Shown piece after piece: positions 1 to 64,000 of a DNA stretch of 64,000 bases. A program made the position numbers and the translations under genes. This stretch comes from Lytechinus variegatus. Taxonomy: Eukaryota; Echinodermata; Echinoidea; Temnopleuroida; Toxopneustidae. How positions within the stretch are numbered: position 1 is the stretch's first letter; the number at the start of each line of letters is the position of its first letter. The DNA lies in the NCBI RefSeq assembly GCF_018143015.1, contig NC_054743.1, forward strand, positions 36,335,243 to 36,399,242, written 5' to 3'. Under the pieces are notes generated by a model that did not search any database, was not told the DNA's origin, and was given only the letters and a program-made list of their open reading frames with translations.

Positions 1-169
1 CGGGCCCTATCGTGAAAAACACATCCTTTTTACGTGTTTTTTTTTGGTCGCGCATGGTATCCACTCGTCAATGTAAGTGGACCCCCGGGCTTCTACCACA
101 TCTACTCCTACAACATAGTAAATCTTCTTCGCCTCTCGTTCATTTTTTTCTCATTTTCACCCACTTTAT

Positions 170-560
170 CACCAGAATTTCACCATCATCATCAACATCG
201 TCATCATTGTCACTTTCCCCATCATCATCATCACTCTATCATTATCATGATCATCGCCATCATCACCGTCATCATCATCGTCATCAAAGGTATCAACATC
301 ACCGTGATCACCATCAAGGATGAAATAATTATCAACTGCATCACTATTATCATTATCATCATCATCACCGATGCATTCAATCTATCTCTGCATCATAATC
401 GTATGTATGATCATTACCACTACCATTTTCATCATCGTCATCATCATAACCATCTCCATCATCCATCATTTCTTTCATCACGCTTAACAACATCGTCATA
501 ATGTTCATCAGCGTCTCCCTCATCATCACCATCATCAACACCAGCACCATTACCACTAGA
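170..560. repeat. (CAT/ATG)n-rich microsatellite
   Basis: Long imperfect runs of CAT, CAC and CGT triplets. The His-rich and Ile-rich open frames across it are produced by the triplet repeat and are not genes. A similar tract lies at 4500-4950, on the other side of gene A. Confidence 0.9.
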
Positions 561-1035
561 ACAATGACATTACGACCTCCGTCACTACTTTCATCATCAA
601 CGTATTCGTGTTAATGTTGGCGTTTTGATATTCGGCATCACATCCGCCGTTCAACATCGTCAATCACGACTTGAGTTATTAAACTCAACACAAAATTATT
701 TTAGAAAACGAAGTTTATTGTAATATCAGCAAAACTCTTTTTCCTCGACGGTAAATACTGCCATGAATGTGTGCTAGAAAATGTGTCGATTTCAGCTTAG
801 AACAAAACGATTGTCGAAATAACGATGGAAATACAAATGAAAGACAGTGTATATTGAAAGACGAAAACACAAAATGAATATAAATTGATGAATTATGAAT
901 TGTCACAAACATTGCAATCGATTTCTCTTAATATACTTTTAAAACGTGAATGATTGTGCCCATTTATCTTAATAAAAATCTTCGTCGTATTACATGTATA
1001 TGTTTACTTAGTACCAAATTTATGTATTTTTCTAA
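561..1035. other. Intergenic, nothing recognised
   Basis: AT-rich sequence with no convincing exon, RNA gene or repeat end. The short minus-strand frame at 715-912 has no domain-like features. Confidence 0.5.
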
Positions 1036-1613
1036 AGGGATGCCCGGGCTGAAAATATAATTATATGTCTAAATAAATATAGTAAAATACACTAAGCTAA
1101 ATGCTGAAAATTTCATCAAAATTGGAAATAAATAACGGAGTTATTGAATTTTAATTTGTGACAATAGTAACATGCACGTCATCATGAATATTCATTGGGT
1201 TGGCTGATGATCCCACATCCCCACTTTCCTTTTTATAATTGTTTCATTTTTTTCCATACATGTGTGAACAATGTGTCTCCTTCATAATGAAATAAGTTGC
1301 AGCAATCAGTATCTAATGCATTAAATCAGTTGTCAATCCAATTGTTTTCAGTTCTTGGTAGAAATAGATTGAATTAACCTAATTTCATATAATAAAATAC
1401 AACAGAAGTGGGGATATGACATCAATTTGCTCAATGAATATTCATGATGACATGCCTAGTACTGTTTCACCGGAATAACATGAATAATGCAAATGTTTAG
1501 AATGCCATAACTTTGTTATTCCTTGTCCGATTTTAATCATATTTTTAGTGTTATGTTTATCTGATTTTTCTTTATCTGTTTATATCATCTTATTTTCAGC
1601 CCGGAGCATCCCT
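1036..1613. mobile_element. Foldback (long inverted repeat) non-autonomous DNA element
   Basis: The ends are inverted copies: AGGGATGCCCGGGCTGAAAA on the left matches TTTTCAGCCCGGAGCATCCCT on the right in reverse complement with small differences. Inner parts also mirror each other, for example the words around ATGAATATTCAT at about 1183-1195 and 1436-1446. There is no coding capacity. The short length with long arms suggests a MITE-like foldback. No clear target duplication was seen. Confidence 0.75.
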
Positions 1614-2269
1614 GTAACTTCACTCAATAGCTCGCAACAATGGATTATAAATAAATCGTGATTTTAGTGTGTGCTGTGAGGGAAAACCCGGCTTGGTTCA
1701 TGGGGAAGGATTAATCAGAAATTGCACACACAAAATTGGTAAAAATTACACAATTAATAAGTAAATAATACGTTGAAAGATATTGAATGACAATACAAAA
1801 TCTTAAAAGCAATAACAAACATAAGATTATGTGATATTATAAATTTCGATGCCCTTATTCTGTAACATATAAGTATTTAAAATACTGAAACTCAATACCG
1901 AATTTTACAGTACACATCATGAGATTAATCAGACACAAATGCATCCTTGTCAAGTGATTTGAATAAAATGTTTTCTGGCCGCAATGCCACAATTCAGACA
2001 TATTGTTGATTAAACATTTCCTGAAACAATTATTCATGGAGGTAAATGCATATTATCTATGAAATTTAAGGCAAAAAGAAGCTGCTGAAAACTGCTTATC
2101 TAAAAAAAAGAGCCAATGGAGTAAATTAGAGAGTCAAGAGGGGCCTAAGCTTTCGATCCTAGCAGAATCTTCGTCGGAGGCAAAATGACATTTCGATAAT
2201 CCAATATATTATCATTTTTGCTGTTTTTTGTATCCGAATAAAACCTTTGCGATAGGTTAAAAGGGTACA
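1614..2269. other. Intergenic, nothing recognised
   Basis: AT-rich. The 60-codon minus-strand frame at 1855-2037 shows no motif. No other feature is seen. Confidence 0.5.
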
Positions 2270-2271
2270 TA

Positions 2272-2512
2272 CACTGTAAAAATTGCGGTGTTAAAACTGA
2301 CACCAATTGGTGTTAATAGAGGACCTCACCCTGAGGTGTTAAAATTACACCCTATAGAGATTAAACATAACATTAAACAGTGTAAATGTAACAACAAAAG
2401 GTGTTGTAATAACACCTATAGGTATAAAACTAACACCACCAATTTAACACCGGTGTAAAATAACTGGTGTGGTCCTCTATGTACACCGGTTAACACCACA
2501 GTTTTTGCTGTG
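2272..2512. mobile_element. TA-flanked MITE, GGTGTTA family, copy 1
   Basis: This 241-bp element begins CACTGTAAAAA and ends TTTTTGCTGTG, with TA on each side (2270-2271 and 2513-2514). The interior is largely the word GGTGTTA and its complement TAACACC in alternating orientation. Copies recur at 21765, 22982, 28202 and 33141. The TA duplication and CACTG-type ends suggest a non-autonomous Tc1/mariner-type element. Orientation is opposite to the copies at 22982, 28202 and 33141. Confidence 0.85.
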
Positions 2513-2755
2513 TATTGATAGGCTTAACTTGCCGAGAAAGAGTGCACAGTCAATCCGAACTGTGAAATTAAAACTACCACAAAGATTAACAATGACACAA
2601 ACTTCTCACTGTATCTGTGCTGTGCGTGTGTGAGCATCTTTTTTTCATTAAAGAAAGGGTAAAAAAAACTAACACAATTATCTGTACCTCAAATACCATG
2701 ATCAATAATGGCACAAGATTCCGTCAACTGCCTTCGGTATTAAAGAATAATATCA

Positions 2756-4315
2756 TTACAAATGTTCATCACCGAGTATATTCATACCGACGTTCTTGCT
2801 GAAGTCTAGCTCGGCATAGATAACCGAATCCGATTGTCGCGTCGCACTGCTCCCTGGCTCGGAGATATTCCGAGGGGAGGTAGATAAAGCACCCGACGGA
2901 CTTGACGACTTCTTCGAGTTCTTTTTTCTTGTGAATCTGTTTTTCCTCCCAACCGACGCATCGAGATTGTTAATACCGGAATGGTTTGTACCCTGTGACG
3001 TTCCGGGCTGTGACTGGTCTATTTGATTGTCGATTGATGTCGTAGACGTGCTGCGAGGAGTTATATTGTGATCAACACTCACCGGGGATGTTGATTTTGG
3101 TGCGTCCTTGCTTGAAGAGGCTGGTGACGAGACTGAAGGTGATGGTTCTCGTTGAGATTGCCCCGATCTGCTAGAGGGCGTGCGTTTTTTCTTCATTCTT
3201 CTTAGTTCAGAAGGTCGAAGCTTTTCGACATCGGATGGCTTCTTCGGCGCCACCGATTCCCTGTTGAGGTTCATGTTTTGACGTAAGGTGCTGTTGGGAG
3301 ATTTCTGAGCTATGGTTGAAGGACTGATAATGGACGATAAGAGATCTGGTTGGCTGTCACTCAGGGTGGGATTGTCAACACTATCCCCTCCGACAGCCTC
3401 ATCGGCATCGTCATCATCATCGTCATCATCTCGGATTATGGTTGTAAAGCCACGACCAGCTGCGATGGCCTCGGCATCAAGAACCATCTGGGGTTCCACT
3501 GGCTGTTCCTGACAAAAACGACACCGTCGATGTCGAAAGAGAATGAAGAGAACGATGACAAAGAGGAGGATAACCACGACACTAAGAATCCCGACGATGA
3601 TGAACGGAATCAGGGCCGTTGTTCCCGAGTTCGAATCGCTCTCGGGGTACGGACCGAGAGTGCACTGGTAGCGCTGGTCGACCCCTGGTAGGGAGGCATT
3701 ACAAGTGAAGGTGATAGAGGAGTCACTGGGTACTATTTCAAAGTGAGACACACTCACCATGGTGTCATCGCGTGTTATACTACTAGGGCCAATTGGGGCA
3801 CCATTACGTAACCACTGAAGCGAAGTCGACGACGACCCCGTAGACAAGCACCCAAGTTCGACACGATCACCTGCGAGCGTCCGCTCATTGTTCGGTGTCT
3901 TCTCGCACACGGGTATCCACGATGTTGGAAGCACAGTCAGCGTCGCGTTACGCGTTGACGCGGTTCCGTAAATGCAGCCGTAGAGCCCGCTGTCGCTTAA
4001 CCGCGTCGCGTTAATGAAGAGGTTATAATGACCGTCGTTGCGGTTACCGGCAATGAAAAAGCGGTTGTCTCGCGTGTTGTAGAGTTCTTCCTTGACCGGT
4101 GGATCGCCGGTGTAGCGGTGCCAGAAAACCGTCCTGGATACTATGTCCTCATCGAAGACACAGTCAAGTGTTACCGCTCGAGGAAAAACAACCGCTACGT
4201 CTGTTGGCTGGACAACAAATTGGCACGTCACGAGTGATACACCCCACCATGATAACAAGAACAATGCGAGATGAAACGATCTGCTATAGGCATCCATTGC
4301 GATGTATCTTTTCAT
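2756..4315 (-). CDS. Gene A: two-Ig-domain membrane receptor with a C-terminal ITIM-like motif
   Basis: This is a 519-residue intronless coding region. A hydrophobic leader covers about residues 14-31. Ig domain 1 (about 35-129) has C52, W65 and the D108xxxY112xC114 signature, and its RFFIAGNRNDGHYNL stretch resembles the first domain of Kirrel/NEPH proteins. Ig domain 2 (about 135-222) has C156, W168 and C205 plus an extra cysteine pair, C137 and C218. A transmembrane helix spans about 234-260 and is followed by RHRR, so the protein is type I. The 259-residue tail has an 8-Asp run (296-303), basic and Ser/Pro-rich stretches, and VIYAEL at 498-503. That fits the ITIM consensus (I/V/L/S)xYxx(L/I/V), a docking site for SH2 phosphatases. 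A role as an inhibitory or adhesion receptor is inference. The start could be M7 instead of M1, because a TATA-like run lies very close upstream. Genes B and C share the Ig design. Confidence 0.88.
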   Translation of the reverse strand: MKRYIAMDAYSRSFHLALFLLSWWGVSLVTCQFVVQPTDVAVVFPRAVTLDCVFDEDIVSRTVFWHRYTGDPPVKEELYNTRDNRFFIAGNRNDGHYNLFINATRLSDSGLYGCIYGTASTRNATLTVLPTSWIPVCEKTPNNERTLAGDRVELGCLSTGSSSTSLQWLRNGAPIGPSSITRDDTMVSVSHFEIVPSDSSITFTCNASLPGVDQRYQCTLGPYPESDSNSGTTALIPFIIVGILSVVVILLFVIVLFILFRHRRCRFCQEQPVEPQMVLDAEAIAAGRGFTTIIRDDDDDDDDADEAVGGDSVDNPTLSDSQPDLLSSIISPSTIAQKSPNSTLRQNMNLNRESVAPKKPSDVEKLRPSELRRMKKKRTPSSRSGQSQREPSPSVSSPASSSKDAPKSTSPVSVDHNITPRSTSTTSIDNQIDQSQPGTSQGTNHSGINNLDASVGRKNRFTRKKNSKKSSSPSGALSTSPRNISEPGSSATRQSDSVIYAELDFSKNVGMNILGDEHL

Positions 4316-4331
4316 AATCCCTGTCAGTCAC

Positions 4332-4339
4332 ATATATAT
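4332..4339 (-). promoter_or_regulatory. TATA-like box upstream of gene A
   Basis: A TATATATA run on the minus strand lies 17-24 bases before the first ATG of gene A. If it directs transcription about 30 bases downstream, the transcript would begin after that ATG, which would favour the second methionine (residue 7). This is positional evidence only. Confidence 0.3.
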
Positions 4340-4499
4340 TGCCAGTCGCATAAGATGTGGAACCGATGGAGGTCTAGCTGACGTTATCCTGTGACAACGG
4401 GCATGATGAGGCGTACCAGTGACTGAAACAACATGACAGAGAAAAGATGTATGATATAATGAGTATCAAAGATAAAGGAATCATTCAAATTGCCACCAT

Positions 4500-4950
4500 A
4501 ATCACCACAGTCATTAACATCGTGATAATCAGTAAGAGCAGCATCATTGGCATCACCACATCGTCATGATCATTATTTATTTTCATCACCAACTAACATC
4601 ATCATCAAAATCGGCATGTCGTCGTCATCACAATCTCATCACCATCATCATCATTGTCATCACCATTACCCCTCGTCACAATCATTCCCTATCACGATCA
4701 TTATTACCATTAGCACCACCGTCATCATCATCACCATCATCATCACCACCACTAACACCACCACAATTATCATCATCGCCATCATCCTAATTATCATCAC
4801 CATACCACCATCATCCTAATCAACATTTACACCATCACCATCGTAATCACCATCATCACCACCGTCACAAGCATCATCAGCATCATCATCGTCGTCGTCA
4901 TAACTATCACCATCAAAAAATTCATCATCTTCACTAGCATCATCACTATT
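4500..4950. repeat. (CAT/CAC)n-rich microsatellite
   Basis: Dense CAT, CAC and ATT triplets just upstream of gene A. The open frames with His/Ile/Ser runs across it are repeat artefacts. Confidence 0.9.
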
Positions 4951-7843
4951 TAAGCTTTATCGTCATCATTAGCCATGGCGGAGCCTCGGAGCCCAACATC
5001 GCCACCATCACCACTGTCCTCTCTTTCGTTACCAAATCAATAATTGTACAAAGCTCGCCCAATCATCCATCCTTCTTGTCACTCCCCCCCCCCCCCACCG
5101 GACGTGCAACCATTTATATTATCTCGGAATACACCTCAACCATGGATTTGATTCCGATCAAAGTTGATTGAATACAAATCTGTATCAACTAAAAAAGTAA
5201 TTGCACTTGTACAGTTTCTTATTAAATTGTTATACAAGTATATTTCAGTAAAGATCAAGAATATCATGAAACCATTTCAATGCAAAAACATCAATCACAT
5301 AACTCGAACGAATCTAAGGCAATAAAACTATTTTATGTACACATTCCCATCGAGTCTCCCGTATCCTTATCAGTTTCATAAAATCACGTAGTTTTTCTAA
5401 AATAATGATCTAAACAATAACCATGTTGATACTTACTAACCTGAAGATTCAGTTTTCATGTGCATCTGCAAAAAATGAAAGTAGACGATGATACACACTC
5501 GTTTAATACGTCGCTGTTTCATTCATTGACTTGTGTATTTCGGCTTCGATCTGCTTTCTACCTACGATAACACATTCTACCTGTATGTTGTGGCTATTCT
5601 CCTATTCACAGGATTCATGACATGTTTTCGGTTGATGTTGACGAATATTTGACCATCGTTATTTTTACCTCCCGACGAAAAGCAAAGAAATCTTCTTGTT
5701 AATATTTAAACGTCAACCCAAAACATGCTCTATTGTTACTCCAACAGCAGTCCGTTGGTTGGAAGTGTATTATGGTCTCATTGTGTTGCCCACACAATAC
5801 TTGTCTTAGCGCAGACGACACGCCTGACCGATCCCCAAAACGATATTCCGAGCCTTTGCCACATGCAAACAGAGATATATCATGACTCAATGCCTGGCAT
5901 TTGTTCTCTTTTGTGTGATTCCAAGACTCGACTTGTTTCATATGCAAATCAGGTAGGTCACTGTGTCTTTTGTGGCGGAGTACAAAAACAGTCAGGTTCA
6001 CCTTTCAAGGTTTCCTCTTGAGCAGAAAAAACTGCAAAATATGGAAGAAATTTCAAGTTTCCCATGGCGGTTTTGAAAGTGAAAAAGAATTGCTATATTC
6101 TCTTCTCTGGAGGAAAAAGAAATCGGTCTGAAAATTGCAGGTGAAAGGTGGGGTTGAGGGACGTCCTCTCTCCATTCAAATATATCCCAAAATCCTAGCG
6201 ACCATTTTCATATCTGAAAAGAAAAAAGAGAAAATATATATTCCAGATGGCATAGTCATTCAAAAAAGGTTTCCTTCATGAGAAATGTCGTTCAGCCGAC
6301 TATAATAATCCGAAAACAGAGACAGACATCAAAGTTTTATTAATCTTATATCAGACGACGATGGTGATGATGATTTCCTTGCAAATCAATTAAAAATGTT
6401 TATTTATGTATTTCTTTATAAACACGATAAAGGCGGAACATCAAAACCAGAAAACAAAGGGGCTTCATTCCCCTCATCGTATGTTACTTTTAATCCTTTC
6501 TTATTTTTTAGCTGAATTCATAGCAGTTGCAAGAGTCAACTAGTCTACCCCAGGCCTGAAAGCTAAAAAAAGTGAATGAGAGAGATTTGAGATTTATTTA
6601 GTTCCTTTTACGAGTTGTAAATAAAATAAAACAAAACCATAACAACAGGTAAGGAATTTCATTTTCATAGTTCTTATTACATCTAATCTGTTTCATCCGA
6701 ATGAAGCTATGGAAGTTTTTATCTAAACATAGAAATTAGTAGAAATTTGGCCATTTGGGGGATGTGGGATATTTTGCAACAAATGTGCAGAGGCATACCC
6801 TGTTGTCATGGTTATCTAATTCGTCTTAAGATTTAGCTTTTACGTCTTCTTCCATGTACATATTTTACATTGACCTACTGTACTTTACATTCATTGTTTT
6901 TGTACTATGCTCATCATTGACTTATATATTCTACATCGACATGATCGAAAGAGGTGAAATTTCAATATGAAGAAAATGAATGTTGAATTGAATTGAAAAA
7001 AAGGCTTTGATATGTCGTGCGATGAGTTATATGAACTCGTTATGTCCGCTGTTTTTTGCCAGGTTTGATCCTCTGCTTCGAGCAATCAAAAGTGGAACTG
7101 TATTGAATAATTCCATCATTGGGACTTGGTACAAAGATAGATAGATAGATAGATAAATAAATAAACAAATTTAAAAAAATGATATTTATCATGATAAAAT
7201 TCAATTCGCATCCAAAGGCTGAATTACATGAATTCGTATAGAGTACAAATTTTAGTATAAAAACAAACAACGTATATCAATGCCTATCTGGAAGGGGGAT
7301 ACACAGAGAAATGTATGCAAAAGAAGAAGTAATGTCAGAAAGAAGAATGGGAAGAAATTAGGGGTAGACTTAAGTTATACCATTTCAATATAATGAACAT
7401 TTTTAACATGAATATATATTTTAGCAATATTTAAAGAATAACAATGTGTTTCCCACTTCGTAAAGAGTGGATTTGTATGAAATAATGTTTTTTAAAGAAA
7501 ACAAACAAACAAAAGATATTAAAAATGGATGAATTGAAAAGAGAGAAACATTCATGGCATGTATTCCATATACAACAGCTTTTTAAATAAGCAGTAATGT
7601 TGGTTGGTATTGTTATCGATGTGCTTGATTGATAATGGTATCTATTCTAAAGGAAAATTGTGCCGATAATAGTTGCCAGAAACGGAATCATTGATAATAT
7701 TACAAAGAGTTGTCTTAAAAGGAATCGAATACAAAATATGCGGAATACAGAAGATGACATTGAAGTAAAATGATCTGGACACAAGTAAAGGTAAATGCAA
7801 CGTGGATTATGTCAAGGGTAAATCAGCAGTATACAGTTATACA
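4951..7843. other. Intergenic, no gene recognised
   Basis: AT-rich DNA with a poly-C run near 5086 and a short TAGA tract near 7137. The pair of overlapping opposite-strand frames at 5699-6021 (about 100 codons each) has no domain, leader or splice context that I recognise. No repeat ends were resolved. Confidence 0.45.
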
Positions 7844-8155
7844 GGCCCGTATTCTGAAGTCAGGATTAACTTAGACTCAGGTTTGAAGTTGTAGTTTAAG
7901 TATGGGAAGCCAAAAGTATCATTTTTTTTATTAAGTTGTACGTTTCTTATGTTTGACTGTGCTCTTTCCTGATTCATCGATGGTGAAGACAATAATCTAT
8001 ATATAATTCCTAGACAATTATAAATGATTTGAGAGCCAAATGGGCTGAAATTTGATATCTCTACTGTTAGTGATTTATGTGACAATTGGCTGTCCATACT
8101 TAAACCACAACTTTAAACCCGAGTTTAAGTTAAACCCGACTTCAGAATATATGCC
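7844..8155. mobile_element. Foldback MITE with GGCCCGTATTCTGAAGTC ends
   Basis: The left end GGCCCGTATTCTGAAGTC is mirrored by GACTTCAGAATATATGCC at the right. The trinucleotide ACA flanks both ends (7841-7843 and 8156-8158), compatible with a 3-bp target duplication as in Harbinger-type elements. There is no coding capacity; the minus-strand frame at 7837-8097 lies within it. A related element is at 13561. Confidence 0.7.
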
Positions 8156-9954
8156 ACAGTGTCTAACCCCACTTCCCATCTCTTAGTCTTTCCTTAAAAC
8201 TCCCAACTAAGGAAACCACTCACACACTCAATACTGCCTTAAGAATAGACTAAAAAAAGAAGAAGAAGGAATTAGCGTAAAAATCTGACTTGCGAATTGA
8301 AATCACTTGCTATTTCGTTTCCGCATTCTGGCTTATTCCAACGTACATTTCAACGTATTTCAGGCAAATGATTAAAAATTAAATAAAATCACAGGCCAGC
8401 GAGTGTAAACTATAACTCTCCTAATCTATCAATTTTTCTGGCGCTATGTCAGAAGATGAATATACCAATAGAAACACACAAAAAATGCAAAGAGAAAAAT
8501 AAAATGATTATCGCAAGCCGTTTAACAAAAGCAACTTTTTCTTTTGACAAAATTGAAATTACCTTCTTACAACAATAAAAAAAAAATAAAAACCGAGCTC
8601 TTCAGCATATGTTGGTGGCCGCAATATACAGTATACATATTTTAAAAATTGATAAGAATTTGATGTTATAGTTGTTGTGGCTCATACACATCATCTGTCC
8701 CGATCCTTCGATTACATCTTGTACTGGAAGGCTACATATTTTAAATAGCATACCGTATTAAGTACATGAAGTAAGAAGTCTATATAAGCTGCTTTAATTT
8801 CTGATAGGTACCAAAATTAACCCAAGTGTAAGAGGATTGCGGGGGATGGTGGGCGGGTATTACGGGACTGAGTACCAAGAAAGGAAAAAGTGTTTTTTTT
8901 CACCCATCTCTTATCCTCTTAACCGTTCTTACGGTAAATTTGGCTTAATAGCTGGCAAAGTTCACCAACCTTCCTCACCTCATTCGCTTACTCATCAGGG
9001 ATAGTGGTATAAAAGGGGGCAGTGAGAGAAATGGGGAAGGAGAGAAAAGGAAAGTATATCTCAAAAAACGGAAGACAATTTAAGAAAAGAGACAGGAATC
9101 TACCCCCAAATAGGCCTGAGTCGTGTAACTCATTTTTATTTAATTTCACGATATTTGAGTTTAAAATGGAATGGCATCACTCCCATCACTGTGGATGGAC
9201 GGAATTGCATTTATTTAGACGAAATGAAAGTAGGCCATTGTGGTGAGTTGAAGAGCTGGTAGTATAGACGAATTGGCAATTTACCGGCGCACGCCACCCT
9301 TCTGGTGCCATGAGCCTAATTACATCAGGAGGGCTCAAGATATTCGTTCGACCCAACCCATTCGAACTTTTTTCAATTTGATGTTGCTGAGTGACACAAA
9401 TGTATGAATATGATTCAAAATCTAACACTGATTCTAGAAATGGTAACTACTGAACTTCCTTCGCCCGAGTGACTTGGAACTATTTTTTTTTGACTGGCGG
9501 ACTAATTAGGGCTATTTTACTGTTTCAGTCGATGAATTTGATACATTCATAGTTATCTTCATAAATGACGATTTATTTTTAAAATGAGCTGGCTACGGTA
9601 CCCTTTCCTGGTCAGATATGAAATGCCAGATATATATCCTATCAAAAGGTAGTAAACATTCCACCCTCTAATTTCACATTTATTTTTTATGAATTTTTCA
9701 CAAGTGCCATTTTAACACACAAGTCTACGGGGAATGTTTTACGCGCGTGACACCTTCTACCCGATCACAAGCCTAGTGTCGCAGATGGCGTCTTTCAATA
9801 CCAGTAATGTGATATTTATATTTTCTAGTACATGTCTACAAATAATACTCATCATCGAGAGCATTGGTAAGAATCACACACAATTTGGAACAGTTCAAAC
9901 ACACCCGAGTCAGAGCTGAGGGCTTTTAGAACTGTTATACCGCTGTTATAATGC
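8156..9954. other. Intergenic, no gene recognised
   Basis: AT-rich. The small frames at 9022-9246 (plus) and 9186-9428 (minus) overlap each other and show no recognisable domain. No RNA gene or repeat boundary is seen. Confidence 0.45.
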
Positions 9955-10144
9955 CACTCTAAAAATTCGAATGTTAAATTAACATTTGAAAGGTTGAAGG
10001 AGTGACAACCTTTTCCAAATGTTACATCCAACCTTGTATAAAGCTGAATCCAACATTTTAAGTGTTGGGTGGAACCATTTAAAGTGGAAAATGCAACATT
10101 TAGAAAATGTTGTCACTCCTCCAACATTTTTTGGTTTTCGAGTG
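9955..10144. mobile_element. Short MITE built on AACATTT/AAATGTT words
   Basis: The ends are CACTCTAAAAATTCGAATG and, on the other strand, CACTCGAAAACC. The 190-bp interior carries repeated AACATTT and AAATGTT words in both orientations and two copies of a GTCACTCC-like motif. It resembles the TA-flanked MITEs at 2272 and 50041 in design, but no TA duplication is visible. Confidence 0.6.
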
Positions 10145-10683
10145 TGGCAACAACTGTTTGTAATTAATGTCTGAACAAAATGATGCCGTATTAAGATAGT
10201 GATATCCTTTTTATTTGATATACTATCCTACTCTCAATATTATGATCAAGAGAACTATTCATTACTAACATTGATTAGTAAATTGTCCTGTGAGGTGAAA
10301 TAAATGACTGGTCATAATTTATGGCAGATTTTGGCCAATCATTTAACTAGGATCCATGCTAATTGCTACCATTTATACCAATTTGATAATTACCTTCGCT
10401 TGAATTTCGGAACCGTGTGGGGCCTGTACTGCCCAGATAGTATTCCTCTTCTCTGACCAAAGTCATACAAGTTCTCCCTGCATGGGGTATAAGGAATACA
10501 ATGCCACTCTGCTTGATCGACACTGATTAAAAAGAAATTTCCTTCATCAAACATAGTAGACCGGCATACAATGCCCATTGTACGACAAGCAATAACTGTC
10601 CAGATTTACAGATCAAGTCTGTATAAATTGCATTCCTATATAGCAAATATAGGGTTTGATTCATGCATGGAATATTATGCATA
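10145..10683. other. Intergenic, nothing recognised
   Basis: No supported gene. Frames at 10390-10769 are short and overlap on opposite strands. Confidence 0.4.
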
Positions 10684-11478
10684 CAGTTTGAGTAAAAAAA
10701 AATTGACACCTCACAAACCCCCAACTTTAAGGGGAAAAAACAAACCAGGAACGCATAATCAGTATACATGACGAGAAAGAGGATATTCTCTCAAATAATT
10801 TTATACCATATTCACGTGATATGTGTTAATGCTTGAACAGGAGGTATTCTTTGCAGTGATGTAAATTTTGATTTGCGCCAAATTAAGGCACAACTGCAAT
10901 GAATCCAGTTGTCTATGATGTCATAATCCTACAAGGGTTGCTTTAAAACCATTTCAAAACATCTTTTCAGTAATTTATATTATAATTGTTTTAGAAAAAA
11001 AACACATTTTAGTTTCGATTCTCAAGTTAATTCCATTGAAAAGGGATTAGCAAAATAACGTGTTTACAAACCCATGAAGGATTAAGACATCATTGGCATC
11101 TGGATTCATTCATTGCAGTTACTTACTTTGGCGCAAGTCAAAATTTACGTCACTGTAAAGAGTACCTCCTGGGGCCCGTTGCAGAAAGAGTTGCGTTTAA
11201 ACGCAAGTCAAAAAAATCAACCGCAAATCAAAAATGCGCGCTGTTGATTGGTTGAAAACCAAGTTGCGCATGATTTTTTGAGTTGCGATTGATTGCATCT
11301 CTTTCTGCAACGGGCCCCTGGTCATCAAAGCGTTAACGCATACCACATAAATATAGTATCAAATTATTTGGGAGAACATACTCTTTCAGGCCATGTATAA
11401 TGATTAAGCGTTAATGACAAATTTAATCCTTAAAATTCGGGATTTTTGAGGTGTCAAGTTTTGTTTTTACTCAAACTG
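10684..11478. mobile_element. Tc1/mariner-like non-autonomous element with long inverted arms
   Basis: CAGTTTGAGTAAAAA at the left is mirrored by TTTTTACTCAAACTG at the right, and TA flanks both (10682-10683 and 11479-11480). The arms continue inward, with mirrored GACACCTC, GGAGGTATTCTTTGCAGTGA-like and GCGCCAAA-like blocks, so most of the element can fold back. It carries no transposase. A second element is inserted in its right arm at 11171-11318, next to the block mirrored at about 10841. Confidence 0.8.
11171..11318. mobile_element. Palindromic MITE nested in the 10684-11478 element
   Basis: GGGGCCCGTTGCAGAAAGAG at the left is an exact inverted copy of the right end, CTCTTTCTGCAACGGGCCCC. 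The flanks CCTGG/CCTGG overlap the ends, so the target duplication is 3 to 5 bp depending on where the border is placed. Removing it restores the symmetry of the larger inverted repeat. Confidence 0.85.
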
Positions 11479-11869
11479 TAGGTAGGGTAAGAAATAAGGA
11501 TGTGGCCCACTTACGATTTAAGTTTTTTTTATTATTGTACACCTCAGGCAACAATAAGGTTGTTATCATCAACATATCTTTTCAGACTATGAAACATTTT
11601 ACAAACTGACAGAGAATATGATTACCGAACCGAGCATGGTTAATAATTGAATGTAGCTCACTTCAATAAAGATCTTGAACACGGTGTACGGTACGAAAAA
11701 AAATCCCTTGATGAGCAACCAGGAACTCTGAGTGAAAATACTACAGGTGCAAACTTTTGATAAAATTAGGTATTATGGTGTGTTTCGTGTTTCAATTAAA
11801 TAAGATTTCGAGACAGACGTATGGACGGAGGACGGAGCTTTATGTAATTAAATATGTTTTTTTTATTTT
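11479..11869. other. Intergenic, nothing recognised
   Basis: AT-rich spacer between two repeats. No gene signal is seen. Confidence 0.4.
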
Positions 11870-12003
11870 CTCTTGTGCGCCTAGAGCATTTGATATTCTT
11901 ATGGATTTGACGCCATACAAATCATATGTATTATTATTTATTATTATTATTATTATTATTTTATTATTATTATTATTTATTATCATTATTATTATTATTC
12001 ACA
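11870..12003 (+). repeat. Retroposon 3' tail with (ATT)n
   Basis: A short unique stretch, GCGCCTAGAGCATTTGATAT, and a GGATTTGACGCCATACAAAT word lead into a run of ATT triplets (about 11930-12000). A fixed 3' sequence followed by a microsatellite tail is typical of SINE or RTE-like LINE ends. The family is not certain. Confidence 0.5.
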
Positions 12004-12041
12004 AAAATCCGGTTCCTGAAAAGAATCACAAAAAAATACCA

Positions 12042-12480
12042 TTACATGTTGACGGATCCAAAGAAGAGGTACACCAAAACCATTTTTTTATAGTTTGTTA
12101 AAGTAGATATTACATTTTCTAGTTCTGTGAGAGAATAAAACAAAATATATGTTAGTATCATTTGCAAAGTGGATAAAAGATAGGAGGAGGTATTTGATAT
12201 ATTATTGATATAATATAAATATGATATAATATATAATATGAAAAGGAGCGGCCCCAAAATTGACCCCCGGGGCACTCCGCATTGGGCAGTTTTAAAGGGT
12301 GATTCTATCCCATTGTTGTATGTGTGTGTGATAAATAATCTTCTGATCAGCGGTGTGCATGCATGTATTTCCAAATATTTATTTGTTGTTTATGAAGTAA
12401 TATTTTGTGATTAAATGTATCGAAAGCTTTGCTCAGGTCCATAAATATTCCAACCATATGTTCTTTATTAGCCATCGCTT
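12042..12480 (-). mobile_element. LINE reverse transcriptase fragment
   Basis: The minus strand encodes GIFMDLSKAFDTFNHKIL (about 12380-12450, RT motif A) and then CGVPRGSILGPLLFILYI (about 12240-12300, RT motif B), in different frames. Motif C (YADD) is not seen. This is a decayed, 5'- and 3'-truncated copy of a CR1/Jockey-like element. Confidence 0.85.
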
Positions 12481-13122
12481 TTATAATTTTGCCTTAAATA
12501 TTGATAAGCGCTAAGTCTGTGGACTGATTCTTTTTAAAACGGTATTAATCAGATTTGCATTCAATAAAATGCAATGTAATTTTTTTTGTAAAGGTCAATA
12601 TTGATCCCGCGCTTGGGATTTTAAAGATTTTATTTTTTTACATACGTCATGTTTGTGCATCTCCACTTTTTGGGCCCATTACGCCCGTGCATTCTGACAG
12701 GGCACCCCAATCTCTTTTGGTGTGTGTGTGTGTGTGGGAGGGGGCGGGTACAATATCTCTGCACTAACTTTTAACATCATACCAAAACAAACACACCATG
12801 CCTTTAGCATTCCTTTAACAGACTGCTACATTCCTTGTCCTACTAAATACATAATTATTTCCCATCGTAGCACACACGCAGTGATTTTTCTATTCTTCAT
12901 TGTTCGTCACACCTTTTTATTTGTGAATGACCCTGACTCTCACCAGTGTACACGCCCCTGACTAAACACAAATTTACCAGTCTCGGGTAAACATTGATCC
13001 AAGAAAAAAAGCTCTCAACATAATGGCAGGCATACATGTACGCCTACAAATAATTACTTTTTTTTGCAATCGGGACGGGAACAGATTCTCTAACATAGAA
13101 AACCTATTGTCAAAAACACCTT
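12481..13122. other. Intergenic, nothing recognised
   Basis: Contains a short GT run near 12720. The overlapping frames at 12555-12961 show no motif. Confidence 0.4.
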
Positions 13123-13335
13123 CATGACAAAGCAGTCTTTGTCATATATCCGCAGCAGTTTTGTCCTGGAATCTGGACAAAAGCCAGTATTGCAATTTTT
13201 CGTCAACCCAGAGTCTAACGACGACCACTCAGCTATGCCGGTTCATGAATTTTCGACGAAGACCTCTCAGCTGTTCATTGTGATTGGACGGGCATTTTCA
13301 ATAGATTTTCTATGTTGCAAAATTAGGCACCATCG
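13123..13335 (+). repeat. Dispersed repeat, copy 1 (partner at 27950)
   Basis: Aligns by eye with 27950-28190 over about 200 bases. Shared words include GTTTTGTCCTGGA/GTTTGGTCCTGAA, TTTGCAATTTGTC-like, ATGCCGGTTCATGAA/CTGTTCCGGTCCACAAA, and CTCAGCTGTTCATTG/CGCAGCTGTTCATTG. No ends or coding content were identified. Confidence 0.6.
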
Positions 13336-13560
13336 CGATGCGAAAACTATCTAATATCCAATACCGCAGTCCCACTCCTGCATAAGTAGTTCCTATACTC
13401 TAAACGACCCCTCGCTCCGGAGACACATTCAAACGTGACCTGAAGACGGGTCTACTTAATGTTTCCTATTCATAATTATCAATAACTACTTCTTTATTTT
13501 ATCATCGGTTACGTATACTTTCTTTCTTTCATTGTTGATCTCAAGTTTTCTACTCTCGTT

Positions 13561-13841
13561 GGCCCGTATTCTTAACTGAAACCATGGTCTAAGTCTGGTA
13601 TAATATTATAGGAAGCTATGAATATAAAAATGATTAAAATTGAATGCTTAATATGTTGACTGCATGATTTAATGGTGAGTTCTATTGTAATTATCGTTTC
13701 AAGATTTTTTTACGATTTGAATGCCAAATGTGATGGTATTGGTTATCTAATTATAGAAGTTGATGTCACATTTGGCATTCCATAGTTAAACCAAAACATT
13801 AGACTACGGTTTATGATAAGTCAGAGCTCAGAATTCGGGCC
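13561..13841. mobile_element. Foldback MITE with GGCCCGTATTCT ends
   Basis: The left end GGCCCGTATTCT is mirrored by AGAATTCGGGCC at the right. Inner blocks also mirror each other: CATTTGGCATTC near 13768 and GAATGCCAAATG near 13719. It is related to the element at 7844. No target duplication was resolved. Confidence 0.7.
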
Positions 13842-14574
13842 ATTAAAACCAACTTGACGGAAGACCTTCCAATCTCTTTAGTGTGACTGAACCAATAGAG
13901 GTTGAGCTTATTTTATCCACCGCTATGGACTGCTCTATGCTTGCCCCCAAACCATGGTGCAGGCCTATTCTGTAATAAGTCAATATAGACTGAGTAAACC
14001 ACCTTGAATAAATCTGCATAGACAGTGAATTCCACGAGTGTAGAAGGTCCAAGCCACCCATATGTAAATATAAACAACATCAGTGGTTTTAATGTATAAG
14101 AGAATATCAGTGAGAAGTTAGTAATATTTCGTTCATAGTACAAAAACAATTTATAAGATTCCTCAAACAAGCCATAATAAGACGGATGAATATTTACAGA
14201 AATAAACTTTATTCCAGACTTGCAAAAACTACTATCAGTTTAAAACAATGTAATAAAGTTCACGCATGGGCGTCATTTCGTCTTATATTTTGGGGGACAC
14301 CACTTGCTTTCCCAAACCACCTTGGTTAAGGTTTTACGAGTGAGCAGAGCAAGAGAGAGAGAGAAAAAAAGTAATTTAGTGGAGAAAGTCGCGAACTCGT
14401 AATTGATTAGTCTAAATGCATCTGTAATCAAATGTTGTAGTTATGGAACTGTTTTGAGGAACGAAATATATTTTTTTCTGATTTTTTTTCAATCGTTTTC
14501 ATTCACTTCATATGAAATTATGTTTCATTTGTCCATCCCCAACATTTTCATTGCCAGTTGAATCAGATCGGAAA
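13842..14574. other. Intergenic, nothing recognised
   Basis: The short frames at 13843-14170 on the minus strand have no recognisable domain. No other feature is seen. Confidence 0.4.
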
Positions 14575-14873
14575 TTGAGAACCATATTAGTTATCGTTAT
14601 CATCGTATTCATCCTCATCATTACCATTCTCATGATCATGACCACCACCATCATAATCATCGACATCGGCATCATTTTAAATATGATCATCATAACCATT
14701 ATCTTTCTATGATCAAGATCCTTTTCACGATCATCCTAACTATCCTCCTCCTCATCATCATCATTTTCACTATCTTCATCATCGTCGTCATCATCATTAC
14801 TACCACCATCATCATCATCATCGCCATTATGATACTATGATCTCCGTTATCATCATCGTCATCATCATCATCC

Positions 14874-14906
<33 letters not shown>

Positions 14907-15340
14907 TCACCATCATCATCATCATAAACGTCATCATCATCGTCACCACCACCATCATCATTATCATCTTCATCATCACTACATTCATCATTTTCGTCAC
15001 CACCATTATCATCATCATCATCATCACTACCATCATCATCGTCATCATTACCACCATCACTCTATCATCGCTATCGTCATCATCACCACCACCACCACCA
15101 CCGCCACCACCATAATCACCATCTTCATAATTATCAATCATCATCATCAGCAGCAGCAGCAGCATCATCATTATCGTCTTTATCATTTTCACTATCATCA
15201 CCACGACTATCATTGCCGCCGTAATCATAATTATTTACATCGTCACCGCTATTATTCTCTCTCGAGTCATCATCATCAACATCATCATCATTGTCGTTGT
15301 CTCAAATGGTGCCATCATCCTGATCGCCACTACCACCACC
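14575..15340. repeat. Large (CAT/ATG)n-rich microsatellite
   Basis: About 770 bases of imperfect CAT, CAC, CGT and ATT triplets. Open frames on both strands (Ile/Thr runs on plus, Met/Val runs on minus) come from the repeat. Confidence 0.95.
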
Positions 15341-17616
15341 TGTAACACCACTGTCATATTTGTTTTGTCGTCTTGACTCGCTAATCAACAGGAACGTGAT
15401 TTATCATCACGTTGACGTCTCGATTTTACCAAATTGACACCTTAAAACCATCACAAATAAACGACAAACATTTCTTCTGGACCAAACATTTACGAAATTT
15501 AATGAATACTTTCTTGTAAGGCCACTTTGAAAATATGAACATAATGTATACTCAAAATATTACAAACATCAATATTGCAATTTTGAAGCATAAATTTGAG
15601 AATTAATACATCAATAAAACACGTTGTAATATACAGAATGCTTATTTCAAGCATATAAATTTATGCAAATTTTATCTACAAAACACAACGAAAATAAAAG
15701 AAAATTCTGGTGCTGATTTTTTTGTCGCTCACTGCTATCTAAAATTCACGATAATTATTTTCTATGCCTTTTGCCTCGTGGTCATCTTACTGCTTTATCA
15801 TCGTAAATAAGAGTAAATCTTCAAGAAAATATAAATCAACTAAAATTCATACGCAAATATTTCAAAAAAGCACATGTTATATCGTATACCATATCTGATT
15901 GTCAATATTACTTAACTAGTATTGATACAATCTTTTTTAATAGAAAATGAATGATGTGCAGACAGTGCAGTGTAATTATATTTGTAAAGCATTAAATGCT
16001 GAAATGCAATGTCTTGAAGGAGACCATCGAAGTGTTTATATAGGCCAAGTCATTAGTTTTCACTGACAAATTTGTTCTGAGCCAACCAGATGCAAGGATT
16101 TCGGTAGCTAATAACCGTTGTCATAAACGACCGACTATGTATTTCATGAAAATGCTCCAACGGGATTCATCAACTCTTTCTAACACTACTATCACCATTG
16201 TGTCGCATGCTCGCTGTAAATAAAGATAGATCACAACCACATGATAGATTTTAAATTAGCTTTTTATGATTCAATCATTCATTCTGGTTTGGTTACGTAG
16301 TGACTGCATTTAGTATGGCAACGAATCTTTGATGCCTTGACAACAGTACATTTTTTTCACCATTCAAGGTGCGTAATATGGAAGACGGAATATAGGCATA
16401 CATAATATGTACGTGTCGTGAGTAGTGGTAATGAAAAAAAACGACTTCTCACAATTTGATATTTATACATCGATGATATATATATAGTCATTACAGAAAC
16501 ACCAATAAACAAGATGTATTTAAAGACAAGCTGCCTTTGAGAAACATGACTTAATACGAATCCATCCAGACAATGTTGAAGAAAAACACCCCTAAAAATC
16601 GGGTTGTTCGAGCTGAGTAATCAGACAGAAGCATTTGAAACAAAATTGTTGTTGAATCGTAACCGGATATAATTTTTCTTCAGATAAGTAAAAAGTATCT
16701 AAACAGCACTAATAATATTTTGTTTTAAGGTTTCGGCAATACTGTCTAAAAACAGGGCTTGGGAATTTAATTTCGTTCAACCGAGTCTTTAGCCATGAAG
16801 TGACTATAAAATTCAACCTACCATGTCTTTTTTTGATGAAGAAACATTTTGATGTTTGCCTGAAGTCGTGCTCTGTTGCATTTAATATTTCTCTTCAACC
16901 TTGTTGATAACAATAACGCGTAATCATTTTCTCATTAAAGAGATATGATTACATTATACCCACAATGGTGGATAAAATCCTAAATGTTTGTAATGCATTT
17001 AAAAATAAGGTATTAAAATATAGCCATGAAAGAAAAGGTAAAACTGAAAGAGGGCCTCAAATGAAAAACAAAAGTGCGTAATTTGTTGCACTTTGAGTAA
17101 TCAGTTTTCTGGAATTTACACCTGACGGCTGTTGCCCCCCATCATTATGAAACATTAGGTAAATGTGAATTTTGCTTGGTGAGAATCTAGGCCAATGCTA
17201 TAACTGCACGGGACCGTGTACACTAAGCAAACATTCTTTGTATTGTTTTGAGTTTGAAAGGAAAAAAATCGTGCAACTATTTCCTAATTCCAATCAATAC
17301 AATGATCAATCAACTGTGATGACGAAATTCTATTGCTGCATAATTGAAATTGAACTTCAAAATAAGAGACAGGAGACAACAAAATGTTATATCCGAGACT
17401 AAATCAACTGCTAATTAATGCATTTTTGCATCTTAGCGAACAACTTTCATGCAATGTATCAATACAATATATATCTTTATATTTCATAGAACTATTGTTG
17501 ATTGAACACCCAAAGAATCGTCATAACAAAACCAGTATTTGTTGGTTTATCCAAAATCATAAAAAAACAATGTTAAGGAGTGAAGAACTCCAAAATGACA
17601 GAGTAGCATTATGACA
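15341..17616. other. Intergenic, no gene recognised
   Basis: AT-rich, downstream of gene B on its strand. About 16060-16150 shares words with 27560-27660 (GAGCCAACCAGATGCAAGGA against CAGCCAATCAGATTGAAGGA, then GGTAGCTAATAACCGTT-like), so a decayed dispersed repeat lies here. Part of gene B's 3' UTR should lie just below 17617, but no clear polyadenylation signal was identified. Confidence 0.45.
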
Positions 17617-19173
17617 TCATTCATCTTCGACGATTGGTATAGGTTTAGGCGGAGCTAGATCAAGAGGGGGCGGAGGGGGAGGAGATGGGGCCAGATTCAT
17701 GTCATCAGGTTTGAAGGATGATATCCTCTTTTCACCCATCAGATGCTCGTCCTCGATCATAGGAGGAAACCTGTCTTCAGCATCCGGTGACAGGTAACCA
17801 TCATTGACCTCGCCCGTCTCGTGGTCATTGAACCCGGTGGTGGTGGTGTCGGAGACGGGAGGGGGCGGGGGATACTCCGTGTAATCGTTCAAGGGCATAT
17901 CCGCGAAACTGTCGTCGTCGTTGTTGATGGGACGCAGGTCGGTGCCGTTTAGACCGTTGGGCTGGAACACGGATGCTGATCGAGATTCGCTGACGTCGTA
18001 CCCAGCAGCCTTGATGTCGCCGAGGTCGGGTCGGTCATCGGTTGGCTTTGGCTTGCAGCCGTTGCAGAAACAGTAGCAACAGCAGAGGGACAGCAGCAGC
18101 ACTATAAGACAAGCTATGATCATGAGAACCACCAGAAGCCAGATGGGGAGAACGGGAGTGAGTTCGATCTCGAGCGTCGTAGTCGTGGTCCCCATCGCAT
18201 TTGTGGCGGAGCAGTTGATGCTTTTGCCGACGTCGGAACGTTGGGAGATCCGAATGACGGCTTCAATGGCCCCTTCCTCCACGAGTGTTGTTTGAAGAAG
18301 TATGCTACGATCGGAAAAGGTGAGCTCGGGGACGTTGATGATTAAGCCGGGGTAAGCGGTAGCTGTGCACCTGATTGTAACGTTCTTAGTCTCAAGGTAG
18401 TGGACGTCGAGACGAGGACCGAAGTCGATGATGGGGAAGTGCCTTACGATGAGCTTTGTCGAGCCCGATGGGACAGTACATGTGGCATCTGAGTTCAGGC
18501 TCGGATGCGTGAGCGAACACGCCAACTGGGACTCGTGATCTGCCGCTGTCATCGTGTACGAGCTCGACGTCGCCGTTATTGACGGCGACGTGTCCACCTG
18601 CGTATCGAAATTCACATCAACAAGGGTTTGATCCGAGCGGAGCAAGCTCCATTTCAATTCCCCAAGAGGTCGACCCCCACTAGACCGACACCGGAAGTTT
18701 CCGAGCTCGTCTCCCTCATCAAACACGATCTCATTGGCAGTTGTATCTAGACATGACGGGACCCCTGGCGCCATGGCAGGATTGACGACGCTCAACGTCG
18801 CCCCCGCTTCGTAGTTCGATCCTCCACCTTGAGCATCGACCAGGCAATCGTACTGGAAAGCGTCATCGAGCGTGACGTTTTTAATCCTCAGGTTGTAGTA
18901 TCCGTTTGATGGGTTCCCGAATATCTCGTACTTCGGCAGGGCTTCGTTCCTGTTCACGTTTGGTCCTACCGCGATGGACCGGTCAACGATCCAGTAGACG
19001 ATGAGTCCCTGGCCTGTTCGCACCTTACAGTAGAAGACTGCATCTGTCCCTTCGGCGGCCTCGGTGTCCACAGGCCCCATCACAATCGGATTGATCTGCT
19101 GGAGACTGTGATGAACTAGACACAGCTCTATCAAAACCAGAATATAGCACAGTGATCCAAAGCGAGGCGCCAT
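17617..19173 (-). CDS. Gene B: three-Ig-domain membrane protein with proline-rich tail
   Basis: This is a 518-residue intronless coding region. A leader covers about residues 5-24. Ig domain 1 (about 29-130) has C49, W61 and C110. Its KYEIFGNPSNGYYNLRIKNV stretch closely resembles the V-type first domain of Kirrel/NEPH/nephrin-like adhesion proteins. Ig domain 2 (about 138-243) has C162, W175 and C219 plus the extra pair C141/C232. Ig domain 3 (about 248-338) has C269 and C321. The transmembrane helix (about 341-368) runs into CCCYCFCNGC, possible palmitoylation sites. The acidic 145-residue tail has two proline runs (435-439 and 498-503) that could bind SH3, WW or EVH1 domains. No ITIM is seen. 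The first ATG follows TAAA, a reasonable initiation context. An adhesion or recognition role is inferred from the family; orthology to a named gene cannot be claimed. Confidence 0.88.
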   Translation of the reverse strand: MAPRFGSLCYILVLIELCLVHHSLQQINPIVMGPVDTEAAEGTDAVFYCKVRTGQGLIVYWIVDRSIAVGPNVNRNEALPKYEIFGNPSNGYYNLRIKNVTLDDAFQYDCLVDAQGGGSNYEAGATLSVVNPAMAPGVPSCLDTTANEIVFDEGDELGNFRCRSSGGRPLGELKWSLLRSDQTLVDVNFDTQVDTSPSITATSSSYTMTAADHESQLACSLTHPSLNSDATCTVPSGSTKLIVRHFPIIDFGPRLDVHYLETKNVTIRCTATAYPGLIINVPELTFSDRSILLQTTLVEEGAIEAVIRISQRSDVGKSINCSATNAMGTTTTTLEIELTPVLPIWLLVVLMIIACLIVLLLSLCCCYCFCNGCKPKPTDDRPDLGDIKAAGYDVSESRSASVFQPNGLNGTDLRPINNDDDSFADMPLNDYTEYPPPPPVSDTTTTGFNDHETGEVNDGYLSPDAEDRFPPMIEDEHLMGEKRISSFKPDDMNLAPSPPPPPPLDLAPPKPIPIVEDE

Positions 19174-20201
19174 TTTAACTTTCCAACTTTCGCTATGTCG
19201 CCAAAACCAATACTAGTGCCACAGGTTCAAATAGCCTCTGAAGCTGATGCGGCTTCTAGAATTAATGGGTTATAAAGTATCACTAAAGACAGGCTTGTCT
19301 GTCGGTGTATACAAGCATTAGTCATTATCCATGGATGAATGCTTAATCAAATGCGATTTTAAAAACAAATGGGAGTCATTCTGTGTCTATGCAACTGCAG
19401 ATGATATACAAGTTGACTCCATAAGAAAAAAAAAGCAAGGTATTTTCTTTTTTTCTACTGTTTACTTAAGAATGAATAACCAAACACGTTCCCTCCTCTT
19501 TCATGTCTTTGCCCAAGAAAAAGCTCGCTCCATTGGAATGAGAGGCGGGTTAAAGAAAGGGGAAATAAAAGACACCGGGGTGCGGTCCTTGTCAAAAATC
19601 ACTCTTGCTCATCGAACTTTTGAATAAGAACATACCATTCGATATGAGGGGTGCATTCGAACTCTCTTCCGCTGAAGCAATAACTGAGCGCACCAGTGAC
19701 CAGGTTTTCCTCGATTTCTCAATCTATCTGCCATCTACCACTCTGCTAAATGCAAGACTTTATGCATCCATGCTACCGTCGTCCTTGGTATACTGGTCGA
19801 ATATTAAACTGACTTGTCAAGCGTAAAATTTCACATCTTCCGCCATCAAAGCCAATCGATATCCTTCCACTCGCTAAAGGCGAGGGAAGGGATCCTGAGT
19901 TAGGAATGGTTGCGTCTTTTCGTGACGAAATATCTATCTCTTCAAATTGACAAATGCATCTCGTGTGTGTACAGTGCGGCCAAGCAGAGGACAATCGAGG
20001 ATACAATGAAAAGAGGGTTTATAAGAAACAACTGCTGCTTTTTTTTCCCTTTACTCGGTAAGATAATGAATAAAAAGGATACACACCCATCATTAGTACA
20101 TGTCGGTATGTGGCATACAACGATTACTGCCAAACAACTTCCGCGTGTCAGGTAGTATAACAGTGTAAAACAAATCATGATAGACATATTTTCTAAATTA
20201 A
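19174..20201. other. Upstream region of gene B, no other gene recognised
   Basis: Should hold the gene B promoter and 5' UTR, but no TATA box or initiator could be assigned. The frames at 19331-20214 are short, overlap on both strands and lack motifs. Confidence 0.4.
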
Positions 20202-20784
20202 AGGCCAAGTCCACCCCAGAAAAAAATATCGATATGACTCAATTGGTTTAAATTGAACAAGCATAAAGCTGAAAATTTCATCATGTTCGATTGTGAAATA
20301 AGAAAGAAGTGACATTTTATAATTGCACAAACGGTTAACTCCGTGATATTCAAATAAGAGTCAATGATATCACTCACCTTTTTTTTACTGTTTGAATTAT
20401 ACAGTATTTCAATTTCTACAGATTCCACAATAATGACCAACTTGAATGAACCACGAAATACTAAAACAATGGGAATACCACATGTTCAGGGAGGAATAAA
20501 ACTATGTTTATAGAATGGCAAATGAAGAGAAAATTACACTATTGCATACAATGAAATTTAAAAGAAATACTAGTAGTAAATGGGCGATGTTATCGATCCC
20601 ACCATTTACATACAGACCAGGATGTGCATATAAATCATTTGTGAAAATTACTAGTAAGCGAACCTTTGAAATGTCACAACTTCCTTATTTCCCATCCAAT
20701 TTTGAGAATATTTTTATTGTTATGCCTGTTGGATTTTTCTCTTTTTATTCAAGTCAAGTTTTTGTTGGAGAGTACTTGTCCATT
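20202..20784. mobile_element. Long foldback element, piggyBac-like (TTAA) MITE family
   Basis: The left end is AGGCCAAGTCCACC preceded by TTAA (20198-20201). The right end, GAGTACTTGTCC, mirrors it, though its TTAA is lost. The arms mirror over about 250 bases each: GCTGAAAATTTCATCA at 20269 against inverted sequence near 20700, and AAGTGACATTTTATAA against its mirror. The 132-codon frame at 20515-20913 lies mostly inside it and is not a gene. Its sequence resembles a repeat I recall from sea urchin genomic clones. Confidence 0.7.
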
Positions 20785-21036
20785 CAGGGTATACTCATGT
20801 CTCCCTCCCTCCCACATTTCTTTCAATTAATGTGGGCAAAAAAAATTGTGATTGTGATTTTATGTTGCATAGTTAGCCCCCCCCCTACTTTCAAAAAAAT
20901 TCCCAGGCCCTGAGAGGTACGGCATGGTTGCGGAAAATGTCATGGGCCTATCCCTTTAACTTAAAGAGTATTATTTATATTACATCAACCCCCCCTTTTG
21001 GTCAAACCTCTAATACCAGAATAGATTGATCAACAC

Positions 21037-21245
21037 CATATTATTATCATTATTATTGTTATTATTATTAGTAGTAGTAGTAGTATTATTATCATTATCA
21101 TAGTTATTATTATTTCCATTGTCCAAAACTTGATGTCCTGTTGGTATATTAAACAGCAACCGGACTTCTTCCAGAAATCTAGGGTTATTCCAGGATTACA
21201 GGGTTATTATTATTATTATCATTATTATTATTATCATTATTATAT
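21037..21245. repeat. (ATT/AGT)n microsatellites
   Basis: Two runs of ATT triplets, with a short TAG run, at about 21037-21115 and 21205-21245. Nothing else is seen between 20785 and 21764. Confidence 0.85.
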
Positions 21246-21764
21246 TTTTACGTTGACTGCTTTTGATGGATATTCGTGTTGGTTTTTGGATTATTTTCAA
21301 CTTTTTATGCTCTTCTTTTAATCAGCTGTCACGAGGTGGCGCACTCACTCAGCTGTTTTTCTCGTTGATTGATATCTACTGTCTTTGTCTGTCTGTATTT
21401 CAATTCTTATTTATACGCATGTCGATGCAGGTTCGGATTGAAATGGGGGTAATTGGTATAAAATCCAGTATAAAATCGACACTGCTCTGTTAAATAAAAC
21501 AGTTTATATAAACCTAGAGTTTTACTAAAAGAAATACAGAATCATTCTGTAAGTTGCTATAACAGGACCTTTTCTGCAATTTAACAGAACAGGCGTAGTT
21601 TAAAAGAAAGAAAATAAAGTTTTATTTCAGGAAATTCTTAAATTTTCATTCACCAACTACCAGTTTTCTGAAATTTCACAAAATGAATGTAAGATTGCAT
21701 AGTGCAGTAAGAAGTCTTTATCCTGTAGCAACAACTAAATCAACTAACGGCTAATTTTACACTA

Positions 21765-22002
21765 CACTGTATAAACTGCGGTGTTAAAACTGACACCAAT
21801 TGGTGATAATAGAGGACCACACCCTGAGGTGTTAAAATTACACCCTACAGACTGAACATAACACCAAAGAGTGTAAATGTAACAACAAAAGGTGTTTTAA
21901 TAACGCCTATAGGTGAAAAATAACACAACCAATTTAACACCGGTGTAAAATAATTGGTGTGGTCCTCTATGTACACCGGTTAACACCACAATTTTTTATG
22001 TG
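21765..22002. mobile_element. TA-flanked MITE, GGTGTTA family, copy 2
   Basis: Same layout and orientation as the copy at 2272. It begins CACTGTATAAACTGCGGTG, ends TTTTTTATGTG, and is flanked by TA at 21763-21764 and 22003-22004. Confidence 0.85.
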
Positions 22003-22036
22003 TACTGCTATTGTAGGGCACATTATCTTTAACACT

Positions 22037-22200
22037 CACTGTAAAAATGAAGTGCTAATTTAGCACCTACAGTGCCTGTACAGTGACTGCACAACGAGTG
22101 CTGCATTTCTAGTTCAAATTTGAATTAGAAAATCAGCGCTCGTAGTGCATTCGTTATACAAGCACTTTTAGTGCTAAATTAGCACTTCATTTTTACACTC
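22037..22200. mobile_element. TA-MITE relative, GTGCTAA family
   Basis: The left arm CACTGTAAAAATGAAGTGCT and the right arm AGCACTTCATTTTTACACTC are inverted copies; the mirror extends through CTAATTTAGCAC. The interior repeats the words GCACT and AGTGC in both orientations. The terminal CACTGTAAAAA is shared with the GGTGTTA family just upstream, but the internal word differs. Confidence 0.75.
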
Positions 22201-22981
22201 CTTAATCAATTACTTTATCAGAAGTCTCAATACACCGAAGCGCTCTACCATAAATGCAGCTTCAGTGAAGCTGGTATTCCTGCGTTCAACGAATGAATGT
22301 CTGCCAGGTCTAGCCCTCACCTGGGTTGAGTGAGGCATCGTATGGATACATTTCTTGCTGAATAATTTTATTCAGAATACTGAAAATGTTCACCTTTTGA
22401 CTTGTTTGTCGTGCTTTCTCGCCATCTAATTGGTAACAAATGGCGAAATTAGCAATAAACAGAGTGAGGGGTACAAGATGGCGCGCAAGGCAAAATGCCT
22501 TAGAAGTCCCGAGAAAAAACAAAGCGAGTGAGCAATAATCGTTCGATTTTTAAAACGAACGTCTAATTTTGTGAAAGATATATTACATAATATTCAGTAA
22601 ATAACACACCTTTCTTCCCCCCTTACTGTTCTTTCACTTTGTTCTCCGAATACCCCCAACCCTTTTTCTTTTTCTTTTTTTTTGGGGGGCATGCCGGCAA
22701 GTCCCCCATTTTGCACTAGTATTTTAGCAGCATCTCGGCCTGCGACACGTCCTCCTATTTGTTTTAATATGCCTATTACGTCATAGTTTGCATGAAACTT
22801 TTCGTTTTACGGTTTGTAGAAGAGACTATTTATTTCCTGGTATTAGTGATACATAAAATCTTGCTGGTGACCGTGGAGTAAATATTATTCCCTAAGAAAT
22901 ATTCATAATAGAATGACAAGGCGTACAGTTTCAGAGGAAGATCTTTCTTTCTTATCATATTGCCGAAATATAGTTTTACTA
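22201..22981. other. Intergenic, nothing recognised
   Basis: The frame at 22310-22522 (minus) is short and motif-free. A T-rich then G-rich run lies near 22665-22690. Confidence 0.4.
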
Positions 22982-23220
22982 CACAGCAAAATATGTGGTG
23001 TTAACCGGTGTACATAGAGGACCACACCAGTTATTTTACACCGGTGTTGAATTGGTGGTGTTACTTTTACACCTATATGTGTTATAACAACACCTTTGGT
23101 GGTTACATTTACACACTTTGGTGTTATGTTCAATCTTTAGGGTGTAATTTTAACACCTCAGTGTGTGGTCCTCTATTAACACCAGTTGGTGTCAGTTTTA
23201 ACACCACAGATTTTACAGTG
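22982..23220. mobile_element. TA-flanked MITE, GGTGTTA family, copy 3
   Basis: It begins CACAGCAAAATATGTGGTG, preceded by TA, and ends GATTTTACAGTG. The right TA is not preserved. Orientation is opposite to copies 1 and 2. The opposing frames at 22903-23226 are repeat artefacts. Confidence 0.85.
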
Positions 23221-24218
23221 TTTTAAATCTAAGTAAACATTGGTCCATCCATTACTCAATACATTGTGTACCTCACAATATAGTTTTACACCAAGCCATT
23301 TATTGAATTTAGACTATAACATATTTTCATGAACATCATAAAATCGGATATAAAATTCAAGATATGCAGCCATAAGGTGCAAGCAAATAAAACACGCAAT
23401 GGGCTGCATGGAAACCTCGTAGTGAGTGGACTTTTACTCTTGATCAGTTCTGTCTGTAATACTGCCATCAGTGATATCGGCCCAGCACAAGTAGGAGTTA
23501 TACAAAAATCATTCAAAACGCGTCAATCATTCAAAAATTTCCATTAATTGTTGTTGACCAAGATAGACTCCGATAGATGGACAGCTGAATAATGTATAAA
23601 GGAAGCGTGGACAGGGGGCATACAACTATATGTAATGCTGATCGTCACCCGTTTGTATAGCCGAGTTACCCCCCCCCCCCTAAAAAAACAAAAAAAAAAA
23701 AAAATCAAACAGACAAACCAACAAACAAAACAAAACAAACAGATCGGTGGCAAAATTTTCCATGAAATGAACAACTAACATAAACCTTTTTACATAGATA
23801 TTATCGTGCAAGATACATCTAGAGGATTGCCTTGGAACGACTTTTATTACTGTTTGATACCAAAGGTTCAAACATTTACGACTCCATGTTACGTCTTGAA
23901 TCAGATAATAGACACAAAGGCAATTTTGGTGTATTAGGGCTGACGTGAATACTTTTCGGAAATGGAGGACTCACAGCTTCCGGTAATATTAATTAATTAC
24001 AGATTTGATTATTGATCTCTAGACAGAATTCTGTAAAATTACAATAATTTGACTATACATCTCTGTTATGATACATTCTGACATTGGTTTCATTCAAGAT
24101 TACACGATTTCATTTGACTGTGATGGTTATACTAGGTGGTTTTAAAAAAAAATATTTCAAAAGGTCCGAGGTCTCCTTTTCGACATTCTGTTTTTCTTTA
24201 TATACATTGTGATATCAG
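23221..24218. other. Upstream of the visible gene D exons, nothing assigned
   Basis: Earlier exons of gene D are expected upstream of 24219, but none could be fixed here. Opposing frames at 23286-23547 have somewhat protein-like composition, and I cannot connect them to gene D. A long A-rich run is at 23688-23705. Confidence 0.35.
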
Positions 24219-24711
24219 GTTTACATTCCCGATGCCGATTACAATGATTTGGAGGACGAAGTCGGCAGAGATACGTCATCGCATCTGGAAGAAGAAGTGT
24301 TCGCTAACCCGACCTACGAACTCGACGTCCAAACCGACAGAGTAGATCGAGATGAAGTGGAGAACGATGACGATGTGAACACCAATCATGTCAATGAACC
24401 CGTCGAAGTCAGTGACCACCAAGAAGAGGTAGCAGTCCTCGATGTCGTAGTCGTGGAACACAACGAGACATCGTCCGAGAGGTCTTCGGAGGTCGAACAT
24501 CGAGGGTACGATACGATGAATGGAGCCATCCCAACCATCCCTGCTCGACCGAACGGAATGGACGTCGAACGGGCGGGCGATTTCCCCACGACGAGGCACG
24601 ACCTCACTGCTGAAGGAAAACGGATACGCGAAAGAGAGCTAACAATTTGCATGTCTATGTTCGTCGTCACCATTATCCTGCTCGTCGTCAGCCTCGTTAT
24701 TTACTTTGCCG
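24219..24711 (+). CDS. Gene D, coding exon with NPTY motif and transmembrane helix
   Basis: This is an internal exon: acceptor ...GATATCAG before 24219, donor G|GTAAGT at 24712. It reads in phase 0 at its start and leaves one base of the last codon. An in-frame stop just upstream of the acceptor (24210-24212), and no ATG near the exon start, show that the protein begins in an earlier exon. The 164 codons are strongly acidic, with FANPTYEL around residues 28-35 (NPxY, a possible PTB-domain or endocytic motif). Then come basic residues KRIRER and a transmembrane helix at about 141-163. Positive charge before the helix suggests an N-in, C-out (type II or tail-anchored) protein. The family is not recognised. 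Confidence 0.65.
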
Positions 24712-25665
24712 GTAAGTCGATATCATAAGAGGGCATCAATCAGTCAATGAAGGAAATTTAATTCCACTTCCATGGTTTTCAATTCTTTATATTTTTTTTT
24801 TACATTTCCTTCCTTGTTACCATTAAGTTGGAGGAAAATTTCACGTAGGTTCTGTTACATGAAAAGCTCTTTTCAAACACTTTTAATATTTTTTACATTC
24901 ACGATAATCCGTTGTTTAGCCATGGTAAAGTACAAACTGGACAAGATAATTATGTAATAGATAGGGAATGAAAAAGATTAGTAAAAGGAAGGCTGCGTTT
25001 TTTGTGCCATTCTTTCTACTTGTTTTATTAACATATCTACCGAGAGATGGCGTGGTTGAGTATAGATTTCACGACTCGTGTGTTAAAATGGCATTGTTAA
25101 AGAAAAAGAAAATAATAAAAAAAAATAGAGGTTGAACTTTTTACTACCGGTGACTATGATATATATCTGGTACTCCATAATTGATCAATTAACAATAAAA
25201 GACATGAAGACATCTCCTGACGGGATCAAATTCATCACCTACAACAGTAAAACAGCCCCCAATTTATTATACCACCAGTAGAAGAGTCCCAATAGTTAAG
25301 TGATGTTTCTTCCTCATTTGGGAAAAAGAAGTTCAGTTGTTGCCCTTCATGATTATAGAATCAGTGTTACATAGCTAATCAAATGTTAAGGTTGGGTCGA
25401 ATCTTCTGCCTTCCTTTTGTAATTAGGCTCCGGAAGGGCCTGCATGTCCGTAAGAAAATAATCGATTATATATTTTTTGTTCTTGCCTGTCTGACCGTTT
25501 TGACAAATCTTGTTCTCTTTAATGCCCCATTCACACTGGCGAAACCGACTCCAGAATGACCAAATCTATTACGTTGTAACAAATGAAATACCATCATTCG
25601 GTTGGGAATAGTTTTTTTCTGTTCATTATAATTTTTATATCATCATCCTTTTATATTCGTTTTAG

Positions 25666-25716
25666 TATCATCAGCCAGAAGCCTGTCCGCGACAACGGAA
25701 AGTCCTATGTCGTCAG
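25666..25716 (+). CDS. Gene D, 51-base coding exon
   Basis: The acceptor is ...TTCGTTTTAG and the donor is CAG|GTAAGA. Joined to the exon ending at 24711, it keeps the frame and adds VSSARSLSATTESPMSS after the transmembrane helix, a short Ser/Thr-rich segment that would lie outside. The exon is symmetric (51 bases), so skipping it would not change the frame. Both splice sites and the phase agree, but the exon is short, so this is a model. Confidence 0.55.
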
Positions 25717-26179
25717 GTAAGAATTGAATCATGGCCGCTTATTTATTTACTAGCATTATTTATTCATTCGTTAATTTATTCATGCAGCTGCTTATCGTAT
25801 AATAATTCTCTAAATAAGAAAATGGATTATTACAATGGCAAGTGATGGCCTTTCACTTGACACTGAACTCGAAAAAAAGTTTAAAATAGTCCTGTACCGT
25901 GATAATGGTGGTGTGCAAGAGCATCATCAGTGAAAGTTCACTCCACCAGGTTGGTGTATCATCGTAACTATTTTAACCAAGAAACAACACAAAGCATAAT
26001 TATGAAACCAATGTAGATTTCAAAGTATTGCTATTAGTCTTTGCCTAAACATAAGATGGTATTGGGTCTAATAAAATTGATATGTTTATAATCTCTTAAG
26101 ATTGAATATGATTTGATTTGTTTTACGATAAAATCTCTGAAGATTGTAACTTCCAATATATATTTCGTTTGTTTTTCAG

Positions 26180-26188
26180 CGACACCTT
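26180..26188 (+). CDS. Gene D, probable last coding codons and stop
   Basis: The acceptor TTTGTTTTTCAG ends at 26179. In the phase left by either upstream exon, the first codons read Ala-Thr-Pro-stop. This gives a protein ending about 20 residues after the transmembrane helix, with 3' UTR from 26189 to about 26490. An alternative exon downstream carrying an extracellular domain cannot be excluded. Confidence 0.45.
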
Positions 26189-26470
26189 AAAAGCTCAACA
26201 CCATCACGGAAATACACCATGGACACGCTGCAAAATCCGTCAACATTTTCCCTGTGATATGGTTGTCACCCTTCGTAAAATGCCACTTACTTTGAACAAA
26301 CTTTACACCATTCCCAAAATGTCAATGAAAGCTAAAACAAATCATTTAATGTAATTTTTGAACGCATTTTCAGACATTGATTGTTATTCATAATCATGTT
26401 TAATCGCAGATACACAAGTTTCATTTTATTTGACAATTTTTGTCGCTTCCATACGTATTCAATTCAATCC

Positions 26471-26476
26471 AATAAA
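26471..26476 (+). terminator. Polyadenylation signal AATAAA, probably of gene D
   Basis: A canonical AATAAA lies about 280 bases after the predicted gene D stop, on the same strand. Confidence 0.45.
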
Positions 26477-26499
26477 ATAATTGTCAGTCAATTCCCATA

Positions 26500-27949
26500 A
26501 TTTTTAGTCTTGGATGCTGTAACATAAGATCCGGCATCTCGTAAACCTTTCACATGTCTTAGGTCCGAGTGTGCGGATATAATTGAATCGGATATCTCTT
26601 TAACCCGAATTTTCCTGGTCCGAAGAAGACGGTTGGTGAGATTCAGCATCTCACTGACCCAACCTTTAATCTAGAAGGCAAAAACAAAAGTATGGTATCA
26701 CATCAGCTTGTATATCTGGGTAGGCGAAAATACGCGGAATGACCATGGAGTTGTGGTATAACATCTTGCCAACACTAATTATGGGATCCTTGAAGGAAGC
26801 AGCAAAAAAAAAAATCCGACATTTCGTCGACCTCACTTTCTGGATCCTACATGGATAATGTTGACTGATAGATAGCAAGATAGCCAGACCAGGAAACTCT
26901 TCAACAGTGACCCCGTAATGGTCCTAAAACAAAATGTACCAATTCTCCGTTTTGGCCCTTGAAGACGACGAAGTGCAGTATCTTGGCTGGACCCCTCGGC
27001 AGAGCAGTTGTGCTGTAATGGCTCATCTGAGTAGGGCGATCCATCCAATGTTATTTCATCATGTATTATATTTTGTTGTAATTTGATATGTATTGTTTTT
27101 TATATATTGGTAAATCAAATCAAATCAACCAAGCTTTGTGGGGCACGAGAAGACGCGGTGACAAGATTCAGCCGCTTGTTCTGAACACGATATACATAAT
27201 CAAATCAGCCCGTCCTCATTCAAAATCTTTCATCCGGGACTGCAAAAAGTAAGTATCCAGCACATCAAGCCAAGGTCTAACTCTCTGCTAAAATAATCAT
27301 GGGAGGCCAAAAATTACATAATTTTTATTTCATAGTATATTTCCAATGTTTACCGTGCTCTTTTAATGCTCTAATGATGAAGGAAATTATTTCCAGATAG
27401 TTCTGAATTACATATTTGAATGTTTATTATGAGTTGATAATTTTAACCTGTCGTTTTGGGATCAATGCTATTACAATTGGCTATCCATTGTTAAACCTCA
27501 TCTTTAAACAAGAGCTAAACCTGTTTCATAATGATTTGTTAGAATGACAAATGAACCGTTTCTATAACAAATTTCATCTCAGCCAATCAGATTGAAGGAT
27601 TTCAGTAGCCTTTAACTGTTACTGCAAATGGATTAAGTTGTATGAACAGATCCCATACGGACGGTAGGGTCTATATAAAAACTTTAAAAAGTGACAGATG
27701 AGATACGGCATCTCGTCAACACGAAGAGACAACACTAGAGAGGAATCGCCGAGTTCTCAAGTCCTTTCCGCGCTATTTCGAGAATGTAAAGATTCATCGT
27801 TGACCATTTTAAAATTTGTGAATAATTCGTCAATTTGGCGGTATAACCTGCTGAAAAATAGTTTTTTTTTTCATTTCACGGTGTTCGACGGATTTAAGCA
27901 CATGGAAAATGTATTTCAAATTCCCTTCAATGGCAAGGGATAACCAAGA
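26500..27949. other. Intergenic, no gene recognised
   Basis: AT-rich. About 27500-27660 is a decayed dispersed repeat sharing words with 16060-16150. Two related words, AGATCCGGCATCTCGT (26529) and AGATACGGCATCTCGT (27700), recur. The frames at 26666-27048 and 27698-27943 have no recognised domains. Confidence 0.4.
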
Positions 27950-28190
27950 AGTCTTTGTCGATTCTTAGTGATTCAAAACATTAGTTTGGTCCTGAACTCT
28001 GGAAAAACGTCGTATTTGCAATTTGTCATCAGCGCCGAAACTGAGGACGAAAATGCTGTTCCGGTCCACAAATGTTCGACATAGACCTCGCAGCTGTTCA
28101 TTGTCATTACATGGGCAGTTTCAATCCATTTACTGTGTTCTTGAATTCGTCGACGTTGCAGTTGCGAAAACTCGCTATTGTGAGGGTTCC
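27950..28190 (+). repeat. Dispersed repeat, copy 2 (partner at 13123)
   Basis: Similar by eye to 13123-13335 along most of its length. It ends just before a MITE inserted at 28202. The 91-codon frame at 28023 spans both and is not supported. Confidence 0.6.
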
Positions 28191-28201
28191 AATCTCAACT
28201 A

Positions 28202-28420
28202 CACAGCAAAAACTGTGGTGTTAACCGGTGTACATAGAGGACCACACCAGTTATTTTACACCTGTGTTAAATTGGTGGTGTTAGTTTTACACCTATAAAT
28301 GTTATTACAACACCTTTTGCTGTTACATTTACACTCTTTGGTGTTATGTTTAATCTCTAGGGTGTAATTCCTCTATCAACACCAATTTGTGTCAGTTTTA
28401 ACACCACAGTTTTTACAATG
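28202..28420. mobile_element. TA-flanked MITE, GGTGTTA family, copy 4
   Basis: It begins CACAGCAAAAACTGTGGTG, ends CAGTTTTTACAATG, and is flanked by TA at 28200-28201 and 28421-28422. It is about 20 bases shorter than copy 1, having lost part of the right side after GGGTGTAATT. Confidence 0.85.
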
Positions 28421-28694
28421 TAAGTGAATGTATCATCTCCAAGCATAACGCCAAGGAGTAGCATGATAAACGAAGCCGATGAATACATAATAATGGTGAT
28501 GTCTTATTGAGCTCACAGACCGTCCACCGACACTCATGGAGCTAGCCCAACAACAGTTCATTTGGATACTACAAACATATATGTAAACGAAGTCAACAAA
28601 GAGATCTTAAGTTACCACAAATATCATAAAGGGTACATAATTTACCCCCAAAAAGGGTACAGTTTTGCATCATCCTCTGGAATTTCTATCCTGT

Positions 28695-28825
28695 GCCCCG
28701 TAACACAAAGCTTAGCAATGATCGTAGAACATTTTTCTACGATTGATTCCATTGACAATAATGTACAATCAATCTTGAATATCAAACATACGATCAATCG
28801 CAATACCTTTGTGTTACGGGACCCT
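28695..28825. mobile_element. Palindromic MITE with CCCGTAACACAAAG ends
   Basis: CCCGTAACACAAAG at 28697-28710 is mirrored by CTTTGTGTTACGGG at 28807-28820, and inner GATCGTA/ATCGATTGATCG-like words also mirror. The 109-codon frame at 28562-28891 runs straight through it and is therefore unlikely to be a gene. Confidence 0.75.
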
Positions 28826-29932
28826 GGTCATGCTGGTGGTGCCTGGACAGGTGCCCTCCGGCTTGCTGCTCTGTTCACCGAAAGTGTTTGATCGCTGTAC
28901 ATAGGAGTAATCTAACATTCACAAAATCATTGTTCTACATGAATATATATTTTCATGTATATTTTCAGGTATGTTAGTACGTGGTAACATTTTAAAGGTA
29001 TAAGCATCTTATCACCGATTACGATATATTTCATATTTATCTTTTTTTCTCTCTTATCATGTCATATATTTTGTTAATATTTCATTTTGGAATTGCTGAA
29101 ACGCATTAGTATTAATTTCTAGTATTTTTGAAGTTTGATGTATAATTTGTATAATTATACTGTAATGGATTTATTGTATGATTTACAATTATGTTTCAAA
29201 TAGTTTGTACAAATTGTTTATAGAATCTAATTGTGTATTTTGATTTGAGAGAATATAATAAAACATCCTTAAAAAAAAAATCATGTAATAACTACATTTT
29301 CTCGATTATGTTGAATAAAATAAAAATTTCTGAGAGAAGTGAATACAAAGTTAAATACATGTAAGTCAATAATGGTTACCATGGAAATAGTACAGCACAT
29401 CATACTTTGCATTGATTAATCAAATTACTCTAGACAAATAAACATTCAACAAAATGTAAATATCTGTTCTTGTGTTTCCTCTCTTCTGTGTCTTAGACAG
29501 CTGTTTACCGCCCACTAGCGTTATAATAATTATATATGACATTACCACCGGAATATACATGATATATATATATCTTAAAGTTTCACGTATTGGCTTCTCT
29601 AATAGTAACAAAATATGCTGAAGATAAATGGTAATGCTTTCAAAGCCAATATACATATACATTCATATAATATATAATAATTATGATCCATTTATATGGC
29701 GCAACTACTATATACATAATTTTCCTGCGTTTGACACTTGGTATCATGTTGTTGTTATTATTGATATTATTGTCATTATTATTATTATCATTGTTATTAT
29801 TATTAGTAGTAGTAGTATTTTTATGATTAGGATTATTTTTGTTATCATTATATTGACATATATCATGATGATAGTGGCTTTATCACACTGATCATTGCTT
29901 CCGACTCAAAAGCGTGTCACGGTATACATATA
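28826..29932. other. Intergenic with (ATT)n tract
   Basis: AT-rich. A microsatellite of ATT triplets lies at about 29745-29825. GTTACCATGGAAAT at 29375-29388 is a one-sided match to an RFX X-box. No gene is recognised. Confidence 0.4.
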
Positions 29933-30811
29933 AACTCCTCAAAAAAGTTTGGAAATCTGACTTTGATCGACGATCCCTCATCAATTTTAGTTAATATCAA
30001 TGTGTAATTACTATCAATGAATAGAGCATTTAACTGTCTTTAAAATGATACCCTACATGATATGATTATGGTTCGCATGGAGGTGCAGTGCCTTGAAATG
30101 TGGGGCAAGGTCAAAATTCAAAAGTTGCAAAATGACACAATATTGAATGTCACTGTTCTTTTTTCAGTGGTGATGAGTGAATTTCTCAGCGGTTTCTTTT
30201 AATCATTTTAATGCACCTTAACATCAACATTAACATGGAATCAAACACACCTCTGCATAAGTAAACACATAAAGAACAAACATGCATGGGCATTTCAAAC
30301 CACGACTCAAACCATGTTATCTCACAGAACCATCACTACACAAGCAGGGTCTTGATTTGAATGGATTATCATCTCTATTGACACAGACAAAATAATCATG
30401 TTCTGTATTGACCCTTCATGACTATTTCTGCTCGTTTTGCAGCTTTCCAGTTCAGACCTCATCCAACACTTTTGAATCCTGCTCTTTTCGTGATGGCATG
30501 AACTTAACAAGCATGGTACCATTTTAAAGAGAATTAAATGATCTTTTGAATGATGTATTGTTAAAAATTGTGAGTTGGGAGAAAGTCCGATTTCCAAAAC
30601 TTTTTTGCTCGTTTTGCAGCTTTTCGATTCAGACCTTATCCAACACTTTTGAATCCTACTCTTTTCATGAGGACATGATCATAACAGGAATGGTATCATT
30701 TTAAAAAGAATTAAATGATCTTTTGAATGATGTAAAATATGCATTGTGTAAAATTAGGAGTTGGGAGAAATTAATAGCCCAAAACAGATTTCCAATTTTT
30801 TTTGAGGGGTT
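29933..30811. mobile_element. Tc1/mariner-like non-autonomous element with internal duplication
   Basis: The left end AACTCCTCAAAAAAGTTTGG and right end CCAATTTTTTTTGAGGGGTT are inverted copies, flanked by TA on both sides (29931-29932 and 30812-30813). The right half holds a direct duplication of about 175 bases (about 30427-30600 and 30603-30785), recognised by TGCTCGTTTTGCAGCTTT and AATGATCTTTTGAATGATGT in both units. No transposase is encoded. Confidence 0.75.
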
Positions 30812-30898
30812 TATAATACCAAGATTAAAATAAATGAGTATTTAACATTTAAGAATAAAAAAATTCTCTCCCCAATACAGGCATTGGCAAAACACTTA

Positions 30899-31047
30899 GG
30901 CCCGAATTCACAAAGGAATTTTAAACCCCCTCGGGGTAAAAAAATCCTTTGTGAAACGCAAATGAAAAACCCAGCTCGGGGTTTGAACCAGGAGGGGGTT
31001 TAAACCACCAAAAACCAGGAGCTATGTTTTTTTGTGAATTCGGGCCA
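30899..31047. mobile_element. Foldback MITE with GGCCCGAATTCACAAA ends
   Basis: GGCCCGAATTCACAAA at the left is mirrored by a TTTGTGAATTCGGGCC-like right end. TTA lies immediately outside each end (30896-30898 and 31048-31050), compatible with a 3-bp Harbinger-type duplication. The interior is rich in GGGGTTTAAA and AAACCCC words. Confidence 0.7.
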
Positions 31048-31283
31048 TTAGGTAGTAATTTTATCTGTATAGTTTTCTGATATGGTAATTACAGAATTTG
31101 TAAGTAAAAGTATTTTTAATTAAAACTAACGAAACATCCTGAAATCTATTTGAAAAGAGACATGTGGCTTTATTTATATTCAATGCCACTCTTTAATGAA
31201 CTCTTGTCACCTGATATGGCTTGATAAGTACCTATAACATATTACGTCATTATTATGTAATGAAGGAAATGCCAACTGATATA

Positions 31284-32500
31284 CAGTGTGTATCCAAAAA
31301 AACGGGACAGATTTGAAAAGTCTACAAAATTTTTGTTTCAAATTATGATCTCTATATTTTGGTGTCAAAATGTGCTCTGGGGTCTTATCCTTCAAATGTT
31401 ATTTTTAAAAAATTGTTTCGTTCATGCTTGAACGAACACGGGATGTTTTTGTCTAGGGTTACAAAGGAGGCTTGGGCCAAAATGGCATCAAATGATATAT
31501 ATGATGATCGGACTTCTTGCTAATCAGCAGACTTCCTTTGGATATTCCTTCTTTAGGCAAGAACCATTTATTTTAAACCGAAGTATGGGAGAGCGTGTTT
31601 TGTTAAAAATCCTTTCATAGTGTGCTATAAAGGTTATGGTGTCTTTGAACAGTGGCATACTGGTGGATAGGGGCTCGGGGTACTACCCCCCCCCCATTTT
31701 TTTTTAATCATGACCAAGAAAAAAAATATGGAAAGGAAAATAACAGAAAACATAGAAAGTGACATATGATATCATTTTCTGAATATTATGTCAAAATCAC
31801 AAAATATGATATTTTAATGATAAAGTGGAAATATTTGCTTGCTCGCTTCACAACTTTTTAATACATTTTACCCGATCTGCCATATCTTGCTCCTTCAAAA
31901 TTGACTCAAAACACCATTGCCATTGAAAGACATGAATCCTTTCCTGTTTGTCCTGTCAAGCACATAATTAAACTTGGTGAAGGATTCAATAACCCCTTGA
32001 AAATAGGATTCATGTCTTTTATAGGTACCATAACACATTTTGTTTCACATAATAAAAGAATTTGAATAATTACAAATCCCCAATTAATAATACAAATCTT
32101 CTAACTTGGGTTGATAAAAAGTATTCTTTTCTTACTTATGAAGGAAAATTCAAAGGTAAAAGGAATTTAAATGAAATAAATAAATAAATTTGAAATTAAA
32201 TTTGACAGCATAATTCGAAAATTATGGCAAAGATAATGAAAATATTAAGAGAAAGTCTGCTGATTAGCCAAAAGTCTAATCGTCAAATTTCTAATTTCTG
32301 CCATTCTGGCGCAAGCCTCTTTTTGAACCCCCAACAAAAAAGGCCCGTGTTCGCTCAAGCATGAACACAATTTATTTTTTTTAAATGGCATTTCAAAGAT
32401 TAGATCTCAGAGCATCTACTAACATCAAAATATAGATATAATATTTTGAAGAAAAAAAATCATAGACTTTTCAAAACTGTCCCGTTTTTTGTACGCACTG
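31284..32500. mobile_element. Mariner-like non-autonomous element, long inverted arms
   Basis: The left end CAGTGTGTATCCAAAAAAAC and the right end GTTTTTTGTACGCACTG are inverted copies, each flanked by TA (31282-31283 and 32501-32502). Both arms hold the mirrored ACGGGACAG/CTGTCCCGT and GTTCATGCTTGAACGAACA/GTTCGCTCAAGCATGAAC blocks, about 150 bases per arm. A second hairpin inside pairs AGACATGAATCC (31928) with GGATTCATGTCT (32006). No open transposase frame is seen. Confidence 0.8.
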
Positions 32501-32502
32501 TA

Positions 32503-33140
32503 GACACGTTATACAATTTCATATTTAACCTCGGTTTTGGAGTAGATACTGTCATGTTTTTTTAAAATCGGCCTATAATAATATCCGTTTTGTGATAGAG
32601 AATTGCTTTGGAATTGAATCATTTTCCCCACCCGAAAACATTTTCACAATAATTCTTGCAATCAATCTGCTCTGTATCACTCAGAATAATCTACTAGTAT
32701 TTGAATAGAACCCTATAAACACCTGTACAGTTACTTGTGTGTTTACCAATTTCAAACTCGCAATCTTGAACCCTTGTTTAATCTTTCATCTATGTGTTAT
32801 AATGTGTCGATAACCTTTAAAGAGGTCTCGTGCAAATTTGTGAACCCAAAGAAAGGGGAATGAACTTGTACAGGCACACAATTGCGCATTTTTATCTTAC
32901 AACACTTACGTATGAAAGTCCTCAAAACTCATATTGTTTCTTTTCTTTACAGACGTTTCTTTTTTTCTTGCTCCTGAAACTGTCTCTCTTAGATTTTATT
33001 TTTCAAATTTTAATTGATGACATTGCTCTTTTCCTTTTTACTCTCTTTTTTTAAGTTTACTCTTTACTTTTCGCTGCAGGTATTGTCATTTCTTTTGACG
33101 ATCCTGATACCTTCGTCTCCTCTGCATCCACTTGACAGCA
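32503..33140. other. Intergenic, nothing recognised
   Basis: T-rich, with no supported gene. The frame at 32830-33054 is low complexity at its end. Confidence 0.4.
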
Positions 33141-35177
33141 CACAGCAAAAACTGTGGTGTTAACCGGTGTACATAGCGGACCACACGAATTATTTAACAC
33201 CGGTGTTAAATTGCGCATACATTCGTAATTCCGAAGCTTCGTAATTCCGAATGTTTGGTTATTCCGAAGGTTCGTTAATTCGAAAACGAAATAAGGTTCG
33301 TAATTCCGAAGGTTCGTTAGTCCGAAAACGAAATGAGGTTCGTAATTCCGAAGGTTCGTTAATCCGAAAACGAAATAAGTTTCGTTAATCCGAAAATTAA
33401 ATAAGGTTCGTATTTCCGAAAATGAAATTAATTCATTTTGGTAACAAGAACGGTGCTGTTCTTGCAAGATAATAGGATATTATGCAATGATAAACTAACG
33501 AACGATGATGTGTGTGTTGTGGCCAAAGCATGTATCGATTTAAGAATAGGCGCCCGGATCAAACATACGCTTAATTTCGATTTTATCTGAGCAAATGCTG
33601 CCCAAGCAAATGGTTTAAAGATGCAGCTGGGGGATTAAGTGTATTGGTCGTTTGCGAGTAACCTCCAGATAATGATATTTGTATTGGAGGGGATGTCATT
33701 TTTAATAAGAGCTTCTCCTGAAAATGAATCTAAAATGTATACTTTAAATGAAGTATTGATTTTGAAAAAAAAGGTATTTCCCATTTTGGAAAAATAGCAT
33801 TTCCCTGTTATTTCTTTAGGTGTGCACGTGCCCCCTGCTACCCCCCCCCCGGCGGATCCAACTTTCGCCAATGGGGGGGGGGGGCGAATTTTTTTCACCC
33901 ATAATTTCCCGGATCGGCAGCTTTAAAGTTGATTTTTTTTGTTTGTTTCTTTGAAAGGGTATTCCTAATAGCCAATAATTATTATAAAAATAAAGTAAAT
34001 ATGTAATAATATCATAAGCCCTTGTTAAATAATGCAAGCGCGAAGCGCGAGCTATAGTTTTCGTTGAAATTGGGGATGTCATTCTTAATAAGATAAAAAA
34101 ATATTTAAAAAATGCCTTGGTAAATAATACCAATGTTATTATTATGTCTTATTAGGCCTACATGAAATTTCCAAAAGTTTGAGCTCGTGATTCGCTCGCA
34201 ACATCTCACAATAATGCCCTTTTAACAGTAATTAAATCCATTGACCAAAAAGCGAGTTTTATAACTTCAGATTTGAATTTTTTCTTCCAAACCGCTTGCT
34301 TGCTACGCTTTCTCGCGAAAATAACACCTAAATATATATGTTATCAATCAGAAATCAATTAAAAAAACTTTGCTCAACTTAATTACTACAAAACACACAA
34401 CTTCTTTACACAGATGATATTGGTTAAAATATCCGTTTGCACCAAAATGCCCTTTTTGGCATATAAGTGCACTTAAATCAATACATGCTTTGGCCACAAC
34501 ACACACATATATCATCGTTCGTTAGTTTATCATTGCATAATATCCTGTTATCTTGCAAGAACAGCACCGTTCTTGTTACCAAAATGAATTAATTTCATTT
34601 TCGGAAATACGAACCTTATTTAATTTTCGGATTAACGAACCTTATTTCGTTTTCGGACTAACGAACCTTCGGATTAACGAACCTTATTTCGTTTTCGGAT
34701 TAACGAACCTTCGGAATAACGAACCCTATTTCGTTTTCGGATTAACGAACCTTCGGAACAACGAACCTTATTTCGTTTTCGGATTAACGAACCTTCGGAA
34801 CAACGAACCTTATTTCGTTTTCGGATTATCGAACCTTCGGAACAACGAACCTTATTTCGTTTTCGGAATTACGCCACAAATGTTCGGATTAACGAACCCT
34901 TTTTCGTTTTCGGATTAACGAACATCGAGGTATAGGCAATTTACGTGTTTCGGAATTACGAACCTTCGGAATAAAGAACCTTCGGAATTACGAAGTGTAA
35001 CCGTTAAATTGGTGGTGCTAGTTTTACACCTATAGGTGTTATTACAACACCTTTGGCTGTTACATTTACACTCTTTGGTGTTATGTTCAATTTTTAGGGT
35101 GTAATTTTAACACCTGAGGGTGTGGCCCTCTATTAACGCCAATTGGTGTCAGTTTTAACACCACAGTTTTTACAGTG
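33141..35177. mobile_element. TA-flanked MITE, GGTGTTA family, copy 5, split by an insertion
   Basis: The left half (33141-33213) starts CACAGCAAAAACTGTGGTG and stops at GGTGTTAAATTG. The right half (35003-35177) resumes with GTTAAATTGGTGGTG and ends TTTTTACAGTG. Joined, they match the copies at 28202 and 22982 across the break. The outer flanks are CA rather than TA. Confidence 0.9.
33214..35002. mobile_element. Foldback transposon inserted in a MITE, 9-bp target duplication
   Basis: The 9-mer GTTAAATTG occurs on both sides (33205-33213 and 35003-35011), and removing the insert plus one copy restores the MITE. The termini share TTCGTAATTCCGAAG in inverted orientation. Each arm is 300 to 500 bases. 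The outer part is made of short tandem units built from TTCGTTTTCGGATTAACGAA-like words (about 34606-34920 in the right arm). The inner part is shared single-copy sequence, for example GAACAGCACCGTTCTTG. The central 900 bases are non-coding. A 9-bp duplication with long arms fits a Mutator-like foldback; the family is inferred. The frames at 33057-33467 and 34553-34918 read the two arms. Confidence 0.85.
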
Positions 35178-35542
35178 CACACACACACTCAGATGCACCC
35201 TCTCCCAACTCACACCACTTAACATGGACAACAACACAGACATGATAGATCAACTCAACAATGACAGTAAATATTATACAGTGGCAGAATGATTCGTCTT
35301 CGAAATCAAATGTTTGTCATGTCGATAGTCTACTCCTCTTAACAAAGTGGAGGTATCGTTGGAGATAAAGTCATTTCAAATCAAAGCCATGCAGTTCAGC
35401 TCATGTTGAGAATGTCGTGTACTACATTCAATTTCAGTGAGTAGGAGATGAACGTTATTTGAAATTAATTGTATTATATTTCTTATTTTGTCTACTTTTT
35501 TTCTTTCTTTCGTCGTTTTCTTTGTCATTCATTTTTATATTT
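35178..35542 (+). other. Leader region of the LINE at 35543-38993
   Basis: Lies between the end of the interrupted MITE and the first LINE ATG. Part of it is probably LINE 5' UTR, but the border could not be placed. Confidence 0.35.
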
Positions 35543-36118
35543 ATGGTCATTGTTTTTCCTTGCTATATATGTGAGAAACCTGTAAAGTGTAATCAAAAAG
35601 CGCTACTTTGTACAAAATGTTATCAATGGGTACATATTTCATGTGGTGATGTATCTTCTCAGCAATATGGTGATAAAACTGAACAATTTCACAATTGGCA
35701 ATGTCCTAAATGTCTTTTGCAAGAAATGCCGTTTTGGAATATTGAGGATATATTAATAGATAGAGATGCGAATTTGAACAATACAAATTCTGTTGATATA
35801 GACATTGACTCATGTACAAATACTTGTACCTCTATAAATGAATTTCCAAAGAGTAAAGGACTGAAAATTGCGCATTTGAATATTCGAAGTCTCAGAAATA
35901 AGGTGGATGATTTGCAATCATATTTGAAACAAAATCCGTACGAAATACTGACTATGTCAGAAACATGGCTAAGTGAAAACATTTGTAGTTCATTGTTACA
36001 AATTGATGGGTATCATTTTGAAAGAGTTGATAGAGATGAAAAGGGAGGAGGAGTTGGATGTTTTAAAAAAAGAATATATCATATATCAGACGACCTGATC
36101 TCGAAGACAGTGAGATAG
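35543..36118 (+). CDS. LINE ORF, N-terminal part: PHD-like finger and start of endonuclease
   Basis: The first ATG of this frame is at 35543. A cysteine/histidine cluster follows at once: CYIC, LLCTKC, WVHISC and CPKC, spaced like a C4HC3 PHD finger (roughly residues 6-55). After a linker comes the endonuclease start, GLKIAHLNIRSL, then SETWLS. The frame ends at a stop just after a shift into the frame used by the next segment; the reading DLEDSEIEIMWLEV continues across the junction in the other frame. The PHD-like finger in the same frame as the endonuclease is known from some CR1/Jockey-related elements. It probably aids RNA or chromatin binding. Confidence 0.85.
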   Translation: MVIVFPCYICEKPVKCNQKALLCTKCYQWVHISCGDVSSQQYGDKTEQFHNWQCPKCLLQEMPFWNIEDILIDRDANLNNTNSVDIDIDSCTNTCTSINEFPKSKGLKIAHLNIRSLRNKVDDLQSYLKQNPYEILTMSETWLSENICSSLLQIDGYHFERVDRDEKGGGVGCFKKRIYHISDDLISKTVR

Positions 36119-36123
36119 AAATT

Positions 36124-38673
36124 ATGTGGCTAGAAGTAAAACTGCATAATCACAAATCAAAGTATCTTGGAATTGTATATCGTCCACCTAACAGTGGTAG
36201 TGCATTTTTCAGTCACCTAGAAATTAATCTAGAGAAGATTTGTACGTTATCGAATGATATTGTGATATTAGGTGACTTAAATTGCAATATGCTAACTCAG
36301 AATAATCTTTCAAAGCAGATGAATGATCTGTGTGACAATATGAATTTGTCTCAGCTGATAAGGACCCCGACACGTGTAACCGTTAATAGTACTACCCTTA
36401 TTGATCTAATTCTTGTGTCAAATAATCTGAAATCACTGGAAAGTGGTACACAGTCTATCGGTTTAAGTGATCACTTATTGATTTACCTTGTATTGAAAGA
36501 AAAGCCACCGCCCTCTATATGTTCTGTGAGTACACACCGTTCATTTAGACACTTTAATGAAAATTCATTTATAAATGATGTTAAAAACATAAACTGGGAT
36601 GATTTATACTTGAATAATCAAAATGTTGAGAATATGTGGAGTATTTTCAAATGTAAATTCAAAGACATTTGTGATGTTCATGTGCCGTATGTTACTGTAA
36701 GAAAACGTTCTAGAGGATCACCTTGGATTACCAACGAATATCTATGTATTGCAAGAGATAGGAATTATTTTAAACGAAAATTTGATAAACACAGAACTAC
36801 AACCTACTGGGAAAAGTTTAAAGAATTCCGAAACAGAGCAAATGCATTGAACAAGAAGTTAAAAAAACAATATTATAAGAATCTTTGCATTGAAAATGGT
36901 AATGATATGAAAAAAACCTGGAAAGTACTCAAAAATTTACTCCCAAAGAAAGATGCCAATTCTGAATATAAAATTCTTGTAAATGACCAAATTGTAGTAG
37001 ATAAAGGAAAGGTTGCAGAATTATTTAATGAAAGTTTCAATAACATTCAGAGCCAATTAACGGGATCGAATGATTCTCATCTCAATATAAATGCATTGCA
37101 AACACTACCGCAAACGGAACATAAATTCGAATTTACAGAGGTCAAAGAAAGTTTTGTATTAAAAGAACTACTCAAGCTTGATGTTTCAAAAGCAGTTGGG
37201 ATTGATGATCTTCCTCCAAAGCTACTTAAAATAGCTGCCCCACATATTTCTAGAGTCCTTACAGTATTGTTCAATTGTTCATTGCTAGAAGGGTACGTTC
37301 CCCATGAATTCAAGGTTGCTAAAGTAACCCCTATTCATAAAGGTGGAGACAAAATGGAACTTACTAACTACCGACCTATCTCTGTTCTCCCCATAATTTC
37401 GAAGATATTTGAGAAGGCTGTACATAACCAGGTATATACTTACTTAAACAAACATTCTCTGTTAAGTGAACGCCAATCAGGGTTTAGACCCGGGCATTCA
37501 ACTTTAACATGCTTGACTGAAATAGTCGAAGGTATTCTAGATAACATGGATAAAGGTCTGGTCACTGGCGCCATTTTTCTTGATTTGAAAAAAGCGTTCG
37601 ACGTTATACCACATCGATTGATTATACAGAAAATGTTATTGTATGGTATTGGGGGAGTTGAACTAAAATGGTTCGAGTCTTATCTGTCCAATAGGCAACA
37701 ATGTGTATTCTTGCAAGGTACTAAGAGTAATTTTCTAACTGTGAAATCTGGAATTCCGCAAGGATCAATACTGGGGCCATTAATTTTTTGTCTCTTTGTA
37801 AATGATATTTGTAACTTGCAACTCCATTCTAAGACAAAGATTTCCTTATATGCAGATGACACAGCAGTGTTTCATCATGGAAGGGATTATAAAGTTTGTG
37901 AATGCAATTTACAGAAAGACTTTTCCAGTATAGTGAAATGGCTACAATATAATGGAATGTTTTTAAATGCAAATAAGACCAAAACTATACTCTTTGGTTC
38001 TAAAAGAAAAGCTCAAAATAATAATCTTTGTATTCACTACAATGATAATATACTGGAATCAGTTGAAAGTATGAAATATCTAGGTGTAACACTAGACAGA
38101 TGTCTAACATGGTCGCTTCATGTAAGGGAAGTTGTTAAGAAAGTATCGAGTACGATTGCCTGCATTCGACGGATACGTCATTATATTTCCCATAAGAATT
38201 TGATCACATTGTACTATTCTCTTATACTACCGCAACTAAACTATTGTAATTCAGTTTGGGGAAATACCTCAAAACAAAATCTAACAAAGCTGCAAAAATT
38301 ACAAAATAGATATGCACGGTTAGTTCTCCGTGCAGAATACTTTACACCCCAAAATATATTATTGATTAAATTGAAATGGCAGTCAGTAGAGGAAAGAATT
38401 AAATATCAGAAATGCATCTTGATTTTTAAAATCATTAACAACCTATCACCACCATATCTTAATTCATGTGTTAGTAAAAGACCGGTATTATATTCTACCC
38501 GCTATGCTCTAAGCAGTCCATTATTTATTCCAAAATGTAAAACAGACTTTAAAATGAAAACCTTGGCGGTTTCAGGGGCTAAGTTATATAATAAATTACC
38601 CTGTAATATTCAAAACTGTAAGTCTTTGCAAAGTTTCAAAAAGTATGTGCAAACTTTTCAGTTTCTCTTGTAA
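36124..38673 (+). CDS. LINE ORF, main part: endonuclease and reverse transcriptase
   Basis: The 849 codons begin mid-endonuclease (EIMWLEVKL is in frame upstream). Endonuclease motifs are YRPPNS, GDLNCN and SDHL. A connector with SPWITNEY precedes the reverse transcriptase. RT motifs seen are NYRPIS, FLDLKKAFDVIPH (motif A), SGIPQGSILGPL (motif B) and YADD at 37849-37860 (motif C, catalytic aspartates present). A thumb-like and C-terminal region follows (LTLYYSLILPQLNYC onward). The enzyme nicks target DNA and copies the element RNA at the nick. The RT half is uninterrupted. The ATG at 36124 is probably not the natural start, because the protein is expected to begin at 35543. Confidence 0.92.
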   Translation: MWLEVKLHNHKSKYLGIVYRPPNSGSAFFSHLEINLEKICTLSNDIVILGDLNCNMLTQNNLSKQMNDLCDNMNLSQLIRTPTRVTVNSTTLIDLILVSNNLKSLESGTQSIGLSDHLLIYLVLKEKPPPSICSVSTHRSFRHFNENSFINDVKNINWDDLYLNNQNVENMWSIFKCKFKDICDVHVPYVTVRKRSRGSPWITNEYLCIARDRNYFKRKFDKHRTTTYWEKFKEFRNRANALNKKLKKQYYKNLCIENGNDMKKTWKVLKNLLPKKDANSEYKILVNDQIVVDKGKVAELFNESFNNIQSQLTGSNDSHLNINALQTLPQTEHKFEFTEVKESFVLKELLKLDVSKAVGIDDLPPKLLKIAAPHISRVLTVLFNCSLLEGYVPHEFKVAKVTPIHKGGDKMELTNYRPISVLPIISKIFEKAVHNQVYTYLNKHSLLSERQSGFRPGHSTLTCLTEIVEGILDNMDKGLVTGAIFLDLKKAFDVIPHRLIIQKMLLYGIGGVELKWFESYLSNRQQCVFLQGTKSNFLTVKSGIPQGSILGPLIFCLFVNDICNLQLHSKTKISLYADDTAVFHHGRDYKVCECNLQKDFSSIVKWLQYNGMFLNANKTKTILFGSKRKAQNNNLCIHYNDNILESVESMKYLGVTLDRCLTWSLHVREVVKKVSSTIACIRRIRHYISHKNLITLYYSLILPQLNYCNSVWGNTSKQNLTKLQKLQNRYARLVLRAEYFTPQNILLIKLKWQSVEERIKYQKCILIFKIINNLSPPYLNSCVSKRPVLYSTRYALSSPLFIPKCKTDFKMKTLAVSGAKLYNKLPCNIQNCKSLQSFKKYVQTFQFLL

Positions 38674-39089
38674 ACATTTTTTTTTTCACGTTAAAATGAC
38701 CTTTATTAATCACATTTCATTTTGTTTTCTTATTTTTAATTTTTTTTTCTCTTGTAATCGGTAATTGTGTATTTTGATAGTACATATGCTTAATCTTAAT
38801 ATGGATGTCAGTTTGAGTGGAATTATTGTGTATGCCATGTGCATTTTTACCTTTGTATGTATATTTCGTTATGTTTTTTATGTAAATATTTTTATGTGAA
38901 TGCAGGGCTCTCTGGGAGAGCAGGTCCAGAAATGGACTTGAAATGAGACCACCCTGTTGAAATAAAACTGAAATAAATAAATAAATAAATAAAACAGCTA
39001 ATAGCATTTTTTTTAACTCTTGAAGCCTCAACAAAAAGTTTAAAAACCTCGAACACCTACTTTGTGCCCTCAATAGATTTCTTTTTTTT

Positions 39090-41590
39090 TCAGTTATTGG
39101 TGCAAGCGAAACCTGGTTTAATGAAAATTCTCCTCCATTATTTAATTAACCAAAATATTCTTTGATTAGAGCTGACCATGTAGGACGGAAAGGGGGTGGT
39201 GTTGCGTTTTACGTTTCTGACAATTTGAAATTCAGAATTAAAAAAAGAAATAAGATTTGATCTAACTGAGACATTGTTTATTGATATCGATATCTCAAAG
39301 AGTAAAAAAAAATCATCATTGGCCGTATATACAAACCACTTAATGTTATTTTCGATATATTTTGTAAAAATTTTGAGCACTGTCTTGCTAACCTCTCTAC
39401 AGAGAATGAACACATTTATTTTATAGGTGATTTTAATACCAATTTTCAAAATTAAAATCATTCTAATATCGAGAGATTTCATCACTTGATTCATTCTCAC
39501 GCTTTCTCCCCATAATTATAATAAACAAACCTACAAGAAATTCACTTCTGCCTCTGCGACTTTGAGAGATGACATTTATTTTCCTATTATTCATAATGAA
39601 ACAATCACTTGCGGCCTGCTTTACTCAGAAGTATCAGATCATTTACCAATATTCACCATTTCCGAAACCAACGCATCTAAAAATCAATTCAATAAATCTC
39701 CCAGCTATAGATTAGGAACTCCTATAAAAATTAAACAATTTAAACAAGACATTATTGAAGAAAGTTGGACAGTTGGAATGATGTTTACAGTGAAAATATA
39801 TTGCTTATACAAGAAATTTACCCTTAAATAACAGCATTTTAACGATAAAAATTTCCCACTAAGTCTTGTAAGAAAGCGCCAAAAAGCCAGAGAGGCTCAA
39901 AACCCGTGGATCACTAACGGGATTCTAAAATCAATTCATACTAGAAACAGTCTTTACAAACTACATTTAAAGAAACCTAAAACTACAAACACACGAACAT
40001 ATAAGGAGTATCGTTACAAACTTACTAACTTAATCCGAAAATGTCGAAAGTATTATTCAGACAAATTATCTGCAGTTAGTTCTAATTCCCAGTCCACGTG
40101 GCGGGTTGTAAATGATATTATTGGGGGCAAATACTACATTACCTTAAGATGAACTAACTTTACCTGATGATAAAATCCCAGATCAATCCATTTATGGTTC
40201 ATCCCTTTAATTCCTGTTTTATAAGATCGGCCCCCAACTAGTAAATCAAATAGGTAATTGCAACAACGCCCATTTTACTGATTTTATTTCAACGCCATTC
40301 GAAAATTTTCCTTTCCTTAATCCCACCAACCCTACTGAAAAAATTAATATCACGAAATAGTTGAACTCTAGTAGGTCACGAGGATAAGCACATCGATGCT
40401 AAAAGAAATTATTCGTGCTACTGTTGATCCATTAACTTATATTTCAATCAATCTATATCATCAGGGATTTGTCCGAATTATCTCAAAATTTGAAAAGTTA
40501 CCCCAATCTACATAAAAGATGATCCTCATGATGTAATCAATTACTGCCCAATTTCTATATTATGTAGCATATAGAAAATCTTAGAAAAAATAATATACAC
40601 AAGATAATACAAGCTTTCTAAACTTGCAATCCAAATCAATACGGTTTAGAAAAAAAATCACTCGACAGACTTGCATTAGTAAATATTTATGACAACATTA
40701 CAAAAGCGATTGCTCACAATAAACATGTTATTGGAATATCTTTTGACTTCAGCAAATCTGTCGATACACTTAATCAAAAAATGTTTATACGGAATACTGG
40801 GCAACGCACATTGATGGTCAGAAGGTTAATTACCAAATAGGCAATTAAGTTACATTAATGGAATAGATTCAACCTTTAAAATTGTAGAATGTGGTATGCC
40901 CCAGGAGTCAATTTTGGGGCCGCTTCTTTTCATATTATGCGTCAATGATACGCCAAATCACCGTATCCAGAGGTGTTGGGATAATTTCCAAATTAAAATA
41001 CTTATTACGCCCCAAAAACTATTTTTCTTCTTTATAATTTCTTGGTACTCCCTCACATTACCATATTGCAACATAGTTTGGGGTGTTTGCGGTAATCCAA
41101 CACTTAATTCGAATTTCTTGTTACAAAAAAGAGCAGTTCGTATTTGCAAAGGATCACAATATCATGCTAGATCCAGTTCTTTAATTTTTAAATTAAGAAC
41201 ATTAAAATTTCAGATATAAATATATTTCAAGCTGCAATCTTCATGTTCAAATACAAAAATGGGATACTTACCCCTTCCTTTCAGAATATGTTCACAATCA
41301 ACAACACCATCCACATATCCCACACGAAACTCTGAAAATTTCAAAATCCAAACAAATAATAGCACAAAAATCAATTAGATATTACGGTGCAGACTTATGG
41401 AATAAGTCATCACCTGACATTAAGTTATGCTCTACATACACTTTATTCATCATGTTCATTCAAAGCTGTTCTGAAAAGAAATACACTGTTAATATAATAC
41501 CTACAATCTCTGTGTGTTTCGTATACCAACCGATAATAACCTGCACTCTCTCACACTTGCACTTTCACTTTTATGAACATTATGATTATT
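39090..41590 (+). mobile_element. Decayed LINE copy (endonuclease-RT)
   Basis: Pieces in several frames on the plus strand: VIGASETWFNENSPP (about 39095), RKGGGVAFYVSDNLKF (about 39190), GDFNTNF (about 39428), VSDHLPIF (about 39630), NPWITNGILKS (about 39905), PQESILGPLLFILCVND (about 40900) and SLTLPYCNIVWG (about 41050). It has many frame breaks and no catalytic YADD, so it is old. It differs from the 35543 LINE in sequence, so it is not a recent copy of it. Confidence 0.85.
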
Positions 41591-41593
41591 CAA

Positions 41594-43290
41594 TTTCAAT
41601 TCAGTATTTATTTCCAAATTCATTAAAAAAGAACAAAATGAGAACAAAAGTATATATACACAAAGAAAAAATAAATAACATGAAACAAAGCAAAGGTATC
41701 AACAAAACATAACTGAAACAAATAGTGGTAATGATAAAATTATGGTTGGCACATGATTATAAAAATATAGATGAACAAAATAATGAATGGAAATCGGGCA
41801 TGCACAAAAAGCCATAAAAAGGCTTGTTAAAACGCACATACCCACGAAATATCAATCGTTAAAAATAAAATTCAGTATATGGTATGGATGCGGCAAGTAC
41901 CAAAGAATAAATAGAGATAAGAATAGTCATTTCTTAAAAAGATAAATTAAACAAACTTTCAAACAAACTTCAATGTAAAACAAAACAGAACAAAAGATAA
42001 AAACAAAACAAAAAATATAAACAAACGGATAAACAATCAAATAAGCAAATAGTACAAAACCACGTTAAGAGAAATCAATAATTGCTCAGCAATTTCTTTT
42101 TATATTGTCTTTTAAAAGTATTATTAAATTGTATATTATATGTGTTCAGGTCTAAACTATTCCATAGTGTGGGGCCAGTATGTCGTATTGAATATTTAGA
42201 TTTATCATTTGAAAAGGTCCATCTGTGGAATTTGTTAAATGCTCTAGTAAAGTAATTGTGAATGTTTGCATTAATTGAGAACATATTCATTAAATAAGGT
42301 GAAAGACTTTTTGTGTGGTATCGTTGCATAATTGAAGCAATTTGAATTTTGGTAATATCTGGAAGTTTAGCTGTACGTAATGATTTAAATAGCAAAGAAG
42401 TCGGGGCATTATAATCTGTCTTCTTACATATACGTATTGCTTTTTTTGGAGAATAATTAATTTTTGTATATGGCTAGAATAAGTATTACACCAAATTGAA
42501 TTGCAATATGAAAGACGGGACAGAATATAAGCATTGTAAAGAGTAAATAATATATAACTAGGTACATTATATTTTAAACGATTTAAGATTCCAATAAAAC
42601 GTGCTATTTTGGCAGAGATAGAACTTATATGATCATTCCAACATAAATTATTGCTTAAAATCACTCCTAAAAACTTCACAGAATTATAAAATTGCAATTG
42701 AGTTTTATCCATATGGAGAAATATGTCAGTTTGATTATATTGCACACCCCTCTTTTTATTAAATAAAACACAATGAGTTTTGTTTGTATTTAAGGAAAGT
42801 CTATTGCACTTAAACCAGGCAGAAATTTGGGCAAGATTTCTATTTAAAATTTCAACTAAAGTAGTGATATTATCATGGGAGGCAAGAAGTGACGTATCAT
42901 CGGCATACAATATAAAATGTGGTTCATGGCAAGAGTTAACAATGTCATTAATATATATTAAAAATAATAAAGGCCCAAGAATAGAACCTTGGGGCACACC
43001 TGTTTTTATTTCCATGAAAGACGAATGGGTATTATTATAGACAGTAAATTGTTTCCTATGTGATAAATATGACTTGAACCAATTAAAAGACACCCCTCTA
43101 TAACTTTCTCCTTTGAATTTTCTTTCCATATCTACTTTTTTGGGTAATATTCCTGTTATTTTGTGCAATAAAAGATAGGTCTCTTTTATTGCACTGTTTG
43201 TTTGGTATTCTTACCCCTTTCCTTTCGAGGCTTTTATCAATTTCAAGCTTTAGCCTTATGATGGGGGTCTCCCACATTTCAAAATGCATT
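41594..43290 (-). mobile_element. 5'-truncated LINE on the minus strand
   Basis: The minus strand holds a 292-codon RT segment (42290-43168) with SFNWFKSYLSHRKQ, KTGVPQGSILGPLLFLIYIND, and LYADDTSLL around 42890-42910 (catalytic motif C present). A C-terminal piece at 42075-42395 follows in another frame and ends LLSNY. Endonuclease and RT motif A are absent, so the copy is cut at its 5' side near 43290. The 3' UTR ends near 41594 in a GAATTGAAATTGAAT tail, back-to-back with the 3' end of the 39090 LINE. Confidence 0.85.
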
Positions 43291-43597
43291 ATATATACAA
43301 TTTTTCTGCTATTTGTTTAAATAATTAAGAAAAATCACGGGTTTAATTATATTTCAATTAGAATGTTAGAATGTATTATGCATATGGCATTCATTATGTC
43401 ATTTGCTTATTATCATGTTATGCTGAGAAAAATGATTACACTTGTATATACTTTTGTTTTTGGAATGTGAAAATAAATCAAAATCAAATCCAATTCTTTT
43501 TTATATACAAGATGAACTAAAGTAAAATAAAACCACAGTCACAACACCACTGTAAGAATAATACTAGCGTTATGAGTATTACATAATCGAATCTTAA

Positions 43598-44181
43598 AGG
43601 GGAATGAAACCTTTGGAACAAATAGGCTTGTGTAGAAACAGAAAAATCAAAGAATAAGAATAAAGAAAGTTTGAGAAAAATTGGACAAATAATGAGAAAG
43701 TTATGAGCATTTGAATTTTGCAATCACTAATGCTATGGAGATCCTCCCATTGGCAATGTGACAAGGATGTGTGATGTCACTGATGAACAACTTTCCCTTT
43801 GGTGGACTATAAAATACCCTCAAAATGTCTCTTTTTGCTTTTTCTTACGATGATACAAACTCTTTATCCATTATGTATTCTTAAAAAATATGTATTACAT
43901 GCCCTCATGTAGAAAGAACACATGATCTATGGATAGATGTGATAAAAGAGGCAATTCAAGTGAAATATATACTAAAGTAATGGGGAGAGTTGTTCATCAG
44001 TGACATCACACATCTTTGTCGCATTGCCAATTTGCTCTCTCCATAGCAATAGTGATCGCAATATTCAAATGCTCATAACTTTCTCATTATTTGTCCGATT
44101 TTTCTCAAACTTTTGTTGATCTGTTTCTTTGGTTTTTCTGTTTTCACACAAGCTATCTTGTTCCAATGGTTTCATTCTCCT
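43598..44181. mobile_element. Long foldback element flanked by TTAA (piggyBac-like)
   Basis: TTAA lies at both sides (43594-43597 and 44182-44185). The ends AGGGGAATGAAACC and GGTTTCATTCTCCT are inverted copies. The arms mirror over about 220 bases each, for example TGTGATGTCACTGATGAACA (43768) against TGTTCATCAGTGACATCACA (43992), and AATGAGAAAGTTATGAGCAT against ATGCTCATAACTTTCTCATT. It is non-coding. TTAA duplications are the hallmark of piggyBac-type transposition. Confidence 0.85.
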
Positions 44182-44185
44182 TTAA

Positions 44186-45660
44186 CTAACGCTTTAGCCA
44201 TGCTTCAACTATTAAGATCGTTTCTATACTTAAAAAAATAAGAATTGCCTGTTCGCTTTAGATGTGTAGAAAAAACATGAATCCATAACACTTGAAAAAA
44301 ATGTATACACTCCAAAATTAAACAAGAGACAAGCAACTCTAAAAATGGGATCGAATAAACTGAAAAAATAAATAAATACTATAGGGCCTATAGTCAGTTG
44401 AATCTGGTAACAAAACATGCAAACGAATGAATAAATGAACTGAACAAACAAACTGTGAATGAATGAACAAGGTAAAGTGATTAAAACTCGAAGTGATAAT
44501 ATGCAAAAGCGAAACATTATACGGATGGTTGGATACTATATGGTAAGTGATAAGACCAAAAAGTAGTCAAATCTTACGGCGAATAAAGAGGAAATTACCG
44601 AAAATATGAATATATAGGAAACAAAAGAAACGCAGTTTGACCTTCACAGCCGAGTAACGATAAATCCATGCGCTAGCAATATTGTCGCATGCTTTCTGTA
44701 CGTTGCTTCATCGCGCATGAGTCGCCTCGCCGTTCGTCACATTTCATTTGGATAAGATAAAAAGGCGCAAGCAAAGCTTTGCACTTTTAAAATGTGCGCT
44801 TTATAAGAAATCAGATATCAGTTAACCCATCTCTGGCGATAGACCCGTCTCTGGCGGTACATTAGAACGAGAGGAGTTAACTTCGAAGGTCGTTGGACGC
44901 TGACTGTCTGACTTTTCAAATCAGGGCCGATCTTGCGGAACAGTGATTTGAGTCGAGCACCAGTCGGCGAAACTTGGCAGCGCGGTGATGCAGAAACAAG
45001 CATGCTTTGATCAATTTCACCGTCACAAATTTGACAAAAGGAACACACCAGACTGTGTTTATTTCAGCTAATTCCTGGAATACTCACAATACATCTAAAG
45101 CGCTTCGAGCCATTAAATGAAAAAAAAAGCGCGTTTTATGTATCTTTTGTTAAATTAAAACTTAAGCAGGCCAATATTAATCGGTTCGTTGAACACGATT
45201 TTTGGTATGATAATTATTATGGATAAATGCAAAACTGACACTTGATATTTTCATATTTTCTTTGAATTTCATTTTTCTTGTTTCATACATTGGTCCCATT
45301 TAAGATGTATTTGTTATGTGCCCGTTAAAGTACTCGATGTTAGATCAATTTCTCGTGTATAAAAAACCTCGACATATTACGACTTAACTATTCAATACAA
45401 TTTTACAACTTTCGTGCCAAAAAAGTTAAAGGGACGGAAATACTGAAACAGAAGGCTCGGCTGTTAAGCGATGAAAATTAGTGGAAGAAAGTTTCTAGTA
45501 TACAACTTTTGCTTCCCTAAAACTAAAAAAATCGCCTTTCCTTCACATTGATACTTTCCTTGTTTATCAAATAATTGCTGGCGTTGACGAGAGTGGGAAG
45601 CTGGAGTTTAAAAACAATATTCTTTTTCCTATAATACTCTCTCAATACAAGGGGGCAAAT
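44186..45660. other. Intergenic, no gene recognised
   Basis: AT-rich. GCGCTTTATAAGAAATC (44796) and AAAGCGCTTCGAGCCATTAA (45097) resemble fragments of small repeats. The frames at 44230-44517 and 44818-45048 have no recognised domain. Confidence 0.4.
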
Positions 45661-45802
45661 CCGGGATGAGTTTCATCAACATTTTTCTCCGACAGGTTGT
45701 CAGATCTGACAACTTTCCTTGCATCTGATTGGGTAGGGGGCATTGTTACTATGGTATTTGTCGGATAAAACGCCCGACAAGTCCTTCATGAAACACGGCC
45801 TG
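45661..45802. mobile_element. Small foldback MITE, adjacent to a second one
   Basis: CCGGGATGAGTTTCATCAAC at the left is loosely mirrored by CTTCATGAAACACGGCC at the right. An inner palindrome, GTTGTCAGATCTGACAAC, is present at about 45697-45714. The right end touches the next element. Confidence 0.55.
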
Positions 45803-46018
45803 GTCTCTATCACACTCTTCTCAGAGTGAGATAAGGGACCAGTCATGGTGCAGTGAGATTTAATATTTTAAAGGTGAATTTGTCATTGTTTGGAGTGAAA
45901 GTGCATCTTTATTACACTTTCACTAAAAAAAGGTAAAAATCACTCTTGAAAGATTGAAATCTCATTCCATCAGGACTGGTTCCTCATCTTACTCTGAGAG
46001 GAGTGTGACTAGGGCCCA
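45797..46018. mobile_element. Foldback MITE with GGCCTGGTCTCTATCACACTC ends
   Basis: The left arm CACACTCTTCTCAGAGTGAG and the right arm CTTACTCTGAGAGGAGTGTG are inverted near-copies. GGACCAGTCATGGTGCAGTG and CATTCCATCAGGACTGGTTC also mirror. The frame at 45954-46175 starts inside it and is not supported. Confidence 0.75.
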
Positions 46019-46834
46019 GATGAACTCCTTTGCAATAACCATGATAACAGAGTATTTCAGTTGCTCTATGGTGTATTCCAATTTGCTCGAATCCAAAAAT
46101 GTGATGTTCAATAAAAAAAATGCTTCCAAATCTACTCAAATGTCAAAATTATTTTGCCTGGATGTAAACGTATGATGGAGCCTTGCCACTGTGCAGCTGC
46201 TCTGCGGAAATCAAGTTTCAAAAGACCTTAAAATATATTTCATCATTATCGAGACAGAAAGGGGAAGGACTGTCGATCCAGAACATGCGGGGGTCCCTGA
46301 AGGGGAGGGGTAAAAAAGGGTTCCATTTTTTGCTTAAGTTATAAAAAAAAAATGCTACCGTTGGCCGGAAATGACGTATTTTTCAAAGGAAATTAAAAAA
46401 AAGTTTCCAACAAAAAAGAGAGCATCACGGATTCAAGGAGCAAGGGACACCCCACCCCACTCCACATCCTTGATTCGTTACTGACTGGATATCTCATGAT
46501 GTTTTAGAAGCAGACGTTTGATGTCTTTTCATCGAATCCCTTAAGACGATGCAGCAAAGAATTTTGTAAGGTTTCTTTTATTCATTAAGAAACGCCCAAG
46601 GAATGGTACAAAACAAATCATTGCATGGCTTCTTTCGCCTCTGAAGATAATTTTATTTCATGCACCAACGAAACCATATATGCAAACCAGAGATTGACGA
46701 AATGTAGACAAGCATGGTTGTAGACGAAACAGTCTTTGTCATGTTTGTGAAATTAAGCTAAACATGTTAAATGAGAATGAAGACAAAGGGTATATAGAAA
46801 TGATGACTATATGAATTAAATCAATTGCATTTTC
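46019..46834. other. Intergenic, nothing recognised
   Basis: No gene signal and no repeat ends resolved. Confidence 0.4.
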
Positions 46835-47640
46835 TCATGTTTTGATTTGGCAAAATTGTTTGACAATTATCTTCTTCTCCTCCTCCTTCTTCTTCTTCGA
46901 AAAGAAGATAAAAAGGAAGAAGTAGTAGTAGTAGTAGTAGTAGTAGAAGTAGAAGTATAGTACTCCTACTACTAAAACTAATAATAAAAATAGAACAGGA
47001 GCAAGTACACTGCCCTGTGGTACCCCTACTGATAATTCCTTTATAGAGGAGTCTTTACCTTTAGAAGAAACTATTTGTTTTCTTTCAGTAATATAGTTAG
47101 AAAACCACTTTGATTCTTTGTCATATTTCTCTAGCTTAAGCAAGAGTAATTCATGATTAACACAGTCGAAACATTTGGAAATGTCCAGAAAACATGAGCC
47201 AATTAATTCTTTATTATCAACAGCCTCGTGAAAATCATCAATTACCCTTTAAGGTAGGTGATTGTAGAATGGTGAGGGAGAAATGCATATTGATCGACAT
47301 TGATCATATCGTTCTCTTTAAGATAATTTAAAAATTGCAATTGAAATTCTCTATCTATCAGTTTAGATACGTGGCATATATAGGGCGATAGTTTATAATG
47401 TCATCTTTGTTCCCCTTGCCCTTGTAAACAGGGGTACTGCGGGCAATCTTCCAATCACAGGGTTTGTCACTTAGTAACTTAGTAACTTAGTATCGAAATC
47501 CAGTATGACGAGATGACTGCTAGTATCAAGACAACTCAAATAGTTTGATATTTTTTTAGATTTAATTTGTTCGACTTCAAAAGTTCGAATACATTTAGGG
47601 TGTTTCCAATCTAGAATATATATGAATTATCAAGACCCTT
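46835..47640 (-). mobile_element. LINE reverse transcriptase fragment
   Basis: On the minus strand: a PVYKGKGNKDDIINYRP stretch (about 47390-47440), FLDISKCFDCVNHELL (about 47145-47195, motif A with AFD changed to CFD) and ELSVGVPQGSVLAPVLFLL (about 46990-47045, motif B), followed by decay into TCT and GTA triplet runs (46865-46960). Motif C is missing. This is an old truncated copy, distinct in sequence from the other LINEs in the window. Confidence 0.85.
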
Positions 47641-48200
47641 AGACATTTTATTTGCCTATACTAGCGAAATAATCATTTATAACATTGCAATCATTATGAG
47701 TTAATAAACTGGATATGTACTGTTATGGATTTTTACCCCACTTGGCTCTCCATAGGTAATTAAACCAGTGTTTAGAATACGAGTTCACAATACGGGCCAT
47801 GATAGTCTTTATGGGGCTATGTTTATTGCCTTCTCCTTGTACGTCGGAGCCAAGAAATGAGACAAATCATGTCCTCATATATGTGTTGAAACTAAACATT
47901 AGCTCGTTGAAGGTGTGTACAATGGATAGTAAGCTCTATTGATTATTCAATAAACCTATGTAACTGTCGGCCGCTAACCCATTCTTAAAATAGTATATAG
48001 TGAATAGTGCGCACTCGATCCATTTACGGGGGGGGGGGTACAGCTAGAGCAAACTGACGCCATTATAACCTTTCTTTGTCTGTGTATTCTGCATGTTTTC
48101 TACCATAGCAAGATTTGTGGCCAGGAAAATGGCCATATGAAATTATGAACAATTTGCACCTTTTGCCATGATGTACATAACTACAAAAAGGTAGGGTTAA
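47641..48200. other. Intergenic, nothing recognised
   Basis: May include more of the LINE fragment upstream of 47640, but no protein motif was identified. A poly-G run lies near 48030. Confidence 0.35.
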
Positions 48201-48239
48201 GTGATTCGATTGTTAGAACGCACGGCGGTGCGTGCGTAT

Positions 48240-48718
48240 GCTGCATCGTGGTGTCACGGACGCCTCCCCTCATTTGCAAATGAAAAGCGTGAGAATTATG
48301 GATTCCACAATAGCGCGGCGGTAAGGGTATATCGACTAAATCATTGGCAGTCCTTGCAGTATATAGATTTATTTAGTCCATACCCTCTCATCTAATAAAA
48401 CCACAACGATGGAGTGTCTACGAGTGCGAATTACCCTTCCTGCTTCTTCGACGGGGGTAGAAAAGACTCTGTGAGCACGTGTAGTTTCAAATGCGACGCC
48501 TGTTACCATGGTAACTTGTTATTTTATGTTCTGCTCCATGCCGATGGAATAGCACGTAGAGCGACTGAGGAGGCGCCACGAAAGAAAAAGGTTCATTCTA
48601 TTCACGGGAGTTCGCTCGATGCGGTGGAAAGGCCTGGGGTTCAGAGTTTGCTCAATCAACGCATACCAAGAGCATCAAGGGTTATTTTAATCGTATGAAC
48701 TCTTTCAAGAACAGGAAG
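48240..48718 (+). promoter_or_regulatory. Promoter-like CpG-containing patch with RFX X-box; possible first exon
   Basis: This stretch is richer in CG dinucleotides than its surroundings. It contains ATTTGCAAAT (48272-48281, POU-octamer-like) and the perfect 14-base palindrome GTTACCATGGTAAC (48502-48515), the full RFX X-box consensus. A strong donor, AAG|GTAAGTAAG, lies at 48718-48719. A non-coding first exon ending at 48718 and joined to a gene further right is possible; gene C (57392) is the nearest candidate, but nothing ties them together. Confidence 0.4.
48502..48515. promoter_or_regulatory. RFX X-box palindrome
   Basis: GTTACCATGGTAAC is a perfect inverted pair of RFX half-sites. RFX factors bind this sequence, notably upstream of genes for cilia. 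Function here is inferred from sequence only. Confidence 0.5.
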
Positions 48719-50040
48719 GTAAGTAAGTTGAATATTTCTTTTGTTAAGATTTCAAAGATATGACTTAAAAGAAAGTAGGACACAGTGACAGTCTATCTAT
48801 TGGTGAATATGATTGTGTCGGACAGATAAAACAGGGACTGTGGAACGGTTTTCAAAGTGGGGGGGTTGACCATGCAAAAATCACAATCCTATGGTCATTT
48901 TTACGTTTTTATACACAGTTTTAGAAAACGGTGGGGGTTTTATCCCCCCCCCCCCCGCTTCCGCGGCTCCTTATCATCATCAGCATCATCATTAGAAACG
49001 TGAAAATAATCATTACCATCACTTTACTTCCATCATCATAATCATCATCATCATCATCGTCATCTGTTTTGAAATTCATTTCAATAGTATCTATATATAC
49101 CACCATAATTAAAGTAATTACTGGTATTCGCATTGCCTCCCCGACCATGTCTTACTCATTCTTTCTGATAAGTATTACCCTGTACCAGTAGTATTTGCAA
49201 TTGCTAATTGAGTGTCATTGTTCTCACCCTCATCTTAATTACCAAGCGCATTGTCGTTTTGAAAGTCGATTCTTCGCAAACAGAAAACGATATTCCAAAA
49301 CTAGCTAATGCCATAAGTTAAAAGATAGAGAATACGCAGAACATCATGGAGTTAAGTCTGTTTCCTTCTTATTATCAGTGTATTATTTTCAATGTATATT
49401 AACCCTCCACCTATGTAAGAAATATTTTCTGCGTATTTTCTCCTGGCATACCGTCATTTTTCTTATTGAAAAGTCGCCCTTGTATTGTAGCCTCTTGGTT
49501 TATCAGTTATCGGATGTGATCAGTTAATTTGGTCTTGTTTGTATAGTGTTTTGAAAATTAAATCACCTGCTTGAACATCCTCGTTCAACCTCTCATTTCG
49601 CATAACTTAATTTGTTTAATATCCAAGAAATAAAGAATATGCATCCATCATCAACATGATAATTTTTTGATAATCTGATATCCAGGTGATAAATAGCAAG
49701 GAGCTGTGTTGGAAGCTCCTTGTAAATAGTATACATTAATGGTAAATAAAATGATGGAAATGGTTCTATATAAGAAATTCCTGTATTCTTGGTTTGAAAA
49801 TTTGAGTGAAGAAATATAAAAGTTGGTATAAATGGCAGAGAGGAATAAGGGGAGAAGAAGGGATGTGAAATGAGGAAGACAAAGAACATAAGGTAGTGTC
49901 GATGTTTGCTTGATGGGGTGGGGAGGGGGGGGGGTACTGCTGCTGGAGGTGAAGCCGCAGAGGGGGAGGAGGAACAGAAGGGTGGTGGTACCAGGTGATG
50001 GCATGGGGTCCGGTCTCTTTATGCGACACACGACAACATA
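48719..50040. other. Intergenic with short CAT tract
   Basis: A poly-C run at about 48943-48955 and CAT triplets at about 48970-49060. Overlapping frames at 49593-50130 are low complexity and read the Pro/Ser-rich complement of a purine run. No gene is recognised. Confidence 0.45.
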
Positions 50041-50346
50041 CACTGCAAAAACACCAAAAATAGAATTGAATTCCAACACCAAGAATAGAATTAAAATCAT
50101 TTGATTCCAGACCTTGGTGTTAAATAACACCAGAAATCGGATTTATTGTAACACCAGAAAATGGTGTTGGATTATATATTAACACCAAAAATAGAATTGG
50201 ATTACAACACCAAGAGTAGAATTAAAATATTCAATTCCAGTCCTTGGTGTTCTATAACACCAACTGGTGTTTTCCGATATAGATACCGGGATGGTGTTAA
50301 TATTAACACCTATGGTGTTGAATCTAACACCCTGGTTTTTGCAGTG
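50041..50346. mobile_element. TA-flanked MITE, AACACC/GGTGTT family with internal duplication
   Basis: It begins CACTGCAAAAACACC, ends GGTTTTTGCAGTG, and is flanked by TA at 50039-50040 and 50347-50348. Inside, a unit of about 115 bases is repeated in tandem; its markers are ACACCAAGAATAGAATTAAA and ACACCAAGAGTAGAATTAAA. It shares end type, TA duplication and GGTGTT words with the 2272 family, but the unique parts differ. Confidence 0.85.
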
Positions 50347-50348
50347 TA

Positions 50349-51026
50349 CACACACAGGAAAATAAGAAAAAGATGCCACTTAGTATCCTGTATCGTGTTA
50401 GTTGTGTATAACTATTTTTTATGTTTAAAGAAAATGTAGAGGAGGAGAAAAGATGGGAGAGATGAAATAACAAAAAGGAGGGAGAGAGAGATCTACGAAA
50501 CTTGAAATTAAAATGAAGAGAACACTTGGATGGGTTAAGTCGCGCATCGGAACGTACCGTGCAAATAGAATGAGGGTCTCGGCAAACCAAACAGACAAGT
50601 GACAAAGGACTACAATTACTAAGTGTGCTTTAATTGAAAAATCTCATTAAGGAGACTTTACAATGATTTTAGCAAACACTTCTTGAATCCAAGTCACACT
50701 GCCGCATCCTGATCGAACATCATCATCAGAAGAGCCATAGATAAATAAAACATGTGCCAAATGGCCATGGTGGGGTTGATTAAAATATTTCAGAATCTTT
50801 TAGCTCGTCAAGAGCACGAATTTAAACCCAAGTTTTGATTAGGTGAATTACAAATCTTGTGTGAAAATTGAGTATTTTGTAAAACTGAAAATATTATCTT
50901 CGTTAATAGCAAAATACTTGTCTCATTGACAATAAATCTTTATCTTTTGAACATCTTCTATACGTGCCTTTGTGGTAAGATTTCCATTTAGATTTGAGTA
51001 GATTGTTTGAAAATAATTATAGAGAA
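50349..51026. other. Intergenic, nothing recognised
   Basis: AT-rich, with no supported frame or repeat. Confidence 0.4.
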
Positions 51027-51339
51027 GGGGCCGATTGCACGAAAGGGTCTTTGCAAGGACCGTCTTTCGTGTCGCCCATCTTTTACGATGCGCCCTGTGA
51101 TACGCATTTTAAATAAATCATCTCCAAACATATTTCATTCGTCCTTTAAAATTAACAGAATATTTGTTTATAAAATGATATGATATATCATGAAATTGTA
51201 TAAAATTTGATTTAAAAGAAAGCTAACAAATCTTATTCTTTATCATAAATTTCAGAAACACCCCCGCTTATAGCGTATCATAAAAGATGGGCGACACGAA
51301 AGACGGTCCTTGGAAAGACCCTTTCGTGCAATCGGCCCC
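51027..51339. mobile_element. Foldback MITE with GGGGCCGATTGCACGAAAG ends
   Basis: About 70 bases at each end are near-perfect inverted copies (51027-51098 and 51273-51339), including GACGGTCCTT and GGGCGACACGAAAGA in mirrored form. No clear target duplication. It is non-coding. High arm identity suggests a fairly recent insertion. Confidence 0.85.
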
Positions 51340-53773
51340 TGGTCTTTTACTTATTTCACTGCCATTTCTTTGATTATAAATAGGCCTCCGTTGCCGATGT
51401 ATGTGACAGAACTATACTTGGATGACGAAGAGGACAAAACGTTAATATCATTGTGTTCCTAAGTGGTCAGAACATCAAGTTGCGATTAATTGCAATACTC
51501 TCTGTAAAGAGGTCCCTATAGTCCTTCCTGGCTGCACCTTCAGTTAATTAAGGAGCTGGGGGCAAATGAGACTCTTGATGAGAGCGGGGTTATGTTTAAT
51601 CTGCATTAGTGAAACTAGAAATAGAGGGCCGGGGTTGAACAAAGCGGAAGGTGAGAAACAAAGGAGACTTGAGCAGGTCTTCTTCTCACCTCCATGTTAA
51701 GAAAGTCGATGGGATTGCCAAGAATACCGCCTCCTACTCCTTCGGCCTGGTAGGTAAATCAGACGGATGCGGTGTGGGGGAACAACCGGGCTGATACCTG
51801 CGGACGGAAGCCGAGCATCCGACAGAAGATAATTATGTGTCCAGAGCGCATCCTTTAGCAGTGCGTCTCCCATTAAACAAGGACGGTCGATACGTTGTTT
51901 CTTTCAGGGGTAGATGTTGACGTTGTGGTGTCAAAAAATTTAGGAAAGTAAGCAAACAGGGTTTTCCTTTTATCAAGATCCGGCTCTAAACCACTGTGTT
52001 AAATATTGGGACGTTGAGGGAGTTCATGTTGGTGACAAAATAAGGAAAATCCTTTATCTTGCATGGGGGTATTATAAAGTCAACTTCTCGCTCAATTGTT
52101 TAATACAAAACAAAGCCGTGAATGAAAAAAGTTTCTGTTCAGAGTGTGACGCAGAATTAGGTAACGACCGGCAGTTTGCCCCATCTCCTTTTCACTCTCC
52201 TCTGTTGCCCGATTCACTTGATAAGGGTTGGACGGCCACCCCCCCCCCTGTATGAACTCTCACATTTAATTTTTTTTGGGGGGAGCGATTGGTTAACATG
52301 AACCAACCAACGGTGATTAAATGAATAAATCCCCATCCACTTTACACGCTAAAAGTTAATATAATTGGTAGATTCACCTTGTTAAGAAAATTGTTAACCA
52401 ACCCATTTTCTCTCTGAGAATGATGTAGGCATGTAAAGGCTAAATCTATTTTCTGTGTTATCGCTGCTTGTGGTTGCAATTATGTCTCGAATCTATATTC
52501 GCAAAAGAGTGCATATAAAATGATTGCCCCCCCCCCTCGCAAATGCTGTTTGTAGCTCATGTTGACCTTGTATCCTATTGTGTATCGTTATGTTCATTGT
52601 CTATCCTAACGATTCGAATTGTAGCTATCGATCAGCAGCTCTGATTGCCCGCCGGTCGACGTCACAATTCCTCGCGATATTATCAGAGCGCGATTTAAAG
52701 GGATTATAGATGGATCTATAAATATGATTTGAAATCACATGTCGCTGGCTTACTTAGCCTAGTTTGCGTTTTTACGATGGTATTTCGTTTAAGTTATCAA
52801 AAGGTCATTGGGAATGGTTGTCCCTGGTTAGGCATTTGTTGAAATGCATGGAAATTTCATATACAGATCTTAAACCATGCTAATGCTGTTGCCGTTGTTG
52901 TTTAAATATTTTTTTGATATTCTTTTGATCAGAAAACTTCAGACAATCTATTAACGATATATTTTGACAGTGTTTCAAACTGGTGCAAATATATTTATAT
53001 AAAAAAATCATTATCATATTTGTATGTGCCCTTAACCCCCCCCCCCCATCGTTTCATCATGTTCATACTACCCTTTAATATCCAATTTGATATCATACAT
53101 GATATCAAACTCACCATCATTGCTTTCGTGTGGAAAGAATATTCATAATATTCAGTGATAGTTATTCCTGTCGTATAGACTCCCACGTTCTAGGTCATAT
53201 CTAATCAATTTAGAGTAGATCGTTTTTAGAGTTTGGGAGAATGTTCCAAATATCCTGTTTCATAATGAATCTGATATTTTCTCAGGGAGGTTGTTTACTT
53301 TCAGATCACATGTCCGTGTTCTCTCCATTGTAATTTTCACCTGCATTGCTTTCCTATATGTATTGGCTCAAACAGACATAAATCAATCAGTGAAATATTA
53401 ATGCGAAGGGCAATGCAATTCTTGTTCCACAACGATTGCAGGGGGTGACCCCTTGGTAACTGAAGAGGAAAAGGGGGTATTTGAAACTGGGAAGGGAAAA
53501 ATAAAATAATAATAATGAGAAAGGGAAGAGAAATTTCTATAGTGATAGGGGGCTACTCGTTCTTACAACTACATGTATATGATACATTTCATTGATAAAA
53601 AGAATGGCGTCACCTTTAGAGCCCCGTCCCTCTTCCCATCACACCACGGCGTCATCCCTGCACTTACGAGGAAAAGAATGTTATGAAAATCGTAGAGATG
53701 AGAGCTTTAGCTGCAGAGGCAGTTCATCGGGATGGGCGAGCAGCCGCCCGAGCTATAACATGAAAATGAATAA
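51340..53773. other. Intergenic, no gene recognised; possible regulatory DNA
   Basis: Moderate-GC patches at about 51480-51900 and 52620-52720 stand out from the AT-rich surroundings and show no open frame, so they could be cis-regulatory. The second holds CTATCGATCAGCAGCTCTGA. Poly-C runs occur near 52240, 52530 and 53037. A frame at 53592-53807 lies in another GC patch and has no recognised domain. Confidence 0.35.
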
Positions 53774-53805
53774 AGACCGACATGAAACACGTTTCAGGTC
53801 GGTCT
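53774..53805. other. Strong short hairpin
   Basis: AGACCGACATGAAAC and GTTTCAGGTCGGTCT pair at 14 of 15 positions around a 2-base spacer. It lies at the end of a 71-codon frame. It could be a structured RNA end or a remnant of a palindromic repeat. Confidence 0.5.
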
Positions 53806-56800
53806 AGTTTTCACATGTCCTTCTTCATATTCTTATCTTTTATTCTATTTTTCTTGCACTTAGAAGTATTTTATATTTGGGAACATTACAAATAGTTTTG
53901 TTATCATCTATAACGATGATCGAAATATCCTACAAAATTAATGATTTTTTATCTCAATTTAGAATTCTAGACAACAAAAATTGTTTGAATTAAAACGCTT
54001 TTACAAGTGATCCGACATAATGGTAAACTACACAAGTCTAAACAAATGTACCCAAAAAGTGATAAATTTTCCCGCAATCAGTGCATTTTCTGACAACCCA
54101 CTCATCCTTTGTCTCTTTTTTTACGCAATGCGGTATCTGCTTCGAGACCTCATACTGATGCCTTCGGAGAGGAAGCCATGTAAGAACACCATTACAAGGA
54201 TGAAACTGTCAATCATTCAAACCTTACAACACTTTACCATTGATGTAATACTTTGATCTGAAAAAAGGCCCTTCTACCGAAGATATGAAACTTCTTTGTC
54301 ATTGATGAAGATGGTGGAGGGTATATGACGGGCTCTTAGAGCCACCAAGGACCGACCCAAGAGGAAGAACCAGCGGGGAGACCCCAGGTGGCAAACGCCG
54401 GTTCCGATTGTGCTTTTAAACCGACCAGGGATTATCGGATTGCCAGTCCATACTATAGGATTGAATGCTGGTCATACCACTTTATGAGAGGATTGTACCT
54501 CTTAACATGCTTAATCGGACTAAACTCCCCAAATCCCACTCTCTTTCAGTTGTTCTATCGCCAAAGATCTCGATACTATTCTTCGAATACCCTGCAATTT
54601 ACTTTTTACTTCCTGAAGGTTTGCCCTACCCTCTTCTTCTACGACTTCTCCATCTGTCGCACTCTTCCATGGTGACCTATGTATCAATCCTTTCCTCTAT
54701 ATGCTATGTTGGAATACAGATCTACAATTTCCTGAAAAGAGCATAAAATGCCGAGGTGTTTTTTTAACAACCTTCCGCCGATTAAATCAAAGTGCAAAAC
54801 CACAATGGAAACATTCATTACCTTCCAAAAAAGATTTACATTTCATTCCTTTTCATTTCACATTAACAAAATATTAATAAACATATAACATATAGTAAAA
54901 TATGTTACAATAATCAGACTTTAGTTTGTAGAATATACATGATAGATTCTGAGCAAAAGCCAGCAACAAAAATAATGTAAACCGAGTTGAATATAAAAGT
55001 AAATCGGAGGGGCTTGCCAAAAATCAACAATAAAGATTGATACGAGGCTATACCTGCAAGCAAGTCCCTTTCTCCAAATATCTGCTACATTTAAGTCATT
55101 ACATCAATATTTTCACCGATTTCGCGTGCAAGAGGAGAGACCTTTGTTGCTCCATCGAGAAATTATTCCGTCATTACTAAGTTTTCCCAGCGACAACATG
55201 TAAAAAAAATGAATGTATGTAATAGATTGTATGTGAAAGAGTTATGTAAAATTATTTGATTCGTTATTGTTCTGTTTATATTATGAAATAAAGAAAGAAG
55301 AAGACAAATTTTTCCAAGCGAGATAATTGAGCCATTTCACTTCCTTATACCGGCTTATCCACATGCTGTAATCTGTCTCATCCACTTAACTGTTTGTTCG
55401 CTTAATACACCACCATCTTCTTTTGTTGGACATTTTGATGGCTCAAGCCCTTTCAAATGAAAATAAAGGGAAGTAAATCGAAAGCTTGTCCTTGCCATCA
55501 TGCGTAAAATTGGCTAAAAAATACTGGAAGAGTGCATAATACCAGTATCATTTTTGTGCAGGTCGTTGTCTCGTGGATGTACATTGTATTTATACAAGTC
55601 GTCCGCAACTGTGTTTCTTGTGCATGCTTTTACTTCTGCTTCTTGTCTTGTTCAGAATGTATGTGTAGGTATGTTGCAATTGATATCAATGACAATTTGG
55701 ATTGTGATACATTTTGTTTCTTTCACACAGAAAAGTAGCATCTTACGCTAATTACTGCTTGCGTATATTGGGATAGATACAAATGTTGTTTGTATATCAT
55801 TATTTCGCGATATAATAAAGCGATCAACTTTAATATTTCATTCTCATTCATTGAAGTAGAGCATGTTCATACTCCACGTCACACACCATTCAAGGGATCT
55901 GCTACATGACATCGTGGGAACAACGTATGGGGATCAATATCATTTCCAATCAAACGTATTAATATACAGTATATTTATAAATTCAAGGTTTTCTAGCGTT
56001 TGTTATTAAATAGTGAACATTACGGGGATGTATAATTTATCTCCTCTCTTTTTTCAACAGGTATTTGCCATCATCATACCCAATCCGTGTTTGCTCGATT
56101 TGGCAATCTGCTTCTTATCACACGTACTGAGCGAATCTTCCCTGCGACTCTTTGCTCCTGTGTGTGACCATGATTCGCCTCTTTCGTGTAAACTTCAAGA
56201 GAAATATCCAGCTTCTCTTTTCCTCTCCTGCCATAAATGATTGAGCATCATCACATCGTTGGAATAAAGAAGAAAGAAAAGGCATACATCGTGAGCAAAT
56301 CACTGCGTGCGGTTTAACCGACCATTCAGCGCACAGATGAACGAGCACACAATACAAACGCAAACAATAATAATTTCATTTTTTTTTCTCTCCCTCTCGC
56401 TCTCTCTTATGAATGGCGTCGCGGCCATACATCGGTTGCTGGGGTGACGAATCTTTGTGTTGGAACCCCAGATAAAAGGACCATCCATTAAGGGGGGTAA
56501 AAACACACTGTAGAACGTGGGAAAACGTTCCTGAGCAAACCTGTTGAAACATATTTCCACAAAGATGAAGGGGCTGCTTCATAATAGAAGTACACCTGTT
56601 GAATACGCCGAGATACAATGAACTTTTCTCCCCTCGCGCCGAGGCTGTGGCGAAATCGGATTCAATGTATGTTTTCGTAAATGCGACATCGAGGTATCGG
56701 CTGCAGTTATCGAAGGTCTTGCTCAGATTAGTTTACGCGGGAAAAGTACACATTTTCTTCCATTGACATCACAGACTAAATTACTTTCTTCTTTGCATCT

Positions 56801-57391
56801 GTCTTTGTGAAGCGTGGACATCATATTTTTGAAAGGAATCACATCATTAAGGCGACGCTGGAATTAGTTTCTGGACAAAACATCTTGACGCCGCACGTCA
56901 TCATATCTCCGTTGTGTTGTTTTGCATTAGTTGGATACCAAGCAGTTCTATATCGCATTTCATGACAAAGCAGGAAGTTATAGAAGAAATATTGCACTTT
57001 TGATAATTTTGGGTAGGAACTGCACCCAAAATTTATAATTTCAGCCCATCCCCGCCATTTGATGTTTTTTAAAGATCTTAAACTACCATCTTAAGCAGTC
57101 GTATTATGTGTGAATCATATGGTGATCAATAAAGGCTACACACAGCAATAAACCTCTCGTCTCATTTACGGACTCAAGACGCTGTTTGCAACTCTCCCTC
57201 TAGAACCAAACACAAAGGATTTATTTGAGTTTTAAGGAGAAGTTTAAACTAACTAAATACCGCTCTGCTCGGGGGTGTTTACATTCGCTTGGAGAAGAAC
57301 CTTCTTCAGATTGTCCGTCCGTTGAAATAATCTTTCATATTGACACAAATTCTGTTTGGTAGATCGCCATAAACTTCTTGAATAGATATTA
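53806..57391. other. Region upstream of gene C, no other gene recognised
   Basis: Frames at 54020-54746, 55532-55751 and 56013-56618 are short, overlap on both strands and lack motifs. The 5' UTR or promoter of gene C should lie toward the right end, but no TATA box or clear acceptor was fixed. Confidence 0.4.
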
Positions 57392-57952
57392 ATGGGAAGT
57401 AAGCTTATGAAGAATAAAATGGCGGGCAAATATATATTGTTCATGTACTTCATTCTGATGTCATTGCTGTGCCTTTTCGGTTACGATAGTCCTTCGGCGC
57501 AGGCGGTAGGAAATCGGCAAGAAATCACCGTCGACCCGAAGGATACGAACGCCATACGCGGAGAGCTCGCGACGCTCTACTGCACCATCGCCAACCAAGT
57601 GGGGGTGCCATCGTGGTCAAAAGACGGCGAGATCATCGCCGTCAAGCCCATCGACGACACCGGCGACGCCGGCGAGCATCGATGGGCGATCTTCGGCAAC
57701 GAGTCGGCGGGCGAGTTCAACCTCCAGATCGTAGACGTGGATGACTCGGACGCCGGTGTCTACACGTGTAATATTTCCCAGTCGTCGTTGCCTAGTGGGT
57801 ACCTGTCGTCCCAGCCCGCAGCCCTTCACGTTCTCCCGCCGCCCGAAGGTGATTTCCCAGTGTGTCTCATCAGTATTGAAGGTACTTTAGACGTCGGGGA
57901 GGCTGTCGAGTTCACCTGTGCATATAAGACAGAAAGCACGCACCAAGTTCAG
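57392..57952 (+). CDS. Gene C: Ig-superfamily membrane protein, first coding exon
   Basis: 187 codons then a consensus donor, CAG|GTGAGT, in phase 0. A leader covers about residues 13-38; M1, M6 and M10 are all possible starts. Ig domain 1 (about 42-148) has C64, W75 and D118-x-D-A-G-V-Y124-T-C126, with WAIFGNESAGEFNLQIVDV matching the equivalent stretch of genes A and B and of Kirrel-like proteins. Ig domain 2 starts with C158 and C176 and is cut by the intron after Q187, then continues in the exon at 63735. The exon is much richer in GC than the DNA around it. The gene is on the strand opposite to A and B. An adhesion or recognition role is inferred from the domain type. Confidence 0.87.
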
Positions 57953-60039
57953 GTGAGTACTCCTGAAATAAAATGTCTTGTTTAGCACCGCAAAAAGGCA
58001 CTCACTGACAAAAGGAAGCGCAATTCTATGTGGATAATGAGTTTCTTTGTAAAAAAAAAGGAAGAAAATGTGTCAATGTTTATTGAAACGTTGTTTAGAG
58101 TATACCGGCGTCGTTACTTCTGAATTGTCTGTATTTCAGAAATGGGGGGGGGGGGTGGCTCCATTTTTCTTAGCAACATGTTGAATATCAAAAAAAATAT
58201 CCAAAGTCAGGAAAAAAATGATAAATATCATATTTGCTTCCTTTTGTCACGGGTCGGCAGAATAGCTCTCTCGCATTAAAAAAAACTTTTTTTATTCACA
58301 GGATGAATTGATTGTGGTATTTCAAAGTTAAGTTCATTATATATCAGAAAAAGTGTTTCAAATAGAAGAGATGCGTCTTTGACATTTAATGTAGAATATA
58401 TCATTTTGAGGAATTCAAAAAGAAATTTTCAGCTTGCTCACAAAAGCATCCCTAATTGACTAGGAAGTAAATGCCACTAAATGCTTAACACATACGTTTT
58501 GAAATAAATTTGTCTGATATGTTTTTTTTTTCATTTGTCACACTCGCGCTTCCTTTTATTGAAATATAAACAATCTAACAATCCATCATTCAAGTAAACA
58601 ACATTGATGCTATTTGCAAACGGACAGAAAGATCTGATACATGTAATATCGATACATTTAGGTATAGGTATCGATAAAGGTATTTCTGCATACAATCTCC
58701 ACCCAGTGCCATCTCCTTCATCAATGACATCTCTTCCATCAATGACATGTAACTAATATCAGTGATCTTTATGAGTTTCTTATTACAATTACGGACTCGA
58801 AAGAGAACAATACCCACGGCGCACTCTATTCATCCCATCGTATACAGGTATTGTGTCGAAAACTCCGCCATTGTCCGTTTGTATCGTTCATCCTACACTT
58901 CTCCGAGGTTTAATATAGTTCCTCTCTCATTTGAACGTGACAGTTGAAAGGGCAACCTTCAAAATCCACTCAAATATTCATTGAAGTACAAAATTAGTAT
59001 GTGGATAATGTTTGGTTGTTTTTGTTGTTTTTACAACGTACGGATATATTTTTCCACCAGACCGGCTGGCATGAACCTTGGCTCATTGGCGCAATGAGCT
59101 AAACATTTTTTTCAGGGGGGGGCAGGTATGACGGATAGAGTAAAAGTTCTAAAAACATAAAAACGAAGCGAGCAAGCTAAACAAATTGACCTTTTCAAGA
59201 CAAACATCTGATTCTGGCTTGATATTCAGAAAATAACATATATTTCCCTTTCCATTTCCCTTTTTTCCCTTTCTCCCTTTTTCTTCGTCGCGAAACTTTT
59301 TGTATGGGGGGCATGGCCCCCAAGCCCCCCCCCCCCCCTCTATCTGTAAGTCCACGCCTTAGCTTATATATCGGAGAGGCTTTACAATTGAAAAATGATT
59401 CGTACAGATATCAAAGTTTTTATTCTCAAATTACTGCCAATCAATAGATAATCAATATTTGCTAGATCAACATTACATGCAAGGCGGATCAGAATAATAT
59501 ATGTGTGATATATCACCTTGATATTTGTCCTAACAAGAATAAATTACATATTGTATTTTCATTATTTTCATTATTATTCTTGGCAAACACTAACGATAAT
59601 GTAATGCTTCATCACTACATAATGGAAAATACGTATTTGCATATAAGCATTTAAATATGTGATGGTCTATAGCTATTGAGACAATGTTTAATTTCTCATT
59701 TCTTTAACTTTGTGTTCGCTGAATTACTTTCGAAAGGATTTATATGAAATATGTTCTCGTTTTTCTTTAAATTTGAATTTTGTTTTATTTTCCATTTAAC
59801 CATAGATAATGGTCATCGTTTATAAACACGCTGAGTATTTTTTTTCTCTGGTATATAGGTGAACATGGTGAAGGGGAAAAACAAAATTATTAATTTTCTT
59901 TTCCCAACATATAAATTTGCAACATTTGTGTTTGTGCAAAAGGGTTGAATAGAAACATATAATCGAAAGTAAGGAATTTCGATCTTGATTATGATTATGC
60001 TAGTATTTTCATTACCATGCAATCTCATGATTATCATTG

Positions 60040-60539
60040 CAGGGGCGGCGGAGCGAAGTTGAAAGTGGGGAGGGGGCACAGGGAAAAAGGGCACCTTTTC
60101 TTTTGAAAGGGCACTATCTCAAAACAAAGAAAAAAAAAAATAATACTGATCCACAGTGGCGTAATGGGGAAAACAATTTCGGGTGAAAGGGGCACAGAAC
60201 ACGTTCGTGAGGGGCACCTTTCTTGGGTAAAAAGAGGCACCGATTCGAGAAAGGGCACTTACAAGAAGGCAAGGGGCACTTGCCCAGACACAAAACGGGT
60301 CCTTCTCAGGTGAAAGGGTAACAGAACACGATCGAGAGGGAGCATTTATGCTTTTAAAAATTGGCACTTATACGAGCAAGGGCACTTGATAACACCTAAA
60401 ACGTGTCCTCCTCAGGTTAAAGGGGCACATTACACAGACGTGAGGGGGCATTTTTCTTGGCGTAAAAAGGGCGCCTTTTCAGTGCTTCAAAAGTGGGTGG
60501 GCACTGTGCCCCCCGCCCCCTCTCGGATCGCCGCCCCTG
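60040..60539. mobile_element. hAT-like non-autonomous element
   Basis: CAGGGGCGGCGGAGCGA at the left is mirrored by TCGGATCGCCGCCCCTG at the right; CAGGG-type ends are common in hAT elements. The flanking 8-mers TATCATTG and TATGATTT match at 6 of 8 positions, as expected for an aged 8-bp duplication. The interior repeats GGGCAC and a longer GTCCTTCTCAGGTGAAAG / GTCCTCCTCAGGTTAAAG unit in tandem. Overlapping minus frames are artefacts. Confidence 0.7.
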
Positions 60540-62384
60540 TATGATTTATATTACATAAACATTATCACTTTATTGTTATAATTTATAATTATCATTATAA
60601 TTATCATTTTGCTTTTTATTGATAACTTAATTGTTTATCATTTATATTATTATCATCATCATCGTTTCATCATCATCATCACCATCATCAGCTTTATCGT
60701 TATTATTACTATATATTCTAATCATAATCATTTCAATATGCCTTTGCAGCAGAAAAAAAGGCATGGAGGGGTATTTAACCTTACTTTACACAATAGTCTG
60801 GTAATCATGACCATCACTATGTATCGCGGAGCAAATACAGAACGCAGATTTTAGAAAAAGACTCGGACGTCGATAACACTCAAGATTATTATCTATATAC
60901 TCAGTCAGTATCAGGGTGGTTGAAAAGAAATTAGCCAGAGGTATATAGGATATAGGCCTATAGGCTGTTACCGAAAATGAGATATATTATATTCCAGACC
61001 CAGGGCGCGAGTTCTCTAGTGCAAAAATTAATTAGATGGGGTGTAGAAGATCCCAAGGGCCTTTTAAATTTCATTTAGAGATTTGAAAGGAAAGACAACG
61101 AATATAATTATTAAAGGCAATATCGCAGTCACTGTGAGTAGACCCAGTCCTCATAATTATAGTCCTGAAGTATTTACACTCACCAGAGTTCCTTTAGAAT
61201 GCAATATTTTGATCATAACACCAGGGGCAACGTACGTCAGGGTATTCTGACTTCGCCCCCCCCCCCGCGCCCTTGTCCTAAAAGAGTGCATATCCTAGAG
61301 GTTCTTTAAACAAATTTTCATAACCATGAGTTCACTGACATTGCTGGTATCATGCGGTCTCAATTTTTTGTCACATACCTGCCTTTCTTACTATCCTAGA
61401 TTTTGATAGATAATGTGAAAATGCCCCTTACACATTTCACATTTCCATGAATTCTATAGGCGAATGTTTAAAAACGAGTTGAAAATTATTTTCAAAAAAT
61501 TAATTAATAGCGCTTGTTCAAAGTGAGCTCTCGGGAATAAAGTGGAAAATCTTTGGAACCCGGCCCTGCCGGATATTTTTAATCAAAAATTTTCACATAA
61601 GTCCTCCCGGAGAGTTGTACAAAAGATCCTCCATATTTCAATCTAAATGCATAAAGACCAACAACTGTGAAGTGATAAGCTCGGACGCTTCGTTCCCTTG
61701 CTTACAGTTATGTTTTTAAACATGTTATCCTTCACCCTTTGAATGAAACACGCCGATGAACACACATGCAAAGCTGTATACGATAATTGTCGGCTTTTGG
61801 TGCCATTTCAAAGTGGGCAAACGGCGATGAGAGTACAGCAGCATCAAGGACATCGGTTTTGCCTGGAGAGCCCACTTTTTACATACGTGTGATAGCAATG
61901 ACCATGAACGGTCTAATTTTTCGTCTAGAAAGATAATTGAGTGAAAATAGAGTGTATTAATTAAGAAGGTTAATAATAAAATGCTATCCACGAGAGTGAC
62001 CTATGGCCATCATATACCGAAGCCCAGATATCCCGATTTTTCAACACTCATATATGATTTGACTAGTACAGCGATCAACCTGTATTACTTGTCTATACTA
62101 AACTATTGTTAAAACAATAAAATAACATTAATAAGTTTGATATGCTTGAGAATATTATACGGTAGGAAAGAATGATATTACACTCTAAACTCCCCAGGAT
62201 TTAAAATGAACCAAGATCGGCTGTGCATAGTAACCAATCCGAATATTGGATTAAGATTTAAACCATTATGATTAAAACAGAAAGCTAAAAGTTTTGAATT
62301 TTAATCATTTGAGATTTAAAAGTTAATCTTACACATTAAAGATAAATAAAAAAAATTGGCTGGTCACCATTCACAGCCGATCAG

Positions 62385-62556
62385 GTGGATGTTTCATAAA
62401 GCTGTTCGTAAGTTAAGAGCGACTTTAAGAACGACTGGTGATCCTTTCTTGTGGTAAATGGTATATTATTGGCGATGGTTTAGCGCATAAGAAAGGTTCA
62501 CCAGTCGTTCTTGAAGTCGCTCTTATCTTACGAACAGCTTTATGAAACGGCTCCCT
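62385..62556. mobile_element. Foldback MITE with GTTTCATAAAGCTGTTCGTA ends
   Basis: GTTTCATAAAGCTGTTCGTA on the left is an inverted copy of TACGAACAGCTTTATGAAAC on the right. The stem continues through AAGAGCGACTT and GAACGACTGGTGA, about 65 bases per arm. It is non-coding and lies in the gene C intron. Confidence 0.85.
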
Positions 62557-62623
62557 GGATTTATATTAAATCCTTAGAATATCCATTTGTTTCTGCACGC
62601 AGTTGTCCTAATACAAACAGATG

Positions 62624-62795
62624 TGTGTTGGCTCAGTTAGTAGATCGTCCATCTCACAGCGGGAGGTCGGGGGTTCGAGTCCCGGTCGCGTCACCAAAAA
62701 GACGTTAAAAGATGGGAGTTGCTGCTTCCCTGTTTGACGTTCAACAATCAGGGATAGAGCACAGTGGTCGCCGGGCCAACGATTAATTGGAAGAA
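62624..62795 (+). mobile_element. tRNA-derived SINE
   Basis: A tRNA-like head has A box TGGCTCAGTTAG (62629-62640) and a perfect B box GGTTCGAGTCC (62672-62682), ending TCACCA. An unrelated body follows, with GTTGCTGCTTCCCTGTTTGA and its mirrored AACAATCAGGG. The acceptor stem pairs poorly, so it is not a working tRNA gene. The boxes form an internal RNA polymerase III promoter. The 3' end was not fixed. Confidence 0.75.
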
Positions 62796-63734
62796 AAAAA
62801 TTCGGAGTATTTTTTTTATTTCAGATTTCATTTCGAACAATGAAACATGGATTTCATTTTTTTTGCAGATAATAGATTCAATAGTTTTCTCTGAGAATAT
62901 ATAGAAAATACGAGAAGTGTTCTTCTACGACGGGGCTGTAGAAATTGACAATTTCATTTCATTCTTTGGATTTGGATCCTAGTTAATTCCTACAAAGAAA
63001 CCTTAGAATGCCCCACTTCAGGTCTGAATCTTCTGAATTTTTAGCTCGCGCTCGCAATATTTGATTATTGAGATGCGTATGATAATCATCATTGCAATGA
63101 CTACAAAAAGTGTTCCATGTGTTCAGATGTAATGCTAATAAAATCAGCAAGCGCTTGGCACTCGCATTAGATGACTATGGTGAAATATGCATACTCTTAA
63201 TGGATTCCTAAAATATATTCCTTAAAATCTCACTGTTTGGGGCCAAAATATACGAACACTTTAACTCGCGCTTCGCGCTCGCATTGTTTAGAGAGACAGG
63301 TACCTATCATGATTACGCAAATTTGATTATAATGTCCCTTTTAGGTATGAATTTCATATGAAATTGTCCTTAAATGTCTCTATTAGGTCAGTACAACTGG
63401 CAACTGAGCGCGCACACTCAGTGATTAAAGAATTTTACTGGTGCCCCCCCCCCATGCCGTGACACACGGTACGCCTCTGTGGACATATCAATGACAATTC
63501 CTTGCATATCTAAAAACATGATTGCAAAAAAATGCCAAAATATTTCAGTCATCCCCCCACCCATCAACACGGATTCACGCCAGTGATACATACGTCTCCG
63601 AGATAAAGAATGTTATAGATGCTTTCCATATTTGAGAATGACTGAGTCGACCACAACTTTTTGTATGACGACCTCCAGCTCTGTTGCATATTAGATAACG
63701 TTTATGTTTTTTCCTGTATGATTATTCATTTCAG

Positions 63735-64000
63735 CTCTATTGGACAAAACAAGACGACGCTGCTTTCGAGCCTACAAGCCCAGAAACACACATCCGTGAT
63801 GGTTTTATTGTCACTCAATTCTACCACAGCATCACACGAGATGATCATCTCTCGACCTTCCAATGCATCGCCGATAGCTCTGATCTCCCGTCCGCTCGCT
63901 CCTGCACGACGGGCTTCATCGTCGTTCGTCACGCCCCCGACGTGATGATAACGCCCGCAGCGCCGTCGGTACGCCGCGGTGACAGCGTCAACTTTACCTG
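63735..64000 (+). CDS. Gene C, second coding exon (runs off the window)
   Basis: The acceptor TTTCAG ends at 63734. In phase 0 the exon reads LYWTKQDDAAFEP, giving W190 of Ig domain 2, then DDHLSTFQC with C231 and the extra cysteine C244 (SARSCTTGF). Ig domain 3 starts at RHAPDVMITPAAPSVRRGDS and reaches VNFT plus two bases of what should be its first cysteine codon. The open frame of 88 codons spans the whole exon. The protein therefore has at least three Ig domains; transmembrane and cytoplasmic parts lie beyond the window. Confidence 0.85.

Follow-up and report, generated by a model that had tools for sequence, protein, structure and literature searches.

Genes A, B and C, which lie in the 64,000-nucleotide stretch of DNA analysed here (the window), belong to a large, mostly intronless sea-urchin family of type I Ig receptors distributed across many chromosomes. 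The homology of the three genes, the near-invariance of two extra cysteines in their second Ig domain (Ig2) and the enrichment of tyrosine motifs in the cytoplasmic tails are established by the present analysis, and relatives of A, B and C are under strong purifying selection. Its appearance is that of conserved receptors for adhesion and signalling more than that of a rapidly evolving recognition cluster, and it is probably the family to which the echinoderm gene kirrelL belongs.

Genes A and B each occupy a single exon, and gene C has one intron, located inside Ig2 (Table 1). The Pfam profiles Ig_3, Ig_2, I-set, ig and V-set all matched gene A above cut-off, and the limits of its transmembrane (TM) segment and tail were taken from hydropathy. 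Gene B matched C2-set_2, Ig_3 and I-set above cut-off, with its third Ig domain (Ig3) assigned by eye. Exon 1 of gene C ends at the donor CAG/GTGAGT, and the acceptor TTTCAG immediately precedes exon 2, where a profile match spans 63699-63998 (E 2.1e-4); joining the two exons keeps the reading frame and recreates the Ig2 tryptophan. Exon 2 continues past the window to approximately 64883 (window coordinate), encoding Ig3, the TM helix and a tail with the motif PIYAQV. No member besides A, B and C turned up when the window was scanned with a profile.

Table 1. Coordinates and layout of genes A, B and C in the window
Feature	Position	Strand	Description
Gene A	2756..4315	-	Single exon, 519 aa; open frame 2756-4327; coordinates checked
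Gene A layout			Signal-peptide-like start (by eye), V-like Ig1, Ig2 with extra Cys pair, TM, 261-aa tail
Gene A Ig2, extra Cys137 to extra Cys218	3662..3907	-	Cysteine positions, invariant columns
Gene A ITIM-like motif VIYAEL	2807..2824	-	Motif scan of tail
Gene B	17617..19173	-	Single exon, 518 aa; open frame 17617-19212
Gene B layout			Signal-peptide-like start (by eye), three Ig domains, TM, 154-aa tail
Gene B Ig2, extra Cys141 to extra Cys232	18478..18753	-	Cysteine positions, invariant columns
Gene C exon 1	57392..57952	+	Signal-peptide-like start, Ig1, Ig2 first half (Cys158, Cys176)
Gene C exon 2 (in-window part)	63735..64000	+	Ig2 second half (Cys231, Cys244), Ig3 start

The preliminary description of this DNA had reported an added cysteine pair in Ig2, and the observation holds: all three genes encode four Ig2 cysteines, consisting of the canonical pair, one cysteine before the domain and one after the F-strand (137/156/205/218 in A, 141/162/219/232 in B and 158/176/231/244 in C, numbered from the first Met). 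The rear extra cysteine always lies 13 residues beyond the F-strand cysteine, and a recount confirmed it as the residue previously named C218, C232 or C244. The four cysteines are invariant in 15 of 15 single-exon members of alignment A1, A and B included. Of the 34 sampled rows whose Ig2 could be aligned, 33 retain both extra cysteines (32 judged from the alignment and L082 by eye); this sample is biased toward cysteine-keeping members by the cysteine-containing profiles with which it was gathered. The sole exception, L068, lacks both; visual inspection of 1.1 kb of upstream sequence did not reveal the first half of its Ig1, and because L068 may be a truncated gene, its joint loss of the two cysteines is weak evidence. 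The same four cysteines occur at a C8 locus (33.18 Mb), where V exons adjoin an Ig2 exon. By comparison, six C2-set_2 exons belonging to other Ig genes in the same genome (taken from 150 C2-set exons) all lack the front cysteine. One single-frame relative, L074, matched Ig1 without an Ig2 match, and the plan is therefore not universal.

Judging from the positions of the cysteines, the extra pair most likely forms a second bridge, linking strands A and G, in addition to the canonical B-F bridge. AlphaFold2 models of the ectodomains, built without an alignment, had a mean pLDDT of 31 (A) and 39 (B) and were unusable for cysteine pairing. Because MAFFT misaligns Ig2 when given A, B and C alone, we discarded that alignment as input for folding.

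A consensus search of the genome returned 73 matches in frames of at least 300 aa, corresponding to about 50 loci after near-identical pairs were merged, on nine contigs but mostly on two. Three further members lie near A, B and C on the same contig, at 36.232, 36.332 and 36.573 Mb. The proposal of a local family sharing an ectodomain plan was therefore correct as to plan and homology, with these neighbours in its favour; it fails on "local" because the same plan recurs in the approximately 50 merged loci on nine contigs. A TM segment was found in the same frame in 24 of 26 sampled long frames (gene C excluded). Fetched loci placed outside the family set were L074, L023 (a weak match, by eye another multi-Ig gene), the V-domain exons of C8 and C15, and the second copies of pairs.

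The block GN...G.(Y/F)NL, noted earlier as shared by the first domains (Ig1) of A, B and C, is real but proved to be a family-wide consensus rather than a peculiarity of these three. Across 34 aligned rows (all except the Ig2-only exon), the counts by profile position were 18 for G64, 16 for N65, 20 for G69, 31 for Y/F71 and 30 for L73. A tree of the family, as the preliminary description had suggested, was computed from 32 of 35 rows (leaving out L068, L076 and the C8 Ig2 exon); 17 of its 29 inner branches are open, and the bootstrap had not settled. Genes B and C join at 82/76 and A falls in the unresolved part, while a single clade of A, B and C was not rejected (p-AU 0.231). The three genes are homologous, but the tree does not present them as mutual closest kin.

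The cytoplasmic tails often carry tyrosine motifs. Excluding L066 and L069, whose frames lack a TM segment, the ITIM pattern [SIVLT]xYxx[IVL] was found at 26 sites in 16 of 25 tails, compared with 8.1 sites in shuffled tails; without the leading T there were 23 sites in 14 of 25 tails, compared with 6.6, and YAx[LIVM] had 16 sites in 12 of 25 tails, compared with 2.0. None of 500 shuffles attained any of these observed counts. The same scan found no ITIM in 9 of 25 tails and no enrichment of YxN. In the tail of gene C, SPYQPV fits the ITIM pattern and PIYAQV fails at the first position; the tail of gene B contains seven PxxP motifs, no ITIM and no YAx[LV]. The claim that the tails differ entirely was accurate in that they cannot be aligned but is too strong, since YAx[LV], a motif recurring in the family, is common to A (VIYAEL) and C (PIYAQV). 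The corollary of different outputs is weakened by the tyrosine motifs that tails have in common.

The genome contains bindin (PF02084, E 4e-66; found in 0 of 14 control genomes), and because bindin is not known outside sea urchins, we take the genome to be an echinoid's. Ettensohn and Dey, in 2017, reportedly assigned kirrelL to a group of related genes that lack introns and have expanded in echinoids. As described in excerpts of PMC8903837, kirrelL is an intronless echinoderm gene encoding an Ig-domain TM protein without which the skeleton-forming cells do not fuse. It resembles A and B in being an echinoderm TM protein gene with Ig domains and no introns, whereas gene C has one intron. Because kirrelL is already in print (PMC8903837, in excerpt), the designation of the cluster as undescribed is doubtful; it was the only close lead among the literature matches listed for a described urchin Ig/ITIM family. 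SYG-2 and Roughest appeared among the PDB profile matches in both searches and Kirrel1 in the first, but such matches reflect generic Ig similarity. The PDB searches hit the whole Ig superfamily and single out no family, and we set them aside as a family identifier. An extra Ig2 cysteine pair is not a known feature of the Kirre/Roughest/SYG family.

We favor the interpretation, which we consider reasonably probable, that A, B and C are kirrelL-type adhesion and signalling receptors with a CAR-like extra bridge. Their layout consists of a distal V-like Ig1, an Ig2 with the putative second bridge, in most cases an Ig3, then a single TM helix and a tail often carrying tyrosine motifs. Ig1 would bind a partner on an adjacent cell, held in place by Ig2, which its putative second bridge would make a stiff stalk. 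In A and similar members, contact would then lead to phosphorylation of the YAxL/ITIM tyrosines, and the phosphotyrosines could recruit SH2 proteins, with SHP-type phosphatases the obvious candidates; members such as B may use proline-rich tails instead.

A germline-encoded immune or allorecognition set, with Ig1 diversifying to recognize foreign or non-self cells and ITIM-bearing members acting as inhibitory partners, would accommodate the large size of the family, its strong divergence (mean pairwise identity among members of 24% for Ig1 and 22% for Ig2, 496 pairs each) and the occurrence of ITIM-bearing and ITIM-free members side by side on contig C4. We nevertheless regard it as unlikely, given the long end branches of the tree (median 1.5) and the pattern of selection. 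As A, B and C are single-copy, selection was assessed in relatives only, by comparing 7 of 19 near-identical pairs and pooling six. These six pairs contained 73 synonymous and 13 nonsynonymous differences (pN/pS 0.054), with pN/pS at 0.032 in Ig1 (1 nonsynonymous versus 9 synonymous), 0.021 in the tail and 0.44 in the leader (3 nonsynonymous, 2 synonymous), all on small counts. The low ratios overall, in Ig1 and in the tail argue against diversifying recognition, and the suggestion of a recognition cluster with a polymorphic Ig1 finds no support in them.

It is also quite improbable that these genes are true members of the CAR/CTX family (CAR, CLMP, ESAM, BT-IgSF), expanded and with introns lost, despite a shared arrangement of a V followed by a C2 domain with four C2 cysteines, which in our family occupy positions consistent with strands A, B, F and G. 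The spacings of 16 and 11 residues in CAR D2 (PDB chains) fall inside the family ranges of 16-24 and 10-17, and A-G and B-F bridges are reported for the four C2 cysteines of the CAR-family protein CLMP (PMC10056934, in excerpt). The same source gives CLMP 7 exons, in contrast to the single-exon genes of the family. However, hhalign of the Ig2 profile against a single CAR D2 sequence gave a probability of only 18.7% (E 0.0013) with both extra cysteines unaligned, no CAR-family protein was among the best 60 of 249 PDB matches, and a pattern scan detected class I PDZ ends in just 4 of 25 members, none of them A (DEHL), B (VEDE) or C (MDQL). On these grounds we set CAR/CTX membership aside; the family further differs in usually having a third Ig domain and in its many ITIM-type tails.

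Among vertebrates, inhibitory Ig receptors such as SIRP, LAIR and LILR carry ITIMs of the YAxL type. The urchin family resembles them in its Ig ectodomain, single TM helix and YAxL/ITIM motifs in the tail, with sequence similarity of a generic Ig sort. We tentatively raise the possibility, itself somewhat doubtful, that the approximately 50 mostly single-exon receptors, with their CAR-like, putatively doubly bridged C2 stalk and YAxL/ITIM tails, constitute a germline code for developmental cell-cell recognition (fusion, sorting) rather than variable immune recognition, as an echinoid counterpart of the vertebrate inhibitory receptors. If kirrelL belongs to this family and the second Ig2 bridge is real, these genes would add one more example of V-C2 receptors bridged a second time in the manner of CAR, in this case combined with tails of the inhibitory type, and would provide a tractable set of paralogous adhesion and signalling receptors in which contact and fusion specificity could be tested gene by gene.

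We searched a genome of 869,567,369 bases in 33 contigs, the window being C4:36335243-36399242 (C-numbers denote contigs). Bindin is a sea-urchin protein, and its Pfam profile matched this genome (E 4e-66) and none of 14 control genomes; the animal is accordingly treated as an echinoid. A family-consensus search, in which 150 of 258 candidates were scored, identified at least 84 matches with E no higher than 0.01. At least 73 of these fall in frames no shorter than 300 aa and merge to 54 loci (44 at E up to 1e-3): 28 on C4, 12 on C5, and the remainder on C2, C3, C6, C10, C11, C13 and C14. The merging rule likely missed at least three pairs (C6 41.6/43.3, C4 22.5/25.1 and C4 27.2/43.9 Mb), so fairer counts are about 50 loci and 41 at E up to 1e-3. 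These counts are lower bounds; conversely, the weakest matches may belong to other Ig genes. Gene C, with an exon 1 frame of 199 aa, falls outside the 73. Leaving C aside, 26 long frames were sampled, and 24 hold a transmembrane segment within the frame; loci L066 and L069 have none. Flanking regions were checked for more members, as the preliminary description had proposed, and three lie close to the window on C4 (36.232, 36.332 and 36.573 Mb). The local family envisaged there is a real family but not a local one, its roughly 50 loci being spread across nine contigs.

Positions of the predicted receptor genes and other features within the window
Feature	Position	Strand	Description
Gene A	2756-4315	-	uninterrupted frame, 519 aa (predicted)
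Gene B	17617-19173	-	uninterrupted frame, 518 aa (predicted)
Open frame	24213-24728		171 aa, acidic; hydrophobic C-terminal stretch, membrane-anchor-like
Inverted repeat	33255-34765		arms 263 nt, 95% complementarity, 985 nt between
Non-LTR retrotransposon frames	35441-38673 and 42290-43210
Gene C (predicted)	exon 1 57392-57952; exon 2 63735 to ~64883		two exons, consensus donor and acceptor

Within the 64-kb window, a profile scan found no family members beyond A, B and C. By eye, genes A and B each begin with a signal-peptide-like stretch; Ig domains, one transmembrane segment and a tail follow. The predicted exons of gene C join in frame, giving 569 aa counted from the first Met and restoring the Ig2 tryptophan. 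Two Ig domains are present in A and three each in B and C, the third ones recognized by eye. Elsewhere in the window, the non-LTR retrotransposon frames encode a PHD finger, endonuclease and reverse transcriptase in two overlapping frames on the + strand, with a fragment of a reverse transcriptase on the - strand. The arms of the inverted repeat, which looks like a DNA-transposon-type element, consist of 16/26/42-nt subrepeats. The acidic frame, which may be the terminal exon of some unrelated gene, had no Pfam match and no second genome match at E 0.001.

The extra cysteine pair reported for Ig2, one ahead of the domain and one after the F-strand cysteine, was confirmed in all three genes: the Ig2 cysteines lie at 137/156/205/218 in A, 141/162/219/232 in B and 158/176/231/244 in C. 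All four, together with the Ig1 pair, are invariant in 15 of 15 single-exon members, among them A and B. A larger set comprised 35 rows, two of them close paralogues and one an exon with Ig2 only; Ig2 was alignable in 34, and 32 of these had both extra cysteines aligned, in a sample that favours members resembling the profile. The second was placed by eye in L082, and L068 has neither; in L076 the Ig2 region is unaligned and cysteine-rich, and the match of L074, a single-frame relative, is confined to Ig1. Joint absence in L068 would be as expected of a bonded pair, in this single case. Between L068 and its near-identical partner L046 there are 8 synonymous changes and 2 nonsynonymous ones. 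L068 may be truncated, since inspection by eye of the sequence upstream revealed no first half of Ig1 and stops are present in the partner's region. Six C2-set_2 exons belonging to other Ig genes of C8 served as control: the front cysteine occurred in 0 of 6 and a cysteine near the end in 5 of 6. Four control exons come from C8 26.1-27.7 Mb and two from elsewhere on C8, all without the front cysteine. About 141 of the 150 C2-set_2 matches that were scored, out of 562 candidates, fall in that 1.6-Mb stretch along with many V-set matches, on one strand at a spacing of a few kb; it is a large array of the multi-exon Ig type, separate from the family in the window.

For CLMP, a CAR-family protein, the four C2 cysteines are described as forming two bridges, strand A-G and strand B-F (PMC10056934). 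In PDB chains of CAR, the first extra D2 cysteine precedes the B-strand cysteine by 16 residues and the second follows the F-strand cysteine by 11, as against 16-24 (18 in 12 of 32 rows) and 10-17 (13 in 17 of 32 rows) in this family. Profile comparison of the family Ig2 with CAR D2, however, was weak (18.7%, E 0.0013) and left the extra cysteines unaligned; no CAR-family chains were among the best 60 of 249 PDB matches, and A, B and C have no class I PDZ ends. Taken together, Ig2 may function in the manner of a CAR-type C2 stalk, yet we do not file it as a CAR-family member.

Mean pairwise identity was 24% for Ig1 and 22% for Ig2. The Ig1 block noted in A, B and C is real, but is a family-wide V-domain signature rather than one shared by these three only. 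A tree of 32 rows and 201 columns left 17 of 29 inner branches unsettled; B and C grouped (support 82/76) with A elsewhere, unplaced, and a single clade of the three was not rejected (p-AU 0.231). The single 5.8-kb intron of gene C (window 57953-63734) lies between the Ig2 B-strand cysteine and C-strand tryptophan, and A and B have no intron. At a C8 locus (33.18 Mb), V exons adjoin an exon with the same Ig2, unbroken where gene C has its intron, which makes the intron look like one acquired later by a gene that had none.

Tail motifs were compared with 500 shuffles of 25 tails. The ITIM pattern [SIVLT]xYxx[IVL] occurred at 26 sites in 16 tails (shuffled mean 8.1), the same pattern without leading T at 23 sites in 14 tails (6.6), and YAx[LIVM] at 16 sites in 12 tails (2.0), none of these values being reached by any shuffle. 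YxN was not enriched in the 25 tails (161 of 500 shuffles reached the observed value). PxxP sites were enriched (67 vs 46.6 shuffled), with no enrichment of tails holding them (19 vs 16.7; 83 of 500 shuffles). The A tail carries VIYAEL and the C tail both PIYAQV and SPYQPV; the ITIM pattern and YAx[LIVM] are absent from the B tail, which has seven PxxP.

Match statistics gave 19 near-identical pairs among long-frame loci (C2, C4, C5, C6, C10 and C14). In 18 pairs the copies lie 0.48-4.4 Mb from each other, in the remaining one (C10) 7 kb, and some are inverted. They are probably unmerged haplotypes or recent duplicates; their number, spacing and inversions suggest haplotypes left unmerged in the assembly. 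Seven pairs with both copies available were compared and six pooled, yielding 73 synonymous and 13 nonsynonymous changes (pN/pS 0.054). By region, on small counts, pN/pS was 0.032 in Ig1, 0.124 in Ig2, 0.061 in Ig3 plus stalk, 0 in the transmembrane segment and 0.021 in the tail; the leader value of 0.44 reflects just 3 nonsynonymous and 2 synonymous changes. In these relatives, the low pN/pS speaks for conserved function and against a diversifying Ig1. Recognition through a polymorphic Ig1 is not supported by the relatives' pairs, A, B and C having no second copy.

KirrelL is an Ig-domain transmembrane protein needed for sea-urchin skeletogenic cell fusion; its gene is intronless across all echinoderms examined, with retrotransposition raised as a possible origin (PMC8903837). 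The accessible part of PMC5859501 adds nothing on KirrelL sequence. In the titles and abstract openings listed by searches of open-licence literature, neither extra Ig2 cysteines nor YAxL tails came up for such a family. The 2017 KirrelL abstract reportedly refers to related intronless genes that form a family in echinoids. Rather than forming an undescribed cluster, the genes have probably been touched on in print already, as kirrelL relatives. The possible truncation of L068 and the lack of an Ig2 match in L074 slightly lower our confidence in the preferred explanation. The family is under purifying selection where measurable, and is best read as adhesion/signalling receptors with a putative CAR-like, doubly bridged C2 domain and, in many members, ITIM-type tails.
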